Origin: Streptomyces albofaciens JCM 4342
GTDB lineage: Bacteria > Actinomycetota > Actinomycetes > Streptomycetales > Streptomycetaceae
Length of the DNA stretch: 64,000 nt
NCBI RefSeq assembly: GCF_008634025.1
Contig: NZ_PDCM01000002.1
Location: 4,195,501-4,259,500 of the forward strand
Direction: 5' to 3'
Shown: piece after piece, positions 1 through 64,000 of the stretch
Position numbering within the stretch: the stretch's first letter is position 1
Layout: each line of letters starts with the position of its first letter
Position numbers and translations under genes: made by a program
The notes under the pieces: generated by a model
Told to the model about the DNA's origin: nothing
The model's database searches: none
Seen by the model: the letters and a program-made list of their open reading frames with translations, nothing else

Positions 1-295
1 CGACGAAGCCGACGACCTTGACGACCCGCACGATCTTGTCGAGGTCGCCGATCACGGACTTCACGGCGGCCAGCGCGTTCAGCGCACAGGTGGCGGCCAG
101 CTCCTTGGCCTGCTCCGGGCTGACCTCGGCGCCCACCTTGCCGGTGGCCGGCAGCGCGCCGTCCACCATCGGCAGCTGGCCGGAGGTGTGGACGTACGCG
201 CCCGAGCGCACCGCGGGCTGGTAGGCGGCCAGCGGCGGCACCACCTGGGGCAGCTTCAGGCCCAGCTCGGCGAGCTTGTCCTCCACCGCGCTCAT
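1..295 (-). CDS. RidA family (YjgF/L-PSP) protein, 3' end cut by window edge
   Basis: Reading leftward from an ATG at 295, about 98 residues are visible before the window ends. The protein begins MSAVEDKLAELGLKLPQ and continues through a VRSGAYVHTSGQLPMVDG stretch, the usual N-terminal half of RidA-fold proteins, followed by the conserved helix with EQAKELAATCALNALAAV. Family members are small trimeric cytosolic proteins; the best-known ones hydrolyse reactive enamine/imine intermediates, but many actinobacterial paralogues are uncharacterised. The catalytic C-terminal residues are outside the window, so activity cannot be judged. The start overlaps the stop of the upstream DUF4177 gene (ATGA), so the two are translationally coupled. 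Confidence 0.85.
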   Translation of the reverse strand, partial: MSAVEDKLAELGLKLPQVVPPLAAYQPAVRSGAYVHTSGQLPMVDGALPATGKVGAEVSPEQAKELAATCALNALAAVKSVIGDLDKIVRVVKVVGFV

Positions 296-453
296 GCCTG
301 CTTCTCCCGCTTCAGGTAGGCCACCAGCTGCTCGGGGTTGTTCGGCCCCGGCACGACCTGGACCAGCTCCCAGCCGTCCTCGCCCCAGGTGTCCAGAATC
401 TGCTTGGTCGCGTGCACCAGCAGCGGCACGGTCACGTATTCCCACTTGGTCAT
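292..453 (-). CDS. DUF4177-type small protein
   Basis: A 53-residue protein starting MTKWEYVTVPLLVHATKQ and containing ILDTWGEDGWELVQVVPG, the core pattern of the DUF4177 family (a short beta-rich domain with a conserved W-E-Y start and GWELV). No function is established. It lies directly upstream of the RidA-family gene with a 4-base overlap, so the two form a small operon. No Shine-Dalgarno is visible; a TACGCT hexamer ends 7 bases before the ATG, so the mRNA is probably leaderless. Confidence 0.8.
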   Translation of the reverse strand: MTKWEYVTVPLLVHATKQILDTWGEDGWELVQVVPGPNNPEQLVAYLKREKQA

Positions 454-615
454 GGGGCCGAGCGTAATGCCTGTACGGGCGGGCCGCGGACGCGGCGGGC
501 GGGGGCGGACACCGCGCGTCCCGCCCCGCGCGTGGCGCATTCGCCACGCCCCCGGCGCACAACCCGGCGACGGTCCCGTGCGTAGCCCGTACCCGGACTG
601 GTTAGGCTCCTTGGC
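454..615. promoter_or_regulatory. Divergent promoter region, probably two leaderless promoters
   Basis: This 162-base gap separates the leftward DUF4177 gene and the rightward ArsA-like gene. On the minus strand TACGCT (461-466) lies 7 bases before the ATG at 453. On the plus strand TAGGCT (603-608) lies 7 bases before the GTG at 616. Neither start has a purine-rich ribosome binding site. A -10 hexamer 6-7 bases before the start codon is the arrangement of leaderless actinobacterial transcripts. Transcription start sites are inferred, not seen. Confidence 0.55.
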
Positions 616-1611
616 GTGAGCAGGCTCCATGTCGTCAGCGGCAAGGGCGGTACCGGCAAGACCACGGTCGCCGCTGCCCTCGCCCTCGCCCTGGCCACCG
701 AGGGTCGCCGTACCCTCCTGGTCGAGGTCGAGGGCCGGCAGGGCATTGCCCAGGTGTTCGAGACCGAGGCGCTCCCGTACGAGGAACGCAAGATCGCGGT
801 AGCTCCGGGACCAGGAGGAGGGGACGTCTATGCCCTGGCCATCGACGCCGAGCGCGCGCTTCTCGACTACCTCCAGATGTTCTACAAGCTCGGCGGCGCG
901 GGCCGTGCCCTGAAGAAGCTCGGCGCGATCGACTTCGCCACCACCATCGCCCCCGGCCTGCGGGACGTCCTGCTGACCGGCAAGGCGTGCGAGGCGGTGC
1001 GCCGCAAGGACAAACGCGGGCGCTACGTGTACGACGCCGTCGTCATGGACGCCCCGCCCACCGGCCGCATCACCCGCTTCCTGAACGTGAACGACGAGGT
1101 CGCCGGCCTCGCGAAGATCGGCCCGATCCACAACCAGGCGCAGGCCGTGATGCGGGTCCTGAAGTCCCCCGAGACGGCCGTCCACCTGGTGACCCTGCTG
1201 GAGGAGATGCCCGTCCAGGAGACGGTGGACGGCATCGCGGAGCTGCGCGCGGCCGGTCTGCCGGTGGGCGGCGTGGTGATCAACATGACCCGGCCGGAGG
1301 TGCTGGACACCGGCGAGGTGGACATCGCCGCCAACGGCGCCCGCACCGGCATCGCCGAGGCGCTCGCCGGGGCCGGGCTGGGCGGGGGCCGCCGCGGCGC
1401 GGCCGGCGTGGCGTGGGCCGACCGGCTCATCGACCCGCTCCTCGAAGAGGCCCGCGAGCACGCCCAGCGCGTCGATCTGGAGCGCGCCGAACACGCCGAG
1501 CTGGCCGGACTCGGCCTGCCCACGTACGAATTGGAGCTGCTCCCGGAGGGAGTGGACCTCGCCGGGCTGTACCGGCTGGCGAGGGACCTGCGGAAACAGG
1601 GGCCCATATGA
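616..1611 (+). CDS. ArsA-like anion-transporting ATPase family protein (first of a pair)
   Basis: A 331-residue P-loop NTPase. The N-terminus VVSGKGGTGKTTVAAALA is a deviant Walker A of the ArsA/Get3/MinD class, and AVVMDAPPTGRITRFL (about residue 145) matches the Walker B/switch region of ArsA proteins. Family members are membrane-associated or soluble dimeric ATPases; the actinobacterial pairs next to wblA have no proven substrate, and no arsenical-binding Cys triad or ars genes are visible, so arsenite transport should not be assumed. Its stop overlaps the start of the second ArsA-like gene (ATGA). The GTG at 616 is chosen because it gives the P-loop at residues 8-16 and sits 7 bases after TAGGCT. 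Confidence 0.85.
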   Translation: MSRLHVVSGKGGTGKTTVAAALALALATEGRRTLLVEVEGRQGIAQVFETEALPYEERKIAVAPGPGGGDVYALAIDAERALLDYLQMFYKLGGAGRALKKLGAIDFATTIAPGLRDVLLTGKACEAVRRKDKRGRYVYDAVVMDAPPTGRITRFLNVNDEVAGLAKIGPIHNQAQAVMRVLKSPETAVHLVTLLEEMPVQETVDGIAELRAAGLPVGGVVINMTRPEVLDTGEVDIAANGARTGIAEALAGAGLGGGRRGAAGVAWADRLIDPLLEEAREHAQRVDLERAEHAELAGLGLPTYELELLPEGVDLAGLYRLARDLRKQGPI

Positions 1612-3032
1612 CCGCGGACGCACCCACCCAGGACGACGGCACCGCACCGTCCCGGCGCACCGCGCCGCCCGCCCCCGGGCGCGGCGCGCTGGACTCGCCG
1701 GCCGCCCGTCTGGAGGTCGACCCGCTGCTGGACGACCCGCGCACCCGTATCGTCGTGTGCTGCGGCTCCGGCGGCGTCGGCAAGACCACGACCGCCGCCG
1801 CCCTCGGCGTACGCGCCGCGGAGCGCGGCCGCAAGGCCGTCGTGCTGACCATCGACCCGGCCCGCCGGCTGGCGCAGTCCATGGGCATCTCGGAACTGGA
1901 CAACGTGCCGCGCCGGGTCAAGGGCGTCGACGAGTCGGCCGGCGGCGAGCTGCACGCCATGATGCTCGACATGAAGCGCACCTTCGACGAGATCGTCGAG
2001 GCGCACGCGGACGCCGAGCGGGCCCGCGCGATCCTGGAGAACCCCTTCTACCAGTCCCTGTCGGCCGGCTTCGCGGGCACGCAGGAGTACATGGCCATGG
2101 AGAAGCTGGGCCAGCTCCGTTCCCGCGACGCGTGGGACCTGATCATCGTGGACACCCCGCCCAGCCGCTCCGCGCTCGACTTCCTGGACGCGCCCAAGCG
2201 CCTCGGCTCCTTCCTGGACGGCAAGTTCATCCGGGTGCTGATGGCGCCCGCGAAGGCCGGCGGGCGGGCCGGCATGAAGTTCCTCAATGTCGGCATGTCG
2301 ATGATGACCGGCACGCTCAGCAAGATCATGGGCGGCCAACTGCTGCGTGACGTCCAGACGTTCGCCGCCGCCATGGACACCATGTTCGGCGGCTTCCGTA
2401 CGCGCGCGGACGCGACGTACCGGCTGCTCCAGGCGCCCGGCACCGCGTTCCTGGTCGTGGCGGCGCCGGAGCGGGACGCGCTGCGCGAGGCGGCGTACTT
2501 CGTCGAGCGGCTGGCCGCCGAGCAGATGCCGCTGGCCGGGCTGGTGCTGAACCGGGTGCACGGCAGCGGCGCCGCGCAGCTCAGCGCGGAGCGGGCGCTG
2601 GCCGCCGCGGAGGCCCTCACGGAGCCGTCCGAGGTCCGGTCTGAAAATCTTGGCGGGAACGGCATTGTGGATCTAGGGGACGGGAAGGCTGACTCTCGTA
2701 CCGCCGACGGCCCCTCCCCCGCCGCGGCGGACCCCTCGACAACGGACGACTCCCCTTCGGCGGCCCGTCTGGCCGCCGGCCTGCTGCGGCTGCACGCCGA
2801 GCGCATGCACGTGCTCGCGCGCGAGCGGCGCACACGCGACCGCTTCACCGCGCTTCATCCCGAGGTTCCGGTGGCGGAGATCGCCGCGCTGCCCGGTGAT
2901 GTCCACGACCTGTCGGGGCTACGGGCGATCGGGGAGCGGCTGGCCGTACAGGAGTCGGTCGTCGTACAGGAGTCGGCCGTACAGGAGAGGGACGGGGTGC
3001 GGGAGCGGGAACAGGGGCACGGGGAGAGCTGA
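1608..3032 (+). CDS. ArsA-like anion-transporting ATPase family protein (second of a pair)
   Basis: A 474-residue P-loop ATPase of the same family as its upstream neighbour. After a disordered Pro/Ala-rich start of about 45 residues it carries CCGSGGVGKTTTAAALG (deviant Walker A), LTIDPARRLAQSMG, the switch region IIVDTPPSRSALDFL and LVVAAPERDALREA near the C-terminal half. A low-complexity linker rich in Ser/Asp/Pro (about residues 345-385) interrupts the C-terminal domain, and the tail holds an imperfect VQES repeat. The pair probably forms a heterodimer or works as two related subunits, by analogy with tandem ArsA domains; this is inference. Start chosen at the ATG overlapping the previous stop. 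Confidence 0.85.
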   Translation: MTADAPTQDDGTAPSRRTAPPAPGRGALDSPAARLEVDPLLDDPRTRIVVCCGSGGVGKTTTAAALGVRAAERGRKAVVLTIDPARRLAQSMGISELDNVPRRVKGVDESAGGELHAMMLDMKRTFDEIVEAHADAERARAILENPFYQSLSAGFAGTQEYMAMEKLGQLRSRDAWDLIIVDTPPSRSALDFLDAPKRLGSFLDGKFIRVLMAPAKAGGRAGMKFLNVGMSMMTGTLSKIMGGQLLRDVQTFAAAMDTMFGGFRTRADATYRLLQAPGTAFLVVAAPERDALREAAYFVERLAAEQMPLAGLVLNRVHGSGAAQLSAERALAAAEALTEPSEVRSENLGGNGIVDLGDGKADSRTADGPSPAAADPSTTDDSPSAARLAAGLLRLHAERMHVLARERRTRDRFTALHPEVPVAEIAALPGDVHDLSGLRAIGERLAVQESVVVQESAVQERDGVREREQGHGES

Positions 3033-3614
3033 GCCGGGAAGGGCATCGCTCACCCACCAGGGATCGTCTCCGACCACCGCTGATCATCGCTCTGGCCGCT
3101 CACAAGGGCTCGCGCCAGTGCGCCCGCAACCGGAGCCACGTCGGCCGAAACGATACGGGTGGCGAAGCCATAAGAGGATCGAAGCCATACGGTCAGCCAA
3201 CGGCACACTCCGGGCGCGCACAGCTCACACACGCCCATCCGCACCGCTCACGCCCTCGGCCACCTACCGCGGCCCGCGCGCCGGCAACTCACCGGCCGTA
3301 CCCCGCACGTACACAGACAGCCAGCCCACGTCGGCCATGCACGCACCGACCGCCGTACCAACCGTCGTACCAACCGCCGCACCGGCCTCACCGAACCCGA
3401 TACCGAACGGGGTATCGAACCCGGCCCTGCCCGACGGGTACGCCGGACCGCACAGCGGACCGCAGACCGCAGACCGCACCGGACCGTATTCCGGATCACC
3501 CGCCGAACCGCGCCGGCTCACACCGACACCGCCGGACCACCGGACCACCGGACCGTGGGCCGCTGGGCCACTGAGCCATCGGACCGCCCGGCTTACGACG
3601 AGTGAACGCCGGGC
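3033..3614. other. Intergenic region between converging ArsA-like gene and wblA
   Basis: About 580 bases with no convincing gene. Open frames here have low-complexity Thr/Pro/Arg composition and no ribosome binding site or recognisable domain. The stretch around 3350-3380 contains short repeats of the type CGTACCAACCG. I see no clean terminator hairpin, although one would be expected between converging genes. Confidence 0.4.
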
Positions 3615-4007
3615 CTAACCCACTGCGGCGTAGTTGTCGTACGTACCGTCGTAACGGTTGCCGTACGCGTTGTCGTAGGTGTTCTCGTACGTCTCGTCGT
3701 CGTCACAGTCCACGGGCAGGATGCCCGTGCTGCGCTCGTACTCCGTACGTGCCGTCTCCAGCAGTCGGCGCCACGAGGTGACGGTCGGGCGGCGGCGCAG
3801 CAGCGCCCTCCGCTCGCGCTCGGTCATACCGCCCCAGACTCCGAACTCCACGCGGTTGTCCAGGGCGTCGGCCAGGCACTCCGTCCGCACCGGGCATCCG
3901 GTGCAGACCGCCTTGGCCCGGTTCTGGGCCGCTCCCTGAACGAACAGCTCGTCCGGATCGGTGGTGCGGCAGGCTGCCTGTGTACTCCAGTCGGTTACCC
4001 AGCTCAT
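3615..4007 (-). CDS. wblA: WblA, WhiB-family iron-sulfur transcription regulator
   Basis: A 130-residue WhiB-like protein starting MSWVTDWSTQAACRTTD. Four cysteines (C13, C35, C38, C44) in the C-x21-C-x2-C-x5-C spacing would bind a [4Fe-4S] cluster, followed by the FGVWGG turn and the basic segment ERERRALLRRRP that contacts DNA. The body matches what I remember of Streptomyces WblA, a sigma-factor-binding developmental regulator whose loss affects sporulation and raises antibiotic production. The neighbours (ArsA-like pair, PBP) also match the S. coelicolor wblA locus. The C-terminus is longer than usual, expanded by Tyr/Asp/Asn repeats before the conserved NYAAVG end. GAGAGGAC precedes the ATG at 4007. 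Being about 12 kb from the cluster, it may influence it, but nothing in the sequence proves this. Confidence 0.93.
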   Translation of the reverse strand: MSWVTDWSTQAACRTTDPDELFVQGAAQNRAKAVCTGCPVRTECLADALDNRVEFGVWGGMTERERRALLRRRPTVTSWRRLLETARTEYERSTGILPVDCDDDETYENTYDNAYGNRYDGTYDNYAAVG

Positions 4008-4538
4008 GCTGGCGCCGTCCTCTCCCGAATCGAGGCTCCCCCACGGCGGCAAGCGGCATATTCACCGTTGCCAGTTGAGGACGTTACGGAAGGCGAGCAG
4101 GGCGCAACACCCCCTTCGGGCCCAATCTTGAATGGCCCGAACGGACTATGCGTACGCGGCAGATCACCCAACGGAGTGAGCCGGGGGCATAGGCCACCTT
4201 CCCGGCACCATGGGGCACTTCGCCAGCACCACAGCGGATTCCCGGTGACATATGCGGACGTACGGGACACGCTCGACGGCCGGAGGCGGGGTTGACGCAT
4301 CGACGTGCCGCGTCTGCCGCACCGGACGGGATCAGGTTAAACGAACAGATGCGCCCCTGTCCGGCGATTGAGAACGTAGCCACCTGACGAAGTCGGACCG
4401 ACCGGCCGTTCACCCTTGGCCGGAAAGCCCCCACCGCTGTCCGGATCGGATCGCCGGCCGGTCGCGGCCCGGTACGCGGACGTCCCGAACGGAGCCCCGC
4501 TCCCGCCGGACCCCGCGCCCGAGGCTTAGGGTGCCCCC
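4008..4538. promoter_or_regulatory. Long divergent upstream region of wblA and the PBP gene
   Basis: About 530 bases without a supported gene. It must hold the wblA promoter or promoters (reading leftward) and the PBP promoter (reading rightward). On the right edge TAGGGT (4527-4532) lies 6 bases before the PBP ATG. The long leader region upstream of wblA is typical for a developmentally controlled gene, but I cannot assign operators. Confidence 0.45.
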
Positions 4539-6752
4539 ATGGGTAAGAAGCGCGACGGCGGGGGTCTGACCAAGACCCAGCAGGCCGCTAAATTCCTGGG
4601 CGTCAGCGTGCTGGCCGGAGCGGTGCTGGCAGGCCTGGCCCTCCCCGCCGCCGGCGCGCTGGGCCTGGCGGCCAAGGGCTCGGTCGAGAACTTCGACGAG
4701 ATCCCGGCCAACCTGAAGACGCCGCCGCTGAGCCAGCGGACCACCATCCTCGACGCGAAGGGCGGCGAGATCGCCAAGGTCTACTCGCGGGACCGCACCG
4801 TGGTCGACCTCAAGGACATGTCGCCGTACATCCAGAAGGCGATCGTCGCCATCGAGGACGCGCGTTTCTACCAGCACGGCGCGATCGACCTGAAGGGCAT
4901 CCTGCGCGCGCTCAACAAGAACGCGCAGTCCGGCGGGGTCTCCGAGGGCGCCTCGACGCTGACGCAGCAGTACGTGAAGAACGTTTTCGTCGAGGAGGCC
5001 GGCGACGACCCGGACAAGGTCGCCCAGGCCACTCAGCAGACCATCGGCCGCAAGGTCAAGGAGCTGAAGTACGCGATCCAGGTCGAGGAGGAGCTGGGCA
5101 AGCGCAAGATCCTCCAGAACTACCTGAACATCACCTTCTTCGGGCAGCAGGCGTACGGCGTGGAGGCGGCCTCCCAGCGGTACTTCAGCAAGCACGCCAA
5201 GGACCTCACGCTGGACGAGTCCGCGCTGCTGGCGGGCATCGTGCAGTCGCCGAGCCGCTACGACCCGGTCAACGACCCCAAGGAGGCGCAGCGCCGCCGT
5301 AACACCGTGCTCCAGCGGATGGCCGACACCAAGGCCATCACCCAGGCGCAGGCCGACGCCGCCGCCAAGAAGCCGATCAAACTCGACGTCAGCCGGCCCA
5401 AGAACGGGTGCATCACGGCAGGTTCGGGTGCCGGCTTCTTCTGTGACTACGTACGCGAGGTCCTGCTCAACGACCCGGCCTTCGGCAAGACCCGCAAGGA
5501 ACGCGGCAAGCGCTGGAACCAGGGCGGCCTGACGATCCGTACGACGCTCGACCCGCAGACCCAGAAGTCGATCCAGGCCGCCGTCACCGGCCGGGTCTAC
5601 GACAACGACCCGGTCGCCGCCGCGGCGACGATCGTCCAGCCCGGCACGGGAAAGATCCTGGGCATGGGCCAGTCACGTCCGTACGGCTTCGGTCAGAACC
5701 AGACCCAGATGAATCTGTCCGTCGACCAGAAGATGGGCGGCGGCGCGGGCTACCAGCCCGGCTCGACGTTCAAGCCGGTGATCGCGGCGGCGGCCCTGGA
5801 GGCGGGCAAGAGCCCGGAGCAGACGTACTCGTCCCCGTACAAGATGCCGTACCCGAGCCCGGTCTCCACCTGTACGGGCCAGTGGACGGGCCGGGACACC
5901 GTCCAGAACGAGAACACCACCGAAGTCGGCCCGTACGGCATGAAGGAGGCGACCGCGAAGTCGGTCAACACCTACTTCGTGCAGCTGATCAGCGACATCG
6001 GCATCTGCCCGGTGGTCAAGATGGCCAAGGAGATGGGCATCCAGCGGGCCAACGGCCACGACGTGGAACAGAAGCCCGCCATCGCGCTCGGTTCCCCCGA
6101 GGTGTCCCCGCTGACCATGGCCAACGCATACGCCACCTTCGCCAACGAGGGCGTCGCCTGCACGCCGGTGGCCATCGAGTCGATCACCGACGCGACCGGC
6201 AAGGCGCTGACCGTACCGAAGACCAGCTGCCGGCGCGCGATGTCGCAGAACACCGCCAAGACCATCAACGCGCTGCTCAAGGGCGTGGTCGAGGACGGCA
6301 CCGGCAAGCAGGCCGGCCTCCAGGGCCGGGACAGCGCGGGCAAGACCGGCACCACCGACAACCGCTACGCCGCCTGGTTCACCGGCTACACCCCGAACAT
6401 GGCCGGCGCGGTCTGGGTCGGCGACCCCGCCCACAAGCGCCGGATGTTCGACATCACCATCGGCGGCACCTTCCACGACAAGGTGTACGGCGCGGACACC
6501 CCCGGCCCGATCTGGCGCCAGGCCATGTCGGGCGCCCTGTCCGGCCGGCCCGCCCCCTCCCTGCCCACCGTCCCGATCGGCGACTCCGGCAAGAACCAGG
6601 ACGACAACAAGGGCGGCGGAGGCGGCGGGCACCACCGTCCTCCGCACCGGCCCGGCGGTGGCGGTGGTGGCGGCGGCGGCCACAACGACAAGCCGGGCGG
6701 GGGCTGGGACATTCCCGGCTTCCCGGGGCTGTTCGGGGGGACCGGGGGCTGA
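4539..6752 (+). CDS. Class A penicillin-binding protein (bifunctional transglycosylase/transpeptidase)
   Basis: A 737-residue membrane-anchored peptidoglycan synthase. A short basic N-terminus is followed by one transmembrane helix (about residues 18-45). The GT51 transglycosylase domain has EDARFYQHG (catalytic Glu) and ASTLTQQYVKN; the transpeptidase domain has the active-site PGSTFKP (SxxK), AKSVNTYF (SxN) and GKTGTTD (KTG). All catalytic motifs are intact. The C-terminal tail (about residues 680-737) is a Gly/His/Pro-rich low-complexity extension outside the cell. It lies next to wblA and is followed by a strong hairpin at 6777-6811, so it is likely monocistronic. The ATG is preceded by TAGGGT and only 6 bases, suggesting a leaderless mRNA. 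Confidence 0.95.
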   Translation: MGKKRDGGGLTKTQQAAKFLGVSVLAGAVLAGLALPAAGALGLAAKGSVENFDEIPANLKTPPLSQRTTILDAKGGEIAKVYSRDRTVVDLKDMSPYIQKAIVAIEDARFYQHGAIDLKGILRALNKNAQSGGVSEGASTLTQQYVKNVFVEEAGDDPDKVAQATQQTIGRKVKELKYAIQVEEELGKRKILQNYLNITFFGQQAYGVEAASQRYFSKHAKDLTLDESALLAGIVQSPSRYDPVNDPKEAQRRRNTVLQRMADTKAITQAQADAAAKKPIKLDVSRPKNGCITAGSGAGFFCDYVREVLLNDPAFGKTRKERGKRWNQGGLTIRTTLDPQTQKSIQAAVTGRVYDNDPVAAAATIVQPGTGKILGMGQSRPYGFGQNQTQMNLSVDQKMGGGAGYQPGSTFKPVIAAAALEAGKSPEQTYSSPYKMPYPSPVSTCTGQWTGRDTVQNENTTEVGPYGMKEATAKSVNTYFVQLISDIGICPVVKMAKEMGIQRANGHDVEQKPAIALGSPEVSPLTMANAYATFANEGVACTPVAIESITDATGKALTVPKTSCRRAMSQNTAKTINALLKGVVEDGTGKQAGLQGRDSAGKTGTTDNRYAAWFTGYTPNMAGAVWVGDPAHKRRMFDITIGGTFHDKVYGADTPGPIWRQAMSGALSGRPAPSLPTVPIGDSGKNQDDNKGGGGGGHHRPPHRPGGGGGGGGGHNDKPGGGWDIPGFPGLFGGTGG

Positions 6753-6776
6753 GGACCGCTCGGCCGGACCTTGACG

Positions 6777-6811
6777 AAGGGGCGCTTCCACCCGAGGTGG
6801 AAGCGCCCCTT
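6777..6811. terminator. Intrinsic terminator hairpin between PBP and YqeY-like genes
   Basis: A perfect 15-base inverted repeat (6777-6791 and 6797-6811) with a 5-base loop, placed 25 bases after the PBP stop and ahead of the converging YqeY-like gene. It could end transcription from both sides. Confidence 0.8.
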
Positions 6812-6907
6812 CTCGTATGCGGTACGGATCGTCTGCGGTACGGATCGTCCGTACGGCGGTCGCTCGTCCGCGGGGGCGGACCAGGCCCGCCCCCGCTCCC
6901 AGCTTCC

Positions 6908-7372
6908 TCAGCCCGCGAGCAGCTTCTTGACCGCCGCGGCCACCCGGCCGCCCTCGGCCCGGCCCGCGATCTTCGGGTTCACGATCTTCATCACGGCGCC
7001 CATCGCCTTCGGCCCCTCGGCACCGCCCGCCTTCGCCTCCGCGATGGCCTCGGCGACCAGGCTCTCCAGTTCCTCGTCCGTGAGCGGCTTGGGCAGGTAC
7101 GCGGCGAGCACCTCACCCTCCGCGCGCTCCCGCTCCGCCTGCTCACCGCGGCCGCCCTTGTCGAACGCCTCGGCGGCCTCCCGGCGCTTCTTCGCCTCCC
7201 GCGCGATGATCTTCTCGACCTCGGCATCCGAGAGCTCGCGCGCCTCGGTGCCCGCGACCTCCTCCTTCTGGACGGCGGTCAGAGTGAGACGGAGGGTGGA
7301 AGAGCGCAGCTCGTCACGGGCCTTGATGGCCGTGGTGAGGTCGTCCTGCAGCTTCGACTTGAGCGTGGTCAT
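6908..7372 (-). CDS. GatB/YqeY domain-containing protein
   Basis: A 154-residue protein beginning MTTLKSKLQDDLTTAIKARD, with LRLTLTAVQKEEV, ELSDAEVEKIIAREAKKRREAAE, YLPKPLTDEELESLV and a final KPIAGRA-like segment, the full-length pattern of YqeY proteins. These resemble the tRNA-interacting tail of the amidotransferase subunit GatB, but stand-alone members have no settled role. It has no obvious operon partner. The upstream side is a repeat-filled gap shared with a rightward metallophosphoesterase gene. Confidence 0.9.
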   Translation of the reverse strand: MTTLKSKLQDDLTTAIKARDELRSSTLRLTLTAVQKEEVAGTEARELSDAEVEKIIAREAKKRREAAEAFDKGGRGEQAERERAEGEVLAAYLPKPLTDEELESLVAEAIAEAKAGGAEGPKAMGAVMKIVNPKIAGRAEGGRVAAAVKKLLAG

Positions 7373-7488
7373 GACGTCGAGTATGCCCGCAGGCGGCACC
7401 GAACGCCGACCATTAAGCGGTGGGGGGGTGCGGGTGGTGGGGACGGGCCGGGCCCGGGGCGGAGCGGCGCCACGTACGGGCGGGGCTG

Positions 7489-7792
7489 TACGGAGGGAGC
7501 GGTATGGACGGGGCCGCGCGGAGGTAGCCGTACAGACGGGGCCGTACGGAGGGAGCCGTACAGACGGGGCCGTATCGAGGTAGCCGTACCGAGGTAGCCG
7601 TACGGACGGGGGCGTACCGAGGTGCCGCATGGACGGGGCCGTACTGAGATGCCGTCTGGACGAGGCCGTACAGAAGAAGCCATACCGAGGGAGCCATGCC
7701 GCGAGGGGTGCCATCCTCGGGAGCCACACCGCAAGGGGCGCCATACCGCGACGGGCGCCATACCGAGGGAGCCATACCGCGATGGGCGCCAC
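7489..7792. repeat. Imperfect 14-15-bp tandem repeats filling the YqeY/phosphoesterase gap
   Basis: Roughly twenty degenerate copies of a unit resembling GCCGTACGGAGGGA, drifting to GCCATACCGAGGGA and GCGCCATACCGCGA toward the right. The array occupies most of the 447-base divergent gap and ends about 30 bases before the ATG at 7820. It opens spurious frames on both strands but nothing in them looks like a protein family. Confidence 0.75.
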
Positions 7793-7819
7793 CCCCTCCC
7801 CCTCTGCCACGATGGGGCC

Positions 7820-8758
7820 ATGCGCGCTCGTTACGGAGTCCCCTTGTCCATCGCCGCGGTCGGCGCGGCGGGCCTGGCCTACGCCGCCGGATTCGAAGTC
7901 CGTTCCTTCAGACTGCGCCGGGTCACCGTGCCCGTACTGCCTCCCGGCATGCGGCCGTTGCGGGTGCTCCAGGTCTCCGACATCCACATGGTCAGCGGGC
8001 AGCGCAAGAAGCAGCGCTGGCTCCAGTCGCTGGCCGGGCTGCGGCCCGACTTCGTGATCAACACGGGCGACAACCTCTCCGACCCCGAGGGCGTCCCGGA
8101 GGCCCTGGACGCGCTCGGCCCGCTCATGGAGTTCCCCGGTGCGTACGTCTTCGGCTCCAACGACTACTACGGACCGAAGCTGCGCAACCCCGCCCGCTAC
8201 CTGATCGAGAAGGCCCAGAAGCGCCACGGCCTGAACGGCAACCCACCTGCCGTCGGCGCCGTCCACAACCCCTGGGAAGACCTGCGCGACGCCTTCGACA
8301 CGGCCGGGTGGCTCAACCTCTCCAACACCCGCGGCCGCCTCAAGCTCGACGGCTCGGCCGGCGGCTTCGAGATCGCGCTGACCGGCCTGGACGACCCGCA
8401 CATCAAGCGCGACCGCTACGCCCAGGTCGCCGGCGGCCCGGAGCCCGACGCCGACCTCTCCCTGGCCGTCGTCCACGCCCCGTACCTGCGCTCCCTGGAC
8501 GCCTTCACCGCCGACGGCTACCCGCTGATCCTGGCCGGCCACACCCACGGCGGCCAGCTCTGCATACCCTTCTACGGGGCCCTGGTCACCAACTGCGACA
8601 TCGACACCGACCGGGTGAAAGGTCTCTCCACCCACACCGCGGGCGGCAACACCTCTTTCCTCCACGTCTCCGCAGGCTGCGGCACCAACCGCTACACCCC
8701 GGTCCGCTTCGCCTGCCCACCGGAGGCGACCCTGCTGACCCTCACGCCGCGCGGCTGA
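7820..8758 (+). CDS. Calcineurin-like metallophosphoesterase, membrane-anchored
   Basis: A 312-residue protein with an N-terminal hydrophobic segment (about residues 7-25) and a metallophosphoesterase domain. Metal-binding motifs are in order: VSDIHMVSG (D-x-H), VINTGDNLSDPEG (GDN), GSNDYYG (GNH variant with Asn-Asp), VVHAPYLRS and ILAGHTHGGQLCIP (GHTHGGQ). This set matches the YkuE/YaeI-like family of membrane-associated phosphoesterases acting on phospholipid or nucleotide substrates; the substrate here is unknown. The usual GNHD is GSND, a known variation in actinobacterial members as far as I recall. Start chosen at the ATG at 7820 because it gives the membrane segment directly. Confidence 0.88.
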   Translation: MRARYGVPLSIAAVGAAGLAYAAGFEVRSFRLRRVTVPVLPPGMRPLRVLQVSDIHMVSGQRKKQRWLQSLAGLRPDFVINTGDNLSDPEGVPEALDALGPLMEFPGAYVFGSNDYYGPKLRNPARYLIEKAQKRHGLNGNPPAVGAVHNPWEDLRDAFDTAGWLNLSNTRGRLKLDGSAGGFEIALTGLDDPHIKRDRYAQVAGGPEPDADLSLAVVHAPYLRSLDAFTADGYPLILAGHTHGGQLCIPFYGALVTNCDIDTDRVKGLSTHTAGGNTSFLHVSAGCGTNRYTPVRFACPPEATLLTLTPRG

Positions 8759-8866
8759 TCCCGCGGGGAACAGATCTCAGGGCAGCGCGACGCATCTCAC
8801 ATCCTCCGGATACCGCGGCCCGGCCACCGAGCCGGGCCGCGGCATTTGCCTGCGGCCTCCGACTAC

Positions 8867-9100
8867 GGGGCCCGGCAGCGGCATCCGGCCGCGGGGCCCG
8901 GCAGCGGCATCCGGCCGCGGGGCCCGGCAGCGGCATCCGACCGCGGGGTCCGGCATCGGCGTCCGGCCGCAGGGTCCGGGCGCGGGGTCCGGGCGCGGGG
9001 CCCGGCCGCGGCGTCCGGCCGCGGGGTCCGGCATCGGCATCCGACCGCGGGGCCCGGGCGCGGGGCCCAGCCCCGGGGCCCGGCCGCGGCATACGCCCCC
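8867..9100. repeat. 13-bp tandem repeat array, 18 units, within a gene-free gap
   Basis: Eighteen contiguous 13-bp units of the type GGGGCCCGGCAGC / GGCATCCGGCCGC (234 bases exactly). The first eight units alternate as 26-bp pairs and later ones drift. The rest of the 8759-9286 gap (528 bases) holds a C-rich, Thr/Pro-coding-like stretch (about 9120-9260) and no supported gene. Confidence 0.85.
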
Positions 9101-9274
9101 GGCCTCCGCCCCGGCCGAACAGCCCGTCCGCACGGCCGGACACCCCTGCCCCGCCTACCTCCGGCACGCGACGCCTACCTCCGACACACGACTCCACCTC
9201 ACCTCCCCCTGCACACACACTGCACCTCCCCCTACGGATTCACCACACCTTCACCATCCCGCCCCGCTCCCGTC

Positions 9275-9280
9275 TAGCGT
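9275..9280 (+). promoter_or_regulatory. Probable -10 hexamer of a leaderless promoter for the Pr6Pr gene
   Basis: TAGCGT is followed by six G residues and then the ATG at 9287. The G-run might also act as a ribosome binding site but touches the start codon, so a leaderless start is more likely. Confidence 0.45.
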
Positions 9281-9286
9281 GGGGGG

Positions 9287-10102
9287 ATGATCGACCCCAC
9301 CAGCGCCCGCGTCCCGCGCTCCCGACCGTCGCAGCCCACCTCCCACGCCTCCTCCCGCTACGCCCGCGGAGCGGCGTTCGCCTCCGCCCACACCCCGGCC
9401 TCCGCGGTCGTCCCCCCGGTCCGTCGCCCACTGGCCGCGGCCTTCCGCCTGCTGATCGCCCTGGCCGCACTGACCGGCCTCGTCCTGGACATCGCGATCA
9501 CCCCGGACCTGGGTCGCCTCTTCAGCTACTTCACCGTCCAGACGAACATCGCCGTGGCCGTCTGCTTCACCTGGTCCGCCTACCGCGCCTGGTCCGCCCG
9601 CCCACCGATCTCCCCACGGATCACCGGCGCGGTCCTGCTCTACATAGCCATCACCGGCCTCGTCTACCACTTCATCCTCACCAACGACTCCAGCGGCTTC
9701 TCCATGACCGGCACCGAGGAACACGACGCCGTCCGCACCGTCTCCACCCACCTCCTGCACACGGTCTCCCCCATCGGCGCCGCCCTGGACTGGCTCCTGT
9801 TCACTGCCCCCCGCGGCTTCCGCTGGCGCCACGCCGCCCAGTGGCTGATCTACCCCTTCCTCTACCTCCCCTTCGCCCTCATCCGCGGCGCCCTCCTCGC
9901 CCCCGGCACCGAGGGCCGCTACCCGTACGGCTTCCTCGACGTAGACCTCCACGGCTACGCCGGCATAGCCCTCAACACCGTCATCTTCGGCTCCGCCTTC
10001 TACGCCCTCGCCCTCCTTCTCATCACAATCGACCAGGTCAGGCCCCACCCCCGCCGCCCCGAGAACCGGATTTCACCTTCGGGGATCGGTCCGCTAAAGT
10101 AG
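9287..10102 (+). CDS. Pr6Pr family integral membrane protein
   Basis: A 271-residue protein with a Ser/Arg-rich cytoplasmic N-terminus (about 45 residues) and six hydrophobic segments: [52 protein letters not shown], a fourth around [34 protein letters not shown] and the last near [19 protein letters not shown]. The YFTxQTN and YPFLY motifs are characteristic of the Pr6Pr/FAR-17a-AIG1-like family. Function is unknown. The gene ends just before tRNA-Pro and has no operon partner. Confidence 0.85.
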
Positions 10103-10114
10103 AGCTCGTTGCTT

Positions 10115-10188
10115 CGGGGTGTGGCGCAGCTTGGCAGCGCGCTTCGTTCGGGACGAAGAGGTCGTGGGTTCAAATCCCGCCACCCCGA
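10115..10188 (+). tRNA. tRNA-Pro (anticodon CGG)
   Basis: The acceptor strands CGGGGTG (10115-10121) and CACCCCG (10181-10187) pair, with discriminator A at 10188. The anticodon stem CTTCG/CGAAG encloses the loop TTCGGGA, giving anticodon CGG for the codon CCG. The T-arm contains GGTTCAAATCC. CCA is not encoded. A hairpin follows 14 bases downstream. Confidence 0.95.
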
Positions 10189-10201
10189 CTGAGAAGTAGC
10201 A

Positions 10202-10243
10202 GGCCAGAGGGCCGGTACTGGAACCAGTACCGGCCCTCTGGCC
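10202..10243 (+). terminator. Terminator hairpin after tRNA-Pro
   Basis: A perfect inverted repeat with 20-base arms (10202-10221 and 10224-10243) lies directly behind the tRNA. It is the natural end of the tRNA transcript. Confidence 0.85.
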
Positions 10244-10540
10244 ATGTGTGCTTCATTGCGTCACTACGGCTCATCGCCCAGTGGAGCGGTGGGTGTGTCG
10301 TCGACCACAGTTGCATGGAGGCCGGGGCATCGGCGCGTAGGCGTTGCCCCTGTGTCGCGCGCGAGCAAGGTGGGGCCGCCCGGTTCCGCCTCTTCGTGAA
10401 GCAGTGCCCGAAGCGAGCGACAGATTCGAGCGGTCTATGCCCGTTGTTGTCACGCTCAGACCCATCTCTGTCCCAAAGTCGTCACTTCCGGCCTGCGATG
10501 ATCAGCAAAGGAATGAAGGCAGCTAGGCAGAGGGGGGACG
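10244..10540. other. Gene-free stretch between tRNA-Pro and the DUF3883 gene
   Basis: About 300 bases of noticeably lower GC than the core region. No integrase, no second copy of the tRNA 3' end and no convincing small gene are visible. A GAGGGGGGACG ribosome binding site for the next gene lies at its right end. Confidence 0.4.
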
Positions 10541-11572
10541 ATGCCCGTTAACAGGTGGTGGCGACACGACCCGCACGAGCGCTACTGGCTGGAGATCACG
10601 AACCGCGAGGACATCGGCACAAACCTGCTCGCGCCCCAAGTCAACGATCGGGGCGAGGAGTACTGGTCCTATGCGCTTGTACGCGAAGTACGGCCAGGTG
10701 ACCTCGTTCTGCACTGGGACAAGAACCACGGACCCGGAGTCGTTGGGTACTCCCACGTACGAGGTGAGGCGACCGCGTCCACCATCACCTGGCAGAGCAG
10801 AGGCACCTATGGCCGGCAGCGGAGTGCTTCGGGGCCGGAGCCTGCCTGGGAGGCGCCCCTCGGCGGGTACCGCCGGTTGAAGAAGCCGGTCACTCAGGCG
10901 CGTCTGCGGGAGATTGAGCCGAGTCTTCGTGCGCTGCGGGACCAGCTTGCACAGACAATCGAAGGACCGCTTTATTTCCCCTTCGCCCTGTCGCTCGCCA
11001 GGCCCCTTCGTGCAGCGCAGGGATACCTGACCAAGCTCCCACGAGCGCTGGTGGAGGCACTGCCCGAGCTGCTGGAATTGCGGCAGACCGCGATTTCTGA
11101 ACCCCATGAGCCGGAAGCCGCCCCGGTACTGGCCTTGCCCACCAAGCCGACCGGGACTTCCGGTTATGGACGGCAGCACGATGCCGAGCGGCGACGGGCC
11201 GTTGAGCGATACGCGATGGACCTTGTGCTCGCTCACTATCGCTCACTGGGTTACGAGGTCGAGGACGTGGGAGATCACTCGCCCTGGGACATCACCGTGC
11301 GTAGGGACGGGACGGAGACGCACATAGAGGTGAAGGGCAGTACCACCACCCGTGAAGCCATAGACCTGACCGAGGGAGAGGTCCGCCACGCTGAAGGCAC
11401 TTCCACCTGCCTTGTAGTGATAGATCAGATCGAACTCGACGACCACCTCCGCTGCCGGGGCGGACGTTGGCGGTCGTGGTCAGACTGGGCGCCAAGGCGA
11501 GAAGAGCTTGTTCCCACGGCGTACCGGTACCCGCTTCCAGCAGGAGGCGAGGGCGGACGCTCCTCCAGCTAG
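10541..11572 (+). CDS. Probable EVE-like/DUF3883 nuclease (candidate modification-dependent restriction protein)
   Basis: A 343-residue protein. The N-terminal half (MPVNRWWRHDPHERYWLEIT, then DLVLHWDKNHGPGVVGYS) resembles EVE/PUA-type reader domains that recognise modified bases in DNA. The C-terminal half (from about residue 225) has ERYAMDLVLAHYRSLGYEVED and PWDITVRRDGTETHIEVKGS, the DUF3883 pattern with a PD-(D/E)xK-type Asp plus E-x-K nuclease core. This combination suggests a type IV-like restriction enzyme, but no cleavage activity is shown and no modification genes lie nearby. It sits alone beside a tRNA in lower-GC DNA, consistent with acquisition by transfer. Confidence 0.65.
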   Translation: MPVNRWWRHDPHERYWLEITNREDIGTNLLAPQVNDRGEEYWSYALVREVRPGDLVLHWDKNHGPGVVGYSHVRGEATASTITWQSRGTYGRQRSASGPEPAWEAPLGGYRRLKKPVTQARLREIEPSLRALRDQLAQTIEGPLYFPFALSLARPLRAAQGYLTKLPRALVEALPELLELRQTAISEPHEPEAAPVLALPTKPTGTSGYGRQHDAERRRAVERYAMDLVLAHYRSLGYEVEDVGDHSPWDITVRRDGTETHIEVKGSTTTREAIDLTEGEVRHAEGTSTCLVVIDQIELDDHLRCRGGRWRSWSDWAPRREELVPTAYRYPLPAGGEGGRSSS

Positions 11573-11640
11573 CTGCCCTCCGGCAGGGACTCTGTGACTG
11601 GGTGTGCCGACGCTCGTGGGTGCCCCGCGACTGCCGTCTG

Positions 11641-12609
11641 TCAGGTGGGCGTACCGCGATGGGTCAGGAGTGTTCCCAGTGGTGTTCGCTCATGCGTGAC
11701 CGAGCGGCCCGCACGTGTCGTGGTGAGGAGACCGGCAGCGCGTAGCGCCGCGGTGTGCACGGACACGCTGGCGGCGCTGACGTTCAGGTGTCGGGCCAGG
11801 GTGGTGGTTGTGTGTGGGGTGGTGAGGAGGCGGAGGATGCGGGTTCGGGTGGGGCCGAGGGCTGCGTTCAGGGGGTCGGCAGGGGTGGCTTCGGTGGGTG
11901 AGAGGGGGATGCCCGGGCCGGCTGGATAGGTGAGGTGTAGCGGGTGGTCGGGGTGGTTGGCCACCAAGGGGTGACTGGTCCAGTGGAAGGTGGGGTGTAG
12001 GAGGACGCCTTGGCCGGTCAGGGAGATGTCTCGGGTGGTGGGGGCTGGGATTTCCCATGTGGTGCCGCGGAAACGGGTGTTGGGGACGAGGTGAGTCAGG
12101 GCTTGGGCGGTGCCGTGTTCGGCGGTTGTCAATGCGTGGCGGGTGAATTCGGTTTGGTGGAGGTCCTGGATCTGGGGCCATATGGGGCGTAGGACGGTTT
12201 CGAAGGCTGCTCGTTGGGCCTGGTTGAAAAGGTGCCAGGAGTCGGGGTCGTTTTGGTGGAGGGCTCGGATCCAAGGGGGTGGCGGGTGGGAGGCCGACGC
12301 GTAGACGCGTTGGAGTTCGGAGCGGATGGCGGTGGGGTGGGTCGCGCGGATGGATTCCAGGGCTTCGGTGAGGGAGTCGTTGTAGGTGTCGAGGAAGGCG
12401 GGGGCCTTGCCCGCGGGGACCAGGGCGCGTAAGGGCAGGGCGGTGGGCGGGAGGGAGCGGAGGAGGCGTTGTCGCCAGCGGGCGTAGAGGAGGGGGTCGT
12501 CGCTGCTGGTCGCCTTCATGAAGGCCGTGTTGAGTTCGATCAGGGGTGCCGGGCGGGGTGCGAAGCGGACGCGGGCGAAGTCGGCGGCCGTGAAGTGGAT
12601 GCGGAGCAC
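11641..12609 (-). CDS. ArsR-type winged-helix transcription regulator
   Basis: A 322-residue protein. The last about 75 residues (LGPTRTRILRLLTTPHTTTTLARHLNVSAASVSVHTAALRAAGLL in order, followed by a wing with TRAGRSVTH) form an ArsR/MarR-like winged helix. The preceding 240 residues are the larger N-terminal domain found in a group of actinobacterial ArsR-type regulators; ligand unknown. It is divergent from a secreted hydrolase gene, and the gap holds four 24-bp direct repeats (12618-12713), making local regulation likely. Codon positions are strongly GC-biased and Thr/His-rich. Confidence 0.8.
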   Translation of the reverse strand: MLRIHFTAADFARVRFAPRPAPLIELNTAFMKATSSDDPLLYARWRQRLLRSLPPTALPLRALVPAGKAPAFLDTYNDSLTEALESIRATHPTAIRSELQRVYASASHPPPPWIRALHQNDPDSWHLFNQAQRAAFETVLRPIWPQIQDLHQTEFTRHALTTAEHGTAQALTHLVPNTRFRGTTWEIPAPTTRDISLTGQGVLLHPTFHWTSHPLVANHPDHPLHLTYPAGPGIPLSPTEATPADPLNAALGPTRTRILRLLTTPHTTTTLARHLNVSAASVSVHTAALRAAGLLTTTRAGRSVTHERTPLGTLLTHRGTPT

Positions 12610-12617
12610 TGGTCCCC

Positions 12618-12713
12618 CTGGTGGTGTCGTGCGCCATCGTCCTCATGGTGTCGCGCGTCATCGGTCTCATGGTGTCGCGCGGCATCGATCTCATGGTGTC
12701 GCGCCATCGTTTT
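12618..12713. repeat. Four 24-bp direct repeats between ArsR-type regulator and hydrolase gene
   Basis: Units 12618-12641, 12642-12665, 12666-12689 and 12690-12713 share the pattern CTCATGGTGTCGCGCGTCAT. The array starts 9 bases from the regulator start codon (12609) and ends 90 bases before the hydrolase start. The placement fits a multi-site operator, but slipped-strand expansion without function is equally possible given how common such arrays are in this window. Confidence 0.8.
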
Positions 12714-12803
12714 GGGCTGGGGTTAAAGGATCGCGGGTTTCTCCTCTCGGGCGTCAGTCTGCCGACGACAGCAGGGTGGCAGAGGACGCCGGGGAGAGGG
12801 GAG

Positions 12804-14144
12804 ATGGAGATGTCTGTAGGTGGGGTTGTCGGGGCTGGGCGGCGGACTTTCGCGAAGGCGGCGGTGTTGGGGGTGGCATCGCTCTTCACCGGGGGTGGGG
12901 TTGGGGGTACGGGTGGGGGTGAGGCGCTGGGCGATGTGACGGTGGGTGCGCGGAGCGGTGGTGTCGGCTCCGTTGGTGGGCGCCTGGGGGCTGTGGGGGT
13001 GGGGGCTGTACGGGGCGTTGGCAGTGGGGGTGTGGTGCTTCGGTTGCCGGCGCCGACCGGGCCGTATCCGGTGGGTGTCGCTGAGCTGTACCTGGTTGAT
13101 GGTCGGCGGCGGGACCCGTGGGAGGGGATCGCTGTGCGGGAGGTGATGGCTTCCGTGTTCTATCCAGCGGGAGATGTCGAGGGGTGTCCGAGGGCTCGGC
13201 AGATGTCGCGGGGAGTCGCGAAGGCTTTTGGGCAGTTGATGCCGTTGGTGCGGCCGGGGCTGCCGCAGGCGGGGGTGGACTGGGCGGGTACGGCTGCTCA
13301 TGCGTACGTGGGTGCTCCTGTGCTGGGTGGGCGGTGGCCGGTGCTGGTGTACAGCCCGGGTGGCGGGGACCCGCGCGGGCTGGGGACGTGTGTTGCCGAG
13401 GAGTTGGCGAGCCGGGGGCGGGTGGTGGTGTGTGTCGATCACCCTGGGGACGCGGTGGCGGTTGAGTTTCCGGTGGAGAGGGCCGGGCGGGAGAGGGTGC
13501 GGAAGACCGTCTTCAGGGGTGATCCGAGGGCGGACGCGAGGGTGTTCCGGACAATGATCGGGGCGCGGGTGGCGGACGTTCGGTTTGTGCTGCGGGAGTT
13601 GGGGAGTTTCGCGGCGGGGCGGGAGGCGGATGCGGCGGGGCGTGTGGTGCCGAAGGGCTTCGGGCGGGCGTTGGATCTGCGGCGGGTGGGGGTGTACGGG
13701 CATTCGGCGGGTGGGACGACTGCGGCGCAGGTGATGTATGAGGAGCGCCGGGTCACTGCGGCTGTCAACTGGGAGGGGTTTCTCGACCAGGCCCCGGAGG
13801 CTTCCGGGCGGCCTGGGGAGCTGTTGCCGGTGGCTCGGTACGGGGTGGGTCGGCCGCTGCTTCTGGTGGGTACGGACGGGTTTCCGGGGCGGGAGGAGAT
13901 GGGGCGGTCCTGGTCGGCCGTGCGAGCCCATTCGGGCGGACGGGTGCGGCAACGGCGGTTCGAGGACGCGGCGCACTGGGTGTTCACGGATCTCGCCCCG
14001 ATGGTGCCGCAGTTGCAGGCGGCTGGACTGATGACGGCCGAGGCGCGGGGGCGGCTGGTGGGTGCGGTGCGGCCGGAGGTGTCGGTGCCGGCCGTACGCC
14101 GGAGTGTGCGGGCCTTCTTCGCGCGGTGGCCGCAAGCCCGGTGA
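12804..14144 (+). CDS. Secreted alpha/beta hydrolase (PAF-acetylhydrolase/lipase-like)
   Basis: A 446-residue protein. The N-terminus GRRTFAKAAVLGVASLF is a twin-arginine-type signal peptide, so export is likely. A Gly/Val-rich spacer follows, then a hydrolase domain with LVYSPGGGDPRG (oxyanion region), VVVCVDHPGD, GVYGHSAGGTTAAQVM (nucleophile Ser in G-H-S-A-G) and a late His in DAAHWVFTD. The arrangement matches the PAF-acetylhydrolase/dienelactone hydrolase-like family; the substrate is unknown. The ATG at 12804 is preceded by GGGGAGAGGGGAG. The gene is divergent from the ArsR-type regulator. G-rich codon use gives it an atypical local composition. Confidence 0.8.
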   Translation: MEMSVGGVVGAGRRTFAKAAVLGVASLFTGGGVGGTGGGEALGDVTVGARSGGVGSVGGRLGAVGVGAVRGVGSGGVVLRLPAPTGPYPVGVAELYLVDGRRRDPWEGIAVREVMASVFYPAGDVEGCPRARQMSRGVAKAFGQLMPLVRPGLPQAGVDWAGTAAHAYVGAPVLGGRWPVLVYSPGGGDPRGLGTCVAEELASRGRVVVCVDHPGDAVAVEFPVERAGRERVRKTVFRGDPRADARVFRTMIGARVADVRFVLRELGSFAAGREADAAGRVVPKGFGRALDLRRVGVYGHSAGGTTAAQVMYEERRVTAAVNWEGFLDQAPEASGRPGELLPVARYGVGRPLLLVGTDGFPGREEMGRSWSAVRAHSGGRVRQRRFEDAAHWVFTDLAPMVPQLQAAGLMTAEARGRLVGAVRPEVSVPAVRRSVRAFFARWPQAR

Positions 14145-14202
14145 CCGAGGGCTCCGCTCCAGGGCCGAGGGCTCCGCTCCAGGAGCGAGGGCTCCGCACC
14201 AG
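14143..14202. repeat. Three 20-bp tandem repeats overlapping the 3' end of the hydrolase gene
   Basis: Units at 14143-14162, 14163-14182 and 14183-14202 share CGAGGGCTCCGCTCCAG. The first starts inside the stop codon of the hydrolase gene. No hairpin role is obvious. Confidence 0.75.
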
Positions 14203-14287
14203 GTCAGGGATAGGTCAAGATCTCGGGCCCGAGGCCGGGAAGCATGGGCGGGTGCGGGGTGGCGGGCTATCGTCGGGAGGAGGTGAC

Positions 14288-14560
14288 GTGGGGAGGGGGC
14301 GGTCTCGGGTGGTTTCGGACGAGGCTGTGGTCGGGTGTGCCGGGGAGTTGGTGCTCGGGACCCGTGGGGCGGCCGGGGCCGGTGAGGTTCTGGTGCGGGT
14401 CAGGGGCGGTACGGAGACGTTTCTGGCCTGGTCCGCCGAGCCGCTGGCCCGTGGGACGCGCGTCCTGGTGGTCACCTCGCGGGGCGGCCGGCAGGTCGAT
14501 GTGATCGAGTGGGCCGACCCATTGGACGCGTTGGCCGGTGACGCCGGCGACGCCGGCTGA
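14288..14560 (+). CDS. Small NfeD-like protein
   Basis: A 90-residue protein starting at a GTG 5 bases after GGAGGAGGTGAC. The segment VVGCAGELVLGTRGAAGAGEVLVRVRGG followed by FLAWSAEPLARGTRVLVVTSRGGRQVDVIEW has the alternating hydrophobic pattern of an OB-fold like the soluble C-terminal domain of NfeD proteins. NfeD-type proteins accompany flotillin-like SPFH proteins, and the next gene, 14 bases downstream, is exactly such a protein, which supports the call. The transmembrane helices of longer NfeD proteins are absent. Confidence 0.65.
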   Translation: MGRGRSRVVSDEAVVGCAGELVLGTRGAAGAGEVLVRVRGGTETFLAWSAEPLARGTRVLVVTSRGGRQVDVIEWADPLDALAGDAGDAG

Positions 14561-14574
14561 GGAGACGACGAGAG

Positions 14575-15765
14575 ATGTTCGGTTACCGCGTTCCCGCCCC
14601 CGACGAGGCGATGCTGATATCGGGCGGCAGGCGTGGGCTCGGGGGTGCGCCGTTCCGTGTCGTGACCGGTCACGGCAAATTCGTGTTGCCGATCTTCCGC
14701 AAGACGCGCTTTCTGACACTGGCGATGTGCGAGTCGGAGGTCGTCGAGACCTGTGTGACACGGCAGGGCATCGCGCTGACCGTACGTGCCGTGATCGCGT
14801 TCAAGGTCGGCAACGACGTCGAGAGCATCGTCAACGCCGGTCAGCGGTTCCTCTCCGACCAGGACCAGATGTCGGTGCTGACCGGCCGGATCTTCGCCGG
14901 GCACCTGCGGTCCATCATCGGGTCGATGACGGTCGAGGAGATCGTCACCGAGCGGCAGAAGCTGGCCACCGAGGTGCTGGACACCTCCAAGGCCGAGATG
15001 GCGAAGATCGGGCTGCACGTGGACTCGTTGCAGATCCAGTCGATCGACGACGGGGACACCGGATACATCGAGGCCATGTCGGCCCCGCACAAGGCGGCGA
15101 TCCAGCGGCAGGCGCAGATCGCCCAGGCCCAGGCGACGCAGGCCGCGGCCGAGGCGGAGCAGGAGGCGGCGCGCAAGCAGGCCGAGTACGCGCGGCAGAC
15201 CGCCGTCGTACAGGCGCAGTACAACGCCGAGGTGGACCGCGCGCAGGCCCAGGCCGCGCAGGCGGGCCCGCTGGCGGAGGCGCACGCCCAGCAGGAGGTG
15301 CTGGACGCGCAGACCGAACTGGCCGAGCGCGCGGCGCAGTTGCGTCAGCAGCAGCTGGTGGCCGAGGTCGTCAAGCCCGCCGAGGCGGACGCGGAGCGGA
15401 TCCGGGTGCTCGCCATGGCCGAGGCCGAGCGGATGAAGATCCAGGCGGCGGCCGCGGCCTCGTACGACCGGGTGGCGCTGGACCGGATGCTGATCGACCA
15501 GTTGCCGCAGATCGTCAAGGAGGCAGCGGCCGGTCTGTCCGGCGCGAACGTGAACGTGCTGAACGGTGCGGACGGCCTCGGCGAGATCGCGGCCGGGCTG
15601 GTGGGCCAGGGACTGACGATCCTGGATTCGGTACGGCGCAACCTGGGCCAGCCGGGAGACGGCGGCAAGGACGGGACGCCCGGTGCCGGCGGTACGTACG
15701 GTACGGAGGCCGCGGAAGGTGGCGGCGGTGCCGGGCGGAACGGCGGGCGGGTCGAGATCGAGTAG
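14575..15765 (+). CDS. Flotillin-like SPFH domain protein
   Basis: A 396-residue protein. Residues 1-170 form an SPFH (band 7) domain with GHGKFVLPIFRKTRFLTLAM and LTVRAVIAFKVGN; residues about 180-300 are a long Ala/Gln/Glu-rich coiled coil (AQAQATQAAAEAEQEAARKQ and onward) typical of flotillins; the tail is Gly-rich. Such proteins build membrane microdomain scaffolds; bacterial members affect membrane fluidity and signalling complexes. The N-terminal membrane segment is weak. It forms an operon with the NfeD-like gene upstream. Confidence 0.88.
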   Translation: MFGYRVPAPDEAMLISGGRRGLGGAPFRVVTGHGKFVLPIFRKTRFLTLAMCESEVVETCVTRQGIALTVRAVIAFKVGNDVESIVNAGQRFLSDQDQMSVLTGRIFAGHLRSIIGSMTVEEIVTERQKLATEVLDTSKAEMAKIGLHVDSLQIQSIDDGDTGYIEAMSAPHKAAIQRQAQIAQAQATQAAAEAEQEAARKQAEYARQTAVVQAQYNAEVDRAQAQAAQAGPLAEAHAQQEVLDAQTELAERAAQLRQQQLVAEVVKPAEADAERIRVLAMAEAERMKIQAAAAASYDRVALDRMLIDQLPQIVKEAAAGLSGANVNVLNGADGLGEIAAGLVGQGLTILDSVRRNLGQPGDGGKDGTPGAGGTYGTEAAEGGGGAGRNGGRVEIE

Positions 15766-15914
15766 GTGACGAGCAGGAGGCGAGCAGGAGGCGAGCGGAT
15801 GGTGGCTAGCAGATGGCGGCTGCGCGGTGGTTGCATGAGAAGTAGCCGGTCGGGCGCCTCGGGGCGTTGCGTACGTCCGTGAAGCGCCCGCGCCCGTCAC
15901 CAGCTGGACCACCC

Positions 15915-15986
15915 GCCCGTCACCCGCTGGAACCATCCGTCACATCACCCGCCAGAACCAACCACCCGTCACATCACCCGCTGGAA
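15915..15986. repeat. 29-bp-period repeats running into the 3' end of the methyltransferase gene
   Basis: Copies of CCGTCACATCACCCGC plus a GAAC tail occur at about 15937-15957 and 15966-15986, with a shorter relative at 15915-15934. The right-hand copy includes the last codons of the leftward methyltransferase gene, so the 3' end of the gene has been partly copied into the gap. The rest of 15766-15968 has no gene. Confidence 0.6.
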
Positions 15987-16622
15987 CAGGTCCAAGCGGT
16001 ACGAGTTGCCGTGCCGGTGGCAGGTCCGGCCCTCGATCGGCCGCAGGTCCGCCCGGTCGCGGAAGACCTTGTGCACCCCGTGGCCGGTCACGATCTCCGG
16101 TGCGGCTTCCGTGGCAGGAGCGGTATCGGGCTCGTCGTGAACCCAGTGCGCCAGCAGTACGTGCCCGCCCGGCCCAAGCAGGGCGGCAATCCGCGCAGCG
16201 GTCAGGCCGAGGTCGGGGGCCGACAGGTAATAGCCGACCTCGGACATCACGATGAGGTCCACCGGGGCCACCGCCAAGGAGGCCGGCAGGCTGCCGGCGT
16301 CCAGTTCTTCGGGGACGCGGAGGGTGGCGAAGGTGAGGTGGGGCAGGTCGGCGCAGTTCTGGCGGGCCTGTTCGACCGCGGCGGTGGAGCAGTCGGTGGC
16401 CAGCAGGTGGTCGCAGTGGGGTGCCAGCAGCCGGGTGAGGGCGCCGACGCCGCAGCCGATCTCCAGGGCGGAGCGGAAGCGGCCGGCGGGCAGCAGGGAC
16501 GCCGTGTCGGCGAATTTCTCCTGCTCGTACGGCTTGTGGAGGGTTCCCCACGGGTCGGTCCTGGACCGGTAGGCCTTGTCGAAGTGCTCAGCCGACACCG
16601 ATGTGCGGGGGCTGCCCGGCAT
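15969..16622 (-). CDS. NodS-like SAM-dependent methyltransferase
   Basis: A 217-residue class I methyltransferase: ALEIGCGVGALTRLLAP is the SAM-binding motif I, LATDCSTAAVEQAR motif II and DLIVMSEVGYYLS motif IV/post-I. The start FDKAYRSRTDPWGTLHKPYEQEKF matches NodS-type enzymes, which in rhizobia N-methylate a deacetylated glucosamine. Here it is last in a leftward operon glycosyltransferase - GNAT - PIG-L deacetylase - methyltransferase; its ATG lies inside the 3' end of the PIG-L gene (35-base overlap). That context supports N-methylation of an amino sugar or of an amine on the cluster product; the substrate is inferred. Confidence 0.8.
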   Translation of the reverse strand: MPGSPRTSVSAEHFDKAYRSRTDPWGTLHKPYEQEKFADTASLLPAGRFRSALEIGCGVGALTRLLAPHCDHLLATDCSTAAVEQARQNCADLPHLTFATLRVPEELDAGSLPASLAVAPVDLIVMSEVGYYLSAPDLGLTAARIAALLGPGGHVLLAHWVHDEPDTAPATEAAPEIVTGHGVHKVFRDRADLRPIEGRTCHRHGNSYRLDLFQRVM

Positions 16623-17391
16623 GACGGTTCCCTTCTGCGTTGTCGTGGGTGGCGGGGCCCAGTTCCCAGATGAGTTCCGCCTGGAGCGGGCCCGGCCGCC
16701 GCAGGAACGGCCCGTGGCCGACCGCCACCGGCGCCAGCTGCGAGGTGTAGCTCAGGACCGCCGCCCGCTTCGCCGCCCATTCGCGTTCGTCCAGGCGGAT
16801 GTCGTGGGCCACGCGCAGCTCGTACGCGGCGGACAGGTCGCGGTAGGCGCCGCCGTACTTGTCCGAGCCGGCCAGCCGCTCGACCGCCGCGTCCGTGCCC
16901 CATTTACGGGCGCCGCCGGTGTACGGCAGATCCGCGTATACGTACGGAGCCAGGCCCGGGCGCCCGGCCAGCACCGCGAGGGCCTGGTCCCGTACGGCGG
17001 TGTGGTCGGGCTGGTTCGTGCCGAGGGGGACCAGCACCCTGGTGTCCGGGGGGAGGCCCTTCAAAAAGCCCTCAAGTCCATCGAGTTCGCCGTCCGTACG
17101 GTACGGGCTGTCCGGGTTCGGGAGGGTCACCTGCTCGGCGCCCAGCAGCTTGCAGGCCCGGGCGTCCTCGGCCAGGCGTACGCGGTACGCCTCCTCCGGC
17201 GTGGCGAAGCCGCAGCCCGCGTCCCACCAGGAGATCCGGTCCGCCGCCGGGGCGCCGCCGTGGACGGTGACCACGGCGGTGGGCCCGGCGGTGCGGCCGA
17301 GGTATCCGGCGACGGACAGCGCGGCGTCGTCGAAGTGCGGGGAGAGGACGACGGTGGTCCAGCGCGGGCCGTGGTCGGCTGCGGTGCTCAC
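16588..17391 (-). CDS. PIG-L family deacetylase
   Basis: A 267-residue protein with the zinc-site motif VVLSPHFDDAALSVAG (usual A-H-P-D-D replaced by P-H-F-D-D), VTVHGGAP and the second metal/catalytic segment TNQPDHTAVRDQAL. PIG-L enzymes remove the N-acetyl group from GlcNAc-type substrates (mycothiol pathway, teicoplanin sugars). The GTG at 17391 overlaps the GNAT stop (GTGA) and the 3' end overlaps the NodS-like gene. Together with the neighbouring glycosyltransferase this indicates attachment and deacetylation of an N-acetylated sugar. Confidence 0.85.
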   Translation of the reverse strand: MSTAADHGPRWTTVVLSPHFDDAALSVAGYLGRTAGPTAVVTVHGGAPAADRISWWDAGCGFATPEEAYRVRLAEDARACKLLGAEQVTLPNPDSPYRTDGELDGLEGFLKGLPPDTRVLVPLGTNQPDHTAVRDQALAVLAGRPGLAPYVYADLPYTGGARKWGTDAAVERLAGSDKYGGAYRDLSAAYELRVAHDIRLDEREWAAKRAAVLSYTSQLAPVAVGHGPFLRRPGPLQAELIWELGPATHDNAEGNRHAGQPPHIGVG

Positions 17392-18098
17392 GGCTGCGCG
17401 GGCTGACCGGCAGACTGACCGGCGGCCTCCCCGGCAGCGCGGACCGAGGCCAGCAGCAGTCCCGCCGACGTCTTGCCGGTGGGGCTGGTGATGTACTCGG
17501 CGAGCAGGCGGCGCGCCTCGGCCTTGTCGGCTTCGGGGATGGTGTCGGGGAGGACGAAGGTCGGGTCGGTGCGCTTGAGTTCCTCGACCGCCGCGTAGTA
17601 CTCGTGCCGCAGCAGGCCCCATACGGCGCCGTCGTGGTGGCGGCCGTCGAGGTAGAAGTACTCGCGCAGGATGCCTTCGAGGGTGAAGCCGACGCCGGTC
17701 ACCAGGCGCATCACGTTCTTGTTGTAGAGCGCGGTGGTGAACGTCACCCGGTGGGCGTTGCGCGCGTGGAAGAGGTGGTCGATGAGCAGGTCGAACGCCT
17801 CGGCGCCGAACCCGCGGCGCCACAGTTCGGGGTCGCCGATCGCGCCGCCGAGCACATAGCCGCCGACCGGGCCTTGTGCCTTGTAGTGCACCGCGCCCAC
17901 GGTCCGGTCCTCGCCGTCGCGCACCGCGAACTGCCGCAGGCCGCCGCTGTGGTCGAGCTTGCGGAAGTCCTCGGCGGTGACCACGTCCCCTTCGGTGGCG
18001 GCCATCACCGCGGCGGCCGAGTCGGGGCCGAACCACTGCGCCATCAGCTCGTAGTCCTGGTCGGCGGGGCGTTCGAGCCGGACGAGTTTGCCCTGCAT
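17388..18098 (-). CDS. GNAT family N-acyltransferase (RimJ/RimL-like)
   Basis: A 236-residue protein whose first about 180 residues are a GNAT fold: GKLVRLERPADQDYELM, then AIGDPELWRRGFGAEAFDLLIDHLF (acyl-CoA/pantetheine-binding R-G-x-G-x-A type loop) and HRVTFTTALYNKNVMRLVTGVGF, typical of RimJ-like N-acetyltransferases. A helical C-terminal extension of about 55 residues follows. In goadvionin biosynthesis a GNAT joins the acyl chain to the peptide N-terminus (as I recall the literature), so this is the best candidate for the lipid-peptide coupling step; alternatively it acylates the amine freed by the adjacent PIG-L deacetylase. GGAGAACTG precedes the ATG. Confidence 0.8.
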   Translation of the reverse strand: MQGKLVRLERPADQDYELMAQWFGPDSAAAVMAATEGDVVTAEDFRKLDHSGGLRQFAVRDGEDRTVGAVHYKAQGPVGGYVLGGAIGDPELWRRGFGAEAFDLLIDHLFHARNAHRVTFTTALYNKNVMRLVTGVGFTLEGILREYFYLDGRHHDGAVWGLLRHEYYAAVEELKRTDPTFVLPDTIPEADKAEARRLLAEYITSPTGKTSAGLLLASVRAAGEAAGQSAGQPAQP

Positions 18099-18172
18099 CA
18101 GTTCTCCGTTCCGGTCCCGAGCGAGGACCGTGGTCGCGATGTTGTCGGTCGGTGCTGTGGTGGTGGGCCCGG

Positions 18173-19372
18173 TCAGCCCGTCCGGACGGCGGTGGGCACG
18201 GGTTCGGCGCCGGCCGTCAGGGCCTCGATGCGGTCGGCGGCCGCCGCCGCTCCCCCGGCCCCGCGCACCTCTTCCCGCATCCGGGTGACCGCGGCCCGGA
18301 TGCCGCCGTCGGTCATGACGCGGGTCAGGGCCGTGCGCAGCGTGTCCGCGTCCAGGTGGTCGCGGTCCAGGCGCACGCCGAGGCCGAGGGCGTCGATGCG
18401 TTCGGCGACGGCGGTCTGTTCCTGGGTCTGCGGTACGGCCACCATGGGCGTGCCGTGCAGCAATGCCTCCATGGTGGAGCCCATGCCGGCGTGGGTGACG
18501 AAGGCGTCGGCGTGGCGCAGCACGTCGAGCTGGGGGACGTGCGGGTGCGCCTCGACGTGGGCGGGGAGCGGGCCGATGGCGGCGCGGTCCATGCGCGGCC
18601 CGTACGCCATGACGACCTGCCAGGGCAGCGTTGCGACCGCCTCGCCGCACATGCGGAAGAACTCGGGCCAGTCGTAGCAGGCCGTGCCGAGGGCGATCAG
18701 CAGCACCGGGCGGCCGTCCCCGGCCGGGCGCCAGCTGCCCTGGAAGCCGCGGTCGCCGGCGCACGGGCCGACGAAGGCGAACCGGTCGTCGAAGGTCTCG
18801 CCGTGGTACTGGAACGCGCGCGGCAGGAAGACCAGGCGCAGATCCTCGGTGTGGCCGAGGAAGTCGGTGACCGAGCGGCCGGACAGGCCGTGGGCGGCCA
18901 GGAACCGGGTCAGCTCCCGGGCGAAGCGCAGCACGCCGGGGTGCAGCGGGTTGTCGGCCAGGAACTCGGCCTCCAGCGAGAAGTGCTCGTTGGAGACGAA
19001 CGAGGGCCACATCTCAGCCGCCGGCAGCCGCCATTTCGCGGCGAGCACCCGGCCCGCCCAGGCGATCCCGTCGTACGCGATGGTGTCGGGCCGGTCGGTG
19101 GCCCAGGCGTCCTCCAGTACGTCCAGCGTCGCCCTGGCCTCGCGCAGGAAGTCCATGGGGGAGATGGCCAGGCCGTCCTCGGTGAGCGCGTCGTCCACCG
19201 GGTTGCGGTAGACGACCGGTTCGGCGCCCACGGCCCGTACGGCGGGCGCGAACGCCTCGGTGACCGCGTACGAGACCCGGTGGCCGCGCCGGACGAGTTC
19301 CGCGACGAGGCCGAGCGTCGGGTTCACATGACCGTGCCAGGCGATGGAGACGAAGCCGATGTGGCGCGGCAT
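18173..19372 (-). CDS. MGT-type glycosyltransferase (GT1 family)
   Basis: A 399-residue GT-B glycosyltransferase. N-terminus MPRHIGFVSIAWHGHVNPTL is the acceptor-domain start; the C-terminal nucleotide-sugar motif reads FVTHAGMGSTMEALLHGTPMVAVPQ with TQEQTAVAERI behind it, the standard pattern of macrolide-type glycosyltransferases. It heads the leftward operon with GNAT, PIG-L and NodS-like genes. No sugar-nucleotide biosynthesis genes are in the window, so a common donor such as UDP-GlcNAc is the simplest guess. The ATG at 19372 has GGGGGAGGG in front; an upstream in-frame start at 19414 would add 14 residues and lies inside the promoter region, so it is less likely. Confidence 0.85.
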   Translation of the reverse strand: MPRHIGFVSIAWHGHVNPTLGLVAELVRRGHRVSYAVTEAFAPAVRAVGAEPVVYRNPVDDALTEDGLAISPMDFLREARATLDVLEDAWATDRPDTIAYDGIAWAGRVLAAKWRLPAAEMWPSFVSNEHFSLEAEFLADNPLHPGVLRFARELTRFLAAHGLSGRSVTDFLGHTEDLRLVFLPRAFQYHGETFDDRFAFVGPCAGDRGFQGSWRPAGDGRPVLLIALGTACYDWPEFFRMCGEAVATLPWQVVMAYGPRMDRAAIGPLPAHVEAHPHVPQLDVLRHADAFVTHAGMGSTMEALLHGTPMVAVPQTQEQTAVAERIDALGLGVRLDRDHLDADTLRTALTRVMTDGGIRAAVTRMREEVRGAGGAAAAADRIEALTAGAEPVPTAVRTG

Positions 19373-19407
19373 GGCGCCCTCCCCCGTTGTTGTCACCGTA
19401 GACGTTG

Positions 19408-19455
19408 TTGACAAAATATGACTACAGATTCAGCATATTCGACAACTCATGACTG
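19408..19455. promoter_or_regulatory. Two direct copies of a putative cluster operator
   Basis: TTGACAAAATATGACTA (19408-19424) and TCGACAACTCATGACTG (19439-19455) are direct repeats starting 31 bases apart, about three helical turns. They lie between the leftward glycosyltransferase operon and the rightward 19480 gene. Related elements occur at the other cluster promoters (29825-29841, 29924-29939, 38335-38350, 39629-39646). The gap is strikingly AT-rich for this genome. Confidence 0.55.
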
Positions 19456-19479
19456 GCGGTAGAGGGGTGGCGCGGCCGG

Positions 19480-20265
19480 ATGACGACAGCGGAGACGGAC
19501 CGGCCGGACGCGCGGCCCGACGGCGGCCGACAGCCGGATGACGACGCCGTACGCCGCGGATCCGAACGCCACGGATCCGAACGCCACGGATCCGAACGTC
19601 ACGACGCAGTACGCCATGACGCCGTACACCACGGATCCGAACGTCACGACGCAGTACGCCATGACGCCGTACGCCACGGATCCGTACGTCACGACGCCGC
19701 AAGTCACGACGCCGTACGTCACGCATCCGTACGTCACGGAATCGCTCTCGCGGCCACCGACGGCCGACAACTGGCCGACGCGACGGCCGAGTTCGGCGCA
19801 CCCGGCCTCACCGCCGCCCCGGAAGCGCACACCAAGCCCGTTGACGCGGTCACCTGGGCGCTGCGTACCGCGTTCGAGGCCCTGCCCGAGGCCGTACGGT
19901 CGACCGCCCCGCTGTACGTCCTGTGCGGCGCGTACAGCTCCTGGGCCGCCCGGCACTTCGTAGGGCGCTGCCACGACACCGGGCGGCGGCTGCGGCCCTC
20001 GGACTCGATCGGCCTGGAGACCTCCGAGCTGGTCCGCCCCTACACCACCGCGTCCGGACACCGCGGGGGCTGCTACCTGCTCGCTCCCCTGCCGGTGGAC
20101 ACACGGGAACCGAAGCGGGCCACGGACCCGCCGCGCCCGCCCTGGCCCCTGGCCGCCATGCCGGGACCGGCCGTCCACCTGGACCTTTTCGTCTCCCCCT
20201 GCGAAGGACCGCGCCCGGTGCACTGCCTCGCCATCGCCACCGCCTGGAGCGTCACATGCCCGTGA
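19480..20265 (+). CDS. Protein with Arg-His pentad repeats and a ketosynthase-like C-terminal domain, unknown function
   Basis: A 261-residue protein of unrecognised family. Residues 25-89 are thirteen tandem 5-residue units beginning with Arg-His or a close variant (RHGSE, RHDAV, HHGSE, RHGSV), coded by 15-bp repeats. After this comes a globular part with WALRTAFEALPEAVRST, LYVLCGAYSSWAARHFV and DSIGLETSELVRPYTTASG, faintly like the N-terminal half of small ketosynthase-related proteins, without a catalytic Cys-His-His set. It overlaps the following ketosynthase gene by 10 bases, so it may be a structural or chain-length partner of that enzyme. The His-rich repeat could bind metal. Function not known. 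Confidence 0.6.
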   Translation: MTTAETDRPDARPDGGRQPDDDAVRRGSERHGSERHGSERHDAVRHDAVHHGSERHDAVRHDAVRHGSVRHDAASHDAVRHASVRHGIALAATDGRQLADATAEFGAPGLTAAPEAHTKPVDAVTWALRTAFEALPEAVRSTAPLYVLCGAYSSWAARHFVGRCHDTGRRLRPSDSIGLETSELVRPYTTASGHRGGCYLLAPLPVDTREPKRATDPPRPPWPLAAMPGPAVHLDLFVSPCEGPRPVHCLAIATAWSVTCP

Positions 20266-21416
20266 AGGACCCGGTCAACGACATCGTCATCAGCGGCCTC
20301 GGGCTGGTCACCCCGTTCGGTGCGGGCGTCGCGCCCTTCTGGCGGGGGCTGCTCGAAGGGCGCTCGGCCCTGCGTCCGGCCGGGCGCTTCGAGGCGCCGT
20401 CGTACCGGGGCGAGCCGGTCGGCGAGGTGCCCGGACCGGGCCCGGCGGCCGGGACGCCGCGCAAGAGCGCCTACGCGCGAGCCGCGATCGGGGAGGCCGT
20501 GGAGGCCGCCGGGCTGCCGGGAGTGCCGCGCGACGCCCTGGTGATCCTGGTCGGGCAGGCACCGTACCCGGGCCCGGAAACCGTCGCGGACGCTGCCTCG
20601 GACCCCGCCGCCCACCGGGAGTTCCTCGGTCCCGACCCGGCCGGCGCCCTCGGCCCCGCCTTCGCCCCGGGCCGCGTCCTGCACCTCTCCCACGCCTGTG
20701 CCTCCGCCGTCTTCGCGGTCGGCTTCGCCCGCGAGGCCCTGCGTGCGGGCGTCGCGCCGCTCGCCGTGGTGGCGGGCTCGTCGGTGCTCAACCGGTACGA
20801 GTACGCCAGCATGGACGTCGTACGGGCCGTGGGCCGGGAAGCGGCCAGGCCGTTCGACACCGGCCGGGCGGGCATCTCGCTCGGTGAGGGCGGGGGCGCC
20901 GTCGTCCTGGAGCCGGCCGGGCACGCCAGGGCGCGGGGGCACGCCACGGATCTGGTGGTCGCCGGTGCGGCGTGCCGGGTGGCCGGGGCCAAGGCCGCCG
21001 CGTCGGACGCCGAGCTGATCGCCGGGTGCATGCGCGACGCGCTGGCGGACGCCGGGGCGGACCGGCTGGACCATGTGCACGCGCACGCGACCGGCACCGT
21101 CCAGGGCGACGCCGCCGAACTCGCGGCCGTGGAGTCCATCGCCGCCGAAACCGGTTCCGACGCGCTCCCCGTGACCTCGCACAAGGGCGCCATCGGCCAC
21201 CTGCTGCACATCTCGGGCGCCCCGGCGCTGGCCGCCGCCGCGCTGACGCTGCGTACGGGGACCGTCCCGCCGACCGCCGGACTGACGGCCGCCGAGGGCA
21301 CGGACCGCGTGGTGCTGCCGACGGCGCCTCTGCGGCTGCCGTCGGCCCGTACCGCCGCCGTGAACAGCTTCGGCTTCGGCGGCAACAACGCGACGCTGGT
21401 CCTGCGCGGGGTCTGA
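20256..21416 (+). CDS. Beta-ketoacyl synthase (compact KAS II-like)
   Basis: A 386-residue condensing enzyme: VISGLGLVTPFGAGV start, nucleophile C148 in LSHACASAVF, first His in HAHATGTVQGD, second in TSHKGAIGHLLHISGA and the closing NSFGFGGNNATLVL. The Cys-His-His triad is complete, so it should be catalytically active rather than a chain-length factor. It is shorter than typical KAS II and the residues before the nucleophile (SHA instead of TxA) are unusual. Cotranscribed with the Arg-His repeat protein, which may be its partner. Likely extends or primes the acyl chain in the cluster. A strong hairpin follows at 21430-21490. Confidence 0.85.
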   Translation: MPVKDPVNDIVISGLGLVTPFGAGVAPFWRGLLEGRSALRPAGRFEAPSYRGEPVGEVPGPGPAAGTPRKSAYARAAIGEAVEAAGLPGVPRDALVILVGQAPYPGPETVADAASDPAAHREFLGPDPAGALGPAFAPGRVLHLSHACASAVFAVGFAREALRAGVAPLAVVAGSSVLNRYEYASMDVVRAVGREAARPFDTGRAGISLGEGGGAVVLEPAGHARARGHATDLVVAGAACRVAGAKAAASDAELIAGCMRDALADAGADRLDHVHAHATGTVQGDAAELAAVESIAAETGSDALPVTSHKGAIGHLLHISGAPALAAAALTLRTGTVPPTAGLTAAEGTDRVVLPTAPLRLPSARTAAVNSFGFGGNNATLVLRGV

Positions 21417-21429
21417 GGGGCCCTGAAAG

Positions 21430-21490
21430 GGGGCTGTGTCATGGCCCCGGCCGGGCGTCCACCGCCTGGCCGGGGCCATGACACAGCCCC
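21430..21490. terminator. Bidirectional terminator between ketosynthase and AMP-ligase genes
   Basis: A perfect 23-base inverted repeat (21430-21452 and 21468-21490) with a 15-base loop between two converging operons. Confidence 0.9.
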
Positions 21491-21539
21491 TTCCCCCCAG
21501 TCCCTCACCCCGACCCCTCCCCCCCCAGCCCCCAGCCCC

Positions 21540-23009
21540 TCAGTCCCCCAGCCCCACCTGCGCCCGCAGCGCCCGCGCGTCCACCTTCCCGTTCGCCGAC
21601 AGCGGGAAGCTCTCCACCACATGGACCGCGTTGGGCTGCTCGTACTCCGCCAGATGCACGGCCAGCCGACGCCGCCACTCGGCAGGCGCGGCGACCTCGG
21701 GATCCGCCACCACGAAGTGCAGTGCGCTGCCGCGCCGGCTGTCCTCCACCGCCAGCACCTTCACCTGCCGCCCGGCCGCCTCGGCCTTGCGTTCCAGGCT
21801 CTCCGGGTAGAGCGTGAAGCCCAGCCGGTGCACCGCCTGGTTGCGGCCGACCACGTGCAGGTTGCCCGCCTCGTCGAAGCGGCCGAGGTCTGCGGTCGGG
21901 TACCAGGTCGTGTGCCGTACGGGCGTGAGCGTGCCGTCCTCCAGGAGGTAGCCCTCCATCAGGCCCGGCGAGTCCACCTCGATCTCGCCCAGCTCGCCGG
22001 GCGCGGCCTCCCGGCCGTCCGGGGTGACCACCCGTATCCGTACGCCGGGCAGCGGCCGGCCGCAGCCGGTCGGCGCGTCGGGCGTGGCCAGCGCGACGTT
22101 GCCCAGCTCGCTGAGGCCGTAGCCGTCCAGCAGCGGGCGGCCCATGACGGCCGGGAACGCTTCGGCGAGCGGGGCGGGCAGCGGGGCGCCGCCCACGCCC
22201 CAGATCCGCACCCCGGCGAGTGCCTCGCGCAGCTCCGGGCGGCGGCGGACGACGCCGAGCAGGGAGTGGTACGTGGACGGGGCGGCGTCCACGGCCGTGA
22301 CGCCGTGGGCCGCGGCCTGGCCGACGGCGAGGTCCAGCCGCTGGTACGGGGTGACGATCAGGGTGCAGCGGGCCAGCCACCACAGCAGGACGACGGACAG
22401 GCCGTACTGGTGGGAGAAGGGCAGCAGCGGGGCGAGCACGTCGTCCGCGCGGTAGCCCATGGCCTGGATGGTGCGCAGCGTGTTGTCGTGCACCGCGGGG
22501 CCCGACTTCACGATGCCCTTGGGGCGGCCGGTGGTGCCGGAGGACCACAGCACCACGGCGTCCGGGCGGGCGAGCCAAGCGGTGAGGTCGACCTCGCCGG
22601 GCGGGGGCGCGGTGTCCGCGCCGAGGCCGGGGTAGCGGAGCACCCGGTCGGCGGGGAAGGCGGGACCGGCGATGCCATCGGTGCCGTGGGTGCCGTCGGT
22701 GTTGTCGGTGCCGTCGGTGAGCAGCCAGCGGGCGCGGGCCTGGCGGGCGGTCGCCCGGCCGTCGGCGGCGGACTGGCGGTGGTCGACCGGGACGAGCGAG
22801 GTGTCCAGGTGCATCAGGGCGAGCAGCGCCACGACGTAGTCGACGCAGTTGTCACCCTTGACCAGGACCCGGTCACCGGGGCATATGCCGCGGTCGCGCA
22901 GGACCCGGGCGGCGGCCAGCACCCGGCCGGTCAGGTCCGGTCCGGACAGGCCGTCGGACGCGCCGACGAGCCGGGGGGCGGGGACGGGGGGCGCCATCGT
23001 TTCGGTCAT
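21540..23009 (-). CDS. Acyl-AMP ligase (adenylate-forming enzyme)
   Basis: A 489-residue member of the ANL superfamily: LWSSGTTGRPKGIVKS (A3 P-loop), VDAAPSTYHSLLG, DGYGLSELGNVALATP (A5), WYPTADLGRFDEAGN (A7) and NGKVDARALRAQ with the catalytic Lys (A10). It lacks carrier and condensation domains, so it activates a free acid to an acyl-adenylate and passes it to CoA or to the cluster ACP. Last gene of the operon that carries the LanKC, precursor, reductase, ureohydrolase and dehydratase genes. A guanidinobutyrate- or aminobutyrate-type starter is an attractive substrate given those neighbours. The ATG at 23009 has GGAG upstream; an ATG at 23027 is possible. Confidence 0.87.
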   Translation of the reverse strand: MTETMAPPVPAPRLVGASDGLSGPDLTGRVLAAARVLRDRGICPGDRVLVKGDNCVDYVVALLALMHLDTSLVPVDHRQSAADGRATARQARARWLLTDGTDNTDGTHGTDGIAGPAFPADRVLRYPGLGADTAPPPGEVDLTAWLARPDAVVLWSSGTTGRPKGIVKSGPAVHDNTLRTIQAMGYRADDVLAPLLPFSHQYGLSVVLLWWLARCTLIVTPYQRLDLAVGQAAAHGVTAVDAAPSTYHSLLGVVRRRPELREALAGVRIWGVGGAPLPAPLAEAFPAVMGRPLLDGYGLSELGNVALATPDAPTGCGRPLPGVRIRVVTPDGREAAPGELGEIEVDSPGLMEGYLLEDGTLTPVRHTTWYPTADLGRFDEAGNLHVVGRNQAVHRLGFTLYPESLERKAEAAGRQVKVLAVEDSRRGSALHFVVADPEVAAPAEWRRRLAVHLAEYEQPNAVHVVESFPLSANGKVDARALRAQVGLGD

Positions 23010-23036
23010 GCGGAGATCCGCTCCCATGAGTCGGAG

Positions 23037-23669
23037 TCAGTTCTTGTCATCGCCGCCGGGGCGGTTTTCGTCATCGTCGGCACGGCGGTTCACATCGCCG
23101 CCGCTGTCGCGGTGGTTCGCGCCTTCGCAGCACCGGTGGTTCGCGCCTTCGCAGTCACAGCGGTCCGCGTCTTCGCTCTCACGCCGGTCCACGCCTTTCC
23201 AGTCCCGGCGGTCCGCGTCTTCGCTCTCACGGCGCTCCGGGAGCAGCAGGGTGGAGGTCACGGTGCTCACCGGTGATCCGTCGGCGGCCCGGAAGGCGCT
23301 CTCCAGCACCACGACCTCGCGGCCCGCGCGCCGGGACGCGTCCTTCAGCCGTACGGTCACCAAGAGTTCGTCCCCGGCGTACGCGGGCCGGTGGTGCACG
23401 AAGCGCTCCTCGCGGTGGATCGTGCCCGCGCCGTCGGCGGGGGCGCCGAGATCGCGCAGCAGCCGTTCCTCGGCGCGGATCGCGAGGACGGCGAGGAAGG
23501 TCGGCGGGGCGAGGACGTCCGGGTGGCCCAGGGCGCGGGCCGCCGCGGGGTCCGTGTGCGCGGGGTCGGCGGTGCCCACGGCCGCGGCGAACTCGCGGAT
23601 CTTCTCGCGCTCGACCGCGTACGGGCCGAAGACGGCCCGGCGGCCGTCCCCCTCCCCCGGTACGCTCAC
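23037..23669 (-). CDS. MaoC/hot-dog-type 3-hydroxyacyl dehydratase with repetitive charged tail
   Basis: A 210-residue protein. Residues about 10-145 resemble the FAS1-like/MaoC N-terminal dehydratase domain: GPYAVEREKIREFAAAVG, then LGHPDVLAPPTFLAVLA and DELLVTVRLKDASRR. It would dehydrate a 3-hydroxyacyl-ACP during chain building, although the classic hydratase D-x4-H motif is not evident, so it may need a partner or act on thioesters differently. The last about 65 residues are degenerate repeats (RRESEDADR and CEGANHR units) of charged, low-complexity sequence. GTG start at 23669 overlaps the ureohydrolase stop (GTGA). Confidence 0.7.
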   Translation of the reverse strand: MSVPGEGDGRRAVFGPYAVEREKIREFAAAVGTADPAHTDPAAARALGHPDVLAPPTFLAVLAIRAEERLLRDLGAPADGAGTIHREERFVHHRPAYAGDELLVTVRLKDASRRAGREVVVLESAFRAADGSPVSTVTSTLLLPERRESEDADRRDWKGVDRRESEDADRCDCEGANHRCCEGANHRDSGGDVNRRADDDENRPGGDDKN

Positions 23670-24691
23670 CGGCCGCCGCCCACGCCGTCCCGCCGCAGCA
23701 GCGGGACCGCCGGGTCCCACGTCGTGCCCTCCCGGGCGTCGCGGCGGCGCCGGGCGATGCCGGACAGCGCCTCCAGGACGATCCGGTTGCCCAGGTACGC
23801 GGTGATGTCGGCGTGGTCGTACGGCGGTGCCACCTCGACCACCTCGACGCCGACGACGGGCAGTTCGTAGGCCGCCCGGCGCACCGCGTCCAGCAGTTGG
23901 CGCGAGGTCAGGCCGCCCGGCTCGGGGGTGCCGGTGCCCGGCGCCTGGCCCGGGTCGACCACGTCCACGTCGACCGAGAGGTACACGCCGTCGCAGTCGT
24001 CCATGGCGGTGGCGAACGCCTCGGTCAGGCAGGTGTCGAAGCCGCGGGCGGTGATCTCGCTCATCTCGTACGAGCGCATGCCCTGGTCGGCCATCCAGCG
24101 CAGCGTCTCCGGGCCCGGCCAGTAGCCGCGCAGCCCCATCTGGAGGAAGCGGTCGCCGCGAACCGCGCCGCACTCGATGAGCTGGCGCATCGGCTTGCCG
24201 TGTCCGTAGAGCGGGCCGTCCTCCACCTCGCCGGTGTCGGCGTGCGCGTCGAAGTGCAGCATCGAGATGCGCCCGAAGCCGTGGTGGCGGGCGACGGCGC
24301 GCATGTCGGGCAGCGCGATGGTGTGGTCGCCGCCGAGCACGACGGGGATCGCGCCGAGGCCGGCGGTCATCCGTACCGCGCCTTCCACGGTGCGGATGCT
24401 CTGCTCGATGTCCCCGGAGTAGCAGGGCACGTCCCCGGCGTCGTAGACCTTCAGTTCGGTCAGCGGGTCGACGCCGAGCGCGAGGCTGCGCCGGGCGCCG
24501 TTGTGCGGCAGGTAGCAGGCCTGGCGGATGGCGGCCGGGCCGAAGCGGGCGCCGGGCCGGTGCGAGGTGCCGCCGTCGAAGGGGGCGCCCAGGATGATCA
24601 CGTCGGCGTCGGTGGGCGGGTCGTCCAGGTTCAGGCGCGGGACGCCGAGGAAGGTGATGTCCGGGCCGAAGGCCGATCCGAGGTGGTGCAC
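23666..24691 (-). CDS. Ureohydrolase (agmatinase/guanidinobutyrase family)
   Basis: A 341-residue manganese enzyme with all metal-ligand motifs: VVLGGDHTIALPD (His), MLHFDAHADTGE (D-x-H-x-D) and YLSVDVDVVDPGQAPG (D-x-D). GAPFDGGTSHRPGARFGP is the usual N-terminal loop of agmatinase/guanidinobutyrase enzymes. The reaction is removal of urea from a guanidino group, leaving a primary amine. Inside a lipopeptide cluster it either unmasks an amine on a guanidino-fatty acid or prepares the starter acid. It starts at a GTG one base after the FabI-like gene ends and is coupled to the dehydratase gene. Confidence 0.88.
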   Translation of the reverse strand: MHHLGSAFGPDITFLGVPRLNLDDPPTDADVIILGAPFDGGTSHRPGARFGPAAIRQACYLPHNGARRSLALGVDPLTELKVYDAGDVPCYSGDIEQSIRTVEGAVRMTAGLGAIPVVLGGDHTIALPDMRAVARHHGFGRISMLHFDAHADTGEVEDGPLYGHGKPMRQLIECGAVRGDRFLQMGLRGYWPGPETLRWMADQGMRSYEMSEITARGFDTCLTEAFATAMDDCDGVYLSVDVDVVDPGQAPGTGTPEPGGLTSRQLLDAVRRAAYELPVVGVEVVEVAPPYDHADITAYLGNRIVLEALSGIARRRRDAREGTTWDPAVPLLRRDGVGGGR

Positions 24692-24692
24692 G

Positions 24693-25463
24693 TCAGCTTC
24701 CGATCAGGTGGTGGCCGCCGTCGGCGTGCACGATCTCGCCGGTGGTCGCGGGCAGCCAGTCCGAGAGCAGGGCGAGGCAGGTGCGGGCCACCGGGTCGGC
24801 GTCCGCGGGGTCCCAGCCCAGCGGGGCGCGGGTCGCCCACTCCTTCTCGAAGGCCGGGCCGTCGCCGCCGATGCCGCGGGCGGCCAAGGTTCGAAGCGGG
24901 CCCGCCGCGACGAGGTTGACGCGGATGTTCTCGGGGCCGAGGTCCCGGGCGAGGTAGCGGGAGCAGGCCTCCAGCCCGGCCTTGGCGACGCCCATCCAGT
25001 CGTAGCCGGGCCAGGCGCGCGAGGCGTCGAAGTCCAGGCCCACGATGGAGGCGCCGGGCGCCAGCAGCGGGCGGCAGGCGGTGGCCAGGGCGGTGAGGGA
25101 GTACGTGGAGGTGTGCAGGGCCGCGGACACGTCGGTCCACGGCGCCGTCAGGAAGCCGCCGTCGAGGCAGGTGGCGGGGGCGTGGGCGACGGAGTGCAGG
25201 ACGCCGTCGATGCCGTCGAGGTGCGCGCCCACGCGGTCGGCGAGGGTGGCGAGCTGGTCCGCGTCGGTGACGTCGAGTTCGACGACCGGGGGCTCGCCGG
25301 GAAGGCGGCGGGCGAGCCGCTGGACGAGCGTGGGGCGCCCGTACGCGGTGAGCACGATCCGCGCGCCCTGCTGCCGGGCGAGCCGCGCCACGGCGTAGGC
25401 GATGGAACTCTCGCTGATCACACCGGTGATGACCAGCCTCTTGCCGTCGAGCAGGCCGCTCAT
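24693..25463 (-). CDS. FabI-like enoyl-ACP reductase
   Basis: A 256-residue short-chain dehydrogenase: LVITGVISESSIAYAVARLA has the FabI-type variation of the Gly-rich nucleotide-binding loop, VLHSVAHAPA is the N-A-G equivalent, and YDWMGVAKAGLEA holds the Tyr-x6-Lys pair characteristic of FabI. PLRTLAARGIGG is the usual substrate loop. It reduces the trans-2 double bond of enoyl-ACP with NAD(P)H. Together with the MaoC-type protein, ketosynthases, ACP and acyltransferase it supplies a saturated chain; no ketoreductase is in the window, so that step probably uses the housekeeping FabG. A perfect hairpin lies between this gene and the lanthipeptide precursor gene. Confidence 0.9.
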   Translation of the reverse strand: MSGLLDGKRLVITGVISESSIAYAVARLARQQGARIVLTAYGRPTLVQRLARRLPGEPPVVELDVTDADQLATLADRVGAHLDGIDGVLHSVAHAPATCLDGGFLTAPWTDVSAALHTSTYSLTALATACRPLLAPGASIVGLDFDASRAWPGYDWMGVAKAGLEACSRYLARDLGPENIRVNLVAAGPLRTLAARGIGGDGPAFEKEWATRAPLGWDPADADPVARTCLALLSDWLPATTGEIVHADGGHHLIGS

Positions 25464-25499
25464 CCGGGCTCCTCACAGGGTGGTACGGGGAAAGGGTTG

Positions 25500-25535
25500 A
25501 GCTCCGGTGCCCGCCCGGGGGCGGGCACCGGAGCT
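25500..25535 (-). terminator. Hairpin between precursor gene and FabI-like gene (terminator or attenuator)
   Basis: A perfect inverted repeat (25500-25514 against 25521-25535, loop CCGGGG) starting 15 bases after the precursor stop codon. It would stop most transcripts after the precursor gene and let some continue into the lipid genes, or stabilise the 3' end of a processed precursor mRNA. Confidence 0.75.
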
Positions 25536-25549
25536 GGCGCTCAGCGCGT

Positions 25550-25636
25550 TCAGCAGTGGCTGCTGACGGTGCTGGAGACGCGCGCGGCCTCCTCGGCGGG
25601 GACCTCAAGGCCCTGCAGGTCGAGAACGATCGACAT
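25550..25636 (-). CDS. Class III lanthipeptide precursor peptide (LanA), lipolanthine-like
   Basis: A 28-residue peptide starting MSIVLDLQGLEVPAEE. LDLQ at residues 5-8 is the hydrophobic leader-helix motif recognised by class III LanKC enzymes. It ends SSTVSSHC (residues 21-28): S22-x-x-S25-x-x-C28 is the S-x2-S-x2-C pattern that forms labionin, or avionin if the terminal Cys is decarboxylated, and Cys is the final residue. GGAGAGGAGGAAACACC precedes the ATG, a very strong ribosome binding site. It lies 67 bases after the LanKC gene and before a terminator-like hairpin. The eight-residue Ser/Cys end matches the size of lipolanthine core peptides as I recall them. The exact cleavage site is not visible; Pro13 is a possible processing point. 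Confidence 0.88.
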   Translation of the reverse strand: MSIVLDLQGLEVPAEEAARVSSTVSSHC

Positions 25637-25703
25637 GGTGTTTCCTCCTCTCCACTGACTCGGTGTCGGGTTATTCCGGTCGGCCTGGGGGCCGGCCGGA
25701 AGC

Positions 25704-28334
25704 TCAGGGGGCGCGGTGGTCCGCGCCGGTTGGCCGGCCGTCCCGCGGGGCCAGGAAGGGCAGAAAGTCCCGCCTTCCCTCCAGGGCCGCGGTCAGGGCC
25801 AGCAGGATGCCCGGCCCGCCGGTGGCCAGGTCCATCGAGACCCGGCGCAACTGGTCGCCGGGGAAGGCGAGATGGCCGTGGTAGGACAGCGCGTGCCAGT
25901 GCAGCCGTGTCAGGTGCCGCTCGACGCCGAGGCCCGGTTCCGGCTGCGGGTCGCGGGCCCGCAGCGCGGCGAGCGTGGCCAGCAGGCCCGCCCGGCCGCC
26001 GAACAGGTTCGGCTCGATGGTGAACTCCGGCTCCGCGGCGCGGACCAGCAGCGGCAGTGCCTCCGCCAGCCGCGCGTCGGCGCGGTGGGCGAGCACCTCG
26101 TCGGCGACGAGGGCGATGCCCGCGGTGCCCACCTCCAGGTAGGGCAGCAGGCGGAACCCGCCGTCCACCTGGAGCGAACCGTCCTCGCCGGTGGCGCACA
26201 GGTCGAGGTCGTGGTGCAGCGCCCGTACGGCCAGGTCGAGGTACGCCGTGTCGGACGTGTCCTCGTACAGCCGCAGCAAGAACAGGGCCGCTCCCGACCA
26301 GCCGCGCAGCAGTCCGGCCCGGCTGCCCCGGCCGGGGCCCGCCGCGATGCCCGGGGCGGTCCCGGCCGTGACGGCGGCGGCCGTCCGCTCCGCCAGGCCG
26401 AGGGCCTGGTCGCGGTGGTCGCCGCTGCCCGTGCGGGCGGCGAAGTCCAGCAGGTTCAGGCCCGCGCCCGCCGTGCCGCGGAAGAGGCTCACCTCGGTCA
26501 TCGCGTCCGTGGCCGTCCGGCAGCCGTCGAGCAGGCGCCCGGCGGCCTCCAGGTGGCCGAAGCCCGCGAGGACGTGGGCGATGCCGTGTGCTCCGTCGTA
26601 GAAGCCGGGCCGCTGGGGGCGGTCGCGTTCGACGGCGTCCAGCAGCCACTGCTCGTACTCGGGGAAGCGGCCCGCACCGGCGGTGTCGAGCGCCCACAGG
26701 ACGCCCGCCGCGCCGTAGGCGAAGTTGCGGCCGTCCGTCGTGAACTGCCGTACGTCGCCCGGGAAGAGCCGGTCGGCGCGCTGCGGCGTGGCGGACAGCA
26801 GGACCGCCTCGGCCAGTGACTTGCGTGCCGCGGCCCAGTTGGGCAGCGAGGTGTCCAGGCGGACGCCCAGCGGTTCGCGGAGCGCCGGGGGCACCCGGTC
26901 CAGGGCCGCCTCGCCGGGGGCGAGTTCGCGGCGCAGCGCGTCCAGGGAGCCGGCCGGCAGGGCGAACCTGCGCTCGGCCACGTCCACGTACGCCGCCGCG
27001 CGGCCCGGGTCCAGTTCGTTGAGCCCGGTGAGCGGGAAGAGCAGCCACAGGCGCAGCGCGGCCAGCGCGTGCCGGTCGATGCCGTAGCCGGTGCGTCCGG
27101 TGCCGGCGAAGCCGGGGTGGCCCATGCCGAGCCGGTCCGCCTCCCCGGCGGGGACGCACAGTTCGAAGTCGACCAGCGCGACCTCGTCGGCGTCGTCCGC
27201 CTCGGTCACCAGGATGTTCGCCGGGTGGAGGTCGCCGAAGACCATGCCGCGCTCGTGGACCCGGGCGACCAGGGCCTCGATGCGGTCGGCCAGGGCCTGC
27301 GCCCGGCGCACGTACGCGCTCAGCGCGGCGGGCTCGGGGCGGGCCTTGGTCAGCGGGTAGTGCCGGGCCAGCCAGCCCTGGAGGGTGTCGCCCTCCAGGT
27401 GCTGCACGGACAGGAAGTGGTGTTCCCACACCACCCGGTGCTCGTACAGGGCCGGGATGCCCGGCAGGCCGGCGAGGTGTTCCATGGCGCGGCGTTCGCG
27501 GTCCAGGCGGGCGACCGCGTCCAGGCCGAGTCCGTCCAGTCCGGCGTTCGGGCGGGCCTCCTTGAGGACCACCGTGCGGCCTTCGGTGTCACGGGCCTGG
27601 TAGACGCCGCCGCCGTTGGAGAAGTGCAGGGCGCGTTCGACCTTGTACGGGAAGTCCGACGGGGAGCCGGACGCCTGGCGGGCGGCGAGCTGTTCGGCGA
27701 GGAAGCCGGGCAGCTCGACCCACTCGGGCACCTCGAAGACCGGGCGGCGGCGGTCGGGGACCAGCGTGCCGTCGGGCCGTTCGATGGCGGGTACGGCGGT
27801 GCCGTCGTCGTCGGTGCAGTAGCGGGTGACGAAGCCGCCGTAGCGTACGTGCAGCGGACCGGCGCCCCACCGCAGGTCGGTGAGGATGTACGGACCGGCC
27901 GTGCCGTCCAGGCGCTCCCCCAGTTCGACGAGGGTGCGGTGCAGCTGCTCCTCGTCGGACGGGTAGATGGTCACGAGCTTGCCGCTGGACGAGCGCGGCG
28001 CGTACTTGAGGCTGTGGGTGGTCAGGACGTCCACGCCGCGCAGGAACTTGAACGGCAGGCCGTTGGCGGTGCAGTGGTCCCAGGCGGTGTCCACGACGTG
28101 CCGTGCGTTGTCCGGCAGACCGGAGATGTGGATCTTCCAGCCCTGCTGCGGCAGGGTGTGGCCGAGCGGGGTGTGGACGATCCAGACGTCCATCTCGCGG
28201 CGTTCCCAGCCCTCGGGGGCGGGAGCGTGGGTCTGCGCGAAGGCGTGCGAGTCGTCGGCGGTGTGGCGGCCGGCGATGTCGTAGAAGACCGGGTCGGCCT
28301 GGCAGAACGCCTCGGGCTGCGGTCCGGTGGTCAT
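25704..28334 (-). CDS. Class III lanthipeptide synthetase (LanKC)
   Basis: An 876-residue three-domain enzyme. Residues 1-225 form the lyase-like N-terminal domain (GWKIHISGLPDNARHVVDTA, then FKFLRGVDVL and GKLVTIYPSDEEQ). The kinase domain (about 235-520) has GGGVYQAR, K258 in VVLKEARP, D368/N373 in FGDLHPANIL and D389 in LVDFELC. The C-terminal cyclase-like domain (about 540-876) has FYDGAHGIAHVLAG, FRGTAGAGLNLL and LRGWSGAALFLLRLYED but lacks the Cys-Cys-His zinc ligands, which places it in class III rather than IV. It phosphorylates Ser/Thr of the precursor, eliminates phosphate and adds the Cys thiol. The ATG overlaps the upstream ketosynthase stop (ATGA), linking peptide and lipid genes in one operon. 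Confidence 0.95.
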   Translation of the reverse strand: MTTGPQPEAFCQADPVFYDIAGRHTADDSHAFAQTHAPAPEGWERREMDVWIVHTPLGHTLPQQGWKIHISGLPDNARHVVDTAWDHCTANGLPFKFLRGVDVLTTHSLKYAPRSSSGKLVTIYPSDEEQLHRTLVELGERLDGTAGPYILTDLRWGAGPLHVRYGGFVTRYCTDDDGTAVPAIERPDGTLVPDRRRPVFEVPEWVELPGFLAEQLAARQASGSPSDFPYKVERALHFSNGGGVYQARDTEGRTVVLKEARPNAGLDGLGLDAVARLDRERRAMEHLAGLPGIPALYEHRVVWEHHFLSVQHLEGDTLQGWLARHYPLTKARPEPAALSAYVRRAQALADRIEALVARVHERGMVFGDLHPANILVTEADDADEVALVDFELCVPAGEADRLGMGHPGFAGTGRTGYGIDRHALAALRLWLLFPLTGLNELDPGRAAAYVDVAERRFALPAGSLDALRRELAPGEAALDRVPPALREPLGVRLDTSLPNWAAARKSLAEAVLLSATPQRADRLFPGDVRQFTTDGRNFAYGAAGVLWALDTAGAGRFPEYEQWLLDAVERDRPQRPGFYDGAHGIAHVLAGFGHLEAAGRLLDGCRTATDAMTEVSLFRGTAGAGLNLLDFAARTGSGDHRDQALGLAERTAAAVTAGTAPGIAAGPGRGSRAGLLRGWSGAALFLLRLYEDTSDTAYLDLAVRALHHDLDLCATGEDGSLQVDGGFRLLPYLEVGTAGIALVADEVLAHRADARLAEALPLLVRAAEPEFTIEPNLFGGRAGLLATLAALRARDPQPEPGLGVERHLTRLHWHALSYHGHLAFPGDQLRRVSMDLATGGPGILLALTAALEGRRDFLPFLAPRDGRPTGADHRAP

Positions 28335-29674
28335 CGGCCCTCCTCCTTCGGCTCCTGGTCCGGACGGTTCGCGGTGGCCTGCGCGCCGGGCCAGGCGCGG
28401 ACGACGAGCACCGCGTTGTGCCCGCCGAAGCCGAACGAGTTGCTGAGCACCGTGCGGACCGCGTGCTCGCGGGCCCGGTGCGGTACGTAGTCGAGGCCGG
28501 TGTCCTCGGGGTCGTCGCAGTTGACCGTCGGCGGCACAATGCCGGTACGGATCGTCTGTACGGCGGCGATCAGCTCCACGGCGCCGGCCGCGCCGATCAT
28601 GTGGCCGGTCATCGACTTGAGCGAGCTGATGGGCACCCGCGGGGCGTGGTCGCCGAGAACCGCGCGGATCGCGGCGCTCTCGATGCGGTCGTTGAGCTGG
28701 GTGCTGGTGCCGTGCGCCGAGACGTGGTCGATGTCCTCGGGGCGAAGGTCCGCGTCGGCGAGCGCGTCGGTCATCGCCTGCCGGGCGGCCAGGCCGTCGG
28801 GGTGCGGGTGGGTCGAGTGGTAGGCGTCGGTGGTGGCGCCGTACCCGGCCACCTCGGCCAGGATCGTGGCGCCGCGGCGCACCGCGTGCTCGGCGTCCTC
28901 CAGGACGACGATGCCGGCGCCCGCGCCCATCACGAAGCCGTCGCGCTGCCGGTCGAAGGGCCGGCTGGCCAGCCGCGGGTCGTCGTCGCGGCGGGAGAGC
29001 GCCCCGGCGTTGGCGGCGGCGCCCAGGTCGAGCGGGTTGACCGCGTCGTCCGCGCCGCCGGCGATCGCGACGTCCGCGTAGCCGTGCCGGATCATGCGCA
29101 GCGCGTCGCCGATGCAGGTCGCACCGGTCGCGCAGGCGGTGACGGTGGCACCGGAGGCACCGCGGGCGCCGAAGCGGGCGGCGATCTCGCCGGCCGCGCT
29201 GTCCAGGGAACCGCCGGAGGCGAGGTAGGGCGTCATCCGGCGGCGGCCGTGGTCGCGCAGGTCGTGGATGGCGGCCCGCATCAGCTGGCCGGGGCCGTAG
29301 CCGGAGCCGACCAGGACGGCCGTACGGGTGGCGAGTTCCTCGCCGATCGTCAGCCCGGCCTGCTCCATCGCCTGGAGGGCGGCGGCGAGCCCGAACTGCG
29401 CGAAGCGGTCCAGGCGCCGGCTCACCTTGTTCGGCATGTACGGCTTGGGGTCGAAGTCCACGACCTCGCCGGCGAACCGGGTGGGCAGGGTGTCCACGTC
29501 GTAGCGGCTGATGGTGCGGATGCCGCTGCGCCCGGCGGTGGCGGAGGCCCAGAACTCCTCGACGGTGTGGCCGATCGGGGAGATGGTGCCGCAGCCGGTG
29601 ATCACCACACGGCGCTGCGCGCCGGCGGGCCGGGTGAGGCCCGGCATCCGTGCCGCGTCCTGCGTCGGTGCCAT
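28331..29674 (-). CDS. Beta-ketoacyl-ACP synthase, KAS II/FabF type
   Basis: A 447-residue condensing enzyme with VVITGCGTISPIGHTVEEFW, nucleophile C181 in TVTACATGATCIGD, H321 in SAHGTSTQLND, H358 in KSMTGHMIGAAGA and the ending NSFGFGGHNAVLVV. All catalytic residues are present. It elongates acyl-ACP with malonyl-ACP. It is the first gene of the leftward operon that continues into LanKC. The ATG at 29674 has AAGGGAGGCGGGACC before it; a longer frame reaches 29809 but has no ribosome binding site and low-complexity content. Confidence 0.92.
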   Translation of the reverse strand: MAPTQDAARMPGLTRPAGAQRRVVITGCGTISPIGHTVEEFWASATAGRSGIRTISRYDVDTLPTRFAGEVVDFDPKPYMPNKVSRRLDRFAQFGLAAALQAMEQAGLTIGEELATRTAVLVGSGYGPGQLMRAAIHDLRDHGRRRMTPYLASGGSLDSAAGEIAARFGARGASGATVTACATGATCIGDALRMIRHGYADVAIAGGADDAVNPLDLGAAANAGALSRRDDDPRLASRPFDRQRDGFVMGAGAGIVVLEDAEHAVRRGATILAEVAGYGATTDAYHSTHPHPDGLAARQAMTDALADADLRPEDIDHVSAHGTSTQLNDRIESAAIRAVLGDHAPRVPISSLKSMTGHMIGAAGAVELIAAVQTIRTGIVPPTVNCDDPEDTGLDYVPHRAREHAVRTVLSNSFGFGGHNAVLVVRAWPGAQATANRPDQEPKEEGR

Positions 29675-29802
29675 GGTCCCGCCTCCCTTCCGTTCGCGTA
29701 CGTCGTGGGTGTTCCGGTGGTGGGGCACGGGGCCCCGGTGCCGCGGACGGGGGCGGCCGTTCGGCCGGCTCGCCGTCGTCCCGTCCTGGCGACGACGAAA
29801 GA

Positions 29803-29949
29803 TTGACACACTCTCGACTCAAGAGTCAAGAAACATGACTGACGACTTTCGGCGACCGGCGAGGGAGTCACGGTCTCGCGTTGACTGCACACAGAGATTG
29901 CTGTTCACTACCGGACTTATGGGAAGTCATGAACTTGACTCACTAGTCA
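29803..29949. promoter_or_regulatory. Divergent cluster promoter with palindromes and operator-like elements
   Basis: The 287-base gap between the ketosynthase/LanKC operon and the di-iron oxidase operon is AT-rich for this genome. It contains TTGACA (29803-29808), the palindrome GACTC-AA-GAGTC (29816-29827), GTCAAGAAACATGACTG (29825-29841), the minus-strand element GTCAAGTTCATGACTT (29924-29939) and the palindrome TGACT-CACT-AGTCA (29936-29949). The last overlaps the region just before the GGAG of the di-iron gene. These relate to elements at other cluster promoters. No second precursor gene was found in the gap. Confidence 0.6.
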
Positions 29950-29961
29950 CGGAGTTTTGAT

Positions 29962-30924
29962 ATGCCGCGCTGGAGCACCCTGCTGCTCGACGACGCCAAG
30001 CTCGCCGAGATGCCCCGCCTGCCCCTGGACGACGTACTCCGGCACGCGGACCTCGTCACCGAGCAGCAGCCGCACCCCCAGACGCTCTACGAGCGCTGGG
30101 AGAAGCAGCAGTGGTCCGCCCAGGCCATCGAACTGGAGCCGGACCGCGAGGACTTCGACAAGCGGCTGCCGCGCTCCGCGCGCAAGGCGATCGAGGAGTC
30201 CATCGCCACCTTCATCATCGGCGAATACACCGGCCTCGACCTGCTCGGCCCCATCCTCACCGGCGCCCCCGAGGAGCGCGACCACCTCTACCTCGGCACC
30301 CAGATCGCCGACGAGACCCGGCACACCCAGCTGATGCTGCGCCTCGGCGAGGAACTGCTCGGCCTGGACCCGGACCCCAAGCGGATGCTCGTCCAGGCGT
30401 GGAACATGGTCACCCCACCGCACCGGGACCTCAGCCGCCTGGAGACCGAGGTCATCCGCGAACTCCAGGAGCACCCCTCGGACTACCGGCGCTGGCTGCG
30501 CGCCGTGGCGCTCTTCCACCTGATCACCGAGGGCGTGCTCGCCCTGGTCGGCCAGCGCGCCATCGTCAACTCGCTGCACGGGATCCCGCTGCTGGCCGGG
30601 GTGAAGGCCGGCTTCACGGCGATGGCCCGCGACGAGTCCCGGCACGTCAGCTTCGGCCTGCACGCCCTGCGCATCGGCATGAAGGAGGGCTACGGCGACG
30701 ACATCCGCGAGGTCATCGAGCAGGCCGCGCCGATCGCCCTGAACATCGAGGAGGGCGGCCAGGTCGACGACGCCCCGCAGGGCCTGACCATGAAGCAGCT
30801 CGGCATCGAGAGCCTGTACCGCCAGCTCCGGCTCATCGGCGTCGAGCGGGAGTTCGCGGACCACGTCGTGGCCCTGTCCATGCCGAAGCCGGCCGCCGCC
30901 GAGGACGCCGAGCACGCCGGGTGA
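29962..30924 (+). CDS. Di-iron oxidase related to ribonucleotide reductase R2 / R2lox
   Basis: A 320-residue ferritin-like four-helix protein. Metal-ligand candidates are E88 (IIGEYTG), E118-x-x-H121 (ADETRHTQ), E190 (LITEGVLAL) and E225-x-x-H228 (RDESRHVSFG), the full carboxylate/His set of R2-like oxidases. No R1 partner gene is nearby, so a ribonucleotide reductase role is unlikely; within the cluster it probably hydroxylates, desaturates or oxidises an amine or acyl-ACP substrate. First gene of a rightward operon with the ACP and the P450. CGGAG lies 9 bases before the ATG. Confidence 0.8.
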   Translation: MPRWSTLLLDDAKLAEMPRLPLDDVLRHADLVTEQQPHPQTLYERWEKQQWSAQAIELEPDREDFDKRLPRSARKAIEESIATFIIGEYTGLDLLGPILTGAPEERDHLYLGTQIADETRHTQLMLRLGEELLGLDPDPKRMLVQAWNMVTPPHRDLSRLETEVIRELQEHPSDYRRWLRAVALFHLITEGVLALVGQRAIVNSLHGIPLLAGVKAGFTAMARDESRHVSFGLHALRIGMKEGYGDDIREVIEQAAPIALNIEEGGQVDDAPQGLTMKQLGIESLYRQLRLIGVEREFADHVVALSMPKPAAAEDAEHAG

Positions 30925-31011
30925 GCGGCCCCGCTCTCCTGAACCGCCCGGGCGCGCCGCGCGCCCACCGCACCCCCGCGCCACACCGCACACCACAGAG
31001 AGGCAACCACC

Positions 31012-31257
31012 ATGACGCGTGAAGAGATCATCACCGGGCTCGCCGAGATCCTCAACGAGGTCGCCGACGTCGAACCCGCCGAGGTGACCGAGGAGAAGGC
31101 CTTCATCGAGGACCTGGACGTCGACTCGCTGGCCATGGTCGAGGTCATCGTCGCCGCCGAGGAGCGCTTCGGCGTCAGCCTTCCCGAGGAGGAGCTGAAG
31201 GAGCTGCGCCTGGTCTCCGACATCGTCCTCCGCATCGAGAAGCAGCTGACGGCCTGA
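31012..31257 (+). CDS. Acyl carrier protein
   Basis: An 81-residue acidic helical protein with the phosphopantetheine attachment site S39 in EDLDVDSLAMVEV. Helix 1 (EEIITGLAEILNEVADV) and the C-terminal helix (SDIVLRIEKQL) are typical. It carries the growing acyl chain of the cluster and would present it to the GNAT for transfer to the peptide. 87 bases separate it from the di-iron gene and a strong hairpin follows. GAGAGGCAACC precedes the ATG. Confidence 0.95.
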   Translation: MTREEIITGLAEILNEVADVEPAEVTEEKAFIEDLDVDSLAMVEVIVAAEERFGVSLPEEELKELRLVSDIVLRIEKQLTA

Positions 31258-31282
31258 GCGCCGCGGCGGCCCGCACCAGACC

Positions 31283-31322
31283 GGTGCGCCCCGCCCCTGC
31301 CCCCGAAGGGGCGGGGCGCACC
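31283..31322 (+). terminator. Hairpin between ACP and P450 genes (terminator or attenuator)
   Basis: Perfect 15-base arms (31283-31297 and 31308-31322) with a 10-base loop, ending 18 bases before the P450 start codon. It probably raises ACP output relative to the P450, mirroring the hairpin behind the precursor gene. Confidence 0.75.
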
Positions 31323-31340
31323 TTCCAGCCAGGAGGCACC

Positions 31341-32570
31341 ATGAGCGACCCGGCCGCGGTACGCCGGGCCCTGCGCGCGCTGTTCAGCCCGCTGGGCTGC
31401 CCCGATCCGTATCCGCACTACGCGGTGCTGCGGGAGCACGGGCCGGTCTCCCGGCTGCCGGACGGCACCGTCGTCGTCAGCCGGCACGCCGACTGCGACC
31501 GGGTGCTGCGCGATCCGCTGTTCCGGGTCGAGGACGACGCGTACCTCGCCCGTACCTGGCCCGAGGGCCGCGACCACCTCACCGTCTTCTCCCTGATGGG
31601 CGAGATGGTCAACCAGAACTCGCCGCACCACGAGCGGCTGCGCCGCCTGGTGAGCCGCGCCTTCACCCCGCGCCGGGTGGCCGGGCTGCGTCCCGCGGTG
31701 GAGAAGCTGGTCGACGGCCTGCTGGACGGCCTCGCCGAACGGGCCGCCGGGGGCGCCCCGGTGGACCTGATGGAGCACTTCGCGCTGCCGCTGCCCATCA
31801 CCGTCATCGGCGAACTGCTCGGCATCCCCGAGGAGGACCGCGCCTGGTTCGCGCCACGCGTGCAGGCCGTCACCTCCGCGATCGAGCAGAATCTCGCCGG
31901 GGAGGCGCTGGAGCGCGCGGACGAGGCCACCGCGGAGCTGTGGGACCGGCTCGGCGCGCTGGCCGCCCGCCGCCAGGAGGACCCGCGCACCGACCTGATC
32001 AGCACGCTCATCGCGGTACGGGAGGAGGACGGCGACCGGCTCACCCGGCGCGAACTGCTCGCCAACCTGGTGCTGCTGTACTCCGCCGGCTACGAGACCA
32101 CCAGCAACCTCATCGGCAACGGGACGGCGGTCCTGCTGGACCACCCGGAGCTGCTCGCGCGGCTGCGCGGCGAGCCGGAGCGGATCGACGCCTGGGTCGA
32201 GGAGATGCTGCGCTTCGACCCGCCCATCCAGATCGCCTCCCGCTGGACGGGCGGGGACACCGAGCTGGGCGGGGTGGCCGTCGCGCGGGACACCCAGGTG
32301 GTGGCCCTGCTGGCCAGCGCCAACCGCGACCCGTCGCGGCACGCGGACCCGGACGTCTTCCGGCCGGACCGGGCGCCGGGCGGCTCGCTCACCTTCGGCG
32401 CGGGCGCGCACTACTGCCTGGGCGCCGCGCTGGCCCGCCTGGAGGCGGCCGTCGCCTTCCCCCGGCTGCTGGCCCGCTTCCCGTCGATCGCGCACGCGGG
32501 CACCGGGGCGCCGCGCAACCGGATGACGTCCCTGCGCGGATACGCCGAGCTGCCCCTGCTCCTGTCGTGA
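31341..32570 (+). CDS. Cytochrome P450
   Basis: A 409-residue bacterial class I P450. The I-helix motif is AGYETT (249-254), the K-helix E-x-x-R is E288-R291 and the haem loop is TFGAGAHYCLGAALA with C359 as the thiolate ligand. The acid-alcohol pair is E-T instead of D-T, common in biosynthetic P450s. No ferredoxin or reductase gene is adjacent. It likely hydroxylates the lipid part or modifies the peptide of the cluster product. AGGAGGCACC precedes the ATG at 31341. Confidence 0.93.
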   Translation: MSDPAAVRRALRALFSPLGCPDPYPHYAVLREHGPVSRLPDGTVVVSRHADCDRVLRDPLFRVEDDAYLARTWPEGRDHLTVFSLMGEMVNQNSPHHERLRRLVSRAFTPRRVAGLRPAVEKLVDGLLDGLAERAAGGAPVDLMEHFALPLPITVIGELLGIPEEDRAWFAPRVQAVTSAIEQNLAGEALERADEATAELWDRLGALAARRQEDPRTDLISTLIAVREEDGDRLTRRELLANLVLLYSAGYETTSNLIGNGTAVLLDHPELLARLRGEPERIDAWVEEMLRFDPPIQIASRWTGGDTELGGVAVARDTQVVALLASANRDPSRHADPDVFRPDRAPGGSLTFGAGAHYCLGAALARLEAAVAFPRLLARFPSIAHAGTGAPRNRMTSLRGYAELPLLLS

Positions 32571-32593
32571 ACGGCTCCCGCCCGCGAACACGG

Positions 32594-32632
32594 CACCGCC
32601 GTACGGGGAGCTGGCTCGCCCGTACGGCGGTG
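32594..32632. terminator. Bidirectional terminator between P450 and MFS genes
   Basis: Perfect 14-base arms (32594-32607 and 32619-32632) around an 11-base loop between two converging genes. Confidence 0.8.
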
Positions 32633-32655
32633 GAAAGGGGCCGCGCGGTGGGCGG

Positions 32656-34308
32656 CTAGGACGACTTGGCCTTCTTCTCGCGCGGCCAGATCGTGTACGA
32701 CCACGACCAGATCGTGTCGATGACCCAGATGGTCAGCCAGATGCGGCTGATCCACACCAGCGGGCCGCGGTGCTCGTCGGGCACCTCGTCCGCGGTGAAC
32801 TGCCACACGATCCAGTTGGACTTCAGCGCCCACAGGATCACGTTCCCCACGAGGAACGCCGCCGTGTGGATGAGCCAGTCCCGCCGCTCCTTGCGGGCGT
32901 GCTCCTTCGGCGAGAGGGCACCGTCCTTCGACGGCGCCGCGGTGTCCTGCTTCTCCATGTCCATGGCAGTGCGGTCCTCTTCCTTGGTTTCCTGGTGCGG
33001 GTTATCGGTCGTGGCGGTGACGGCGGCCGGGGCGGCCGTCCCGCCGGTCCGGGACAAGGCGGCCGTCCTGGGCGGCTTCGGCAGCTTCAGTACGCGGATG
33101 GCGTACGGCACGACGACGGCCCCCACGACCGACCCGCCCGCCGCCACACAGCAGGCGGTGACCCAGCCCAGCTGCTCGTAGACCACGCCCATCAGCGCGG
33201 GCCCGACGACGACGCCGGACAGCCGCGCGCTCTCGTACAGGCCCATCCCCCGGCCGACGCGCTTGCCGGCGGCGGCCGCGACGGTGGCCTGTTCCACCGG
33301 GATCTGCGCGGCGAAGCAGGCGGCGGCCACCGCCCACAGGACCGCGACGGCGACCGGGGTGGCCACGAAGCCGAGCCCGGCCGCGAACAGGGCGCTCGCC
33401 AGGAACGCGACGACCATGGTCGGGGTGCGGCCGAGCCGGTCGGTGAGGTGGTGGGTGTGCTCGGGCAGCAGGATGAACACCACGAACCCGGGCGCGAAGA
33501 CCATGGCGATCTCGTTGGGCGTCAGTCCCAGATCGCCTTGCAGGCGCAGCAGCAGGAGCATCCACAGCCCGGCCTCGGCGGCGGCCGTCACGGCGGACAC
33601 CACCATCAGGGGGAGGAGCCGCAGGCGGGTCCTCCGGTCCCGTAGCGCGTCGTCGGTGCCGTCGGTGCCGTCGTTGTCTTCGCTTTCGTCGTCGGCCGCG
33701 GACGCGACCGCCGCTCGACCGCCCGCCTCCCGGCTGCCCGTTTCCCGGCTGCCCGTTCCCTTCAGCAGCGCGGCCGTGGCCCACACACAGGCCGCGCAGC
33801 CCAGCCAGAACAGCAGCGGATAGCCGCCGCGTTCCAGCAGGGAGAACGCCACCAGGTAGCCGATGAAGGCGCCTTGGCCCTCGGCCGACAGCAGCTTGCC
33901 GTACGCGCTGGTGTGGTTGGTGGCCCGCTGCCCGGTCCAGGCGCGCAGCCCGACCCAGAACAGCGCGCCGCCCGCGCCGCCCACCCCTGACGCGACGAAC
34001 GCCAGGGGCAGGGTGTCGGCGAGGGCGTACCCGGCGAAGGACAGGGCGTACAGGAACGCGCCCGCGGCCGCGACCCGGCGCTGGTCGAAGCGGTCCGACA
34101 GTTCCCCGGCCAGCGGCCGTACGATCAGGGAGAGCACCGCCTCGACGGCGACGAGCGCGCCGACCACCGAGGCGCCCGCCTTCAGCGTCGAGCCGGCCCA
34201 CAGCGGCAGCAGGAAGTCCAGCACCTCGGCGGGAGCGCTGGCGAACATGGCCGCCGACAGCACCCGGCGGCCGGCCGGGGTGCCCAGGGCGTCGGTGGGC
34301 GCGCTCAC
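32656..34308 (-). CDS. MFS transporter with an in-frame C-terminal 2TM-type domain
   Basis: A 550-residue protein. Residues 1-430 are an MFS permease of about 12 transmembrane segments with RPLAGELSDRFDQRRVAAAG (the cytoplasmic loop 2-3 signature) and a long acidic loop around residue 200. A linker rich in Thr/Glu follows, then about 100 residues (from MDMEKQDTAAPSKDG) with KERRDWLIHTAAFLVGN and VWISRIWLTIWVIDTIWSW, two membrane segments like the small 2TM family. There is no stop between the parts. Either this is a true fusion, or the last domain is also made separately from the internal ATG at 32964, which has GGAAGAGGA 11 bases upstream. It probably exports the cluster product. GTG start overlaps the acyltransferase stop. 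Confidence 0.8.
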   Translation of the reverse strand: MSAPTDALGTPAGRRVLSAAMFASAPAEVLDFLLPLWAGSTLKAGASVVGALVAVEAVLSLIVRPLAGELSDRFDQRRVAAAGAFLYALSFAGYALADTLPLAFVASGVGGAGGALFWVGLRAWTGQRATNHTSAYGKLLSAEGQGAFIGYLVAFSLLERGGYPLLFWLGCAACVWATAALLKGTGSRETGSREAGGRAAVASAADDESEDNDGTDGTDDALRDRRTRLRLLPLMVVSAVTAAAEAGLWMLLLLRLQGDLGLTPNEIAMVFAPGFVVFILLPEHTHHLTDRLGRTPTMVVAFLASALFAAGLGFVATPVAVAVLWAVAAACFAAQIPVEQATVAAAAGKRVGRGMGLYESARLSGVVVGPALMGVVYEQLGWVTACCVAAGGSVVGAVVVPYAIRVLKLPKPPRTAALSRTGGTAAPAAVTATTDNPHQETKEEDRTAMDMEKQDTAAPSKDGALSPKEHARKERRDWLIHTAAFLVGNVILWALKSNWIVWQFTADEVPDEHRGPLVWISRIWLTIWVIDTIWSWSYTIWPREKKAKSS

Positions 34309-35207
34309 GCTTCGAGCGCCATCTTCGGAGTGATCACCTTGGTGGGGAAGGAGTTGTTGGTGATCCGGGCGAACATGTTGCGCGGGCCCGGGATCCACAC
34401 CTCGTCCACCTCCGCCGTCCGCAGACCGCGCAGGATCGTCGCCCAGTGGACCGGTGTCGTCCAGCCGTCCAGCAGGTCCTGCTTGATCTCCTCGGCGTCG
34501 GTGAGCAGCCGGCCGTCCACGTCGGAGACGACCGGGATGTGCGCGGTGCGCCACTCGACGGTCCCGTACGCCTCGTCGTGCAGCCGGGTGCGCAGCCCGG
34601 CGACGGCGGAGCAGTGTTCGGCCCGGTTCATCGTGTAGAAGGGGAAGCCGCCTTCCTCGCGCACCCGTTGCTCGAAGCGTTCCAGGGTGCTCAGCGTCGC
34701 GGAGACGGCGTGCACCTCCTCGTCGAGTACCACCGACAGTTCGGCCCACTCACCGCGCTCGTGCACCTCGGCCACCAGCCGCTGCACCTTCTCGTGCGGC
34801 AGCCGGTAGAAGAAGTGGCAGCCCAGCGGCTCGGCGAGGGTGTCGAAGTAGTCCGTCTCGACGGCGACGCTGCGGCGGATCAGCCGCAGCGCGTCCGGGT
34901 AGCTGAGGGCGCCCGCCCACACCGCCGCCATGAACGCGCCGAAGCTCTGCCCGCCGCAGGCGGCCGGGCGGGCGCCGTGCTTCTCCTCGGCCCAGTCGGC
35001 GAGCGCCAGGGTCAGCGCCATGAACCCCGCCTCGAACACTTCCCATTCGTAGATCGACGCCTCGCGGTAGGCGTCCGCGAGGCGGTAGCCGAGGACCTCG
35101 TCGGCCTCGGCGAAGCGTCGTCTGGCGTGTTCGTTGGTGGTCACGAAGGGGCTGATGGCGTCGAACCGGGTGGGAATGAGCCCGGGGAAGAAGAGCGCGA
35201 CGGGCAT
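34305..35207 (-). CDS. FabD-like acyltransferase (ACP S-malonyltransferase family)
   Basis: A 300-residue acyltransferase starting MPVALFFPGLIPTRFD. The nucleophile elbow is CGGQSFGAFMA with S88 (G-x-S-x-G, where G-H-S-L-G is usual) and the catalytic His sits in NRAEHCSAVAGL. VHWATILRGL and GPRNMFARITNN near the end match FabD-type ends. It loads malonyl or another extender unit onto the ACP; changes around the nucleophile and the missing typical Arg motif leave the specificity open. AGGA lies 7 bases before the ATG at 35207; a GTG at 35273 overlapping the upstream gene is an alternative start. Confidence 0.8.
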   Translation of the reverse strand: MPVALFFPGLIPTRFDAISPFVTTNEHARRRFAEADEVLGYRLADAYREASIYEWEVFEAGFMALTLALADWAEEKHGARPAACGGQSFGAFMAAVWAGALSYPDALRLIRRSVAVETDYFDTLAEPLGCHFFYRLPHEKVQRLVAEVHERGEWAELSVVLDEEVHAVSATLSTLERFEQRVREEGGFPFYTMNRAEHCSAVAGLRTRLHDEAYGTVEWRTAHIPVVSDVDGRLLTDAEEIKQDLLDGWTTPVHWATILRGLRTAEVDEVWIPGPRNMFARITNNSFPTKVITPKMALEA

Positions 35208-35259
35208 GCGGCGTCCTGTTCTGCTGGTCTCGACGAGTCGGTCGGTCTCGGCGAGTCGG

Positions 35260-36978
35260 TCATTCGTCCTCACGCAACGGGAAGTCTCCGGCGGGTCCGG
35301 CCATCCCGGGCGGGCTGTCGGCGAGCCGGACCCCGACCTCCACCACCGCGGCGGTTCCCGACGCGCAGTGCTGCCACGCGGCGGAAAGGACGCGGTCGAG
35401 ATCGTCGGGGTTGTCAGCGCGCCAGTACTTCAGGCCGTACGCGGCCGCCAGGCCTTCGTTGCCGGTGGGCCGGTCGGCGGTGAACGCGAAGCGCGAGCCG
35501 CTGCCGGACACCCGGTCGAGGTTGGTCTGGAGCCAGCCGTACCCGCCGTTGTCGAGCACGACGTACAGCACCCCGGCGCCCGCGTCGGCGAGCGTGGGCA
35601 GTTCGCTGCGGAAGAGGTTGAAGGCGCCGTCGCCGGCCACCGAGACGACGGGGCGCCCCGGCTCGGCCAGGGCCACGCCCAGCGCGGCGGCCGCGCCGAA
35701 ACCCAGCGGGGTCTGCTCGCTCGGCACGACCGAGCCGCCGCGCGCGCCGCAGGTCCAGTGCGGGTGGAAGTACGACCACATGTCCTGGAGACCGTTCTCC
35801 TGCACCAGGACGCGGTCTTCGGGGACGGCCCGGCCGAGGGCCGCGAGGACACGGCTGACCGGGACGCCGCCGCTCTCCTTCGCCGTACGGTCGGCCTGGT
35901 GGGCCCGTTCGTCGGCGCGCGCGGCGAGTGCCCGGCGCGCCTCGCTTATCCGGGCGGTCCAGGCGGCGTCCGGGGTGTGCCCGGCCAGCAGACCGGTCCA
36001 GGCGTGCACGGTGCGCTGTACGTCGCCCAGGACGCCGGCGCCGGGCCGGGCGGTCACCAGGCCGTCCTCACCGGTGACGACCTGGATCACCGGCAGCCGG
36101 TCCGCGTCCGGCCAGCCGAAGGTGGCGGTCTCCTCCAGGCGGCTGCCGAGCGCGATCACCAGGTCCGCCTCCTGCCACAGCCGGTCGGCCGGCGCGACGG
36201 TGTAGAGGCCGGAGACGCCGCAGAACAGCGGGTGGTCCTCGGCGACCGTGCCGCGCCCGGAGGCGGTGGTGAACAGGCCCGCGCCGAGGAGTTCGGCGAA
36301 CGCCTCCAGCGAGCGGTCCACGTTGCGGTGCCGGGCGCCGCCGCCGACGAGCAGGAGCGGGCGCCGGGCGGCGGCGATGCGGGCGGCGGCGTCGGTCAGG
36401 ACGTCGGGGTCGGGGGTGAGGCGCTGGGCCGCGGCCGGGCGCCAGGGGGCGGTGCGGGTGACCGGCTCGCCCGCGAGGTCCTCGGGTATCTCGACGTAGA
36501 CCGGTCCCGGGGTGCCGTTGACGGCGATGGCCACGGCCTGGTCGAGGGCCGCGGGGAGCCGGTCGGCGCGGTCCACCCGTACCGCCCACTTGACCAGCGG
36601 GCGGACGGCGGCCAGTTGGTCCAGCTCCTGGAACGCGCCGGTGCCCAGCCGGTCCAGCGGGGTGCCCCCGGCGATCAGGACGACCGGCGCGGCGGCGGAC
36701 CGGGCCTCCAGCACGCCGGTGAGGGTGTTGGTCAGGGCCGGGCCCTTGCCCACCGCGCAGATGCCGGGGCGCCCGGCGGCCAGCGCGTAACCGGTCGCCA
36801 TGAACACGGCGTTGCGCTGGTCGCGGCAGATGACGAAGCGGGTGTCGGTCTCCTCCAGCGCGCCCAGCAGGTCCATGTCGTCGCCGGGCAGGCCGAAGAC
36901 GGCCGTGGTGCCCAGGTGCCGCAGGTGGTCGGCGACCGCGTGCCAGGCCGTCGGGTAGGTGTGTGCGCGTTCGTTCAC
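35260..36978 (-). CDS. Thiamine-diphosphate-dependent enzyme, 2-oxo acid decarboxylase/acetolactate synthase-like
   Basis: A 572-residue three-domain ThDP enzyme. N-terminal PYR domain: TAVFGLPGDDMDLLGALE and ICRDQRNAVFMATGYALAAG; the catalytic Glu expected in H-E-x2-A appears as Asp (R-D-Q). Middle domain: RRPLLLVGGGARHRNVD. C-terminal PP domain: VVSVAGDGAFNLFRSELPTL and VVLDNGGYGW, the GDG-x(25-30)-N ThDP/Mg site. The family includes acetolactate synthases and AruI, which decarboxylates 2-ketoarginine. An aldehyde dehydrogenase gene overlaps its start (GTGA), matching a decarboxylase-dehydrogenase pair, so 2-oxo acid to aldehyde to acid is proposed. Confidence 0.8.
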   Translation of the reverse strand: MNERAHTYPTAWHAVADHLRHLGTTAVFGLPGDDMDLLGALEETDTRFVICRDQRNAVFMATGYALAAGRPGICAVGKGPALTNTLTGVLEARSAAAPVVLIAGGTPLDRLGTGAFQELDQLAAVRPLVKWAVRVDRADRLPAALDQAVAIAVNGTPGPVYVEIPEDLAGEPVTRTAPWRPAAAQRLTPDPDVLTDAAARIAAARRPLLLVGGGARHRNVDRSLEAFAELLGAGLFTTASGRGTVAEDHPLFCGVSGLYTVAPADRLWQEADLVIALGSRLEETATFGWPDADRLPVIQVVTGEDGLVTARPGAGVLGDVQRTVHAWTGLLAGHTPDAAWTARISEARRALAARADERAHQADRTAKESGGVPVSRVLAALGRAVPEDRVLVQENGLQDMWSYFHPHWTCGARGGSVVPSEQTPLGFGAAAALGVALAEPGRPVVSVAGDGAFNLFRSELPTLADAGAGVLYVVLDNGGYGWLQTNLDRVSGSGSRFAFTADRPTGNEGLAAAYGLKYWRADNPDDLDRVLSAAWQHCASGTAAVVEVGVRLADSPPGMAGPAGDFPLREDE

Positions 36979-38216
36979 CGGGGGGCCTTCGGGTAGTGCT
37001 CGGCGACGGCCTTGGAGATCAGGACGGGCTCCGCCCACAGCTCCTCGCCGTCGGTGATGTAGTTGGCCATCCGGCCGAAGCCGCCGAAGGGCGCGTTGCC
37101 GTCGTCGATGGACAGCAGGGTGGTGTCGAGGGTGACGGTGGTACGGCGGCGCAGCGCGGCGACCAGGTCCGGCGCTTCGCCGTACACGCTGGAGCCCAGG
37201 GCCCGTTCGGTGAACTGGCCGGTGGTCAGTGTGGCGGCGAGGGCCTGCTCGTCGCGGTAGCCGACGACGTTGAAGACCGGCGCGAAGAACTCCGGGACCT
37301 GGGTGCGCGGGGTCACCTCGTCGCCGACGACGACGGTGGGCTCCATCCGCCGGGTGCGGAAGTCGACATGGCCGCCGTAGGCGATCCGCTCGCGGTTGCG
37401 GGCCAGGAACTGGACCGCCTCCTCCAGCGCGCCGTCGTAGAAGACCGGCCCGAAGTCGGCGTCGGGGTCGGTGTACGGGCCGTAGCGCAGGCCCTTGAGT
37501 TCGCGGACGAGACCGTCGAGGAAGGCGTCGCGCAGGTCCTCGTGCACGCAGAACAGGTCCGGGCCCAGGCAGTCCTGGCCGGCGTTGTGGACGCGGATCT
37601 CCACGGCGTCGCGCACGGCGCGCTCCACGTCGGCGCCGGGGGCGACGACGAACGGGTTGACGCCGGAGCCGAGGAACAGGAAGAGCTGCCCCGGCCCGAG
37701 CTGGGCGCGGATCTGCTCGGCGTTGTGGTACGCCCCCGTGAACACCACCACGTCGGACGGCAGGACGTGGTCGCGGACGAACTCCCGCTGGCTGGCGACG
37801 GTCAGCTCGATGGGCAGCCGGTGGTGCTCGGCCAGCAGCCGGTGCAGGCGCGCCATCTGGTCCTTGACCTGGCTGGAGGGCCGGAAGACCAGGTGGTCGG
37901 CGTAGAGCGCGGGGACGAGCAGGTACAGCGCGTACGAGTAGAGGATCACGTTGGAGGGCATGAAGACGGCCAGCCGCGGGACCCGGCCCGGCCGGTAGGC
38001 GTCCACCTCGGCGAGCGCGCCGTCGAGCGTGGCGATGGTCGCCTCGATCTCGTATCCGGCGGCGCGGTGGGTGGATATCTCACACAGCAGGTCGTGCACG
38101 TCGCCGGGGTTGTCGGCCAGCAGGTCCCGCACCGCGCGCAGCGCCGCGAGACGCCGGGCGTCCGGGGTGCCCTCGGGCACGGTGGCCGTGGCGGGCAGGA
38201 CGGGAGCGGAGGTCAT
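36975..38216 (-). CDS. Aldehyde dehydrogenase family protein
   Basis: A 413-residue member of the aldehyde dehydrogenase superfamily, somewhat shorter than the usual 480. Catalytic C216 lies in HNAGQDCLGPD, preceded by FLGSGVNPFVVAPGADVE; VPEFFAPVFNVVGYRDE holds the E-x-F-x-P motif. The early cofactor part (RVPRLAVFMPSNVILYS) is reminiscent of CoA-acylating or acyl-reducing members, so oxidation of an aldehyde to acid or to acyl-CoA are both possible. It is coupled to the ThDP enzyme downstream and its ATG overlaps the stop of a 24-residue leader frame. Confidence 0.8.
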   Translation of the reverse strand: MTSAPVLPATATVPEGTPDARRLAALRAVRDLLADNPGDVHDLLCEISTHRAAGYEIEATIATLDGALAEVDAYRPGRVPRLAVFMPSNVILYSYALYLLVPALYADHLVFRPSSQVKDQMARLHRLLAEHHRLPIELTVASQREFVRDHVLPSDVVVFTGAYHNAEQIRAQLGPGQLFLFLGSGVNPFVVAPGADVERAVRDAVEIRVHNAGQDCLGPDLFCVHEDLRDAFLDGLVRELKGLRYGPYTDPDADFGPVFYDGALEEAVQFLARNRERIAYGGHVDFRTRRMEPTVVVGDEVTPRTQVPEFFAPVFNVVGYRDEQALAATLTTGQFTERALGSSVYGEAPDLVAALRRRTTVTLDTTLLSIDDGNAPFGGFGRMANYITDGEELWAEPVLISKAVAEHYPKAPR

Positions 38217-38287
38217 GCGCGGACCTCGTTTCGCTCGCCGGACCCACGCTGCCTCGGCTCGCGCCGCATGGTGCTGCGCTCACTCAT
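38213..38287 (-). CDS. 24-residue leader-type ORF coupled to the aldehyde dehydrogenase gene
   Basis: From the ATG at 38287 a peptide MSERSTMRREPRQRGSGERN with four more residues (EVRA) is read, ending in a TGA that overlaps the aldehyde dehydrogenase ATG (ATGA). AGGAGGGACAC directly precedes it, a textbook ribosome binding site, while the dehydrogenase has none of its own. It is very basic and has no recognisable family. Its role is probably translational coupling, though a small regulatory peptide is possible. Confidence 0.55.
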   Translation of the reverse strand: MSERSTMRREPRQRGSGERNEVRA

Positions 38288-38334
38288 GTGTCCCTCCTCG
38301 GGGCGTCGACCATAGAGGGCCAGCGTCAGCCAGC

Positions 38335-38350
38335 TGTCATTGTTTGTCAA
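38335..38350 (-). promoter_or_regulatory. Putative cluster operator upstream of the leader ORF/aldehyde dehydrogenase operon
   Basis: Minus strand TTGACAAACAATGACA (38350 to 38335) fits the TTGACA-N3-5-ATGAC(T/A) element seen at other cluster promoters. It lies 48 bases upstream of the leader ORF and overlaps the stop codon of the second MFS gene; CATGACTG occurs just beyond it on the same strand. Confidence 0.5.
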
Positions 38351-39623
38351 GTTCAGTCATGGCCGGTGATGGAGGGGCGTGGGCGCGGTCACCGGCGGCG
38401 TCCCGGTCGATCTCGCGCAGCGCCGGGGCGGCCCAGCAGCAGACCACCACCAGCAGGTACACCCCGGCGATCAGACCGATCGCCGGGCGCAGACCGAGGG
38501 CGCCGACGGCGGCGACGGTCAGCGAGGCGCCGAGCGGCACCGCCGCGAGGCCGACCGTGTCGACCGCAGCCGTCACCCGCCCGTACTGCTCGCGCGGCAC
38601 ACTGCGCTGGAGCACCCCCGTACGCAGCGGGCCCACCGGCGCCGCCACCGCGCCGAGCACGGCGAGCAGCGCCGCGCCGACCGGCAGCGGGGGCAGCGAG
38701 ACCAACGCCAAGATCAGGAGGCCCGCGGCGAGGCCGGTGCCGATGTAGAGGAACCGCCCGCCGACCCGGTGGCCGAAGACGGCGTAGCCGACCGTGCCCG
38801 CCACCGCGCCCAGGCCGAAGGAGGTGAGCAGGACGCCCAGGCTCGCCGCGCTGCCCAGGTGCTGGTACGCGTACGTCACCAGGACCACCCCCGCCAGACC
38901 GCTGTCCAGGGCGTTGAAGGCGGTGCCGGAGACGGCGACGGCCCGCAGCAGGCGGTGGCGGCGCAGTGTGCGCAGCCCGGAGCGCAGGTCGGCGAGGTAG
39001 GCGCCGGCCGGGCGCCGCTCGGTCGCCCGCCGGCCGGCCCGGATGCAGACGAGGATCAAGAGCGCCGCGAGGCCGCAGGCGACGGCGTCCAGGAGCAGCA
39101 CACTCTGGGTGCCGAGCAACGCGACCCCCGCGCCGCCCAGCGGGGGCCCGCACAGCTGGGCGACCTGGTGGATGCCGGTGAGCAGCGCGTTGCCGCGCTC
39201 CAGCGGCATGCCCGCGGCCTCGCTCAGCTCCGGCACCAGGCCGGTGACGGCCGCGCCGCCGGGGACGTCGAGGGCGTTGGCGGCCACCACCAGGAGGGCG
39301 AGGGTGGGGAAGTCGAGTGCGTCCAGGGCGTACAGCAGCGGAATGCAGGCCGCGCCGAGGCCGCCGACCAGGTAGGCGACCACCGCCATCGTCCGGAAGC
39401 CCCAGCGGTCGACCAGGGGACCCGCCGCGAAACCGACCACCCCGGAGGTGACGGCCCCGATCGCGACCACGATCCCGGTCTGGGCCACGCTGCCGGTCGT
39501 CCTCATCACGAACCAGGGGACGGCGACGACCATCATGGCCTCGCCGAGCGAGCTGACCGCCACGGCGCCCAGCAGGGCATGGATTCCCCACCGGCGGCGT
39601 CGTGGAAATCCCAGGCTTGTCAT
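38337..39623 (-). CDS. MFS transporter (enterobactin/macrolide efflux-like)
   Basis: A 428-residue permease with about 12 transmembrane segments. It begins MTSLGFPRRRRWGIHALLGA, followed by SLGEAMMVVAVPWFVMRTTGSVAQ and AAGPLVDRWGFRTMAVVAYL (loop 2-3 signature), as in the MFS_3/EntS-like exporters. Divergent from the XRE-TPR regulator gene; likely a second exporter or self-resistance pump for the cluster product. TAGTGT ends 8 bases before the ATG at 39623 and no good ribosome binding site is present, so the mRNA may be leaderless; an ATG at 39641 is an alternative start. Confidence 0.85.
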   Translation of the reverse strand: MTSLGFPRRRRWGIHALLGAVAVSSLGEAMMVVAVPWFVMRTTGSVAQTGIVVAIGAVTSGVVGFAAGPLVDRWGFRTMAVVAYLVGGLGAACIPLLYALDALDFPTLALLVVAANALDVPGGAAVTGLVPELSEAAGMPLERGNALLTGIHQVAQLCGPPLGGAGVALLGTQSVLLLDAVACGLAALLILVCIRAGRRATERRPAGAYLADLRSGLRTLRRHRLLRAVAVSGTAFNALDSGLAGVVLVTYAYQHLGSAASLGVLLTSFGLGAVAGTVGYAVFGHRVGGRFLYIGTGLAAGLLILALVSLPPLPVGAALLAVLGAVAAPVGPLRTGVLQRSVPREQYGRVTAAVDTVGLAAVPLGASLTVAAVGALGLRPAIGLIAGVYLLVVVCCWAAPALREIDRDAAGDRAHAPPSPAMTELDKQ

Positions 39624-39628
39624 ATGAA

Positions 39629-39646
39629 TTGACACTAGCATGACTG
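39629..39646. promoter_or_regulatory. Putative cluster operator overlapping the MFS promoter
   Basis: TTGACACTAGCATGACTG matches the shared element. It contains the reverse complement of the TAGTGT -10 hexamer proposed for the MFS gene, so a bound protein would block that promoter. The divergent XRE-TPR gene begins about 160 bases away. Confidence 0.5.
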
Positions 39647-39808
39647 GGTATTGACCAGATGGGTTCTTCAAGAGCCCGTAAAGAGCCGGATACGAGCCGA
39701 TGACAACGGCCCCCGCCTGGCGTCCGGACGAGTAGAGTCGCGGGTCACAGCCCGTAAGCTTGTCCATGCATCCCTTACTCAACAGCGAGCTGAACGCCGA
39801 GGAACAGC

Positions 39809-41080
39809 TTGACGATCGAACAGCCAGCGTTCGGAGAACGCGTCCGGGAGATCCGTCGCGCCCAGGGCCTGTCCCAGGGGGACCTCGCCGGCGACGGCGT
39901 CTCCCCCAGCTACGTCTCGTTGGTGGAGAGCGGCCGCCGCAGCCCCAGCACCAAAGCGGCCAAGGCCATCGCCGAGCGCCTCGGCATGTCCCTCGAAGAG
40001 CTGTCCGCGCCCCGGCCCGCGGACCGCGAGCGCACCCACCGCCTGGAGCTCGTCGGGCAGCTCGTCGCCGCGCGCGCGAGCCAGGCCGCCGGTGACTGGC
40101 CCGCCGCCCGGCGGCAGCTGGAGGCCGTCGCCGAGCGGGCCGCCGACAACGACCTCGACGAGGTGCGCTGGGAGGCCCGCTGGGAGCTGGCCACCGTCCT
40201 CGACCACCTCGGCGCCGCCGCCGACCGCGAGCGCGTCCTGCGCACCCTGCTCGACGACCCGCTCACCGCCGCCGCGCCGCTGCTGCGCTCCCAGGTCGCC
40301 GCCGAACTCTCCCAGCTGCACCGGCGGCAGGGCCGCCTGGCCGAGGCGGTGCGCCGCGCCGAGGACGCCCAGAGCGCCGCGGCGGACGTCGAGGCCGCCC
40401 GCCCCGCCCGGGTGCAGGCACAGGTGGCGCTGCTCTCGGCGTACGTGGAAAGCGGCGAGTGGCACCGCGCGCAGGGGCTCGCCGACACCCTGCTGGACGA
40501 GGCACCGCCCGCCGGTGCCCCGCGCCTTCGCGCGACCGCCCTGTGGGCCGCCGCGGGCGCGCGCTACCTGGACGGCCGGGCGGACGCCGCCCACGAGCTG
40601 CTGACCGAGGCCGACGAACTGCTCACGGCCACCGACGACGTACGGCAGCGCACCCGGCTGGCCCGCGCCCGTACGCTGCTGGCCCTCGCCTGCGACACCC
40701 CCGGCGCCGACGCCCTGCTGGAGCGCGTCCGCCAGGCCGCGGCGCTGCTCGCCACACCGGAGACGCTGAGCTGGCTCGCGGCGCTGGAGGCCTTGGACGC
40801 GCTGCGCACCTCCGACCGGGAGCGCGCCCGGGAGCGGGCCGGGACCATTCCCGTGGACTCCCCGGCGCTGCCCGCCCTGGACCAGGCCCGCTGCGTCCTC
40901 GTCCGGGCCCGCGCCCAGCGTGCCGCCGGGCGCGAGGAGGCCGCCGAGGCGGACTTCCGCACCGCGGCCTCCGGCTACGAGGCCGCCGGTGCGTACCGGC
41001 TGGCGATGGCGACCTGGCGCGAGCTGAGCGACCCCGGCCACCTCACCGGACCCGACCCGCACCTGGTCCTGATGCCGTAG
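39809..41080 (+). CDS. XRE-family regulator with TPR-like C-terminal domain
   Basis: A 423-residue protein. Residues 7-68 form a helix-turn-helix (FGERVREIRRAQGLSQGDLA, then VSPSYVSLVESGRRSPSTKA). The remainder is Ala-rich paired helices, typical of TPR sensor domains in RRNPP-like or Streptomyces pathway regulators that respond to a small molecule or peptide. TTG start with GAGGAACAGC upstream. It is divergent from the MFS exporter and is the prime candidate to bind the shared cluster operator. Confidence 0.85.
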   Translation: MTIEQPAFGERVREIRRAQGLSQGDLAGDGVSPSYVSLVESGRRSPSTKAAKAIAERLGMSLEELSAPRPADRERTHRLELVGQLVAARASQAAGDWPAARRQLEAVAERAADNDLDEVRWEARWELATVLDHLGAAADRERVLRTLLDDPLTAAAPLLRSQVAAELSQLHRRQGRLAEAVRRAEDAQSAAADVEAARPARVQAQVALLSAYVESGEWHRAQGLADTLLDEAPPAGAPRLRATALWAAAGARYLDGRADAAHELLTEADELLTATDDVRQRTRLARARTLLALACDTPGADALLERVRQAAALLATPETLSWLAALEALDALRTSDRERARERAGTIPVDSPALPALDQARCVLVRARAQRAAGREEAAEADFRTAASGYEAAGAYRLAMATWRELSDPGHLTGPDPHLVLMP

Positions 41081-41088
41081 GGGCGCGT

Positions 41089-41138
41089 GCGCCGTCCGGG
41101 CGCCGGCCGGTGCGTCCGGCCCGGCACCCGGACGGCGC
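41089..41138. terminator. Hairpin between converging XRE-TPR and PPTase-like genes
   Basis: Arms of 12 bases (41089-41100 and 41127-41138) match exactly and enclose a GC-rich 26-base loop. Placement between converging genes fits a shared terminator. Confidence 0.6.
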
Positions 41139-41151
41139 GCGTGCCCGGCCG

Positions 41152-41952
41152 TCACGGCGCCACCGGCACCGGACACCGCACCCGCCACACGACGGCCTCG
41201 CTCACGGGATACGAGGCCGCGACGGAAGCGGCGGTCTCCGGATCGGTGGGCAGGTCCTGTACGTACGCGACGCCACCGGTGCCCGGGATGCCGGTCTCGG
41301 GCACCGGTATCGCGCCCTCCGGCCCCGCGCCCAGGGCGTCCACCTCGGCGGCGAGCGCCAGCCCGCCGCGGCCGGTGAGCCGCAGCGCCGCTTCCTTGCG
41401 CGTCCACCACTGGGTCAGCAGCGCCGCGCGGTGGGCGGCCGGGGCCGCTTCGGCACGGGCCCGCTCGGCGGCGCTGAAGGGCAGCCAGGCCCAGGCGTCC
41501 AGGGACGACGGCACGCTGGACACGCTCAGCGCCACCGAGGCCCCGCGGGCGCAGGCGATCAGCAGTCTTCCTTCGTCACGGCAGACCGTCAGGTCCAGCG
41601 GCCCGGCCGACAGCCGCGACCTGCCGAAGCCGTCACGAGTCGTGCGCACTTCGCACGGTGAGCAGTCCAGCAGCCAGGCCACCAGGGCGTGCAGACGCCC
41701 CGGCCACAGTCCGCACGGACAGGAGCCGGCCGCGTCGGTGAACCCGTCGTCGCCCGGCCGTGCGCACCCTCGCGCGCAGTCCGCCGCCTCGTCCAGGACC
41801 GAGAAGACATGTATCTGTCCCTCGGATATGGCGGAGGCGCTTCCCGGTTCCCAGCGCGCGCCGCGCAGCCCCGGTCCCCAGGGGGCTTCCGGACCACCCT
41901 CCGGACACAGCAGACCGGACCCGGAAACGCTCCCCCGAAATGTTGCTTGCAA
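41152..41952 (-). CDS. 4'-phosphopantetheinyl transferase-like protein with altered metal site
   Basis: About 266 residues. DGFGRSRLSAGPLDLTVCRDEG and WLPFSAAERARAEAAPAAHRA with TQWWTRKEAALRLTGRGG match the Sfp-type family, including the W-x-x-K-E-A motif. The partner motif G-x-D-x-E, which supplies two Mg ligands, appears here as VALSVSSV, so both acids seem lost. It may be inactive, use other ligands or have another role; an intact enzyme elsewhere could prime the ACP. The start is uncertain: the longest frame begins at a TTG at 41952 and the N-terminal part is Cys/Gly-rich and poorly conserved in look. Confidence 0.6.
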   Translation of the reverse strand: MQATFRGSVSGSGLLCPEGGPEAPWGPGLRGARWEPGSASAISEGQIHVFSVLDEAADCARGCARPGDDGFTDAAGSCPCGLWPGRLHALVAWLLDCSPCEVRTTRDGFGRSRLSAGPLDLTVCRDEGRLLIACARGASVALSVSSVPSSLDAWAWLPFSAAERARAEAAPAAHRAALLTQWWTRKEAALRLTGRGGLALAAEVDALGAGPEGAIPVPETGIPGTGGVAYVQDLPTDPETAASVAASYPVSEAVVWRVRCPVPVAP

Positions 41953-42580
41953 TGTTCCCCCGATTTTTGGATTTCGTCACGCCGCGAATACGGGGAACCG
42001 CTTCGACAAATGCGCGACGAACGGGAGGAACGCCTGGCCGCCTGGTCAGTTTGCGGCCGTCCCCCGAAACACCGCGCGGAGAGCCGAAGAGCGGACCCCG
42101 GGCGTACAAAACCGTTGGCGATTCACCTCCGTCCGCCACCTTCCGCACTGCGCGGCAGAGCAGGTCCACCGCGGGCCGCTGCGCCGGGTCAGTGGCGCCG
42201 CACCCGCTGTCACCTGCCCCAACACCCCGATGCGGAACGGTCGGCAGACTCTGCGGACCCCAAGGTAGCCAGCTCGTTCACGCGAGTCAACAGCGCTGAA
42301 AGGCACCTGACAGGACCTGACTGCACATCACAGAAAAAGCCCGCCACCGCACTTGCCGGGGTGGCCGAGACGCTGCGTTCCGGAACCGGTGGGACTGACT
42401 CCGGTCACCGCCGCGCACTAGGATGACCCACCCTCCGACCCGCCTGTACCGGGTCGCCCACGCTCCGCGACCGGAGCGGGCCGAAGGCCGTCGGAGGGGG
42501 CCGCGAGGAAGCGGCGGACGGCGGCGTTCAATTATTCCCGCATTTCTCGGCGAGCAACAGGAGGGGGTGGGTCCGGCATC
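41953..42580. other. Gene-free region at the right edge of the cluster
   Basis: About 630 bases without a supported gene, with a lower-GC patch near 41935-42000. It contains the upstream region of the PPTase-like gene and of the next XRE regulator. No tRNA, integrase or inverted-repeat end marks a mobile element boundary. Confidence 0.4.
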
Positions 42581-43039
42581 GTGCAGCACGCTCAGGAGGG
42601 CGGAGCCGGCAGCTTGGCCGCCAAACTCAATTACCTATTCGAGCGCACCACGACGCCGGACGGGACCCCGCCGTCCAACCGGCAGGTGGCCGCCTCGATC
42701 AACGCGGCGGCCGGCGAGCGGATCATCTCCCACTCGTACATCTCCCTGCTGCGCAACGGGCACCGTGACAATCCCACGTTCCGGCAGCTGGCGGTCCTGG
42801 GAGAGTACTTCGACGTCAGCCCGGCCTTCTTCTTCGACCGCGACGAGATCACCGCGCGGGTCGCGGAGGGGCTGCGGTTCCTGACCTCGCTGCACACCGG
42901 CGACGTGACCGCCCCGTCGCCGCGCGCCGACGGGCTCCCCGCCGAGCTGCTCGACCACGTCACCGAGGCCATGGGGCAGATCGAGCGGAGCCGGCCGCCC
43001 GCGTCCGTACCGCCCGCCGAGCCGTCGGCTCCCTGCTAG
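42581..43039 (+). CDS. EspR-like XRE-family DNA-binding protein
   Basis: A 152-residue protein from a GTG start. LAAKLNYLFERTTTPDGTPPS, then NRQVAASINA, ISHSYISLLRNGHRDNPTF and LGEYFDVSPAFFFDRDE reproduce the layout of mycobacterial EspR and related Streptomyces nucleoid-associated regulators: an N-terminal helix-turn-helix with long first helix followed by a dimerisation helix. Whether it belongs to the cluster or to the downstream respiratory genes is unclear. A CTA codon in AAT-TAC-CTA is rare for this genome. Confidence 0.8.
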   Translation: MQHAQEGGAGSLAAKLNYLFERTTTPDGTPPSNRQVAASINAAAGERIISHSYISLLRNGHRDNPTFRQLAVLGEYFDVSPAFFFDRDEITARVAEGLRFLTSLHTGDVTAPSPRADGLPAELLDHVTEAMGQIERSRPPASVPPAEPSAPC

Positions 43040-43063
43040 ATCATCCGTTCCCGGGACGCGCCT

Positions 43064-43444
43064 CTAGATCATCCGTCCCCGGAACACACCCCGGAAGCGC
43101 CCGGGGTGCCGGGCCGGCGGGTGGCCCAGATGGAGCGCCGTCCAGCGCTCGTCCTCCTCCCGCTGTTCCCGCGAGCGCCGGCAGGCGGCGGCGATACGGA
43201 CGGCGGCCGAGGCCGCGAGGCCGGTGGCCGCCGTGGTGGCCAGCGCGGGCCAGGGGACGGCCAGCAGGAGGAGCACGGCGAGCGCGGCCGGGGTGGACCA
43301 CAGGATCAGGCAGGAGACGGCGGCGACACGCAGGGACAGCGGGCGGTCGGGGCCCGCACGCAGGTCGAGCAGGGCGGGCAGGTACCAGACGCTGCCCGCG
43401 GCGGTCAGGACGGCGGCGCCCAGCGCCAGGACATCGTGGGACAT
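43064..43444 (-). CDS. Small membrane protein downstream of ctaD
   Basis: A 126-residue protein with three hydrophobic stretches (ALGAAVLTAAGSVWYLPALL, AAVSCLILWSTPAALAVLLLL, PALATTAATGLAASAAV) and a basic, Arg/His-rich C-terminus. No family recognised. It starts 47 bases after the ctaD stop, so cotranscription is likely; a role with the oxidase is only suggested by position. Confidence 0.65.
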   Translation of the reverse strand: MSHDVLALGAAVLTAAGSVWYLPALLDLRAGPDRPLSLRVAAVSCLILWSTPAALAVLLLLAVPWPALATTAATGLAASAAVRIAAACRRSREQREEDERWTALHLGHPPARHPGRFRGVFRGRMI

Positions 43445-43491
43445 GAGTTCCTGATTCCGGGGGACTGCGGGTGGGGACGGGGTGCGGCGGG

Positions 43492-45282
43492 TCAGTGACG
43501 GGACGCTTCGAGCGCCGCCACCTCGGGGTGGTGGAGGTCGAAGGCGGGGGATTCGCTGCGGATGCGGGGCAGCGAGGTGAAGTTGTGCCGGGGCGGCGGG
43601 CAGGAGGTCGCCCACTCCAGGGACCGGCTGTAGCCCCAGGGGTCGTCGGTCTCGACCTTCTTGCCGTACTTGGCGGTCTTCCACACGTTGTAGAAGAAGG
43701 GCAGGAAGGACAGGCCGAGCATGAAGGAGCCGATGGAGGACAGGGTGTTGAGGGTGGTGAAGCCGTCGGCGGCGAGGTAGTCGGCGTACCGGCGGGGCAT
43801 GCCCGCGGCGCCGAGCCAGTGCTGCACGAGGAAGGTGAGGTTGAAGCCGACGGTGAGCGTCCAGAAGGTGATCTTCCCGAGGCGCTCGTCCAGCATCTTG
43901 CCGGTGAACTTGGGCCACCAGAAGTGGAACCCGGCGAACATCGCGTACACGACCGTGCCGAACAGCGTGTAGTGGAAGTGCGCGACGACGAAGTAGGTGT
44001 CGGAGACGTGGAAGTCCATCGGCGGGGAGGCCAGGATGACGCCGGTCAGGCCGCCGAAGACGAAGGTGATCAGGAAGCCGGTGGCCCAGAGCATCGGGGC
44101 CTCGAAGGACAGTGAGCCCTTCCACATGGTGCCGATCCAGTTGAAGAACTTCACCCCGGTCGGCACCGCGATCAGGAACGTCATGAAGGCGAAGAAGGGC
44201 AGCAGCACACCGCCGGTCACATACATGTGGTGCGCCCACACGGTGATGGACAGGCCCGCGATGGAGATGGTCGCCGCGATCAGGCCGATGTAGCCGAACA
44301 TGGGCTTGCGGGAGAAGACCGGGATGACCTCGGAGATGATGCCGAAGAACGGCAGCGCGAGGACGTAGACCTCGGGGTGGCCGAAGAACCAGAAGAGGTG
44401 CTGCCACAGCAGCGCGCCGCCGTTGGCCGCGTCGAAGATGTGCGAACCGAACTTGCGGTCCATCTCCAGGGCGAACAGCGCGGCGGCCAGCACCGGGAAG
44501 ACCATCAGGATCAGCAGCGCGGTCAGCAGCACGTTCCAGGTGAAGATCGGCATCCGGAACATCGTCATGCCGGGGGCGCGCATGCAGATGATGGTGGTGA
44601 TGAAGTTGACCGCGCCCAGGATGGAGCCGAAGCCGGAGAGCGCCACGCCCATGATCCACATATCGGCGCCGACGCCGGGCGAGTGCACCGCGTCCGACAG
44701 CGGCGCGTAGGCGAACCAGCCGAAGTCGGCGGCGCCCTGCGGGGTGAGGAAGCCGGCCGCCGCGATCAGCGAGCCGAACAGGAACAGCCAGTAGGCGAGC
44801 ATGTTCAGCCGCGGGAAGGCGACGTCGGGGGCGCCGATCTGGAGCGGCATCAGCCAGTTCGCGAAGCCGGTGAACAGCGGCATGGCGAACAGCAGCAGCA
44901 TCACCGAGCCGTGCATCGTGAACGCCTGGTTGAACTGCTCGTTGGACATGATCTGCGTGCCGGGCCGGGCGAGCTCGGCGCGCATCAGGAGGGCCATCAG
45001 GCCGCCCACGAGGAAGAACACGAAGGCGGTGACGAGGTACAGCGTCCCGATCTTCTTGTGGTCGGTGGTGGTCAGCCACTCCACCGGGATGCGGCGGCGT
45101 ACGGGGTAGGAGCCCGGGGAGGCGTGCGGGACGTCGGTGGCGGGGCCGGTGGTCGCCCCGGCCCCGCCGTCGTGCCCGTCCACCGTCCGGTGACCGCCCG
45201 GCTCGGTGACGGGCCGGTCCGGGGCGCCGGAGCCGCCGTGCGTCCCGGAGTCTTTCTCTGTGCGTGTATCCGATCCGTCCAC
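43492..45282 (-). CDS. ctaD: Cytochrome c oxidase subunit I (aa3 type), apparently an orphan copy
   Basis: A 596-residue haem-copper oxidase subunit I with 12 membrane segments. Haem/Cu ligands are visible: [11 protein letters not shown] (haem a His), [14 protein letters not shown] (CuB His and cross-linked Tyr), [10 protein letters not shown] (two CuB His) and [10 protein letters not shown] (haem a3 and a His). The N-terminal 75 residues are a hydrophilic Gly/Asp/Thr-rich extension. No ctaC, ctaE or qcr genes are adjacent, unlike the main respiratory operon of Streptomyces, so this is probably a second ctaD. I chose the GTG at 45282, which has GAAGGACACAGCCC before it; a GTG at 45342 is possible. 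Confidence 0.93.
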
Positions 45283-45511
45283 CGGGCTGTGTCCTTCAAT
45301 TCTGGCGCATGAACTCAACGGGCCGGGAAGAGCCTTCAGCACGGGGGAGAGACCCGGCTCTTCCCGGCCACATCAGCATCGGACGCGGCACGGGTGGTGC
45401 CATAGGGCCGTGCGGGCCGGGACGGCGGCCGACGGTCCCCGGCGCGGACGGCCGGCCGGGGGGCCGAACGGGGCGGGGAGCGGGGGCCTTTGACCGGCGG
45501 GAGCGGCTCTT

Positions 45512-45720
45512 GGCCGGAGGGGCGGGCCTTGGCCGGAGGGGCGGATCGTTGCCGGAGGGGCGGGCCGTTGCCGGAGGGGCGGGCCGTTGCCGTACGGCGA
45601 TGCGGTGGTGCGGCTGTGCGACTGTGCGGCTGTGCGACTGTGCGGCTGTGCGGTGGTACGGCTGCACGGCTCTGCGGTGGTACGGCTGCACGGCTCTGCG
45701 GTGGTACGGCTGCACGGCTG
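45512..45720. repeat. Two tandem arrays (19-bp x4 and 24-bp x3) in the ctaD/response-regulator gap
   Basis: Four 19-bp units at 45512-45587 (core GCCGGAGGGGCGG) and three 24-bp units at 45649-45720 (core GCGGTGGTACGGCTGCACGG), with shorter GACTGTGCGGCT repeats between them. The 504-base gap 45283-45786 has no gene. Confidence 0.85.
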
Positions 45721-45786
45721 AACGGCTGTACGGAAACGGCGCGGAACGGACCCGTGTCCGCCCCGCGCCGTCGGCGCGCTCGGCCC

Positions 45787-46527
45787 CTACCGGCCGCCGC
45801 GCTGGAGCTCCTGCTGTCCCCGGATGCGCCCGGCGATCACCGCGGCCTGCACGCGCCGCCCGACACCCAGCTTGGAGAGGATCGTGGAGATGCGGTTCTT
45901 CACCGTCTTCTCCGCAAGGAACAGCCGGTCGGCGATCTCACGGTTGGTCAGGCCCTCGCCGATCAGCTCCAGGATCTCGCGCTCGCGGGGCGCCAGCCGG
46001 TCCAGCTCGGACTGCGGTGAGGTGTCGGCCTGTTGCGGGGCGCGCAGGCGCGCCATCACGCGGGACGCCGTGCGCGGGTCCAGCATCGACTTGCCGGCCG
46101 CCACCGTCCGTACCGCGTTCACCAGGTCGGAGCCGTTGATCTGCTTGAGGACGTAACCGGCCGCGCCCGCCATGATGGCGTCGAACAGCGCCTCGTCGTC
46201 GTCGAAGGACGTGAGCATCAGGCAGGCCAGGTCGGGCATCCGGGCGCGCAGTTCGCGGCAGACCTCGATGCCCTCGTGGTCGCCGTTCGCCGACTCGCCG
46301 CGCTCCCCCAGCCGTACGTCGAGCACCGCGACCTGCGGCCGTACGGCGGGCACCCGGGCCAGGGCCTCGGCCCCGCTGGACGCCTCCCCCACGACTTCGA
46401 TGCCGTCCTCGGCGTCGAGGAGGTCGCGCACGCCCCGGCGGACCACCTCGTGGTCGTCGAGGATGAACACGCGCAGGGGCGGCGCGTCGGGTCCGGTGGG
46501 CCCGATGGGCCCGGGATGCTGGTTCAT
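45787..46527 (-). CDS. NarL/LuxR-family response regulator (DevR/OsdR-like)
   Basis: A 246-residue protein. The receiver domain reads [28 protein letters not shown] (phospho-acceptor Asp), [16 protein letters not shown] and GYVLKQI. The C-terminal LuxR HTH is [18 protein letters not shown] followed by [16 protein letters not shown]. The wording [10 protein letters not shown] and GYVLKQI is very close to DevR/DosR of mycobacteria and OsdR of Streptomyces, which control hypoxia and nitric oxide responses. No histidine kinase gene is adjacent. The divergent gap has a DevR-box-like sequence, and nearby globin and oxidase genes fit the theme. Confidence 0.88.
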
Positions 46528-46606
46528 TCGGCTCTCGTTCTGTCGGCCGGGGTCGCGTACGAGGGGGTGCGCACGGCATCACACACCCGCGGGACGATCT
46601 TCCGCG

Positions 46607-46622
46607 AGGGCCGGAAGTCCTG
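46607..46622 (-). promoter_or_regulatory. Possible DevR/OsdR binding box
   Basis: On the minus strand CAGGACTTCCGGCCCT resembles the GGGACTTNNGGCCCT-type boxes bound by DevR/OsdR regulators. It sits between the response-regulator gene (start 46527) and the globin operon (start 46697), about 75-80 bases from each. Confidence 0.45.
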
Positions 46623-46696
46623 GGGGAATAGGGCCGTTCGGTCACCTTTGCCCAGTGCCATACTGACGCGCCCCATCCCCTTCAGGAGGTCCGTTC

Positions 46697-46846
46697 ATGC
46701 CACGCCTCGCGTCGTATGCCCGCAACCCCCGACCGCACAGCGCCATCCCGGTCCTCCCGGCCTCCCCCGCCGCCCCCGCTTCCCGCGCCGCTTCCCGCAC
46801 CGCTTCCGCCCCCGCTTCCCTCACCGGTCAGGCCGTACGCTCATGA
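46697..46846 (+). CDS. 49-residue small ORF coupled to the flavohaemoglobin-like gene
   Basis: From an ATG with the ideal leader CAGGAGGTCCGTTC, a 49-residue Ala/Ser/Pro/Arg-rich peptide (start MPRLASYARNPRPH) is read; its stop overlaps the start of the globin gene (ATGA). No family recognised. Without it the globin gene would lack a good ribosome binding site, so it probably serves translation coupling. Confidence 0.55.
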   Translation: MPRLASYARNPRPHSAIPVLPASPAAPASRAASRTASAPASLTGQAVRS

Positions 46847-48300
46847 GCACCGTCAACGACGATTACCACGCCCTGCTCGCCCGCCACGAGGCCATGCGGC
46901 TGCGGCGGCGCATCCTGTCCCCGGGGTCCGAGCCGGCCGCTCCGCAGGGGTTCGCGGCCGGCCGGGCGGGCGGTGCTCCCCGCGCCATCGGCCGGTCCTC
47001 GGACGCCGCCGGCCCCGGCCCGTCGCCCCACGGCGCGGCGGACTTCGACCCCGCGACCTACGACGGCACCGCCGACCAGCGGGTCATCACCGAGTACCTG
47101 GAACTCGTGACCCCCTTCGGCGAGCTGATCACCCATCTCTACGACACGATGTTCCGGCGCTGGCCCTATCTGCGGTCGCTGTTCCCGGAGTCGATGGAAT
47201 TCCAGCGCGCCCATCTGGCGCGTGCCTTCTGGTACTTGATCGAGAATCTCCACCGCCCGGACGACATCGCGGAGGTCTTCGGGCGGCTGGGCCGCGACCA
47301 CCGCAAGCTCGGGGTGCGGCCGGTGCACTTCCAGGCGTTCGAGGCCGCGCTGTGCGAGGCGCTCCGCCGTACGGCGGGCCCGCGCTGGGCCGACGCCGTC
47401 GAGCAGGCCTGGGTGCGGATGCTGCGGTTCGCCGTCGCGGCCATGGTCAGCGGCGCCGAGGCGGCCCTCGCCGAACCGCCGTACTGGCAGGCCGAGGTGA
47501 CCGCGCACGAGCTGCGCCGCCCGGACCTGGCGGTGCTGCGCGTGCGCACGAACGAGCCGTACCCGTACCGCGCGGGCCAGTTCGCGGCCCTGGAGTCGCC
47601 GCTGCTGCCGCAGGCGTGGCGGCAGTACTCGATCGCCTGCGCGCCCCGGCCCGACGGCGAGCTGGAGTTCCACGTGCGGCAGTCGTGCGCGGGCGGCGTC
47701 AGCGAAGCCCTGGTGGCGCACACGCGGGCCGGTGACACGCTGCGCGTCGGCCCGGCGCGCGGGTCGATGACGCTGGACGACGAGCTGGCGAGCGACCTGG
47801 TCCTGGTGGCGGCCGACACCGGCTGGGCGCCGGTGAAGGCGCTGCTGGAGGACCTGTCCGCGCGGCGCCGGCACCGGAGCGTACGGCTGTTCCTCGGCGC
47901 GCACAGCTTCGCCGACCTGTACGACGCGGGCCCGCCGTCCGAGCTGGAGCGGCGGCGGCCCTGGCTGCGGGTGACGCCCGTGATCGGGCGGCGGCCCGGC
48001 ACCGGCGCCGCCTTCGGCCGGGGGGAGGACGGCTACGACGCGCTGGCCGATGCCGTGGCCGAGGCCGTGGCGCGGCACGGCGACTGGTCCGGGCACCAGG
48101 CGTACGTCAGCGGTCCGACCGCGGTGGTCGAGGCGACCGTGACCCGGCTGACCGCCGCGGGAATGCCGCCCGGCAGCATCCGGCACGACCCGCTTTCGGA
48201 CATCCTGCGTCCGTCGTCGCGCGGCATGGCGGGCGGCGCGGCGGGCGGCACGGGGGCGCCGACGGCAGCGAGCACGGCGTTCGAAGGAGTCGAGTCATGA
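46843..48300 (+). CDS. Flavohaemoglobin-like protein (globin plus FAD/NAD reductase domain)
   Basis: A 485-residue protein. After an 80-residue disordered start, residues about 85-215 form a globin domain (TPFGELITHLYDTMFRRWPY, with the proximal His probably in GRLGRDHRKLGV). The reductase part has the FAD motif WRQYSIACAP, GGVSEALVAHT and NAD-binding LVLVAADTGWAPVKALL. Flavohaemoglobins oxidise nitric oxide to nitrate under oxygen and are frequent DevR-type targets. The ending IRHDPLSDI is less conserved than in canonical Hmp, and the long N-terminal extension is unusual. Coupled to the HemG-like gene downstream by a 4-base overlap. Confidence 0.85.
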   Translation: MSTVNDDYHALLARHEAMRLRRRILSPGSEPAAPQGFAAGRAGGAPRAIGRSSDAAGPGPSPHGAADFDPATYDGTADQRVITEYLELVTPFGELITHLYDTMFRRWPYLRSLFPESMEFQRAHLARAFWYLIENLHRPDDIAEVFGRLGRDHRKLGVRPVHFQAFEAALCEALRRTAGPRWADAVEQAWVRMLRFAVAAMVSGAEAALAEPPYWQAEVTAHELRRPDLAVLRVRTNEPYPYRAGQFAALESPLLPQAWRQYSIACAPRPDGELEFHVRQSCAGGVSEALVAHTRAGDTLRVGPARGSMTLDDELASDLVLVAADTGWAPVKALLEDLSARRRHRSVRLFLGAHSFADLYDAGPPSELERRRPWLRVTPVIGRRPGTGAAFGRGEDGYDALADAVAEAVARHGDWSGHQAYVSGPTAVVEATVTRLTAAGMPPGSIRHDPLSDILRPSSRGMAGGAAGGTGAPTAASTAFEGVES

Positions 48301-49934
48301 ACGTGCCGACGACCGCGTCCGCGGTAGGGGACGGTTCGGCGTACCGGGCAGCCGATATCACCGGTACCGCTCGAACCACCCGAACCACCCGAATCGCCCG
48401 AACCAACGGAACCGCCAGGCCCGCCACGGCGCCCGGGGCCCAGGACTCCGCCGGGTCCACAGGCACCGGGCGGGCGCTCGCGCGGCATGTCGTCGTCATC
48501 GGCGGCGGCATCGCGGGCCTCGCCGCCGCCCACCGGCTCACCGGCGCGGGTCTGCGCGTGACGCTGCTGGAGTCCACCGGCCGGCTCGGCGGCAAGCTGC
48601 GTTCGGGCGAGATCGCCGGGACGCCGGTCGACCTGGGCGCCGAGGCGCTGCGGGTGCCCCGGCCGGAAGCGGTGGACCTGGCGCGGGAGGTGGGCCTCGG
48701 CGACCGGCTGCGGGTCCCGGCCGCGACGGACGCCGCGCTGTGGACGCGGGGCGGGCTGCGGCCGATCCCGAGCTGCCGCGGGCGGGACGTCCTCGGCCGG
48801 GCCCGGACGGCCGACACGTACGAGGTGTCGCTGCGGGCCGCCGTGCCGCAGTTGTTCGAGGCGGCGCGGCACGACGGCGCGCTGCTGACCGGCGTACGGC
48901 GGGTACGCCGGCGGACGGCCGAACAGCAGCGGCGCCTGGCCGAACAGCGCAACGCGGAGGAGCGGCGCCGCGCCGCGGCTCGGGAGATCGCCGAGGAGCG
49001 GCGGCTCGCGGAGCAGCGGCGGATCGCCGACCGGCCGCGCTCGGGGCCGTTCATCCCGCGCCCCCGCCCCGAGTTCGCCCGCACGGGCCCGGCGACGGGC
49101 AGGCCCCCGGGGAACGCCTCGGGTAGCGCCTCGGGCACCGCCCACACCATCCCCGACCTGTCCCGCGGCGGCCCCGACTACCTGGGCCTGGACGGCGGCG
49201 CGGGCACTCTGGCGGGCGCCGTGGCCGATGCCGTACGCGCCGCCGGCGGGGCGATCCTGCGCAACACCCCGGCCCTCGCGCTGACCCGTACCGCGTACGG
49301 CTGGGAGGTGCGGACCGCGGCCCGCACCCTGCTGTGCGACGGCATCGTGCTGGCGACGCCGGCGTGGTCGGCGGCCACCCTGCTCGCCGCCGAGGCGCCG
49401 CTGGCGGCGGCCGAACTGTCCGAGGTCGCGTACGCGTCGATGGCGCTGGTCACGATGGCGTTCCGGCGCTCGGACCTGGCGGGGCTGACCGCGTTCGACG
49501 GCCGGTGCGGCTTCCTCGTACCGCCGGGGGACGGGCACACCATCAAGGCGTCCACGTTCCTGACGCGCAAGTGGGACTGGCTGTCGGAGCGGGCCAAGGA
49601 CCTCTTCGTCCTGCGCACCTCGATCGGCCGGTACGGCCAGGAGGAGGTCCTGTACTTGGACGACGCCGACCTGGTGGCCGCCGCGCTGCGCGACCTGGGC
49701 GAGGCCACCGGGCTGGCCGCGCGGCCGGTGGCGACGGACGTGACGCGCTGGATCGGCGGCCTGCCGCACTACGCGGTCGGGCACCCGGCCCGCGTGACGC
49801 GGGTCCGCAACGGCCTGTCCCGGCTGCCGGGCCTGCGACTGTGCGGCGCCGCGTACGACGGGGTGGGCGTCGCCGACTGCGTGGCGAGCGGCCAGCGCGC
49901 GGCGGACGAACTCATCGCCACGACAGCAGCCTGA
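48297..49934 (+). CDS. HemG/HemY-like protoporphyrinogen oxidase family flavoprotein with charged insertion
   Basis: A 545-residue FAD amine-oxidase-fold protein. The N-terminal 60 residues are Thr/Arg repeats (TARTTRTTRIART); then HVVVIGGGIAGLAAAHRLTG is the dinucleotide-binding motif and LLESTGRLGGKLRSGEIAG the second FAD motif; LRLCGAAYDGVGVADCVASG is the C-terminal FAD motif of protoporphyrinogen oxidases. The region expected to form the substrate domain holds a highly charged helix (about residues 200-250, RRRTAEQQRRLAEQRNAEER and onward) absent from usual HemY. It may oxidise coproporphyrinogen-type substrates, but no chlorite-dismutase-like HemQ is nearby, so it is more likely a divergent paralogue. 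Confidence 0.8.
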   Translation: MNVPTTASAVGDGSAYRAADITGTARTTRTTRIARTNGTARPATAPGAQDSAGSTGTGRALARHVVVIGGGIAGLAAAHRLTGAGLRVTLLESTGRLGGKLRSGEIAGTPVDLGAEALRVPRPEAVDLAREVGLGDRLRVPAATDAALWTRGGLRPIPSCRGRDVLGRARTADTYEVSLRAAVPQLFEAARHDGALLTGVRRVRRRTAEQQRRLAEQRNAEERRRAAAREIAEERRLAEQRRIADRPRSGPFIPRPRPEFARTGPATGRPPGNASGSASGTAHTIPDLSRGGPDYLGLDGGAGTLAGAVADAVRAAGGAILRNTPALALTRTAYGWEVRTAARTLLCDGIVLATPAWSAATLLAAEAPLAAAELSEVAYASMALVTMAFRRSDLAGLTAFDGRCGFLVPPGDGHTIKASTFLTRKWDWLSERAKDLFVLRTSIGRYGQEEVLYLDDADLVAAALRDLGEATGLAARPVATDVTRWIGGLPHYAVGHPARVTRVRNGLSRLPGLRLCGAAYDGVGVADCVASGQRAADELIATTAA

Positions 49935-50342
49935 AGGCGACGGGCGCGCCCGCGCCGCGCCCGCGCTGCGCCCGCGCTGCGCTCGCGCGCGGCCGGAACG
50001 CGCCCTCATCCGCACCACCCGCCGCCTCACCCCCACGCGTCACCTCACCCATCACCTCGCCCCCACGCGTCACCTCGCCTCCACCCGTCATCTCATCCAC
50101 ACACGTCACCTCTCCCCCGCCCGTCACCACACCCCTGCGCGCCTCCTCGCCCCCACCCATCACCTCGCCCCCGCCCGCCCCCCTCTCATCACCCAGCACA
50201 TCCGCTGATCCGACGTCACTTTCCGGCCAGCCGTGCCAAAATAATGTCAGGGGCCACCACGCCGCGCTCCTGTTGTACGGAGCGGTTTCGTCGGCGGCCG
50301 GTCCGACGTACGAGCGGGCCCAGGCGTCCGGGGCGGGTGGCC
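49935..50342. repeat. C-rich repetitive gap
   Basis: About 400 bases dominated by imperfect copies of CGTCACCTCGCCCCCAC (50000-50190) and a GCGCCCGCGCTGCGCCCGC stretch before it. No gene supported; the next gene starts at 50343. Confidence 0.6.
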
Positions 50343-50717
50343 ATGGCAGGCATCGATGAGACGCTGCAGGATCTGGTACAGCTCAAGGGCGTACTCGGTG
50401 CTTCGGTGGTCGACTACTTCAGCCGGCTCACCCTCGGCGCGGTCGGCGACCCGGCCGGGCCGGACCTCGAAACGGCCGCCCGCGGTGACACCGACGTGGT
50501 GCGGGCGAAGCTGTTCACACTGGAACTCCTCGGCTACCGCCCCGAGCGGGTCCAGGACATCCTGATCACGCTCGACGACGAGCTGCACCTCATCCGCCCG
50601 CTCACCCGCCGCAGCCGCCAGGGCATCTTCGTCTACCTCGTCCTGGACCGGGCCAGCGGCGACCTGGACACCGCGCGGGACCGCCTGCGGCAGATCGAAT
50701 CGGAACTGGACGTCTGA
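50343..50717 (+). CDS. Conserved-looking small acidic protein, unknown function
   Basis: A 124-residue protein (MAGIDETLQDLVQLKGVLGA). The start and hydrophobic pattern recall Roadblock/LC7-like domains, and the second half LHLIRPLTRRSRQGIFVYLV LDRASG is consistent with a small alpha/beta fold, but I cannot assign a family. GGCC lies before the ATG without a clear ribosome binding site. Codon bias is typical of real genes. Confidence 0.6.
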   Translation: MAGIDETLQDLVQLKGVLGASVVDYFSRLTLGAVGDPAGPDLETAARGDTDVVRAKLFTLELLGYRPERVQDILITLDDELHLIRPLTRRSRQGIFVYLVLDRASGDLDTARDRLRQIESELDV

Positions 50718-50879
50718 GCCCTTCGCCCCTCCGGGCGCGGTGCGCCGCGCGCCGGCCGTCGCCGGGCGCGTTGTGCCGCCGGAATGCCACAAAAGGGGAA
50801 GAGTGGGTACGCACCGGTAGAGGCGGCGGTGGTGCGCGGTGACGTACACGCCTCCGGAGCCCGACGAAGGAGGCGGACG

Positions 50880-51413
50880 ATGCACGTGGGACTGCTGCGC
50901 ACGGTGGGTGCGTCAACGGCGGTGTACGGCCTGGTGGTCACCGCCTGGCCCGCCCTGCTGGCCAAGCCCTCCGGCCTGGCGGAGGCGGACGGGCGGGTGG
51001 CGGCGGCGACCCGTACGGCACTGCGCCCGCTGGCCTGGCGCGACACGGCCGGTGGTCTGGCCCTGGCCCTGGCGCCGGCCGGCCCGGCCCTGCGGATCGC
51101 CGCCTGCGCACGGATCGCGGCGGACTTCGGTGACGCGGCCCTCCTGGGCGTGACGCTGCCGGGCCGGGCCCGGCGTCGTGCGGCGGTGGCCGTCTCGGTG
51201 GGCTGGGGCGCGTTGTCGGTCGCGGGCCTCCTGTGGCCGACGGCCGGGCGGGTACGCGGGGCCGGAGGAGCCGGAGGAGCCGGAGGAGCCGGAGGAGCCG
51301 GAGGAGCCGGAGGGGCCGGAGGAGCCGGAGGGATCGGAGGGGCCGGGCGGGGCGACCGGAGCGACCGAACCAACCGGACCGACCGGACCGACCGGACCGA
51401 CCGGGGCGCATGA
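50880..51413 (+). CDS. Small membrane protein with repetitive Gly/Ala tail
   Basis: A 177-residue protein with hydrophobic segments (LLRTVGASTAVYGLVVTAWP, TAGGLALALAPAGPALRIAA, AAVAVSVGWGALSVAGLLWP). The C-terminal 50 residues are coded by 9-bp repeats (GGAGCCGGA, then ACCGGACCG), giving Gly-Gly-Ala and Asp-Arg-Thr runs. Start ATG has AAGGAGGCGG upstream. No family recognised; the repeat tail probably varies between strains. Confidence 0.6.
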   Translation: MHVGLLRTVGASTAVYGLVVTAWPALLAKPSGLAEADGRVAAATRTALRPLAWRDTAGGLALALAPAGPALRIAACARIAADFGDAALLGVTLPGRARRRAAVAVSVGWGALSVAGLLWPTAGRVRGAGGAGGAGGAGGAGGAGGAGGAGGIGGAGRGDRSDRTNRTDRTDRTDRGA

Positions 51414-51473
51414 CCCACGGCCCCCACCCCCACACCGCAGCGCACCCGCCCCTCCTCTCCCCGGAGCACCCCC

Positions 51474-52880
51474 ATGACCGCCTCCCCCTCCATCGCCCTG
51501 TTCACCTCCAACCTGCGGGTCCACGACAACCCCGTGCTGAACGCCGCCTCGAAGGGCGACGGCGGCGTCGTGCCGCTGTTCGTCGTGGACGACGGCGTAC
51601 GGGCCGCGGGGTTCGACGTGCCCAACCGCCGTGCGTTCCTGGCCGATTGCCTGGCCGATCTGGACGACGCGCTGCGGTCGCGCGGGGGCCGGCTCGTCAT
51701 GCGTACGGGAGACGTCGTCGAGCAGGCGGCGGAGGTGGCCGCGGCGGCAGGCGCCCGTGACGTGCACATCGCGGGCGGCGTCAGCGCGTACGCGCACCGC
51801 CGGGAGGAACGGCTGCGGCGTGCGCTGGAGGCCGACGGGCGGCGGCTGCACGTGCACGACGCGGTGATCACCGCCCTCGCGCCGGGCACCGTCACCCCGG
51901 CCGGCCGCGACCACTTCGCGGTCTTCACGCCGTACTTCCGCCGCTGGCAGGCCGAGCGCCACCGCGACGTGCTGCGGGCGCCGCGACGGCTGCGGGTCCC
52001 CGACGGGGTCGGCTCGCGGCCCGTGCCGCGGCGCCGCGACGTACCCGGGGTGTCGCCGGGGCTCGCGGCGGGCGGCGAGGCCGAGGGCCGCCGCCGGATG
52101 ACGGCGTGGCTGCGCGGCCCGCTCGACCGCTACGCACAGCGGCAGGACGACCTCGCCGGGGACGCGACCTCCCGCCTCTCGCCGCATCTGCACTTCGGAA
52201 CACTGTCCGCCGTCGAACTGGTCCGGCGCGCCCGCGAGGCCGGCGGGGAGGGGGCCGGCGGCGACGCCTTCGTACGGCAGCTGGCCTGGCGGGACTTCCA
52301 CCATCAGGTGCTCGCGGCGCGCCCCGCCGCGGCACACGCCGACTACCGGACGCGGCACGACCGCTGGCGCCGCGACGAGCAGGAGGCCGAGGCGTGGCGT
52401 ACGGGGCGTACGGGCTTCCCGATCGTGGACGCGGCGATGCGGCAGCTCGCCCACGAGGGGTGGATGCACAACCGCGCGCGGCTGCTGACCGCGAGCTTCC
52501 TGACGAAGACGCTCTATCTGGACTGGCGGCTCGGCGCGGCGCACTTCCTGTCGCTCCTGGTGGACGGCGACCTGGCCAACAACCAGCTGAACTGGCAGTG
52601 GGCGGCGGGCACCGGCACCGACACGCGCCCCAACCGGGTCCTCAACCCGCTGGCCCAGGCGAAGCGCTTTGACGCCGACGGCGCGTACGTACGGCGCTGG
52701 GTGCCGGAGCTGGCGGACGTGCCGGGCCTGGAGGGCGGGGCGGTCCACCAGCCGTGGAAGCTGGCACCCGCGGCGGCGCGGGCGGGGCTGGACTATCCGG
52801 AACCGGTGGTCGATCTGGCCGACGGTTCGGCGCGGTTCAAGCGGGCGCGGGGGGTGATTGAGGAAGGAGGGGTTGATTGA
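51474..52880 (+). CDS. phr: Deoxyribodipyrimidine photolyase
   Basis: A 468-residue DNA photolyase/cryptochrome family protein. N-terminal antenna domain: IALFTSNLRVHDNPVLNAAS; FAD domain: TSRLSPHLHFGTLSAVELV, RQLAWRDFHHQVLA, GRTGFPIVDAAMRQLAHEGW, MHNRARLLTASFLTKTLYLD and NNQLNWQWAAGTGTDTRP. All are hallmark segments of CPD photolyases, which repair UV dimers using blue light. Full length. It stands alone with a short gap after the membrane protein gene. Confidence 0.93.
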   Translation: MTASPSIALFTSNLRVHDNPVLNAASKGDGGVVPLFVVDDGVRAAGFDVPNRRAFLADCLADLDDALRSRGGRLVMRTGDVVEQAAEVAAAAGARDVHIAGGVSAYAHRREERLRRALEADGRRLHVHDAVITALAPGTVTPAGRDHFAVFTPYFRRWQAERHRDVLRAPRRLRVPDGVGSRPVPRRRDVPGVSPGLAAGGEAEGRRRMTAWLRGPLDRYAQRQDDLAGDATSRLSPHLHFGTLSAVELVRRAREAGGEGAGGDAFVRQLAWRDFHHQVLAARPAAAHADYRTRHDRWRRDEQEAEAWRTGRTGFPIVDAAMRQLAHEGWMHNRARLLTASFLTKTLYLDWRLGAAHFLSLLVDGDLANNQLNWQWAAGTGTDTRPNRVLNPLAQAKRFDADGAYVRRWVPELADVPGLEGGAVHQPWKLAPAAARAGLDYPEPVVDLADGSARFKRARGVIEEGGVD

Positions 52881-53091
52881 GAGGGAGGGGTTGGTTGAGG
52901 TGGCGAGGGGGTGATGGGGGGGCAGGGCTCGGCTCTCCGGGCGGGTGCGGCCGAGGGCCGCCGAATACCGCTCATGGCCGGGTATTGCGGATGGTTCCGG
53001 TCAATCGACCGCGCCGCGTTCTCGGCCCGGGTTCCCGTGGCTAGCCTGTGCGCCGACCTGCTCCACTCGTAACGCACGAAGGAGAGCGATC

Positions 53092-54117
53092 ATGGTCGAC
53101 ATCCCCACCACGCCCGGCTTGGCCTGGGACGAGGTCACGTCCCTGCACGGGCAGATCGTGGGCAACCCCTCCGTGGCCCCCAACGCCGACGGCCGGCTCC
53201 AGGTGTTCGCCCGCGGCAAGAACGAGCAGGCCCTGTGGACGATCTGGCAGACGCGCGACGGCGGCTGGAGCGACTGGGAGCACATGGGCGGTTCGCTGGG
53301 CAGCGAACCCAACGCCATCCGCGGCGTGGACGGCCGGATCTCCGTCTTCTACAAGGGCTCCGACGGGCACCTGCACCACGTACGGCAGAGCGCCATCAAC
53401 GTCGGCTTCAACCCGGACGACATCATCGTGCGCAACATCGGCGGCGACCCGGTCCCCGCCATGAACGCCGACGGGCGCCTGGATGTCTTCTTCCGGGGCA
53501 CGGACTCCCAGCTGTGGCACGTGTACCAGCAGAACGTCGACTACGAGAACTGGGTGGCGCCCGCCAGCCTGGCCGGCGGCGTCCAGGGCAACCCGGCGGT
53601 CGCGCGGGCCGGTGACGGCAAGGTGGAGGTCTTCCACCACAGCACCAACGGCAACCTCTACGACAACCAGCAGAAGGTCCCCGACTCCAGCGACTCCTGG
53701 AGCGGGCACTTCGAGCTGGTCCGCAACATCGGCGGCGGCGTCGAGGCCGGTCTCGACTCCGACCAGCGCATCCAGGTCTTCTTCCGCGGCACGGACACCC
53801 AGCTGTGGCACATCCAGCAGAAGGCCGGATACGACTCGTGGTCCTCCGCGTCCAGCCTGGCCGGCGGCGTCCAGGGCACCCCGGCGCTGGCGCGCGCCGC
53901 CGACGGGCGGCTGGTGGTCTTCCACCACAGCACCAACGGCCACATGTACGTGGCCGAGGAATCGCGGATCAACGGCGTGGACTGGAGCGGCCACTTCGAG
54001 GTCGTACGCAACGTCGGCGGCGACCCGGTGGTCGGCACCAACCGCGACGGGCGGCTGGAGCTGTTCTTCCGCGGCACGGACGAGGCGCTGTGGCACCGGC
54101 CGCAGAAGTTCGTGTGA
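53092..54117 (+). CDS. PLL-type beta-propeller lectin-like protein
   Basis: A 341-residue protein made of about seven similar blades of 45-50 residues. Recurrent patterns are RLQVFARG, RISVFYKGSDGHLHHV, RLDVFFRGTDSQLWHVYQ, KVEVFHHSTNGNLYD, RIQVFFRGTDTQLWHIQQ, RLVVFHHSTNGHMYV and RLELFFRGTDEALWH. This arrangement resembles the Photorhabdus PLL fucose-binding seven-bladed propellers. No signal peptide or membrane segment is visible, so secretion is unclear. The start has AAGGAGAGCGATC before the ATG. Sugar specificity cannot be judged. Confidence 0.75.
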   Translation: MVDIPTTPGLAWDEVTSLHGQIVGNPSVAPNADGRLQVFARGKNEQALWTIWQTRDGGWSDWEHMGGSLGSEPNAIRGVDGRISVFYKGSDGHLHHVRQSAINVGFNPDDIIVRNIGGDPVPAMNADGRLDVFFRGTDSQLWHVYQQNVDYENWVAPASLAGGVQGNPAVARAGDGKVEVFHHSTNGNLYDNQQKVPDSSDSWSGHFELVRNIGGGVEAGLDSDQRIQVFFRGTDTQLWHIQQKAGYDSWSSASSLAGGVQGTPALARAADGRLVVFHHSTNGHMYVAEESRINGVDWSGHFEVVRNVGGDPVVGTNRDGRLELFFRGTDEALWHRPQKFV

Positions 54118-54180
54118 GGCGGCCGGGGCAGCGGGCGGAGAACGTGTGAGGCGGCCGGGCGTGGTGCGCCCGGCGGGCGC

Positions 54181-54260
54181 GACGTGGACCGTACGGGTGC
54201 GACGTGAACCCTACGGGCGCGGCGTGATCCCTAAGGGATCGACGTGAACCGTACGGGCGT
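54181..54260. repeat. Four 20-bp tandem repeats downstream of the lectin-like gene
   Basis: Units 54181-54200, 54201-54220, 54221-54240 and 54241-54260 share GACGTGAACCGTACGGGCG. The last unit reaches the stop codon of the leftward methyltransferase gene. Just before, the lectin 3' end motif GTGTGAGGCGGCCGGG is also duplicated. Confidence 0.85.
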
Positions 54261-55105
54261 TACGGGCGCGTCGCCTTGAGCGAGTACATGAGCGGGACGC
54301 GGGGGCGGTCGGCGGGCAGGCGGTAGAAGCCGTCGTCCCCGCGTTCCAGCGAGCCGAAGCGCTGGAACATCGTCATGTCGTGCTCGTGCAGGAACTCCAG
54401 ACGCAGGCCCGCCGCGGCCAGCGCGGAGACCACGTCGCCGAGGGTGTGCTGCCACTCGACGCGGCGGTTGTGCACCGTGGGGGCCGAGAAGTCCGTGTAC
54501 GTACCGGGGCTCTCGTCGACCCAGGCGTCCCGGCTGAAGTAGTCGTGCGCGACGCGGGAGGCGCTCTCGTCGTCCAGGGCGTCGGTGATCGGGTGGAACT
54601 CGGCGAGGTAGAGGAAGCCGCCGGGGGCGACGAGCGAGGCGGCCGTATCGGCCCAGCGGCGGACGTCCGGGAGCCAGCACAGCGAGCCGATGCCGGTGTA
54701 GACGATGTCGTACGTGTCCGGGGCGGCCGGGGAGGCGGCGACGGCCTCGGCCGCGTCGTACACGTCGGCCGCGAGGAACGTGGCGCGCTCCGGGCCGATG
54801 CCCAGCTCGGCGGCCGTCGCCCGGGCGGCCTCGACGGCGGGCTCGGAGAAGTCCAGGCCGACGACGTGGGCGGCGCCGCGGTGGGCCCAGGACAGGGTGT
54901 CCTGGCCGATGTGGCACTGAAGGTGCAGCAGCGTCCTGCCGGTGACGTCGCCGACCTCCGCCACCTCGAAGTCACGGATCACATCGCGGCGCCGGCGGAA
55001 GCCGTCCTGGTCGTAGTAGTCGCTGGCGAGGTGCAGCGGAACGCGCTCGTCCCACATGGCCCGGTTGGCCGCACGCCAGTCCTCGGGTCCCTTGTGTGTC
55101 AGCAT
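54260..55105 (-). CDS. Class I SAM-dependent methyltransferase
   Basis: A 281-residue methyltransferase with TLLHLQCHIGQDTLSWAHRG (motif I; G-C-x-G replaced by Q-C-H-I-G as in a well-known actinobacterial subgroup), VVGLDFSEPAVEAARA (motif II), YDIVYTGIGSLCWL and LVAPGGFLYLAEFHP. The substrate is unknown. TAACTT lies 6 bases before the ATG, indicating a leaderless transcript. It is divergent from the S9 peptidase gene. Confidence 0.88.
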   Translation of the reverse strand: MLTHKGPEDWRAANRAMWDERVPLHLASDYYDQDGFRRRRDVIRDFEVAEVGDVTGRTLLHLQCHIGQDTLSWAHRGAAHVVGLDFSEPAVEAARATAAELGIGPERATFLAADVYDAAEAVAASPAAPDTYDIVYTGIGSLCWLPDVRRWADTAASLVAPGGFLYLAEFHPITDALDDESASRVAHDYFSRDAWVDESPGTYTDFSAPTVHNRRVEWQHTLGDVVSALAAAGLRLEFLHEHDMTMFQRFGSLERGDDGFYRLPADRPRVPLMYSLKATRP

Positions 55106-55174
55106 CCGCCGAAGTTATCCACAGGCTGGGGGCCGCGCCAGCGGATTTTTCCCGGGCCTGCGCAGAATGGGGCC
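55106..55174. promoter_or_regulatory. Short divergent region with two leaderless-type promoters
   Basis: Minus-strand TAACTT (55112-55117) precedes the methyltransferase ATG by 6 bases, and plus-strand CAGAAT (55163-55168) precedes the peptidase ATG by 6 bases. The gap is only 69 bases, so the two promoters must lie nearly back to back. Confidence 0.5.
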
Positions 55175-57046
55175 ATGACTGACGAGACCACCACTGCCAA
55201 CACCGACCGTTCCGGGGCGGCGGACGCCTCGCGGGCGGCCGGGTCCCCCGGGGCCATGCCGGACTGGGAGAAGCGCTTCCGGGCACCGCGGGTCAGCCTG
55301 CCCGAGTGGGCCGAGGACGCCCCGGACCGTTCCCTGTTCGTCTCGAACGCGACAGGCACCTACGAGCTGTACGCCTGGGACCGGGCGACCGGCGAGCAGC
55401 GGCAGGTCACGGACCGGCCGAACGGCACCACGGACGGCACGCTGACGCCGGACGGCGAGTGGATCTGGTGGTTCTCGGACACCGACGGAGACGAGTTCGG
55501 CGTCTGGCAGCGGCAGCCGTTCGGCGGCGGCGCGGACGAGCCGGCCGCCCCGGGCCTGGAGCCCTCGTATCCGGCGGGCCTGGCGCTCGGCCGGGACGGC
55601 ACGGCGGTGATCGGCCGGTCCACGGACGAGGACGGCACCACCATCCATGTCGTAAGGCCGGGACAGCCGCCCGTGGAGATCTACCGGCACCGCGAGTCGG
55701 CGGGCGTGGGCGCCCTGTCGCACGACGGCTCCCTGATCGCGATCGAGCACACCGAGCACGGTGACGCGATGCACTCCGCGATCCGGGTCGTGCGGCCGGA
55801 CGGCACCACCGTCGCCGAACTGGACGACACCAAGGGCGGCACCGAGGAGCTGGGCCTGTCGGTGATGGGCTTCGCGCCGGTGGACGGCGACTCCCGGCTG
55901 CTGGTGGGCCACCAGCGGCGCGGGCGCTGGGAGCCGATGATCTGGGACCCGCTGTCGGGCGAGGAGAGCGCCCTGGCGATCGACCTGCCGGGCGACGTGG
56001 GCGCCGACTGGTATCCGGACGGCGCGGCCCTGCTGGTGGAGCACGAGTTCCGGGCCCGCGCCGAACTGTGGCGCTACGAGCCGCTGACGCGGACGCTGAC
56101 CCGCGTCGAGACGCCCACCGGCACGATCTCCGGGGCGACGGCGCGGCCGGACGGTGCGGTGGAGTTCCTCTGGTCGTCGGCCGCTCAGCCGCCGGAGGTG
56201 CGCTCGACCAGCGGGGCGGTCGTCCTGGACCCGCCCGGCGCGAAGGCGCCGGGGTCGGTGCCGGTGACGGACGCGTGGGTGGAGGGCCCCGGCGGCACCG
56301 TCCACGCGCTGGTGCAGCGGCCGGCGGGCGATGGCCCGTTCCCGACCGTTTTCGAGGTGCACGGCGGTCCGACATGGCACGACAGCGATGCTTTCGCGTC
56401 CGGGCCCGCGGCATGGGTGGACCACGGCTTCGCCGTGGTGCGGGTGAACTACCGCGGCTCGACGGGCTACGGCCGTGAGTGGACGGACGCGCTCAAGCAC
56501 CGCGTCGGACTGATCGAGCTGGAGGACATCGCGGCGGTGCGGGAGTGGGCCGTCTCCTCCGGGCTGGCCGACCCGGAACGGCTGGTGCTGTCCGGCGGCT
56601 CGTGGGGCGGCTATCTGACGCTGCTCGGGCTGGGCACCCAGCCGGAGGCGTGGGCGCTGGGCCTGGCGGCGGTCCCGGTGGCGGACTACGTCACGGCGTA
56701 CCACGACGAGATGGAGGCCCTGAAGGCGATGGACCGCACGCTGCTCGGCGGGACGCCGGAGGAGGTCCCGGAGCGCTTCGAGGCGTCCTCGCCGCTGACG
56801 TACGTGGACGCGGTACGCGCGCCGGTCTACATCTCCGCCGGGGTCAACGACCCGCGCTGCCCCATCCGCCAGGTGGAGAACTACGTCGACCGCCTGAAGG
56901 CGCGCAACCACCCCCACGAGGTCTACCGCTATGACGCCGGCCACGGCTCACTGGTCGTCGAGGAGCGCATCAAGCAGGTCCGGCTGGAGCTGGACTTCAC
57001 GCGGCGGTATCTGGGGCTGGGCGGGGGTGGAAAGCTTCGGGAGTAG
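55175..57046 (+). CDS. S9 family (prolyl oligopeptidase-like) serine peptidase
   Basis: A 623-residue protein: an N-terminal beta-propeller (about residues 40-360, blades such as NATGTYELYAWDRATGEQ) and a C-terminal alpha/beta hydrolase. The catalytic Ser is in LVLSGGSWGGYLTLLG, Asp in VNDPRCPIRQVE and His in YDAGHGSLVVEE; HGGPTWHDSD is the oxyanion loop. It acts on short peptides in the cytosol and is likely an acylaminoacyl- or dipeptidyl-peptidase type. Because prolyl oligopeptidases can remove class III lanthipeptide leaders, it could process the precursor at Pro13, but it lies 14 kb from the cluster and that link is speculative. Confidence 0.9.
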   Translation: MTDETTTANTDRSGAADASRAAGSPGAMPDWEKRFRAPRVSLPEWAEDAPDRSLFVSNATGTYELYAWDRATGEQRQVTDRPNGTTDGTLTPDGEWIWWFSDTDGDEFGVWQRQPFGGGADEPAAPGLEPSYPAGLALGRDGTAVIGRSTDEDGTTIHVVRPGQPPVEIYRHRESAGVGALSHDGSLIAIEHTEHGDAMHSAIRVVRPDGTTVAELDDTKGGTEELGLSVMGFAPVDGDSRLLVGHQRRGRWEPMIWDPLSGEESALAIDLPGDVGADWYPDGAALLVEHEFRARAELWRYEPLTRTLTRVETPTGTISGATARPDGAVEFLWSSAAQPPEVRSTSGAVVLDPPGAKAPGSVPVTDAWVEGPGGTVHALVQRPAGDGPFPTVFEVHGGPTWHDSDAFASGPAAWVDHGFAVVRVNYRGSTGYGREWTDALKHRVGLIELEDIAAVREWAVSSGLADPERLVLSGGSWGGYLTLLGLGTQPEAWALGLAAVPVADYVTAYHDEMEALKAMDRTLLGGTPEEVPERFEASSPLTYVDAVRAPVYISAGVNDPRCPIRQVENYVDRLKARNHPHEVYRYDAGHGSLVVEERIKQVRLELDFTRRYLGLGGGGKLRE

Positions 57047-57236
57047 GGGCTGAAGGGGGCGGGGGTGGGGGCGCGGGGTGGGGGTGGGCCGGGGGGGAGG
57101 GGGAAGGACTCGGAAGCCCGCAGAGCACCGGCCCAAGCCCTCCGCCCTCCCCCCCCGCCCCGTGATCCCCCACACCCCCGCCCCGCCTCCCCTCCCCGTC
57201 CGGGACAATGGAGGTTTGTACGGAGCACGGCGGTCG

Positions 57237-57351
57237 CGGAAGCGGTGCCATAACCGTCCCGGAAGCGGTGCCACGGCTGCCGCGGAGGCGATGCCATGGC
57301 GGTCGCGGAGGCGATGCCATGGCGGTCGCGGGGGCGGGGCCACGGCGGCCG
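57237..57351. repeat. Five 23-bp tandem repeats upstream of the pentapeptide-repeat gene
   Basis: Units at 57237, 57260, 57283, 57306 and 57329 (23 bases each) share CGGAGGCGATGCCATGGCGG, two being identical. The preceding part of the gap (57047-57200) is a G-rich then C-rich low-complexity stretch. No gene supported in 57047-57416. Confidence 0.85.
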
Positions 57352-57416
57352 CGGGCCGTGCTCAACATGTGGCAGGAGCGTGCTCCTGCTCGTTTTGTGG
57401 CAGGAGATCACGCGCG

Positions 57417-58253
57417 GTGTCCCAGAAGCAGGAAGCCCCCTCGGCCGGTGACGGCCGTCTCGACCTGCAGGCCGACTGCGGCAGCTGCTTCGGGCTGTGC
57501 TGTGTGGCACTGCCCTTCGCCGCCTCGGCCGACTTCGCGGTCGACAAGCCCGCGGGCAAGCCCTGCGGCAACCTCCAGGCGGACTTCAGCTGCGGCATCC
57601 ACGCCCGCCTGCGCGACAAGGGCTTCTCCGGCTGTACGGTCTTCGACTGCTTCGGCGCGGGCCAGAAGGTCTCCCAGGTGACCTTCGGCGGTACGGACTG
57701 GCGCAGCGCGCCGGACACGGCGCGGCCGATGTTCGACGTGTTCCCGGTCATGCGCCAGCTCCACGAACTGCTCTGGTATCTCACCGAGGCCCTGTCGCTG
57801 CCGTCCGCCCGCCCCGCCCACAAGGACCTCCGCCGCGCCCTCAAGGAGACCGACCGGCTCACCCGGGGCAGCGCCGAGGCGCTCGCGGAGGTGGATGTCG
57901 CGGCCGTACGGCAGGAGGTCAACGCGCTGCTGCTGCGTACCAGCGAACTGGTGCGGGCCACCGTTCCCGGCCGCAAGAAGAACCACCGGGGGGCCGACCT
58001 GATCGGCGCCCGCCTCACGGGGGCCGACCTGCGGGGCGCCAACCTGCGCGGTGCCTACCTCATCGCCGCCGACCTCAGGGGCGCCGATCTGCGCACCGCC
58101 GACCTGATCGGCGTGGACTTCCGCGACGCGAACCTGAGCAGGGCCGACCTCACCGGCGCCATCTTCGTCACCCAGTCCCAGCTCAACGCGGCCAAGGGCG
58201 ACGCGACGACCAAGCTGCCGACGGGTCTGAGCCGCCCGGCCCACTGGAAGTAG
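57417..58253 (+). CDS. Cys-rich protein with C-terminal pentapeptide repeats
   Basis: A 278-residue protein from a GTG start. The N-terminal part has DCGSCFGLCCVALPFA, KPCGNLQADFSCGIHARL and GCTVFDCFGAGQKVSQ, a Cys-rich region similar to YkgJ-like putative zinc/iron-binding domains. The C-terminal third is a pentapeptide-repeat helix of ADLIGARLTGADLRGANL-type units (A-D/N-L-x-x). A middle helical region links them. The pairing is common in actinobacteria without a defined role. CAGGAG lies 11 bases before the start. Confidence 0.82.
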   Translation: MSQKQEAPSAGDGRLDLQADCGSCFGLCCVALPFAASADFAVDKPAGKPCGNLQADFSCGIHARLRDKGFSGCTVFDCFGAGQKVSQVTFGGTDWRSAPDTARPMFDVFPVMRQLHELLWYLTEALSLPSARPAHKDLRRALKETDRLTRGSAEALAEVDVAAVRQEVNALLLRTSELVRATVPGRKKNHRGADLIGARLTGADLRGANLRGAYLIAADLRGADLRTADLIGVDFRDANLSRADLTGAIFVTQSQLNAAKGDATTKLPTGLSRPAHWK

Positions 58254-58271
58254 GGGTATCCCGCAGAGCGG

Positions 58272-59204
58272 TCAGGGCCGCGGCGCCTTGGCCGCCTGCT
58301 CTGCCTGCTCTGCCTGCTCCACCTTGGCCGCCTGCTCCGCCTGTTTCACCCGCTCCGCCCGCTCCGCCCGCTCCGCCTGCTTCGTCTGCTCCCCGGACGC
58401 GCCGTCGTCCGCCCCGTCCGGCCCCTCCTCCGGAACCAGCCCCAGCGCCACGTCCCTGGCCGCCTCCGCCTCCCGGCGGAAGAGCCGGAACCACATGAAG
58501 ACGACGAACCCGGCGAACACGAACCATTCACCGGTGTAGCCCAGGTTCTGGAACGCCTTCAGGTCCAGGCCGCTGCCCTCCGCCGCCGTCGGCGGTACGG
58601 CCCGCAGCGGGGCCTGCGCGTCGGTCACGGTGATCCAGGCGTCGTACACGTCGTACGGCACGATGTTGACCAGCGACGCCGCGCTGATCATGCCGAGCTG
58701 CCCGGCCGGCAGCCCGCCGCCCGCGTGCACCCCGTCGGTGCCCTGGTTCTCCGACGCCTGTAGCGCGCCGGTGACCTTCACCGCACCGCTCGGCGGCGCG
58801 GGCACCTTCGCCCGGTCCTCCGGCGCGTCGGCGTCACCGGGCAGCCAGCCCCGTACGACCGGGAGGGCCTTGCCGCCGTCCGTACGCAGCAGCGTCAGCA
58901 CATAGAAGCCGCGCCGCTGGTCGAGCTCACGGTCCGGTACGAGCAGCTGGTGCGCGGTGTCGTAGCGGCCGGTCGCGGTGGCCTGGCGCCCGGAGGTGAC
59001 CTTGTCCACCGGCAGCAGCTCGGCCAGCGGCCGGGCGGCCGCGGTCTTCGCCTCGGCGGACCGGTCCTTCTGCTGGTGGTGCGTATCGACGCGGTCCTCG
59101 AAGCGGCTCAGCTGCCAGCTGCCCATGAAGATGCAGAAAGGGATCGCCAGTACGGCGAAGACGTTGATTCCCCACCACCGCGGGGTCAGCAGGAACCGGT
59201 ACAC
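58272..59204 (-). CDS. SURF1 family cytochrome oxidase assembly protein
   Basis: A 310-residue protein with two terminal membrane helices (NVFAVLAIPFCIFMGSWQL near the N-terminus and EWFVFAGFVVFMWFRLF near residue 235). WQLSRFEDR, FYVLTLLRTDGGKALPVVRGW and GYTGEW are SURF1 features. SURF1 helps insert haem a into cytochrome oxidase. The C-terminal 60 residues are Glu/Gln/Ala repeats (EQAEQAAK). GTG start; TACCGT lies 7 bases upstream, suggesting a leaderless mRNA. Confidence 0.85.
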   Translation of the reverse strand: MYRFLLTPRWWGINVFAVLAIPFCIFMGSWQLSRFEDRVDTHHQQKDRSAEAKTAAARPLAELLPVDKVTSGRQATATGRYDTAHQLLVPDRELDQRRGFYVLTLLRTDGGKALPVVRGWLPGDADAPEDRAKVPAPPSGAVKVTGALQASENQGTDGVHAGGGLPAGQLGMISAASLVNIVPYDVYDAWITVTDAQAPLRAVPPTAAEGSGLDLKAFQNLGYTGEWFVFAGFVVFMWFRLFRREAEAARDVALGLVPEEGPDGADDGASGEQTKQAERAERAERVKQAEQAAKVEQAEQAEQAAKAPRP

Positions 59205-59380
59205 ATGGCCAACGGTACGGGGAGCGCCGCCCGGACCGGACGGCGGGGCCGAACCGCCCCGCCACCACCCACCCGGCAGGGCCCACCGGCCCCTTCACGG
59301 GCAGAACCTCAGCAGAGACCATCGGTTACCGCACCGGCGGAACCTCGACGGAGACCGCCGACTCCCCAACCGGCAGAACC

Positions 59381-59479
59381 TCGGCCCCCACCAGCTACTT
59401 CACCGGCAAAGCCTCGGCCCCCACCAGCTACTTCACCAGCAAAGCCTCGGCCCCCACCAGCTACTTCACCAGCAAAGCC
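59381..59479. repeat. 33-bp tandem repeats copied from the 3' end of the membrane-partner gene
   Basis: Units 59381-59413, 59414-59446 and 59447-59479, pattern TCGGCCCCCACCAGCTACTT plus CACCAGCAAAGCC. The last unit contains the stop and final codons of the leftward gene, so the gene end itself has been tandemly duplicated into the 256-base gap 59205-59460. Confidence 0.85.
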
Positions 59480-60939
59480 TCGGTCCGGTAGACCGTGCCC
59501 GCGCAGGCGTCCGGGATCTTGGCGTCCGCCGCCGCGGGCTCCCCGGCCTCCGGTGTGTGATTGAGCACGACGCCGCTCGGCGGCTTGGAGCCACCGCCGC
59601 CCGGCGTGCCGTCGTCGCCGCCGGCCTGGCCGCCACCGCCCGTGGTTCCTCCGCCGCCCCCGCCGCTGCCGCTGTCCGTGGTGGAGGCCGAGGCGCCGGG
59701 CGTCGTCTCACCGGGTGCCTTGGACGGGGCCGGGGACGGCGTGGGCGGGGGCGCGGCACAGCCGGTGGCGCCGCCGCCCTCGGCCGGCACCCACGCGAAC
59801 TTGACCTCGTACGCCTGGCCCGGCTTGAGCACCAGCTGGTCCGGCGTCGTGATCGGGTCGGGCAGGCCGGGGGCCGCGTCGCCCGCCGTGTGGTCCACGA
59901 CGCTGATGCGCGAACTGTTCGTACTGCCCTGGGCGAGCACGCCGACCTGGCCGCCGCCCTCAACCGAACATGTGGTGTCGGAGGTGTTCACCACCCGGAA
60001 CGAGCCGTAGATGCGGCCCGCCGAGTCGGCCGGGCCGACCGTGCTGACACCGTTGCCAAGCTGCGCGCGCGAGCAGGCGGGCGAGGTGACGTCCATCGTC
60101 GCGGACGGGTCGGGGGTGGTGCCGCCACCGGTGCCGGGCTGCTTGCCGTTCTTGTCCGGGCCCTTGCCCGGCTCGGTGGGCTTGGCTCCCTCTTCCGTCT
60201 TCCTGCCGTCGTGGCCGGCCGGCGGCTTGCCGGTGTGCTCCGTGCCCTCGCCGTGCGAGCCCGAGGCGCCGCCCGGGGTGCGCTGCGTACTGGCCGCGTT
60301 GGCGGGGCGGTCCTCGGGGCCGTCGGTGAAGCTGGCCACATGCACCATCGCGGGGATGGACGTACCGCCGAGCAGGAGGGCCGCGGCCGCGCCGACCACG
60401 GCATGGCGGCGCCGGCGGCGCCGGGCCGGGACCGCGCGGCGCAGCTGGTCGAGCGCGTCGGGAGCGGGCTCCAGATCGTCGACGGCGGAGCGCAGCAGCC
60501 GCCGCAGCTCGTCCTCGCCGACGCCGAAGCCATCGCCGGATCCGATGGCGGGACCGTCACCGGAGCCATCGCCGGATCCGATGGCGGGACCGTCACCGGA
60601 GCCATCGCCGGACCCGATGGCGGGACCGTCACCGGAGCCATCGCCGAAGCCGCCACCGGAACCATCGCCGCCCGACCTCAACGGATCACGGGCATCATGC
60701 GGATCACGGGCATTACGCGAGTCACGGGCACCACGCCCGTCACGGGCACCACCCGAGCCGTGCAGTTCATCCGGTTCTCGCGAAACGTCCTGGTCCTGCC
60801 GCTCCTGCCGGTCCTGCCGCTCCTCCCGGTTGTGCGGTTCTTGCCGGTGGTGCGGATCCTGCCGGTGGTGCGGATCCTGCCGGTGGTGCGGGTCTTGCGG
60901 ATCATGCGGGTCGTACGGGCCGAACAGCTTGCCACTCAT
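59461..60939 (-). CDS. Membrane-anchored protein with repeats, partner of the ECF sigma factor
   Basis: A 492-residue protein. Residues 1-85 are low-complexity repeats (DPHHRQ x3, RQERQD, then ARDPHDARD), followed by Gly/Asp/Ser repeats (GDGSGDGPAIGS x3). About residues 150-185 are LRRLLRSAVDDLEPAPDALDQ, RAVPARRRRRRHAVVG and one transmembrane helix AAAALLLGGTSIPAMVHVA. The extracytoplasmic part has a domain with TSPACSRAQLGNG and FRVVNTSDTTCSVEGGGQ, two Cys that could form a disulfide, then Gly/Ser-rich tail. It overlaps the sigma gene (ATGA), so it is likely its anti-sigma or regulatory partner, though no zinc anti-sigma motif is seen. Confidence 0.72.
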   Translation of the reverse strand: MSGKLFGPYDPHDPQDPHHRQDPHHRQDPHHRQEPHNREERQDRQERQDQDVSREPDELHGSGGARDGRGARDSRNARDPHDARDPLRSGGDGSGGGFGDGSGDGPAIGSGDGSGDGPAIGSGDGSGDGPAIGSGDGFGVGEDELRRLLRSAVDDLEPAPDALDQLRRAVPARRRRRRHAVVGAAAALLLGGTSIPAMVHVASFTDGPEDRPANAASTQRTPGGASGSHGEGTEHTGKPPAGHDGRKTEEGAKPTEPGKGPDKNGKQPGTGGGTTPDPSATMDVTSPACSRAQLGNGVSTVGPADSAGRIYGSFRVVNTSDTTCSVEGGGQVGVLAQGSTNSSRISVVDHTAGDAAPGLPDPITTPDQLVLKPGQAYEVKFAWVPAEGGGATGCAAPPPTPSPAPSKAPGETTPGASASTTDSGSGGGGGGTTGGGGQAGGDDGTPGGGGSKPPSGVVLNHTPEAGEPAAADAKIPDACAGTVYRTEALLVK

Positions 60940-61607
60940 GCGGGAGCCTCCATGGCGACGCGCAGCGCCGCGATACCCCGTGAGCCGTACGCCTTCACCG
61001 AACCGAGCGATATCCCCAACGTCTCGGCGACCTGCGCCTCGGTCATGTCCGCGAAGTACCGCAGGACCAGGACCTCGCGCTGGCGACGCTGCAGTCCGCG
61101 CATCGCCTTGATCAATTGGTCGCGTTCCAGGAGGTCGTACGCGCCTTCCTCCGCGCTGGCCATGTCGGGCATCGGCTTGGAGAGCAGCTTCAGTCCGATG
61201 ATGCGGCGGCGCAGCGCGGAGCGGGAGAGATTGACGACGGTCTGGCGCAGATAGGCGAGGGTCTTCTCGGGGTCACGCACCCGGCCCCGGGCGGAGTGCA
61301 CCCGGATGAAGGCTTCCTGGACGACGTCCTCGCACGAAGCGGTGTCGTCCAGCAGCAGCGCGGCCAGCCCCAGCAGCGAACGGTAGTGCGCGCGGTAGGT
61401 CTCGGTGAGATGGTCGACAGTCGTGCCCGCAGCCATCGCGTCGTCAGTGTCCCCACGCTGGGGGGAGAGCTGCGCGGGTTGCGCGGGCTGCGCGGCAGGC
61501 CATGGGGCGATCACCGGCATGCCCCCGGGCAGACGGCGCCGCAACGGCCGCACCGCCGTGCCGCCGGAGCCCCCTGGGGCGATCGTGATGCCGAGTACCT
61601 CTGCCAC
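60936..61607 (-). CDS. ECF (SigE/SigM-like) RNA polymerase sigma factor
   Basis: A 223-residue sigma factor. Region 2 reads AHYRSLLGLAALLLDDTASC, EDVVQEAFIRVHSARG; region 4 reads GLQRRQREVLVLRYFADMTE, AQVAETLGISLGSVKAYGSR. The GTG at 61607 gives a 55-residue Pro/Ala-rich extension before the sigma core; a later start near MAAGTTVDHL is possible. Coupled to the membrane protein gene. As I recall, a sigma factor gene precedes asd and lysC in S. coelicolor too, supporting synteny. Confidence 0.88.
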   Translation of the reverse strand: MAEVLGITIAPGGSGGTAVRPLRRRLPGGMPVIAPWPAAQPAQPAQLSPQRGDTDDAMAAGTTVDHLTETYRAHYRSLLGLAALLLDDTASCEDVVQEAFIRVHSARGRVRDPEKTLAYLRQTVVNLSRSALRRRIIGLKLLSKPMPDMASAEEGAYDLLERDQLIKAMRGLQRRQREVLVLRYFADMTEAQVAETLGISLGSVKAYGSRGIAALRVAMEAPA

Positions 61608-62023
61608 GCCTGTTGGACACGTTTCCCCCCATCAGGGTTGTACGCGCAAGACACCGTTTTTGACGGTGGGTCGAATGCCCTCATGCGTACCAGCTCTTCC
61701 CCAAATACCCCATTTGTCCCGCAGGTCCGTGGCCGCCCGTGAGGGGCGGCGACAAAGACGCTCCCCTCCCAACTACCGGTTGCAGCAAGGGGGGAAGCGA
61801 ATGGTCGAACACGCCGTCGGACCAGTTCAAGTGGTTTGGACCAACGACTCGCTCACAGGACCTTCACACGACTCACAAGGTATCTCCTGAGCGGATCAGC
61901 GACAGCACCAATCGGGTCAGAGCCCGGCCCGAAGCGGCCCACCGGGGCCGCCGACGGCGGTTCCCGGCCATGGAGCACCGTTTACCGGACACCGGCTCTC
62001 ACCGACGTCCGGCCTCCGGCGTC
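61608..62023. other. Gene-free region between sigma factor start and asd end
   Basis: About 415 bases with moderate GC and no supported gene. It contains the sigma-factor promoter (leftward) and probably the end signals of the asd transcript; I see no clear hairpin. Confidence 0.4.
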
Positions 62024-63241
62024 CTACGCCGCCAGCTCCGCCGCGACCACCTCGGCGATCTGTGCCGCGTTCAGCGCCGCGCCCTTACGAAGATTGTCCC
62101 CGCACACGAACAGCTCCAGCGCGCGGGGGTCGTCCAGCGCCCGCCGTACCCGCCCGACCCAGGTCGGATCCGTGCCCACCACGTCGGCGGGCGTGGGGAA
62201 CTCGCCCCGCGCCGGATCGTCACAGACCACGACACCCGGCGCCGAGGCCAGGATCTCGTGCGCCCCGGCGACCGTGACCTCGTTCTCGAACCGGGCGTGC
62301 ACGGTCAGCGAGTGCGTCGTGATCACCGGGACCCGTACGCAGGTGGCGGAGACCCGCAGCCCCGGCAGTCCCAGGATCTTCCGCGACTCGTCGCGGACCT
62401 TCAGCTCCTCCGAGGACCAGCCGTCCTCCTTCAGGGACCCGGCCCACGGGACGACGTTCAGCGCGACCGGCGCCGGGAACGGCCCGAGCGTGTCGCCCAT
62501 CGCCCGCCGTACGTCGCCGGGCGTGGTGCCCAGTTCCGTGCCCGAGACGGCGGCGAGCTGGGAGCGCAGCGTGTCCACGCCGTCCCTGCCCGCGCCCGAG
62601 ACGGCCTGGTACGAGGAGACGATCAGCTCGCTGAGCCCGTACTCGGCGTGCAGCGCGCCCACCGCGACGATCATCGAGAGCGTGGTGCAGTTCGGGTTGG
62701 CGACGATGCCGCGCGGGCGTACCCGGGCCGCGTGCGCGTTGACCTCGGGGACCACCAGCGGCACGTCCGGGTCCAGCCGGAACGCGGCGGAGTTGTCCAC
62801 GACCACCACGCCCTTGGCGGCGACGATCGGCGCCCACTGCGCGGCGACCTCGTCCGGTACGTCGAACACCGCGACGTCGATACCGTCGAAGACCTCCTCG
62901 TCCAGCGCGAGGACCTCGACCTCCTCGCCCCGCACGGTCAGCTTGCGGCCGACCGAGCTCGGGTGGGGGTCCCTGCTCGAACGCAGCCGAGAGCTCGGGT
63001 GGGGGTCCCCCCTGCTCGAACGCAGCTGAGAGCTCGGGTGGGGGTCCCCCCTGCTCGAACGCAGCTGAGAGCTCGGGGGAGACACCAGCCGGATCTCGCC
63101 CCAGATGTCGGCCCGCTCGGAGAGGATGCCGAGCAGTACCGAGCCGACCGCGCCGGTGGCGCCGACGACGGCCAGATGCGGCTTACGGGCCGCGCGGTCA
63201 CCCGCGCGGCCCGTAGCCGTACCCGAGAAGGGGGTCGTCAT
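62024..63241 (-). CDS. asd: Aspartate-semialdehyde dehydrogenase with in-frame repeat insertion
   Basis: A 405-residue protein, longer than the usual about 340-360. [20 protein letters not shown] is the NADP-binding loop; the catalytic Cys is in [29 protein letters not shown] and [10 protein letters not shown] (with catalytic His after the Arg region) are typical. It makes aspartate semialdehyde for lysine/DAP, threonine and methionine. Between LVSPP and [16 protein letters not shown] lies an extra stretch of [15 protein letters not shown] repeats coded by tandem 39-bp DNA units, in a surface loop position. It overlaps lysC (ATGA). A 20-residue N-terminal extension precedes the fold. Confidence 0.95.
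62955..63079. repeat. 39-bp tandem repeats inside asd
   Basis: A 34-base partial unit (62955-62988), two identical 39-bp units (62989-63027 and 63028-63066) and the start of a fourth (63067-63079). Each carries GAGCTCGGGTGGGGGTCCCC with the mirror-like TGCTCGAACGCAG. The unit resembles a short repeat I recall as common in Streptomyces genomes. All units keep the asd frame. Confidence 0.88.
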
Positions 63242-64000
63242 CGACCGGTGCCGCCGTACACCACGGCCTCGTCGCTCTCGCTGTCGAGACCGAAGGCGCT
63301 GTGCACGGCCTGCACGGCTTCCTTGACGTCGTCGGCACGGGTGACCACCGAGATACGGATCTCGGAGGTCGAGATCAGCTCGATGTTCACGCCCGCGTTG
63401 GACAGCGCCTCGAAGAAGGTCGCCGTCACCCCGGGGTTGGTCTTCATACCGGCGCCGACCAGCGAGATCTTGGCGATCTGGTCGTCGTAGCGCAGCGAGT
63501 CGAAGCCGACCGAGGCCTTGGTCTTCTCCAGCGCCGCGACGGCCTTGCGGCCCTCGTCCTTCGGCAGGGTGAAGGAGATGTCGGTCAGACCCGTCGAGGC
63601 GGCCGACACGTTCTGTACGACCATGTCGATGTTGACCTCGGAGTCCGCGATGGCGCGGAAGATCGTCGCGGCCTCACCCGGCTTGTCCGGCACGCCGACG
63701 ACCGTGACCTTCGCCTCGGAGGTGTCGTGCGCGACGCCCGAGATGATCGCCTGCTCCATGGGCTGGTCCCCTTGCGGTTCGTTGCTGACCCAGGTGCCGC
63801 GCAGTCCGGAGAAGGACGAGCGGACGTGGATCGGGATGTTGTAACGGCGGGCGTACTCGACGCAGCGGTGCAGCAGCACCTTGGAACCGGAGCTGGCCAG
63901 CTCCAGCATGTCCTCGAACGAGATCCAGTCGATCTTCCGGGCCTTCTTCACGACCCGGGGGTCGGCGGTGAAGACGCCGTCCACATCGGTGTAGATCTCG
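63238..64000 (-). CDS. lysC: Aspartokinase (C-terminal part; start outside window)
   Basis: The last about 254 residues of aspartokinase: [17 protein letters not shown] (end of the kinase domain), then two ACT domains ([20 protein letters not shown] and [20 protein letters not shown]). It phosphorylates aspartate and is feedback-regulated through the ACT domains. An internal ATG at 63759 preceded by AAGGGGACCAGCCC could start a separate regulatory beta subunit, as known for Corynebacterium and other actinobacterial aspartokinases. The stop overlaps the asd start, so lysC-asd is one operon. Confidence 0.95.

Follow-up and report, generated by a model that had tools for sequence, protein, structure and literature searches.

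A Streptomyces albofaciens gene cluster that probably encodes an N-acylated, labionin-type class III lanthipeptide

What is made by a locus in which the genes for a ribosomal ring peptide lie among genes for fatty-acid chemistry? Acylated lanthipeptides are few, and some of them act against Gram-positive bacteria; before nocaviogua, twelve lipolanthines in three groups are counted in its published description. Here we consider a 64-kb stretch of DNA from Streptomyces albofaciens JCM 4342 (the window), where a cluster extends from 15969 to about 41952 (Table 1). One operon in it brings together the genes for a 28-residue precursor, whose core is SSTVSSHC, for a class III lanthionine synthetase (LanKC) with three domains, and for a FabF-type ketosynthase. 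The product is very probably a small ribosomal ring peptide, capped by a long, positively charged fatty chain, and there is good support for its class, an octapeptide of class III with an N-acyl group. With a probability of about 0.7, judged from sequence, the whole locus would serve as one biosynthetic gene cluster, its product a class III lanthipeptide acylated at the N terminus, a labionin-type relative of the solabiomycins. The extent of the cluster agrees with the original prediction: the left edge is also the edge of synteny in three relatives, and the right edge, with its HTH regulator and 4'-phosphopantetheinyl transferase (PPTase), is observed in one, S. virginiae locus L093.

Table 1. 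Features of the cluster, in order of position in the window
Feature	Position	Strand	Evidence
Class I SAM methyltransferase, NodS-like (proposed N-methyltransferase)	15969..16622	-	Pfam; NCBIfam NodS 63.5 bits, under cut-off 300
PIG-L family deacetylase (PHFDD motif)	16588..17391	-	Pfam, motif; start chosen by codon bias
GNAT, proposed acyl-ACP:peptide N-acyltransferase	17388..18098	-	Pfam; all 5 syntenic loci
Macrolide-family glycosyltransferase (MGT)	18173..19372	-	TIGR01426 416 bits, cut-off 260; absent from L009
Orphan ORF overlapping KS2	19480..20265	+	frame without Pfam match
Second ketosynthase KS2, Cys-His-His kept	20256..21416	+	domain matches, motif check
Acyl-AMP ligase	21540..23009	-	PF00501; 72% to ligase of two solabiomycin-like loci
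HadA-like (FAS1_DH) dehydratase	23037..23669	-	domain matches
Agmatinase-family ureohydrolase	23666..24691	-	TIGR01230 189 bits, cut-off 174; absent from L009
FabI-type enoyl-ACP reductase	24693..25463	-	NF005908 392 bits; 87% to two solabiomycin-like loci
LanA precursor peptide, core SSTVSSHC	25550..25636	-	ORF, alignment with relatives, regex search
Class III lanthionine synthetase LanKC	25704..28334	-	Pfam/NCBIfam matches, tree
FabF-type ketosynthase KS1	28331..29674	-	domain matches; 4-base overlap with LanKC
Ferritin-like di-iron protein, R2lox/RNR-small-subunit superfamily (DETRH, DESRH)	29962..30924	+	domain matches, motifs
Acyl carrier protein	31012..31257	+	domain matches
Cytochrome P450, haem-binding Cys (FGAGAHYCLG)	31341..32570	+	domain match, motif
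MFS exporter 1	32656..34308	-	domain matches
VinK-like acyltransferase (GQSFG)	34305..35207	-	PF21124; closest solved 5czc/5czd, E 2.6e-54
ThDP enzyme, acetolactate synthase superfamily, Gln54 replacing conserved Glu	35260..36978	-	domain matches, alignment
Aldehyde-dehydrogenase-like protein, Cys216 kept, general-base Glu lost	36975..38216	-	domain matches, alignment
MFS exporter 2 (uncertain start; open frame extends to 39782)	38337..39563	-	domain matches; syntenic in S. virginiae L093
HTH regulator	39809..41080	+	domain match; homologues flank solabiomycin-like loci
Probable PPTase (frame given; true start uncertain)	41152..41952	-	WTRKEA motif

The precursor reads MSIVLDLQGLEVPAEEAARVSSTVSSHC, and AGGAGG sits upstream of its reading frame. 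A leader-plus-core regular expression, composed after the peptide had been seen, matches once in the window and never in 30 mononucleotide shuffles of it, and four relatives encode the peptide at the equivalent place, S. rimosus without any difference and the other three at 75-82%. The adjoining LanKC matches RamC_N, kinase-like and LanC-like domains, carries the kinase motif DLHPAN and scores 993 bits against the NCBIfam LanKC model (cut-off 575). Precursor, synthetase and the ketosynthase gene that shares four bases with the latter are thus as originally predicted. The precursor has a single Cys, its C terminus is Ser-x2-Ser-x2-Cys, and its eight-residue core has the pattern xSTxSxxC of the solabiomycin type. 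Two other peptide classes do not fit: a SapB/AmfS-like peptide needs a two-ring LLxC precursor and comes without acyl genes, and selidamides are acylated on Lys or Orn side chains, while the core here has neither Lys nor Arg.

Around the operon, every gene named in the original prediction is present, i.e., a second ketosynthase, an acyl carrier protein (ACP), an acyltransferase, a dehydratase, a FabI-type enoyl reductase, an AMP ligase, a GNAT, a P450 and two MFS exporters. Also encoded, beyond that list, are a ureohydrolase, a ThDP enzyme, an aldehyde-dehydrogenase-like (ALDH-like) protein, an R2lox-like di-iron protein, a macrolide-type glycosyltransferase, a PIG-L deacetylase, a NodS-like methyltransferase, a likely PPTase (weak match), an HTH regulator and a 261-codon orphan ORF.

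Do the lipid genes and the peptide genes belong together? Consider the case where the product of LanKC and LanA is a short class III peptide that carries no lipid, the genes around them forming an unrelated cluster for a guanidino- or amino-lipid glycoside. ALDH, ThDP enzyme, AMP ligase, KS2 and R2lox-like protein, a large part of the acyl module, do occur without a LanKC in 20 kb of locus L140, and some of them in L141; cassettes of ligase, ALDH, ThDP enzyme and KS1 likewise occur without a LanKC in the examined stretches of L124-L127 and L129. Such an arrangement is nevertheless very improbable, given the four bases shared by KS1 and LanKC and the interleaving of the lipid genes with LanKC and LanA, which is kept in the four closest of nine LanKC loci. 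In the other five this set of acyl and tailoring genes did not turn up, apart from ACP and KS at 39-53% in two. The 20 genes from ALDH to methyltransferase are all present, in the same order, in S. rimosus (L008), 19 of them in each of S. virginiae (L010) and S. sp. NRRL F-2664 (L011), where the dehydratase gave no tblastn match, and 16 in S. composti (L009), whose locus is without ureohydrolase, glycosyltransferase, PIG-L deacetylase and methyltransferase; the last two are syntenic in L008, L010 and L011. The association of GNAT, LanKC and KS also repeats in divergent loci. In 11 of 12 other, non-orthologous loci a GNAT homologue lies within 20 kb of a LanKC (a few genes apart in 10), and in the twelfth, L086, the contig breaks off past the precursors. 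All 12 GNAT-centred loci encode xSTxSxxC precursors, as do 17 of 17 loci overall, and 11 have acyl-type genes, none being seen in the stretch of L083. The lipid-capped, eight-residue class III lanthionine-type peptide that had been proposed is supported by this recurrence, and the solabiomycins are a precedent for an acylated labionin peptide.

To which acylated peptides is the cluster related? In the tree, the LanKC of the window falls in one supported set with that (P0066) of Streptomyces sp. TP-A0584, presumably the goadvionin producer, and is not grouped exclusively with clusters for non-lipidated peptides. The same set includes LanKCs of Pseudonocardiaceae; two of them have multi-Cys precursors, with no acyl genes found beside them. 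The LanKCs of seven solabiomycin-like loci form a clade of their own (support 100/100), and the window LanKC, outside it, is nearer to that of TP-A0584. From this follows that the lipid and peptide parts differ in their closest relatives, a point against our best explanation. Goadvionins combine an avionin-containing, eight-residue peptide with a trimethylammonio C32 polyketide; they resemble the predicted product in peptide length and in the GNAT-type acyltransferase, but the goadvionin-related loci L083 and L084 carry LanD, and L084 also a type I PKS, whereas the window has neither.

That LanD was not found bears on the nature of the ring, which had been read as avionin in a lipolanthine-like cluster. 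Microvionin, nocavionin and nocaviogua share with the window a class III LanKC and a core with C-terminal Cys and 2/5/8 spacing; nocaviogua (Ala1-Avi2-Val3-Ser4-Avi5-Asp6-Gly7-Avi8) bears a guanidino fatty acyl cap. Avionin formation, in contrast, relies on a Cys decarboxylase (MicD). A LanD-type Cys decarboxylase was found neither in the window, nor in the genome, nor in the examined stretches of the four relatives. Apart from CoaBC and two UbiX-like proteins, the genome gave no LanD homologue, and the identical queries recover LanD in L083 and L084; L087 likewise encodes LanD. Because no avionin-forming decarboxylase was detected, a labionin-type acid, as in the solabiomycins, is expected instead of true avionin, and the avionin reading is not upheld. 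CoaBC, as an unclustered flavoprotein, or some other enzyme could instead decarboxylate the C-terminal Cys oxidatively and so give avionin as in nocaviogua or goadvionin. The nocaviogua-like spacing, with its C-terminal Cys, and the proximity of the LanKC to TP-A0584, L083 and L084, the latter two with LanD, speak for such a true lipolanthine; that labionin-type solabiomycin cores have identical spacing, together with the lack of a LanD homologue, makes it unlikely.

Solabiomycins, reported to carry a 13-guanidinotridecanoyl chain, are written 13-guanidinotridecanoyl-G-G^-Dhb-I/V-A^^-G-G-A^ in a review table (PMC13192320), a line that fits the cores GSTISGGC and GSTVSGGC. The seven solabiomycin-like loci encode GST[VI]S[GT]GC cores, five of them the exact core of solabiomycin A and/or B, and have in common with the window the xSTxSxxC pattern, GNAT, KS1, the ALDH-like protein (76-80% identity), the Gln-type ThDP enzyme (71-74%) and the HTH regulator. 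The two of these loci whose outer flanks were examined also contain FabI, AMP ligase, ACP (69-71%) and dehydratase. Six of the seven are without LanD, and L081 has a weak flavoprotein match. The stand-alone type II acyl set, once taken to distinguish this cluster from described members, is therefore shared. New in the window is a processing set without hits in the solabiomycin-like stretches: ureohydrolase, glycosyltransferase, PIG-L deacetylase, methyltransferase, R2lox-like protein, P450, VinK-type acyltransferase and KS2 with the orphan ORF. Conversely, L077 has ABC-exporter-like genes and, beside LanA, an FAD protein (a candidate sulfoxidase), both lacking in the cluster; a homologue (48%) of the FAD protein lies elsewhere in the genome. 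A glycosylated labionin-containing lanthipeptide, named in a reference list and presumably NAI-112, shares labionin and glycosylation with the predicted product; NAI-112 is not known to be fatty-acylated.

From homology, the following pathway may be proposed. The AMP ligase, ALDH-like protein, ThDP enzyme and ACP would assemble a guanidino-type starter, presumably from arginine; an arginine aminotransferase was not seen among the cluster genes. Since the amidinotransferase-like protein of L087 has a homologue neither in the window nor in the genome, the guanidine would have to enter with this starter. KS1, FabI and the dehydratase, with host FabG and FabD, would lengthen it into a saturated chain, by analogy of about C13. 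Such a chain could begin only from an odd starter; 4-guanidinobutyryl by itself would not be one, and this also counts against our best explanation. The R2lox-like protein and the P450 may oxidise the chain, and KS2, the orphan ORF and the VinK-type transferase may serve extra acyl transfer or elongation. LanKC would phosphorylate and eliminate Ser2, Thr3 and Ser5 of the core, closing Ser2-Ser5-Cys8 to labionin and leaving Dhb3, with the C-terminal acid kept free because LanD was not found. An unclustered protease would remove the leader, whereupon the GNAT, the candidate N-acyltransferase of the cluster, would couple acyl-ACP to the newly exposed N-terminus. The ureohydrolase is proposed to unmask an omega-amine by taking urea off the guanidine; it has the motifs GGDHT, DAHAD and SVDVDVVDP, and its closest solved structures are proclavaminate amidinohydrolase, agmatinase and guanidinobutyrase. 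Two ureohydrolases also accompany a separate cassette of ligase, ALDH, ThDP enzyme and KS in L124. Methyltransferase, glycosyltransferase and PIG-L deacetylase would decorate the product, and the MFS pumps would carry it out.

The canonical catalytic Glu is absent from both the ThDP enzyme and the ALDH-like protein, and likewise from their relatives at 29 of 29 distinct loci. The pair looks like uncharacterised starter chemistry, which could account for the origin of omega-guanidino fatty acids. A more specific product may tentatively be suggested, at somewhat less than even odds: a lipo-labionin peptide that is glycosylated and omega-amino (or N-methylated), with a polar head group unmasked by the ureohydrolase after chain assembly and a starter made by a new Glu-less ThDP/ALDH-like pair that works with AMP ligase and FabF-type KS as a portable cassette, recurring in Streptomyces gene clusters of at least three kinds. 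We know of no guanidine-to-amine switch in the acylated lanthipeptide family.

Alternatively, ureohydrolase, glycosyltransferase, PIG-L deacetylase and methyltransferase may protect the host, the peptide receiving a sugar while still in the cell and being trimmed as it is exported or afterwards. The glycosyltransferase matches the macrolide glycosyltransferase family and, more weakly and under the cut-offs, models for self-immunity and macrolide inactivation, and it is these four genes together that the S. composti locus lacks. On this reading that species would be unprotected, unless its genome encodes protection at another site, and ureohydrolase chemistry is ill-suited to such a role, so that we regard self-protection as doubtful. 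With the four genes as tailoring genes, the cluster joins a LanKC nearest to that of the presumed goadvionin producer with a solabiomycin-type acyl set and with sugar, methyl and amine-unmasking genes, and since the related S. composti locus is without the latter genes, how the charged head group contributes to activity can be tested directly.

Some single genes deserve comment. The solved entries 5czc and 5czd, which we take to be VinK, are described as malonyl transacylase. The PPTase candidate, with WTRKEA, presumably a PPTase motif, matches PF01648 below cut-off (E 0.0012) in a 227-codon version, and its full frame has no Pfam match. Conservation of the orphan ORF is confined to its C-terminal part, its S. 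rimosus homologues have 199 aa, and its true start is probably internal; it finds 12 entries, itself included, at E <= 0.001 among 5.8 billion proteins, and its predicted structure is weak (pLDDT 60), with no significant fold match found for the model. MFS exporter 1 has a C-terminal extension with, by eye, two likely membrane helices.

Gene starts in the window (G000:C2:4195501-4259500, from a genome of 9.25 Mb in two contigs) were picked by codon bias, and products were named by Pfam, NCBIfam and PDB sequence searches. By these searches everything that the original prediction had listed is present, from the precursor peptide (LanA) and the class III lanthionine synthetase (LanKC) to two ketosynthases (KS1, of FabF type, and KS2), the other acyl-chain genes, the GNAT, the P450 and the exporters. 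The cluster also holds a ureohydrolase, a ThDP enzyme, an ALDH-like protein, an R2lox-like protein, a VinK-type acyltransferase, a macrolide-family glycosyltransferase, a PIG-L deacetylase, a NodS-like methyltransferase, an HTH regulator and a likely PPTase, the last by a weak match below the cut-off (PF01648, E 0.0012). The precursor pattern, which was composed post hoc, has one match in the window and none in 30 mononucleotide shuffles.

Positions of features in and beside the cluster, in window coordinates
Feature	Position	Strand	Remark
Precursor MSIVLDLQGLEVPAEEAARVSSTVSSHC	25550-25636	-	AGGAGG upstream
LanKC	25704-28334		overlaps KS1 by 4 bases
KS1	28331-29674		overlaps LanKC by 4 bases
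Orphan ORF	19480-20265	+	overlaps KS2
MFS exporter 1	32656-34308		two likely membrane helices (by eye) in an added C-terminal stretch of ~95 residues
Genes just outside the cluster	43492-48300		cytochrome oxidase subunit I, LuxR-type response regulator, globin/FAD/NAD-domain protein

Two minus-strand frames, 19447-20223 and 20073-21479, were rejected as genes, having no Pfam match and, by eye, wrong-frame composition; KS2 and the orphan ORF occupy the opposite strand there. The orphan's protein family has 12 entries including itself, and its model, with a mean pLDDT of 60, gives no Foldseek match at E <= 0.001, the top rows being weakly KS-like. A 58-residue stretch resembling it at 41% lies between the ThDP enzyme and the ALDH of L119/L130, a locus that looks polyketide-like and encodes a TcmI-like cyclase (named by eye). 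The P450 was considered as a haem-less glycosyltransferase helper and this was rejected, the haem Cys being retained and the helper model scoring below its cut-off.

That the window very probably holds one cluster rather than two is indicated by gene order. Nine LanKC loci came out of a scan covering 84,980 species genomes, and the order around LanKC is repeated in four of them. The 20-gene core from ALDH to methyltransferase is complete in S. rimosus NRRL WC-3904, reaches 19/20 in both S. virginiae ISP-5094 and S. sp. NRRL F-2664, where the dehydratase is absent, and 16/20 in S. composti SBST2-5, while the remaining five loci share LanKC alone, apart from ACP and KS at 39-53% in two Umezawaea loci. 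The left edge, past the methyltransferase, is visible in three relatives, and the right edge, MFS2-HTH-PPTase, in one (the S. virginiae stretch L093), where the ~6.7 kb past the PPTase contain no match to the cytochrome oxidase subunit I or the LuxR-type regulator. Close copies of the cluster are rare and more distant members probably exist: the VinK-type acyltransferase, the GNAT and the R2lox-like protein occur at >=86% identity in the same three of 392 sampled Streptomyces genomes, and among 21 LanKC entries of 53-78% identity (P0016-P0036) seven have an R2lox-like match and one more the orphan ORF on a contig of equal stated length, presumably the same contig. PLSDB has 80 LanKC matches, all below 60% identity, the best among the matches listed being 46.5%.

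The association of LanKC with acyl genes can also be approached from the GNAT, for which 28 of 392 genomes have a match at E <= 1e-15. When the 12 best contexts outside the window's own group are taken and weaker ones left out, LanKC is present in 11, a few genes from the GNAT in ten and ~7 kb off in L087; in the twelfth, L086, the contig ends just past three precursors. Acyl-type genes likewise occur in 11 of the 12, as homologues of the window set in ten and in L087 as a KS III, a ketoreductase-like SDR and an AMP ligase with carrier domain; none was seen in the stretch of L083. Precursors ending in xSTxSxxC are found in all 17 loci, that is, the window, its four syntenic relatives and the 12 GNAT contexts (15 by pattern, and two, in L076 and L087, on reading the sequence). 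When 396 genomes from across the phylum were scanned for LanKC, ten matched at E <= 1e-150; from these, 11 stretches were taken, nine other genomes being represented together with the window genome's second copy (L037 ends at a contig end). These 11 show only stray matches to the window set (ALDH at 26% in L039, MFS1 at 35% in L044, response regulators), and the precursors found in six of them are of the two-ring SapB-like type, from which it follows that the acyl genes accompany a subset of LanKCs, not class III generally.

Within this subset the nearest acyl genes and the nearest LanKCs lie in different places. Seven loci (L076-L082) have products identical to those of the window at 71-74% for the ThDP enzyme, 76-80% for ALDH, 51-54% for KS1, 44-47% for GNAT and 46-48% for LanKC, and two outer flanks (L088 with L077, L090 with L080) add AMP ligase at 72%, DH at 55%, FabI at 87% and ACP at 69-71%. 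All seven encode the precursor in triplicate, the cores reading GST[VI]S[GT]GC. In a 2026 review (PMC13192320), solabiomycins A/B are printed as 1*-G-G^-2*-I/V-A^^-G-G-A^, where 1 is 13-guanidinotridecanoyl and 2 dehydrobutyrine. The cores GSTISGGC (L077, L078, L082) and GSTVSGGC (L077, L080, L081, L082) fit this structure as printed, its G^ corresponding to Ser in the precursor, and the cores of L076 and L079 are one residue off (STGC). We infer that the seven are solabiomycin or near-solabiomycin clusters. As they carry the acyl set too, the type II lipid genes are not what sets the window apart, contrary to the original prediction.

Their LanKCs, by contrast, form a clade of their own elsewhere in the 55-row LanKC tree. 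There the six rows of the window group are one clade (100/99), nested in a set of 34 rows that is itself supported (95/96) and also includes L083, L084, four Pseudonocardiaceae LanKCs and a protein of Streptomyces sp. TP-A0584, which we take to be the goadvionin producer. Judged by sequence, the peptide enzyme of the window thus resembles one branch and its lipid genes the other. LanKC by itself would not prove acylation; two of the Pseudonocardiaceae loci in the set (L012, L015) have multi-Cys precursors and no acyl-gene matches. A SapB-type origin of the cluster was rejected. The genome's second class III LanKC (C1:2125894-2128509, with a LanC-like match inside it at C1:2127781) sits among SapB-like rows, and a pattern search of its surroundings (L039, G000:C1:2117200-2137100) found no precursor. 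The genome has two further LanC-like genes, one at C2:2173261 and the other at C2:3460293.

The original prediction called the cluster lipolanthine-like. LanD, the avionin-forming cysteine decarboxylase, is detected in neither window nor genome. LanD queries matched L083 and L084, the positive controls, and nothing in the window, the four relatives' stretches or six of the seven solabiomycin-like loci, L081 giving a weak flavoprotein match. With the LanD of L084 as query, the whole genome gave only CoaBC (33%, E 5.7e-14) and one chance-level match, and its three PF02441 matches look, by eye, UbiX-like in two cases and CoaBC-like in one. The flavoprotein adjoining the LanKC of L087 matched L083 and L084 only. 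Ser2, Ser5 and Cys8 of the window core SSTVSSHC have the avionin spacing of nocaviogua; despite this, since no decarboxylase is found, the window product is expected to be a labionin acid. L087 itself (1-11687) looks like another acylated-lanthipeptide-type locus, with LanKC, LanD-like flavoprotein, GNAT, amidinotransferase-like protein and the core ASTASDGC.

That amidinotransferase-like protein (PF02274, E 5.7e-5, at the cut-off; the name is our reading) has no homologue in the window, its relatives or the solabiomycin-like loci examined, and none in the genome at E <= 0.001 in a search run without a positive-control genome. For want of such a homologue, any guanidine in the window product would come in with the starter, and it would most simply derive from arginine. 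The ThDP enzyme, whose closest solved relatives are BbmA/CsmA, has Gln54 where acetolactate synthase and BbmA, when aligned with it, have the Glu that presumably activates ThDP. To follow this position, 30 rows with both ThDP enzyme and ALDH were compared, equal to 29 distinct loci as L119 and L130 are the identical place; they cover window 35260-38216 and L104-L114, L117-L119, L121-L123 and L128, among others, while L115, L116 and L120, short stretches without ThDP enzyme, were left out. Gln stands there in 28 loci, His in one and Glu in none. The ALDH-like partner retains Cys (GQDC) in 30/30 rows and has Glu in none at the ELGG position, the two motifs being taken by us as the ALDH catalytic positions. 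Such a pair of proteins is conserved across several kinds of cluster. A C4 guanidinobutyryl starter made through a 2-ketoarginine decarboxylase is at most a candidate: the NCBIfam model for 5-guanidino-2-oxopentanoate decarboxylase does match, but at 233 bits against a cut-off of 500, the conserved Glu is absent, and a C13 chain is odd-numbered.

The ThDP enzyme and its ALDH-like partner belong to a cassette that also occurs in stretches without LanKC. ALDH matches at E <= 1e-50 are present in 33 of 392 genomes, AMP ligase and ALDH lie within one open frame in 11 of 20 short loci examined, and in L124-L127 and L129 KS1 is a neighbour of the ThDP enzyme. L124 (5163-14468), where a ligase-ALDH fusion, ThDP enzyme, KS and ACP are accompanied by two ureohydrolases, is likely a guanidino-acyl cluster, with no LanKC in the 20 kb examined. 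L140 (5516-15949) has ALDH, ThDP enzyme, AMP ligase, KS2 and R2lox-like protein, again with no LanKC in 20 kb, and L141 (2046-9951) parts of the set only (ThDP fragment, KS2, R2lox-like protein). We read the ThDP/ALDH cassette as a putative portable starter module tied to guanidino chemistry. Next to the L140 set stand a glycosyltransferase that looks family-2-like and an FAD oxygenase (named by eye).

Gene content, synteny, motifs, precursor conservation and the lack of a detected LanD are established by sequence. From homology, the precursor would be dehydrated and then closed to labionin, the chain would grow from a guanidino starter to its length and be placed on the N-terminus by the GNAT, and urea removal, glycosylation with deacetylation, methylation and export would follow. 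A glycosylated labionin-containing peptide, presumably NAI-112, is known. The open-licence literature, as far as accessible and with subscription papers largely missing from it, gives no account of this cluster, no glycosylated or ureohydrolase-processed acylated lanthipeptide and no precedent for a guanidino/ThDP starter; a 2020 genome survey noted that polyketide or fatty-acid genes occur in lanthipeptide clusters (PMC7268733). The leader would be cleaved by an unclustered protease, as is described for microvionin (PMC10885120).

A natural comparison is offered by the S. composti locus (L009), which jointly lacks ureohydrolase, glycosyltransferase, PIG-L deacetylase and methyltransferase. 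Since the four are missing together from this locus, the single case suggests that they may act jointly in finishing the product and that the S. composti compound would retain its guanidine. The locus has two identical precursor copies (12685-12905), an extra FabG-like reductase and, after the GNAT, an ABC ATPase-like gene (by eye), the contig ending ~2 kb after the GNAT.
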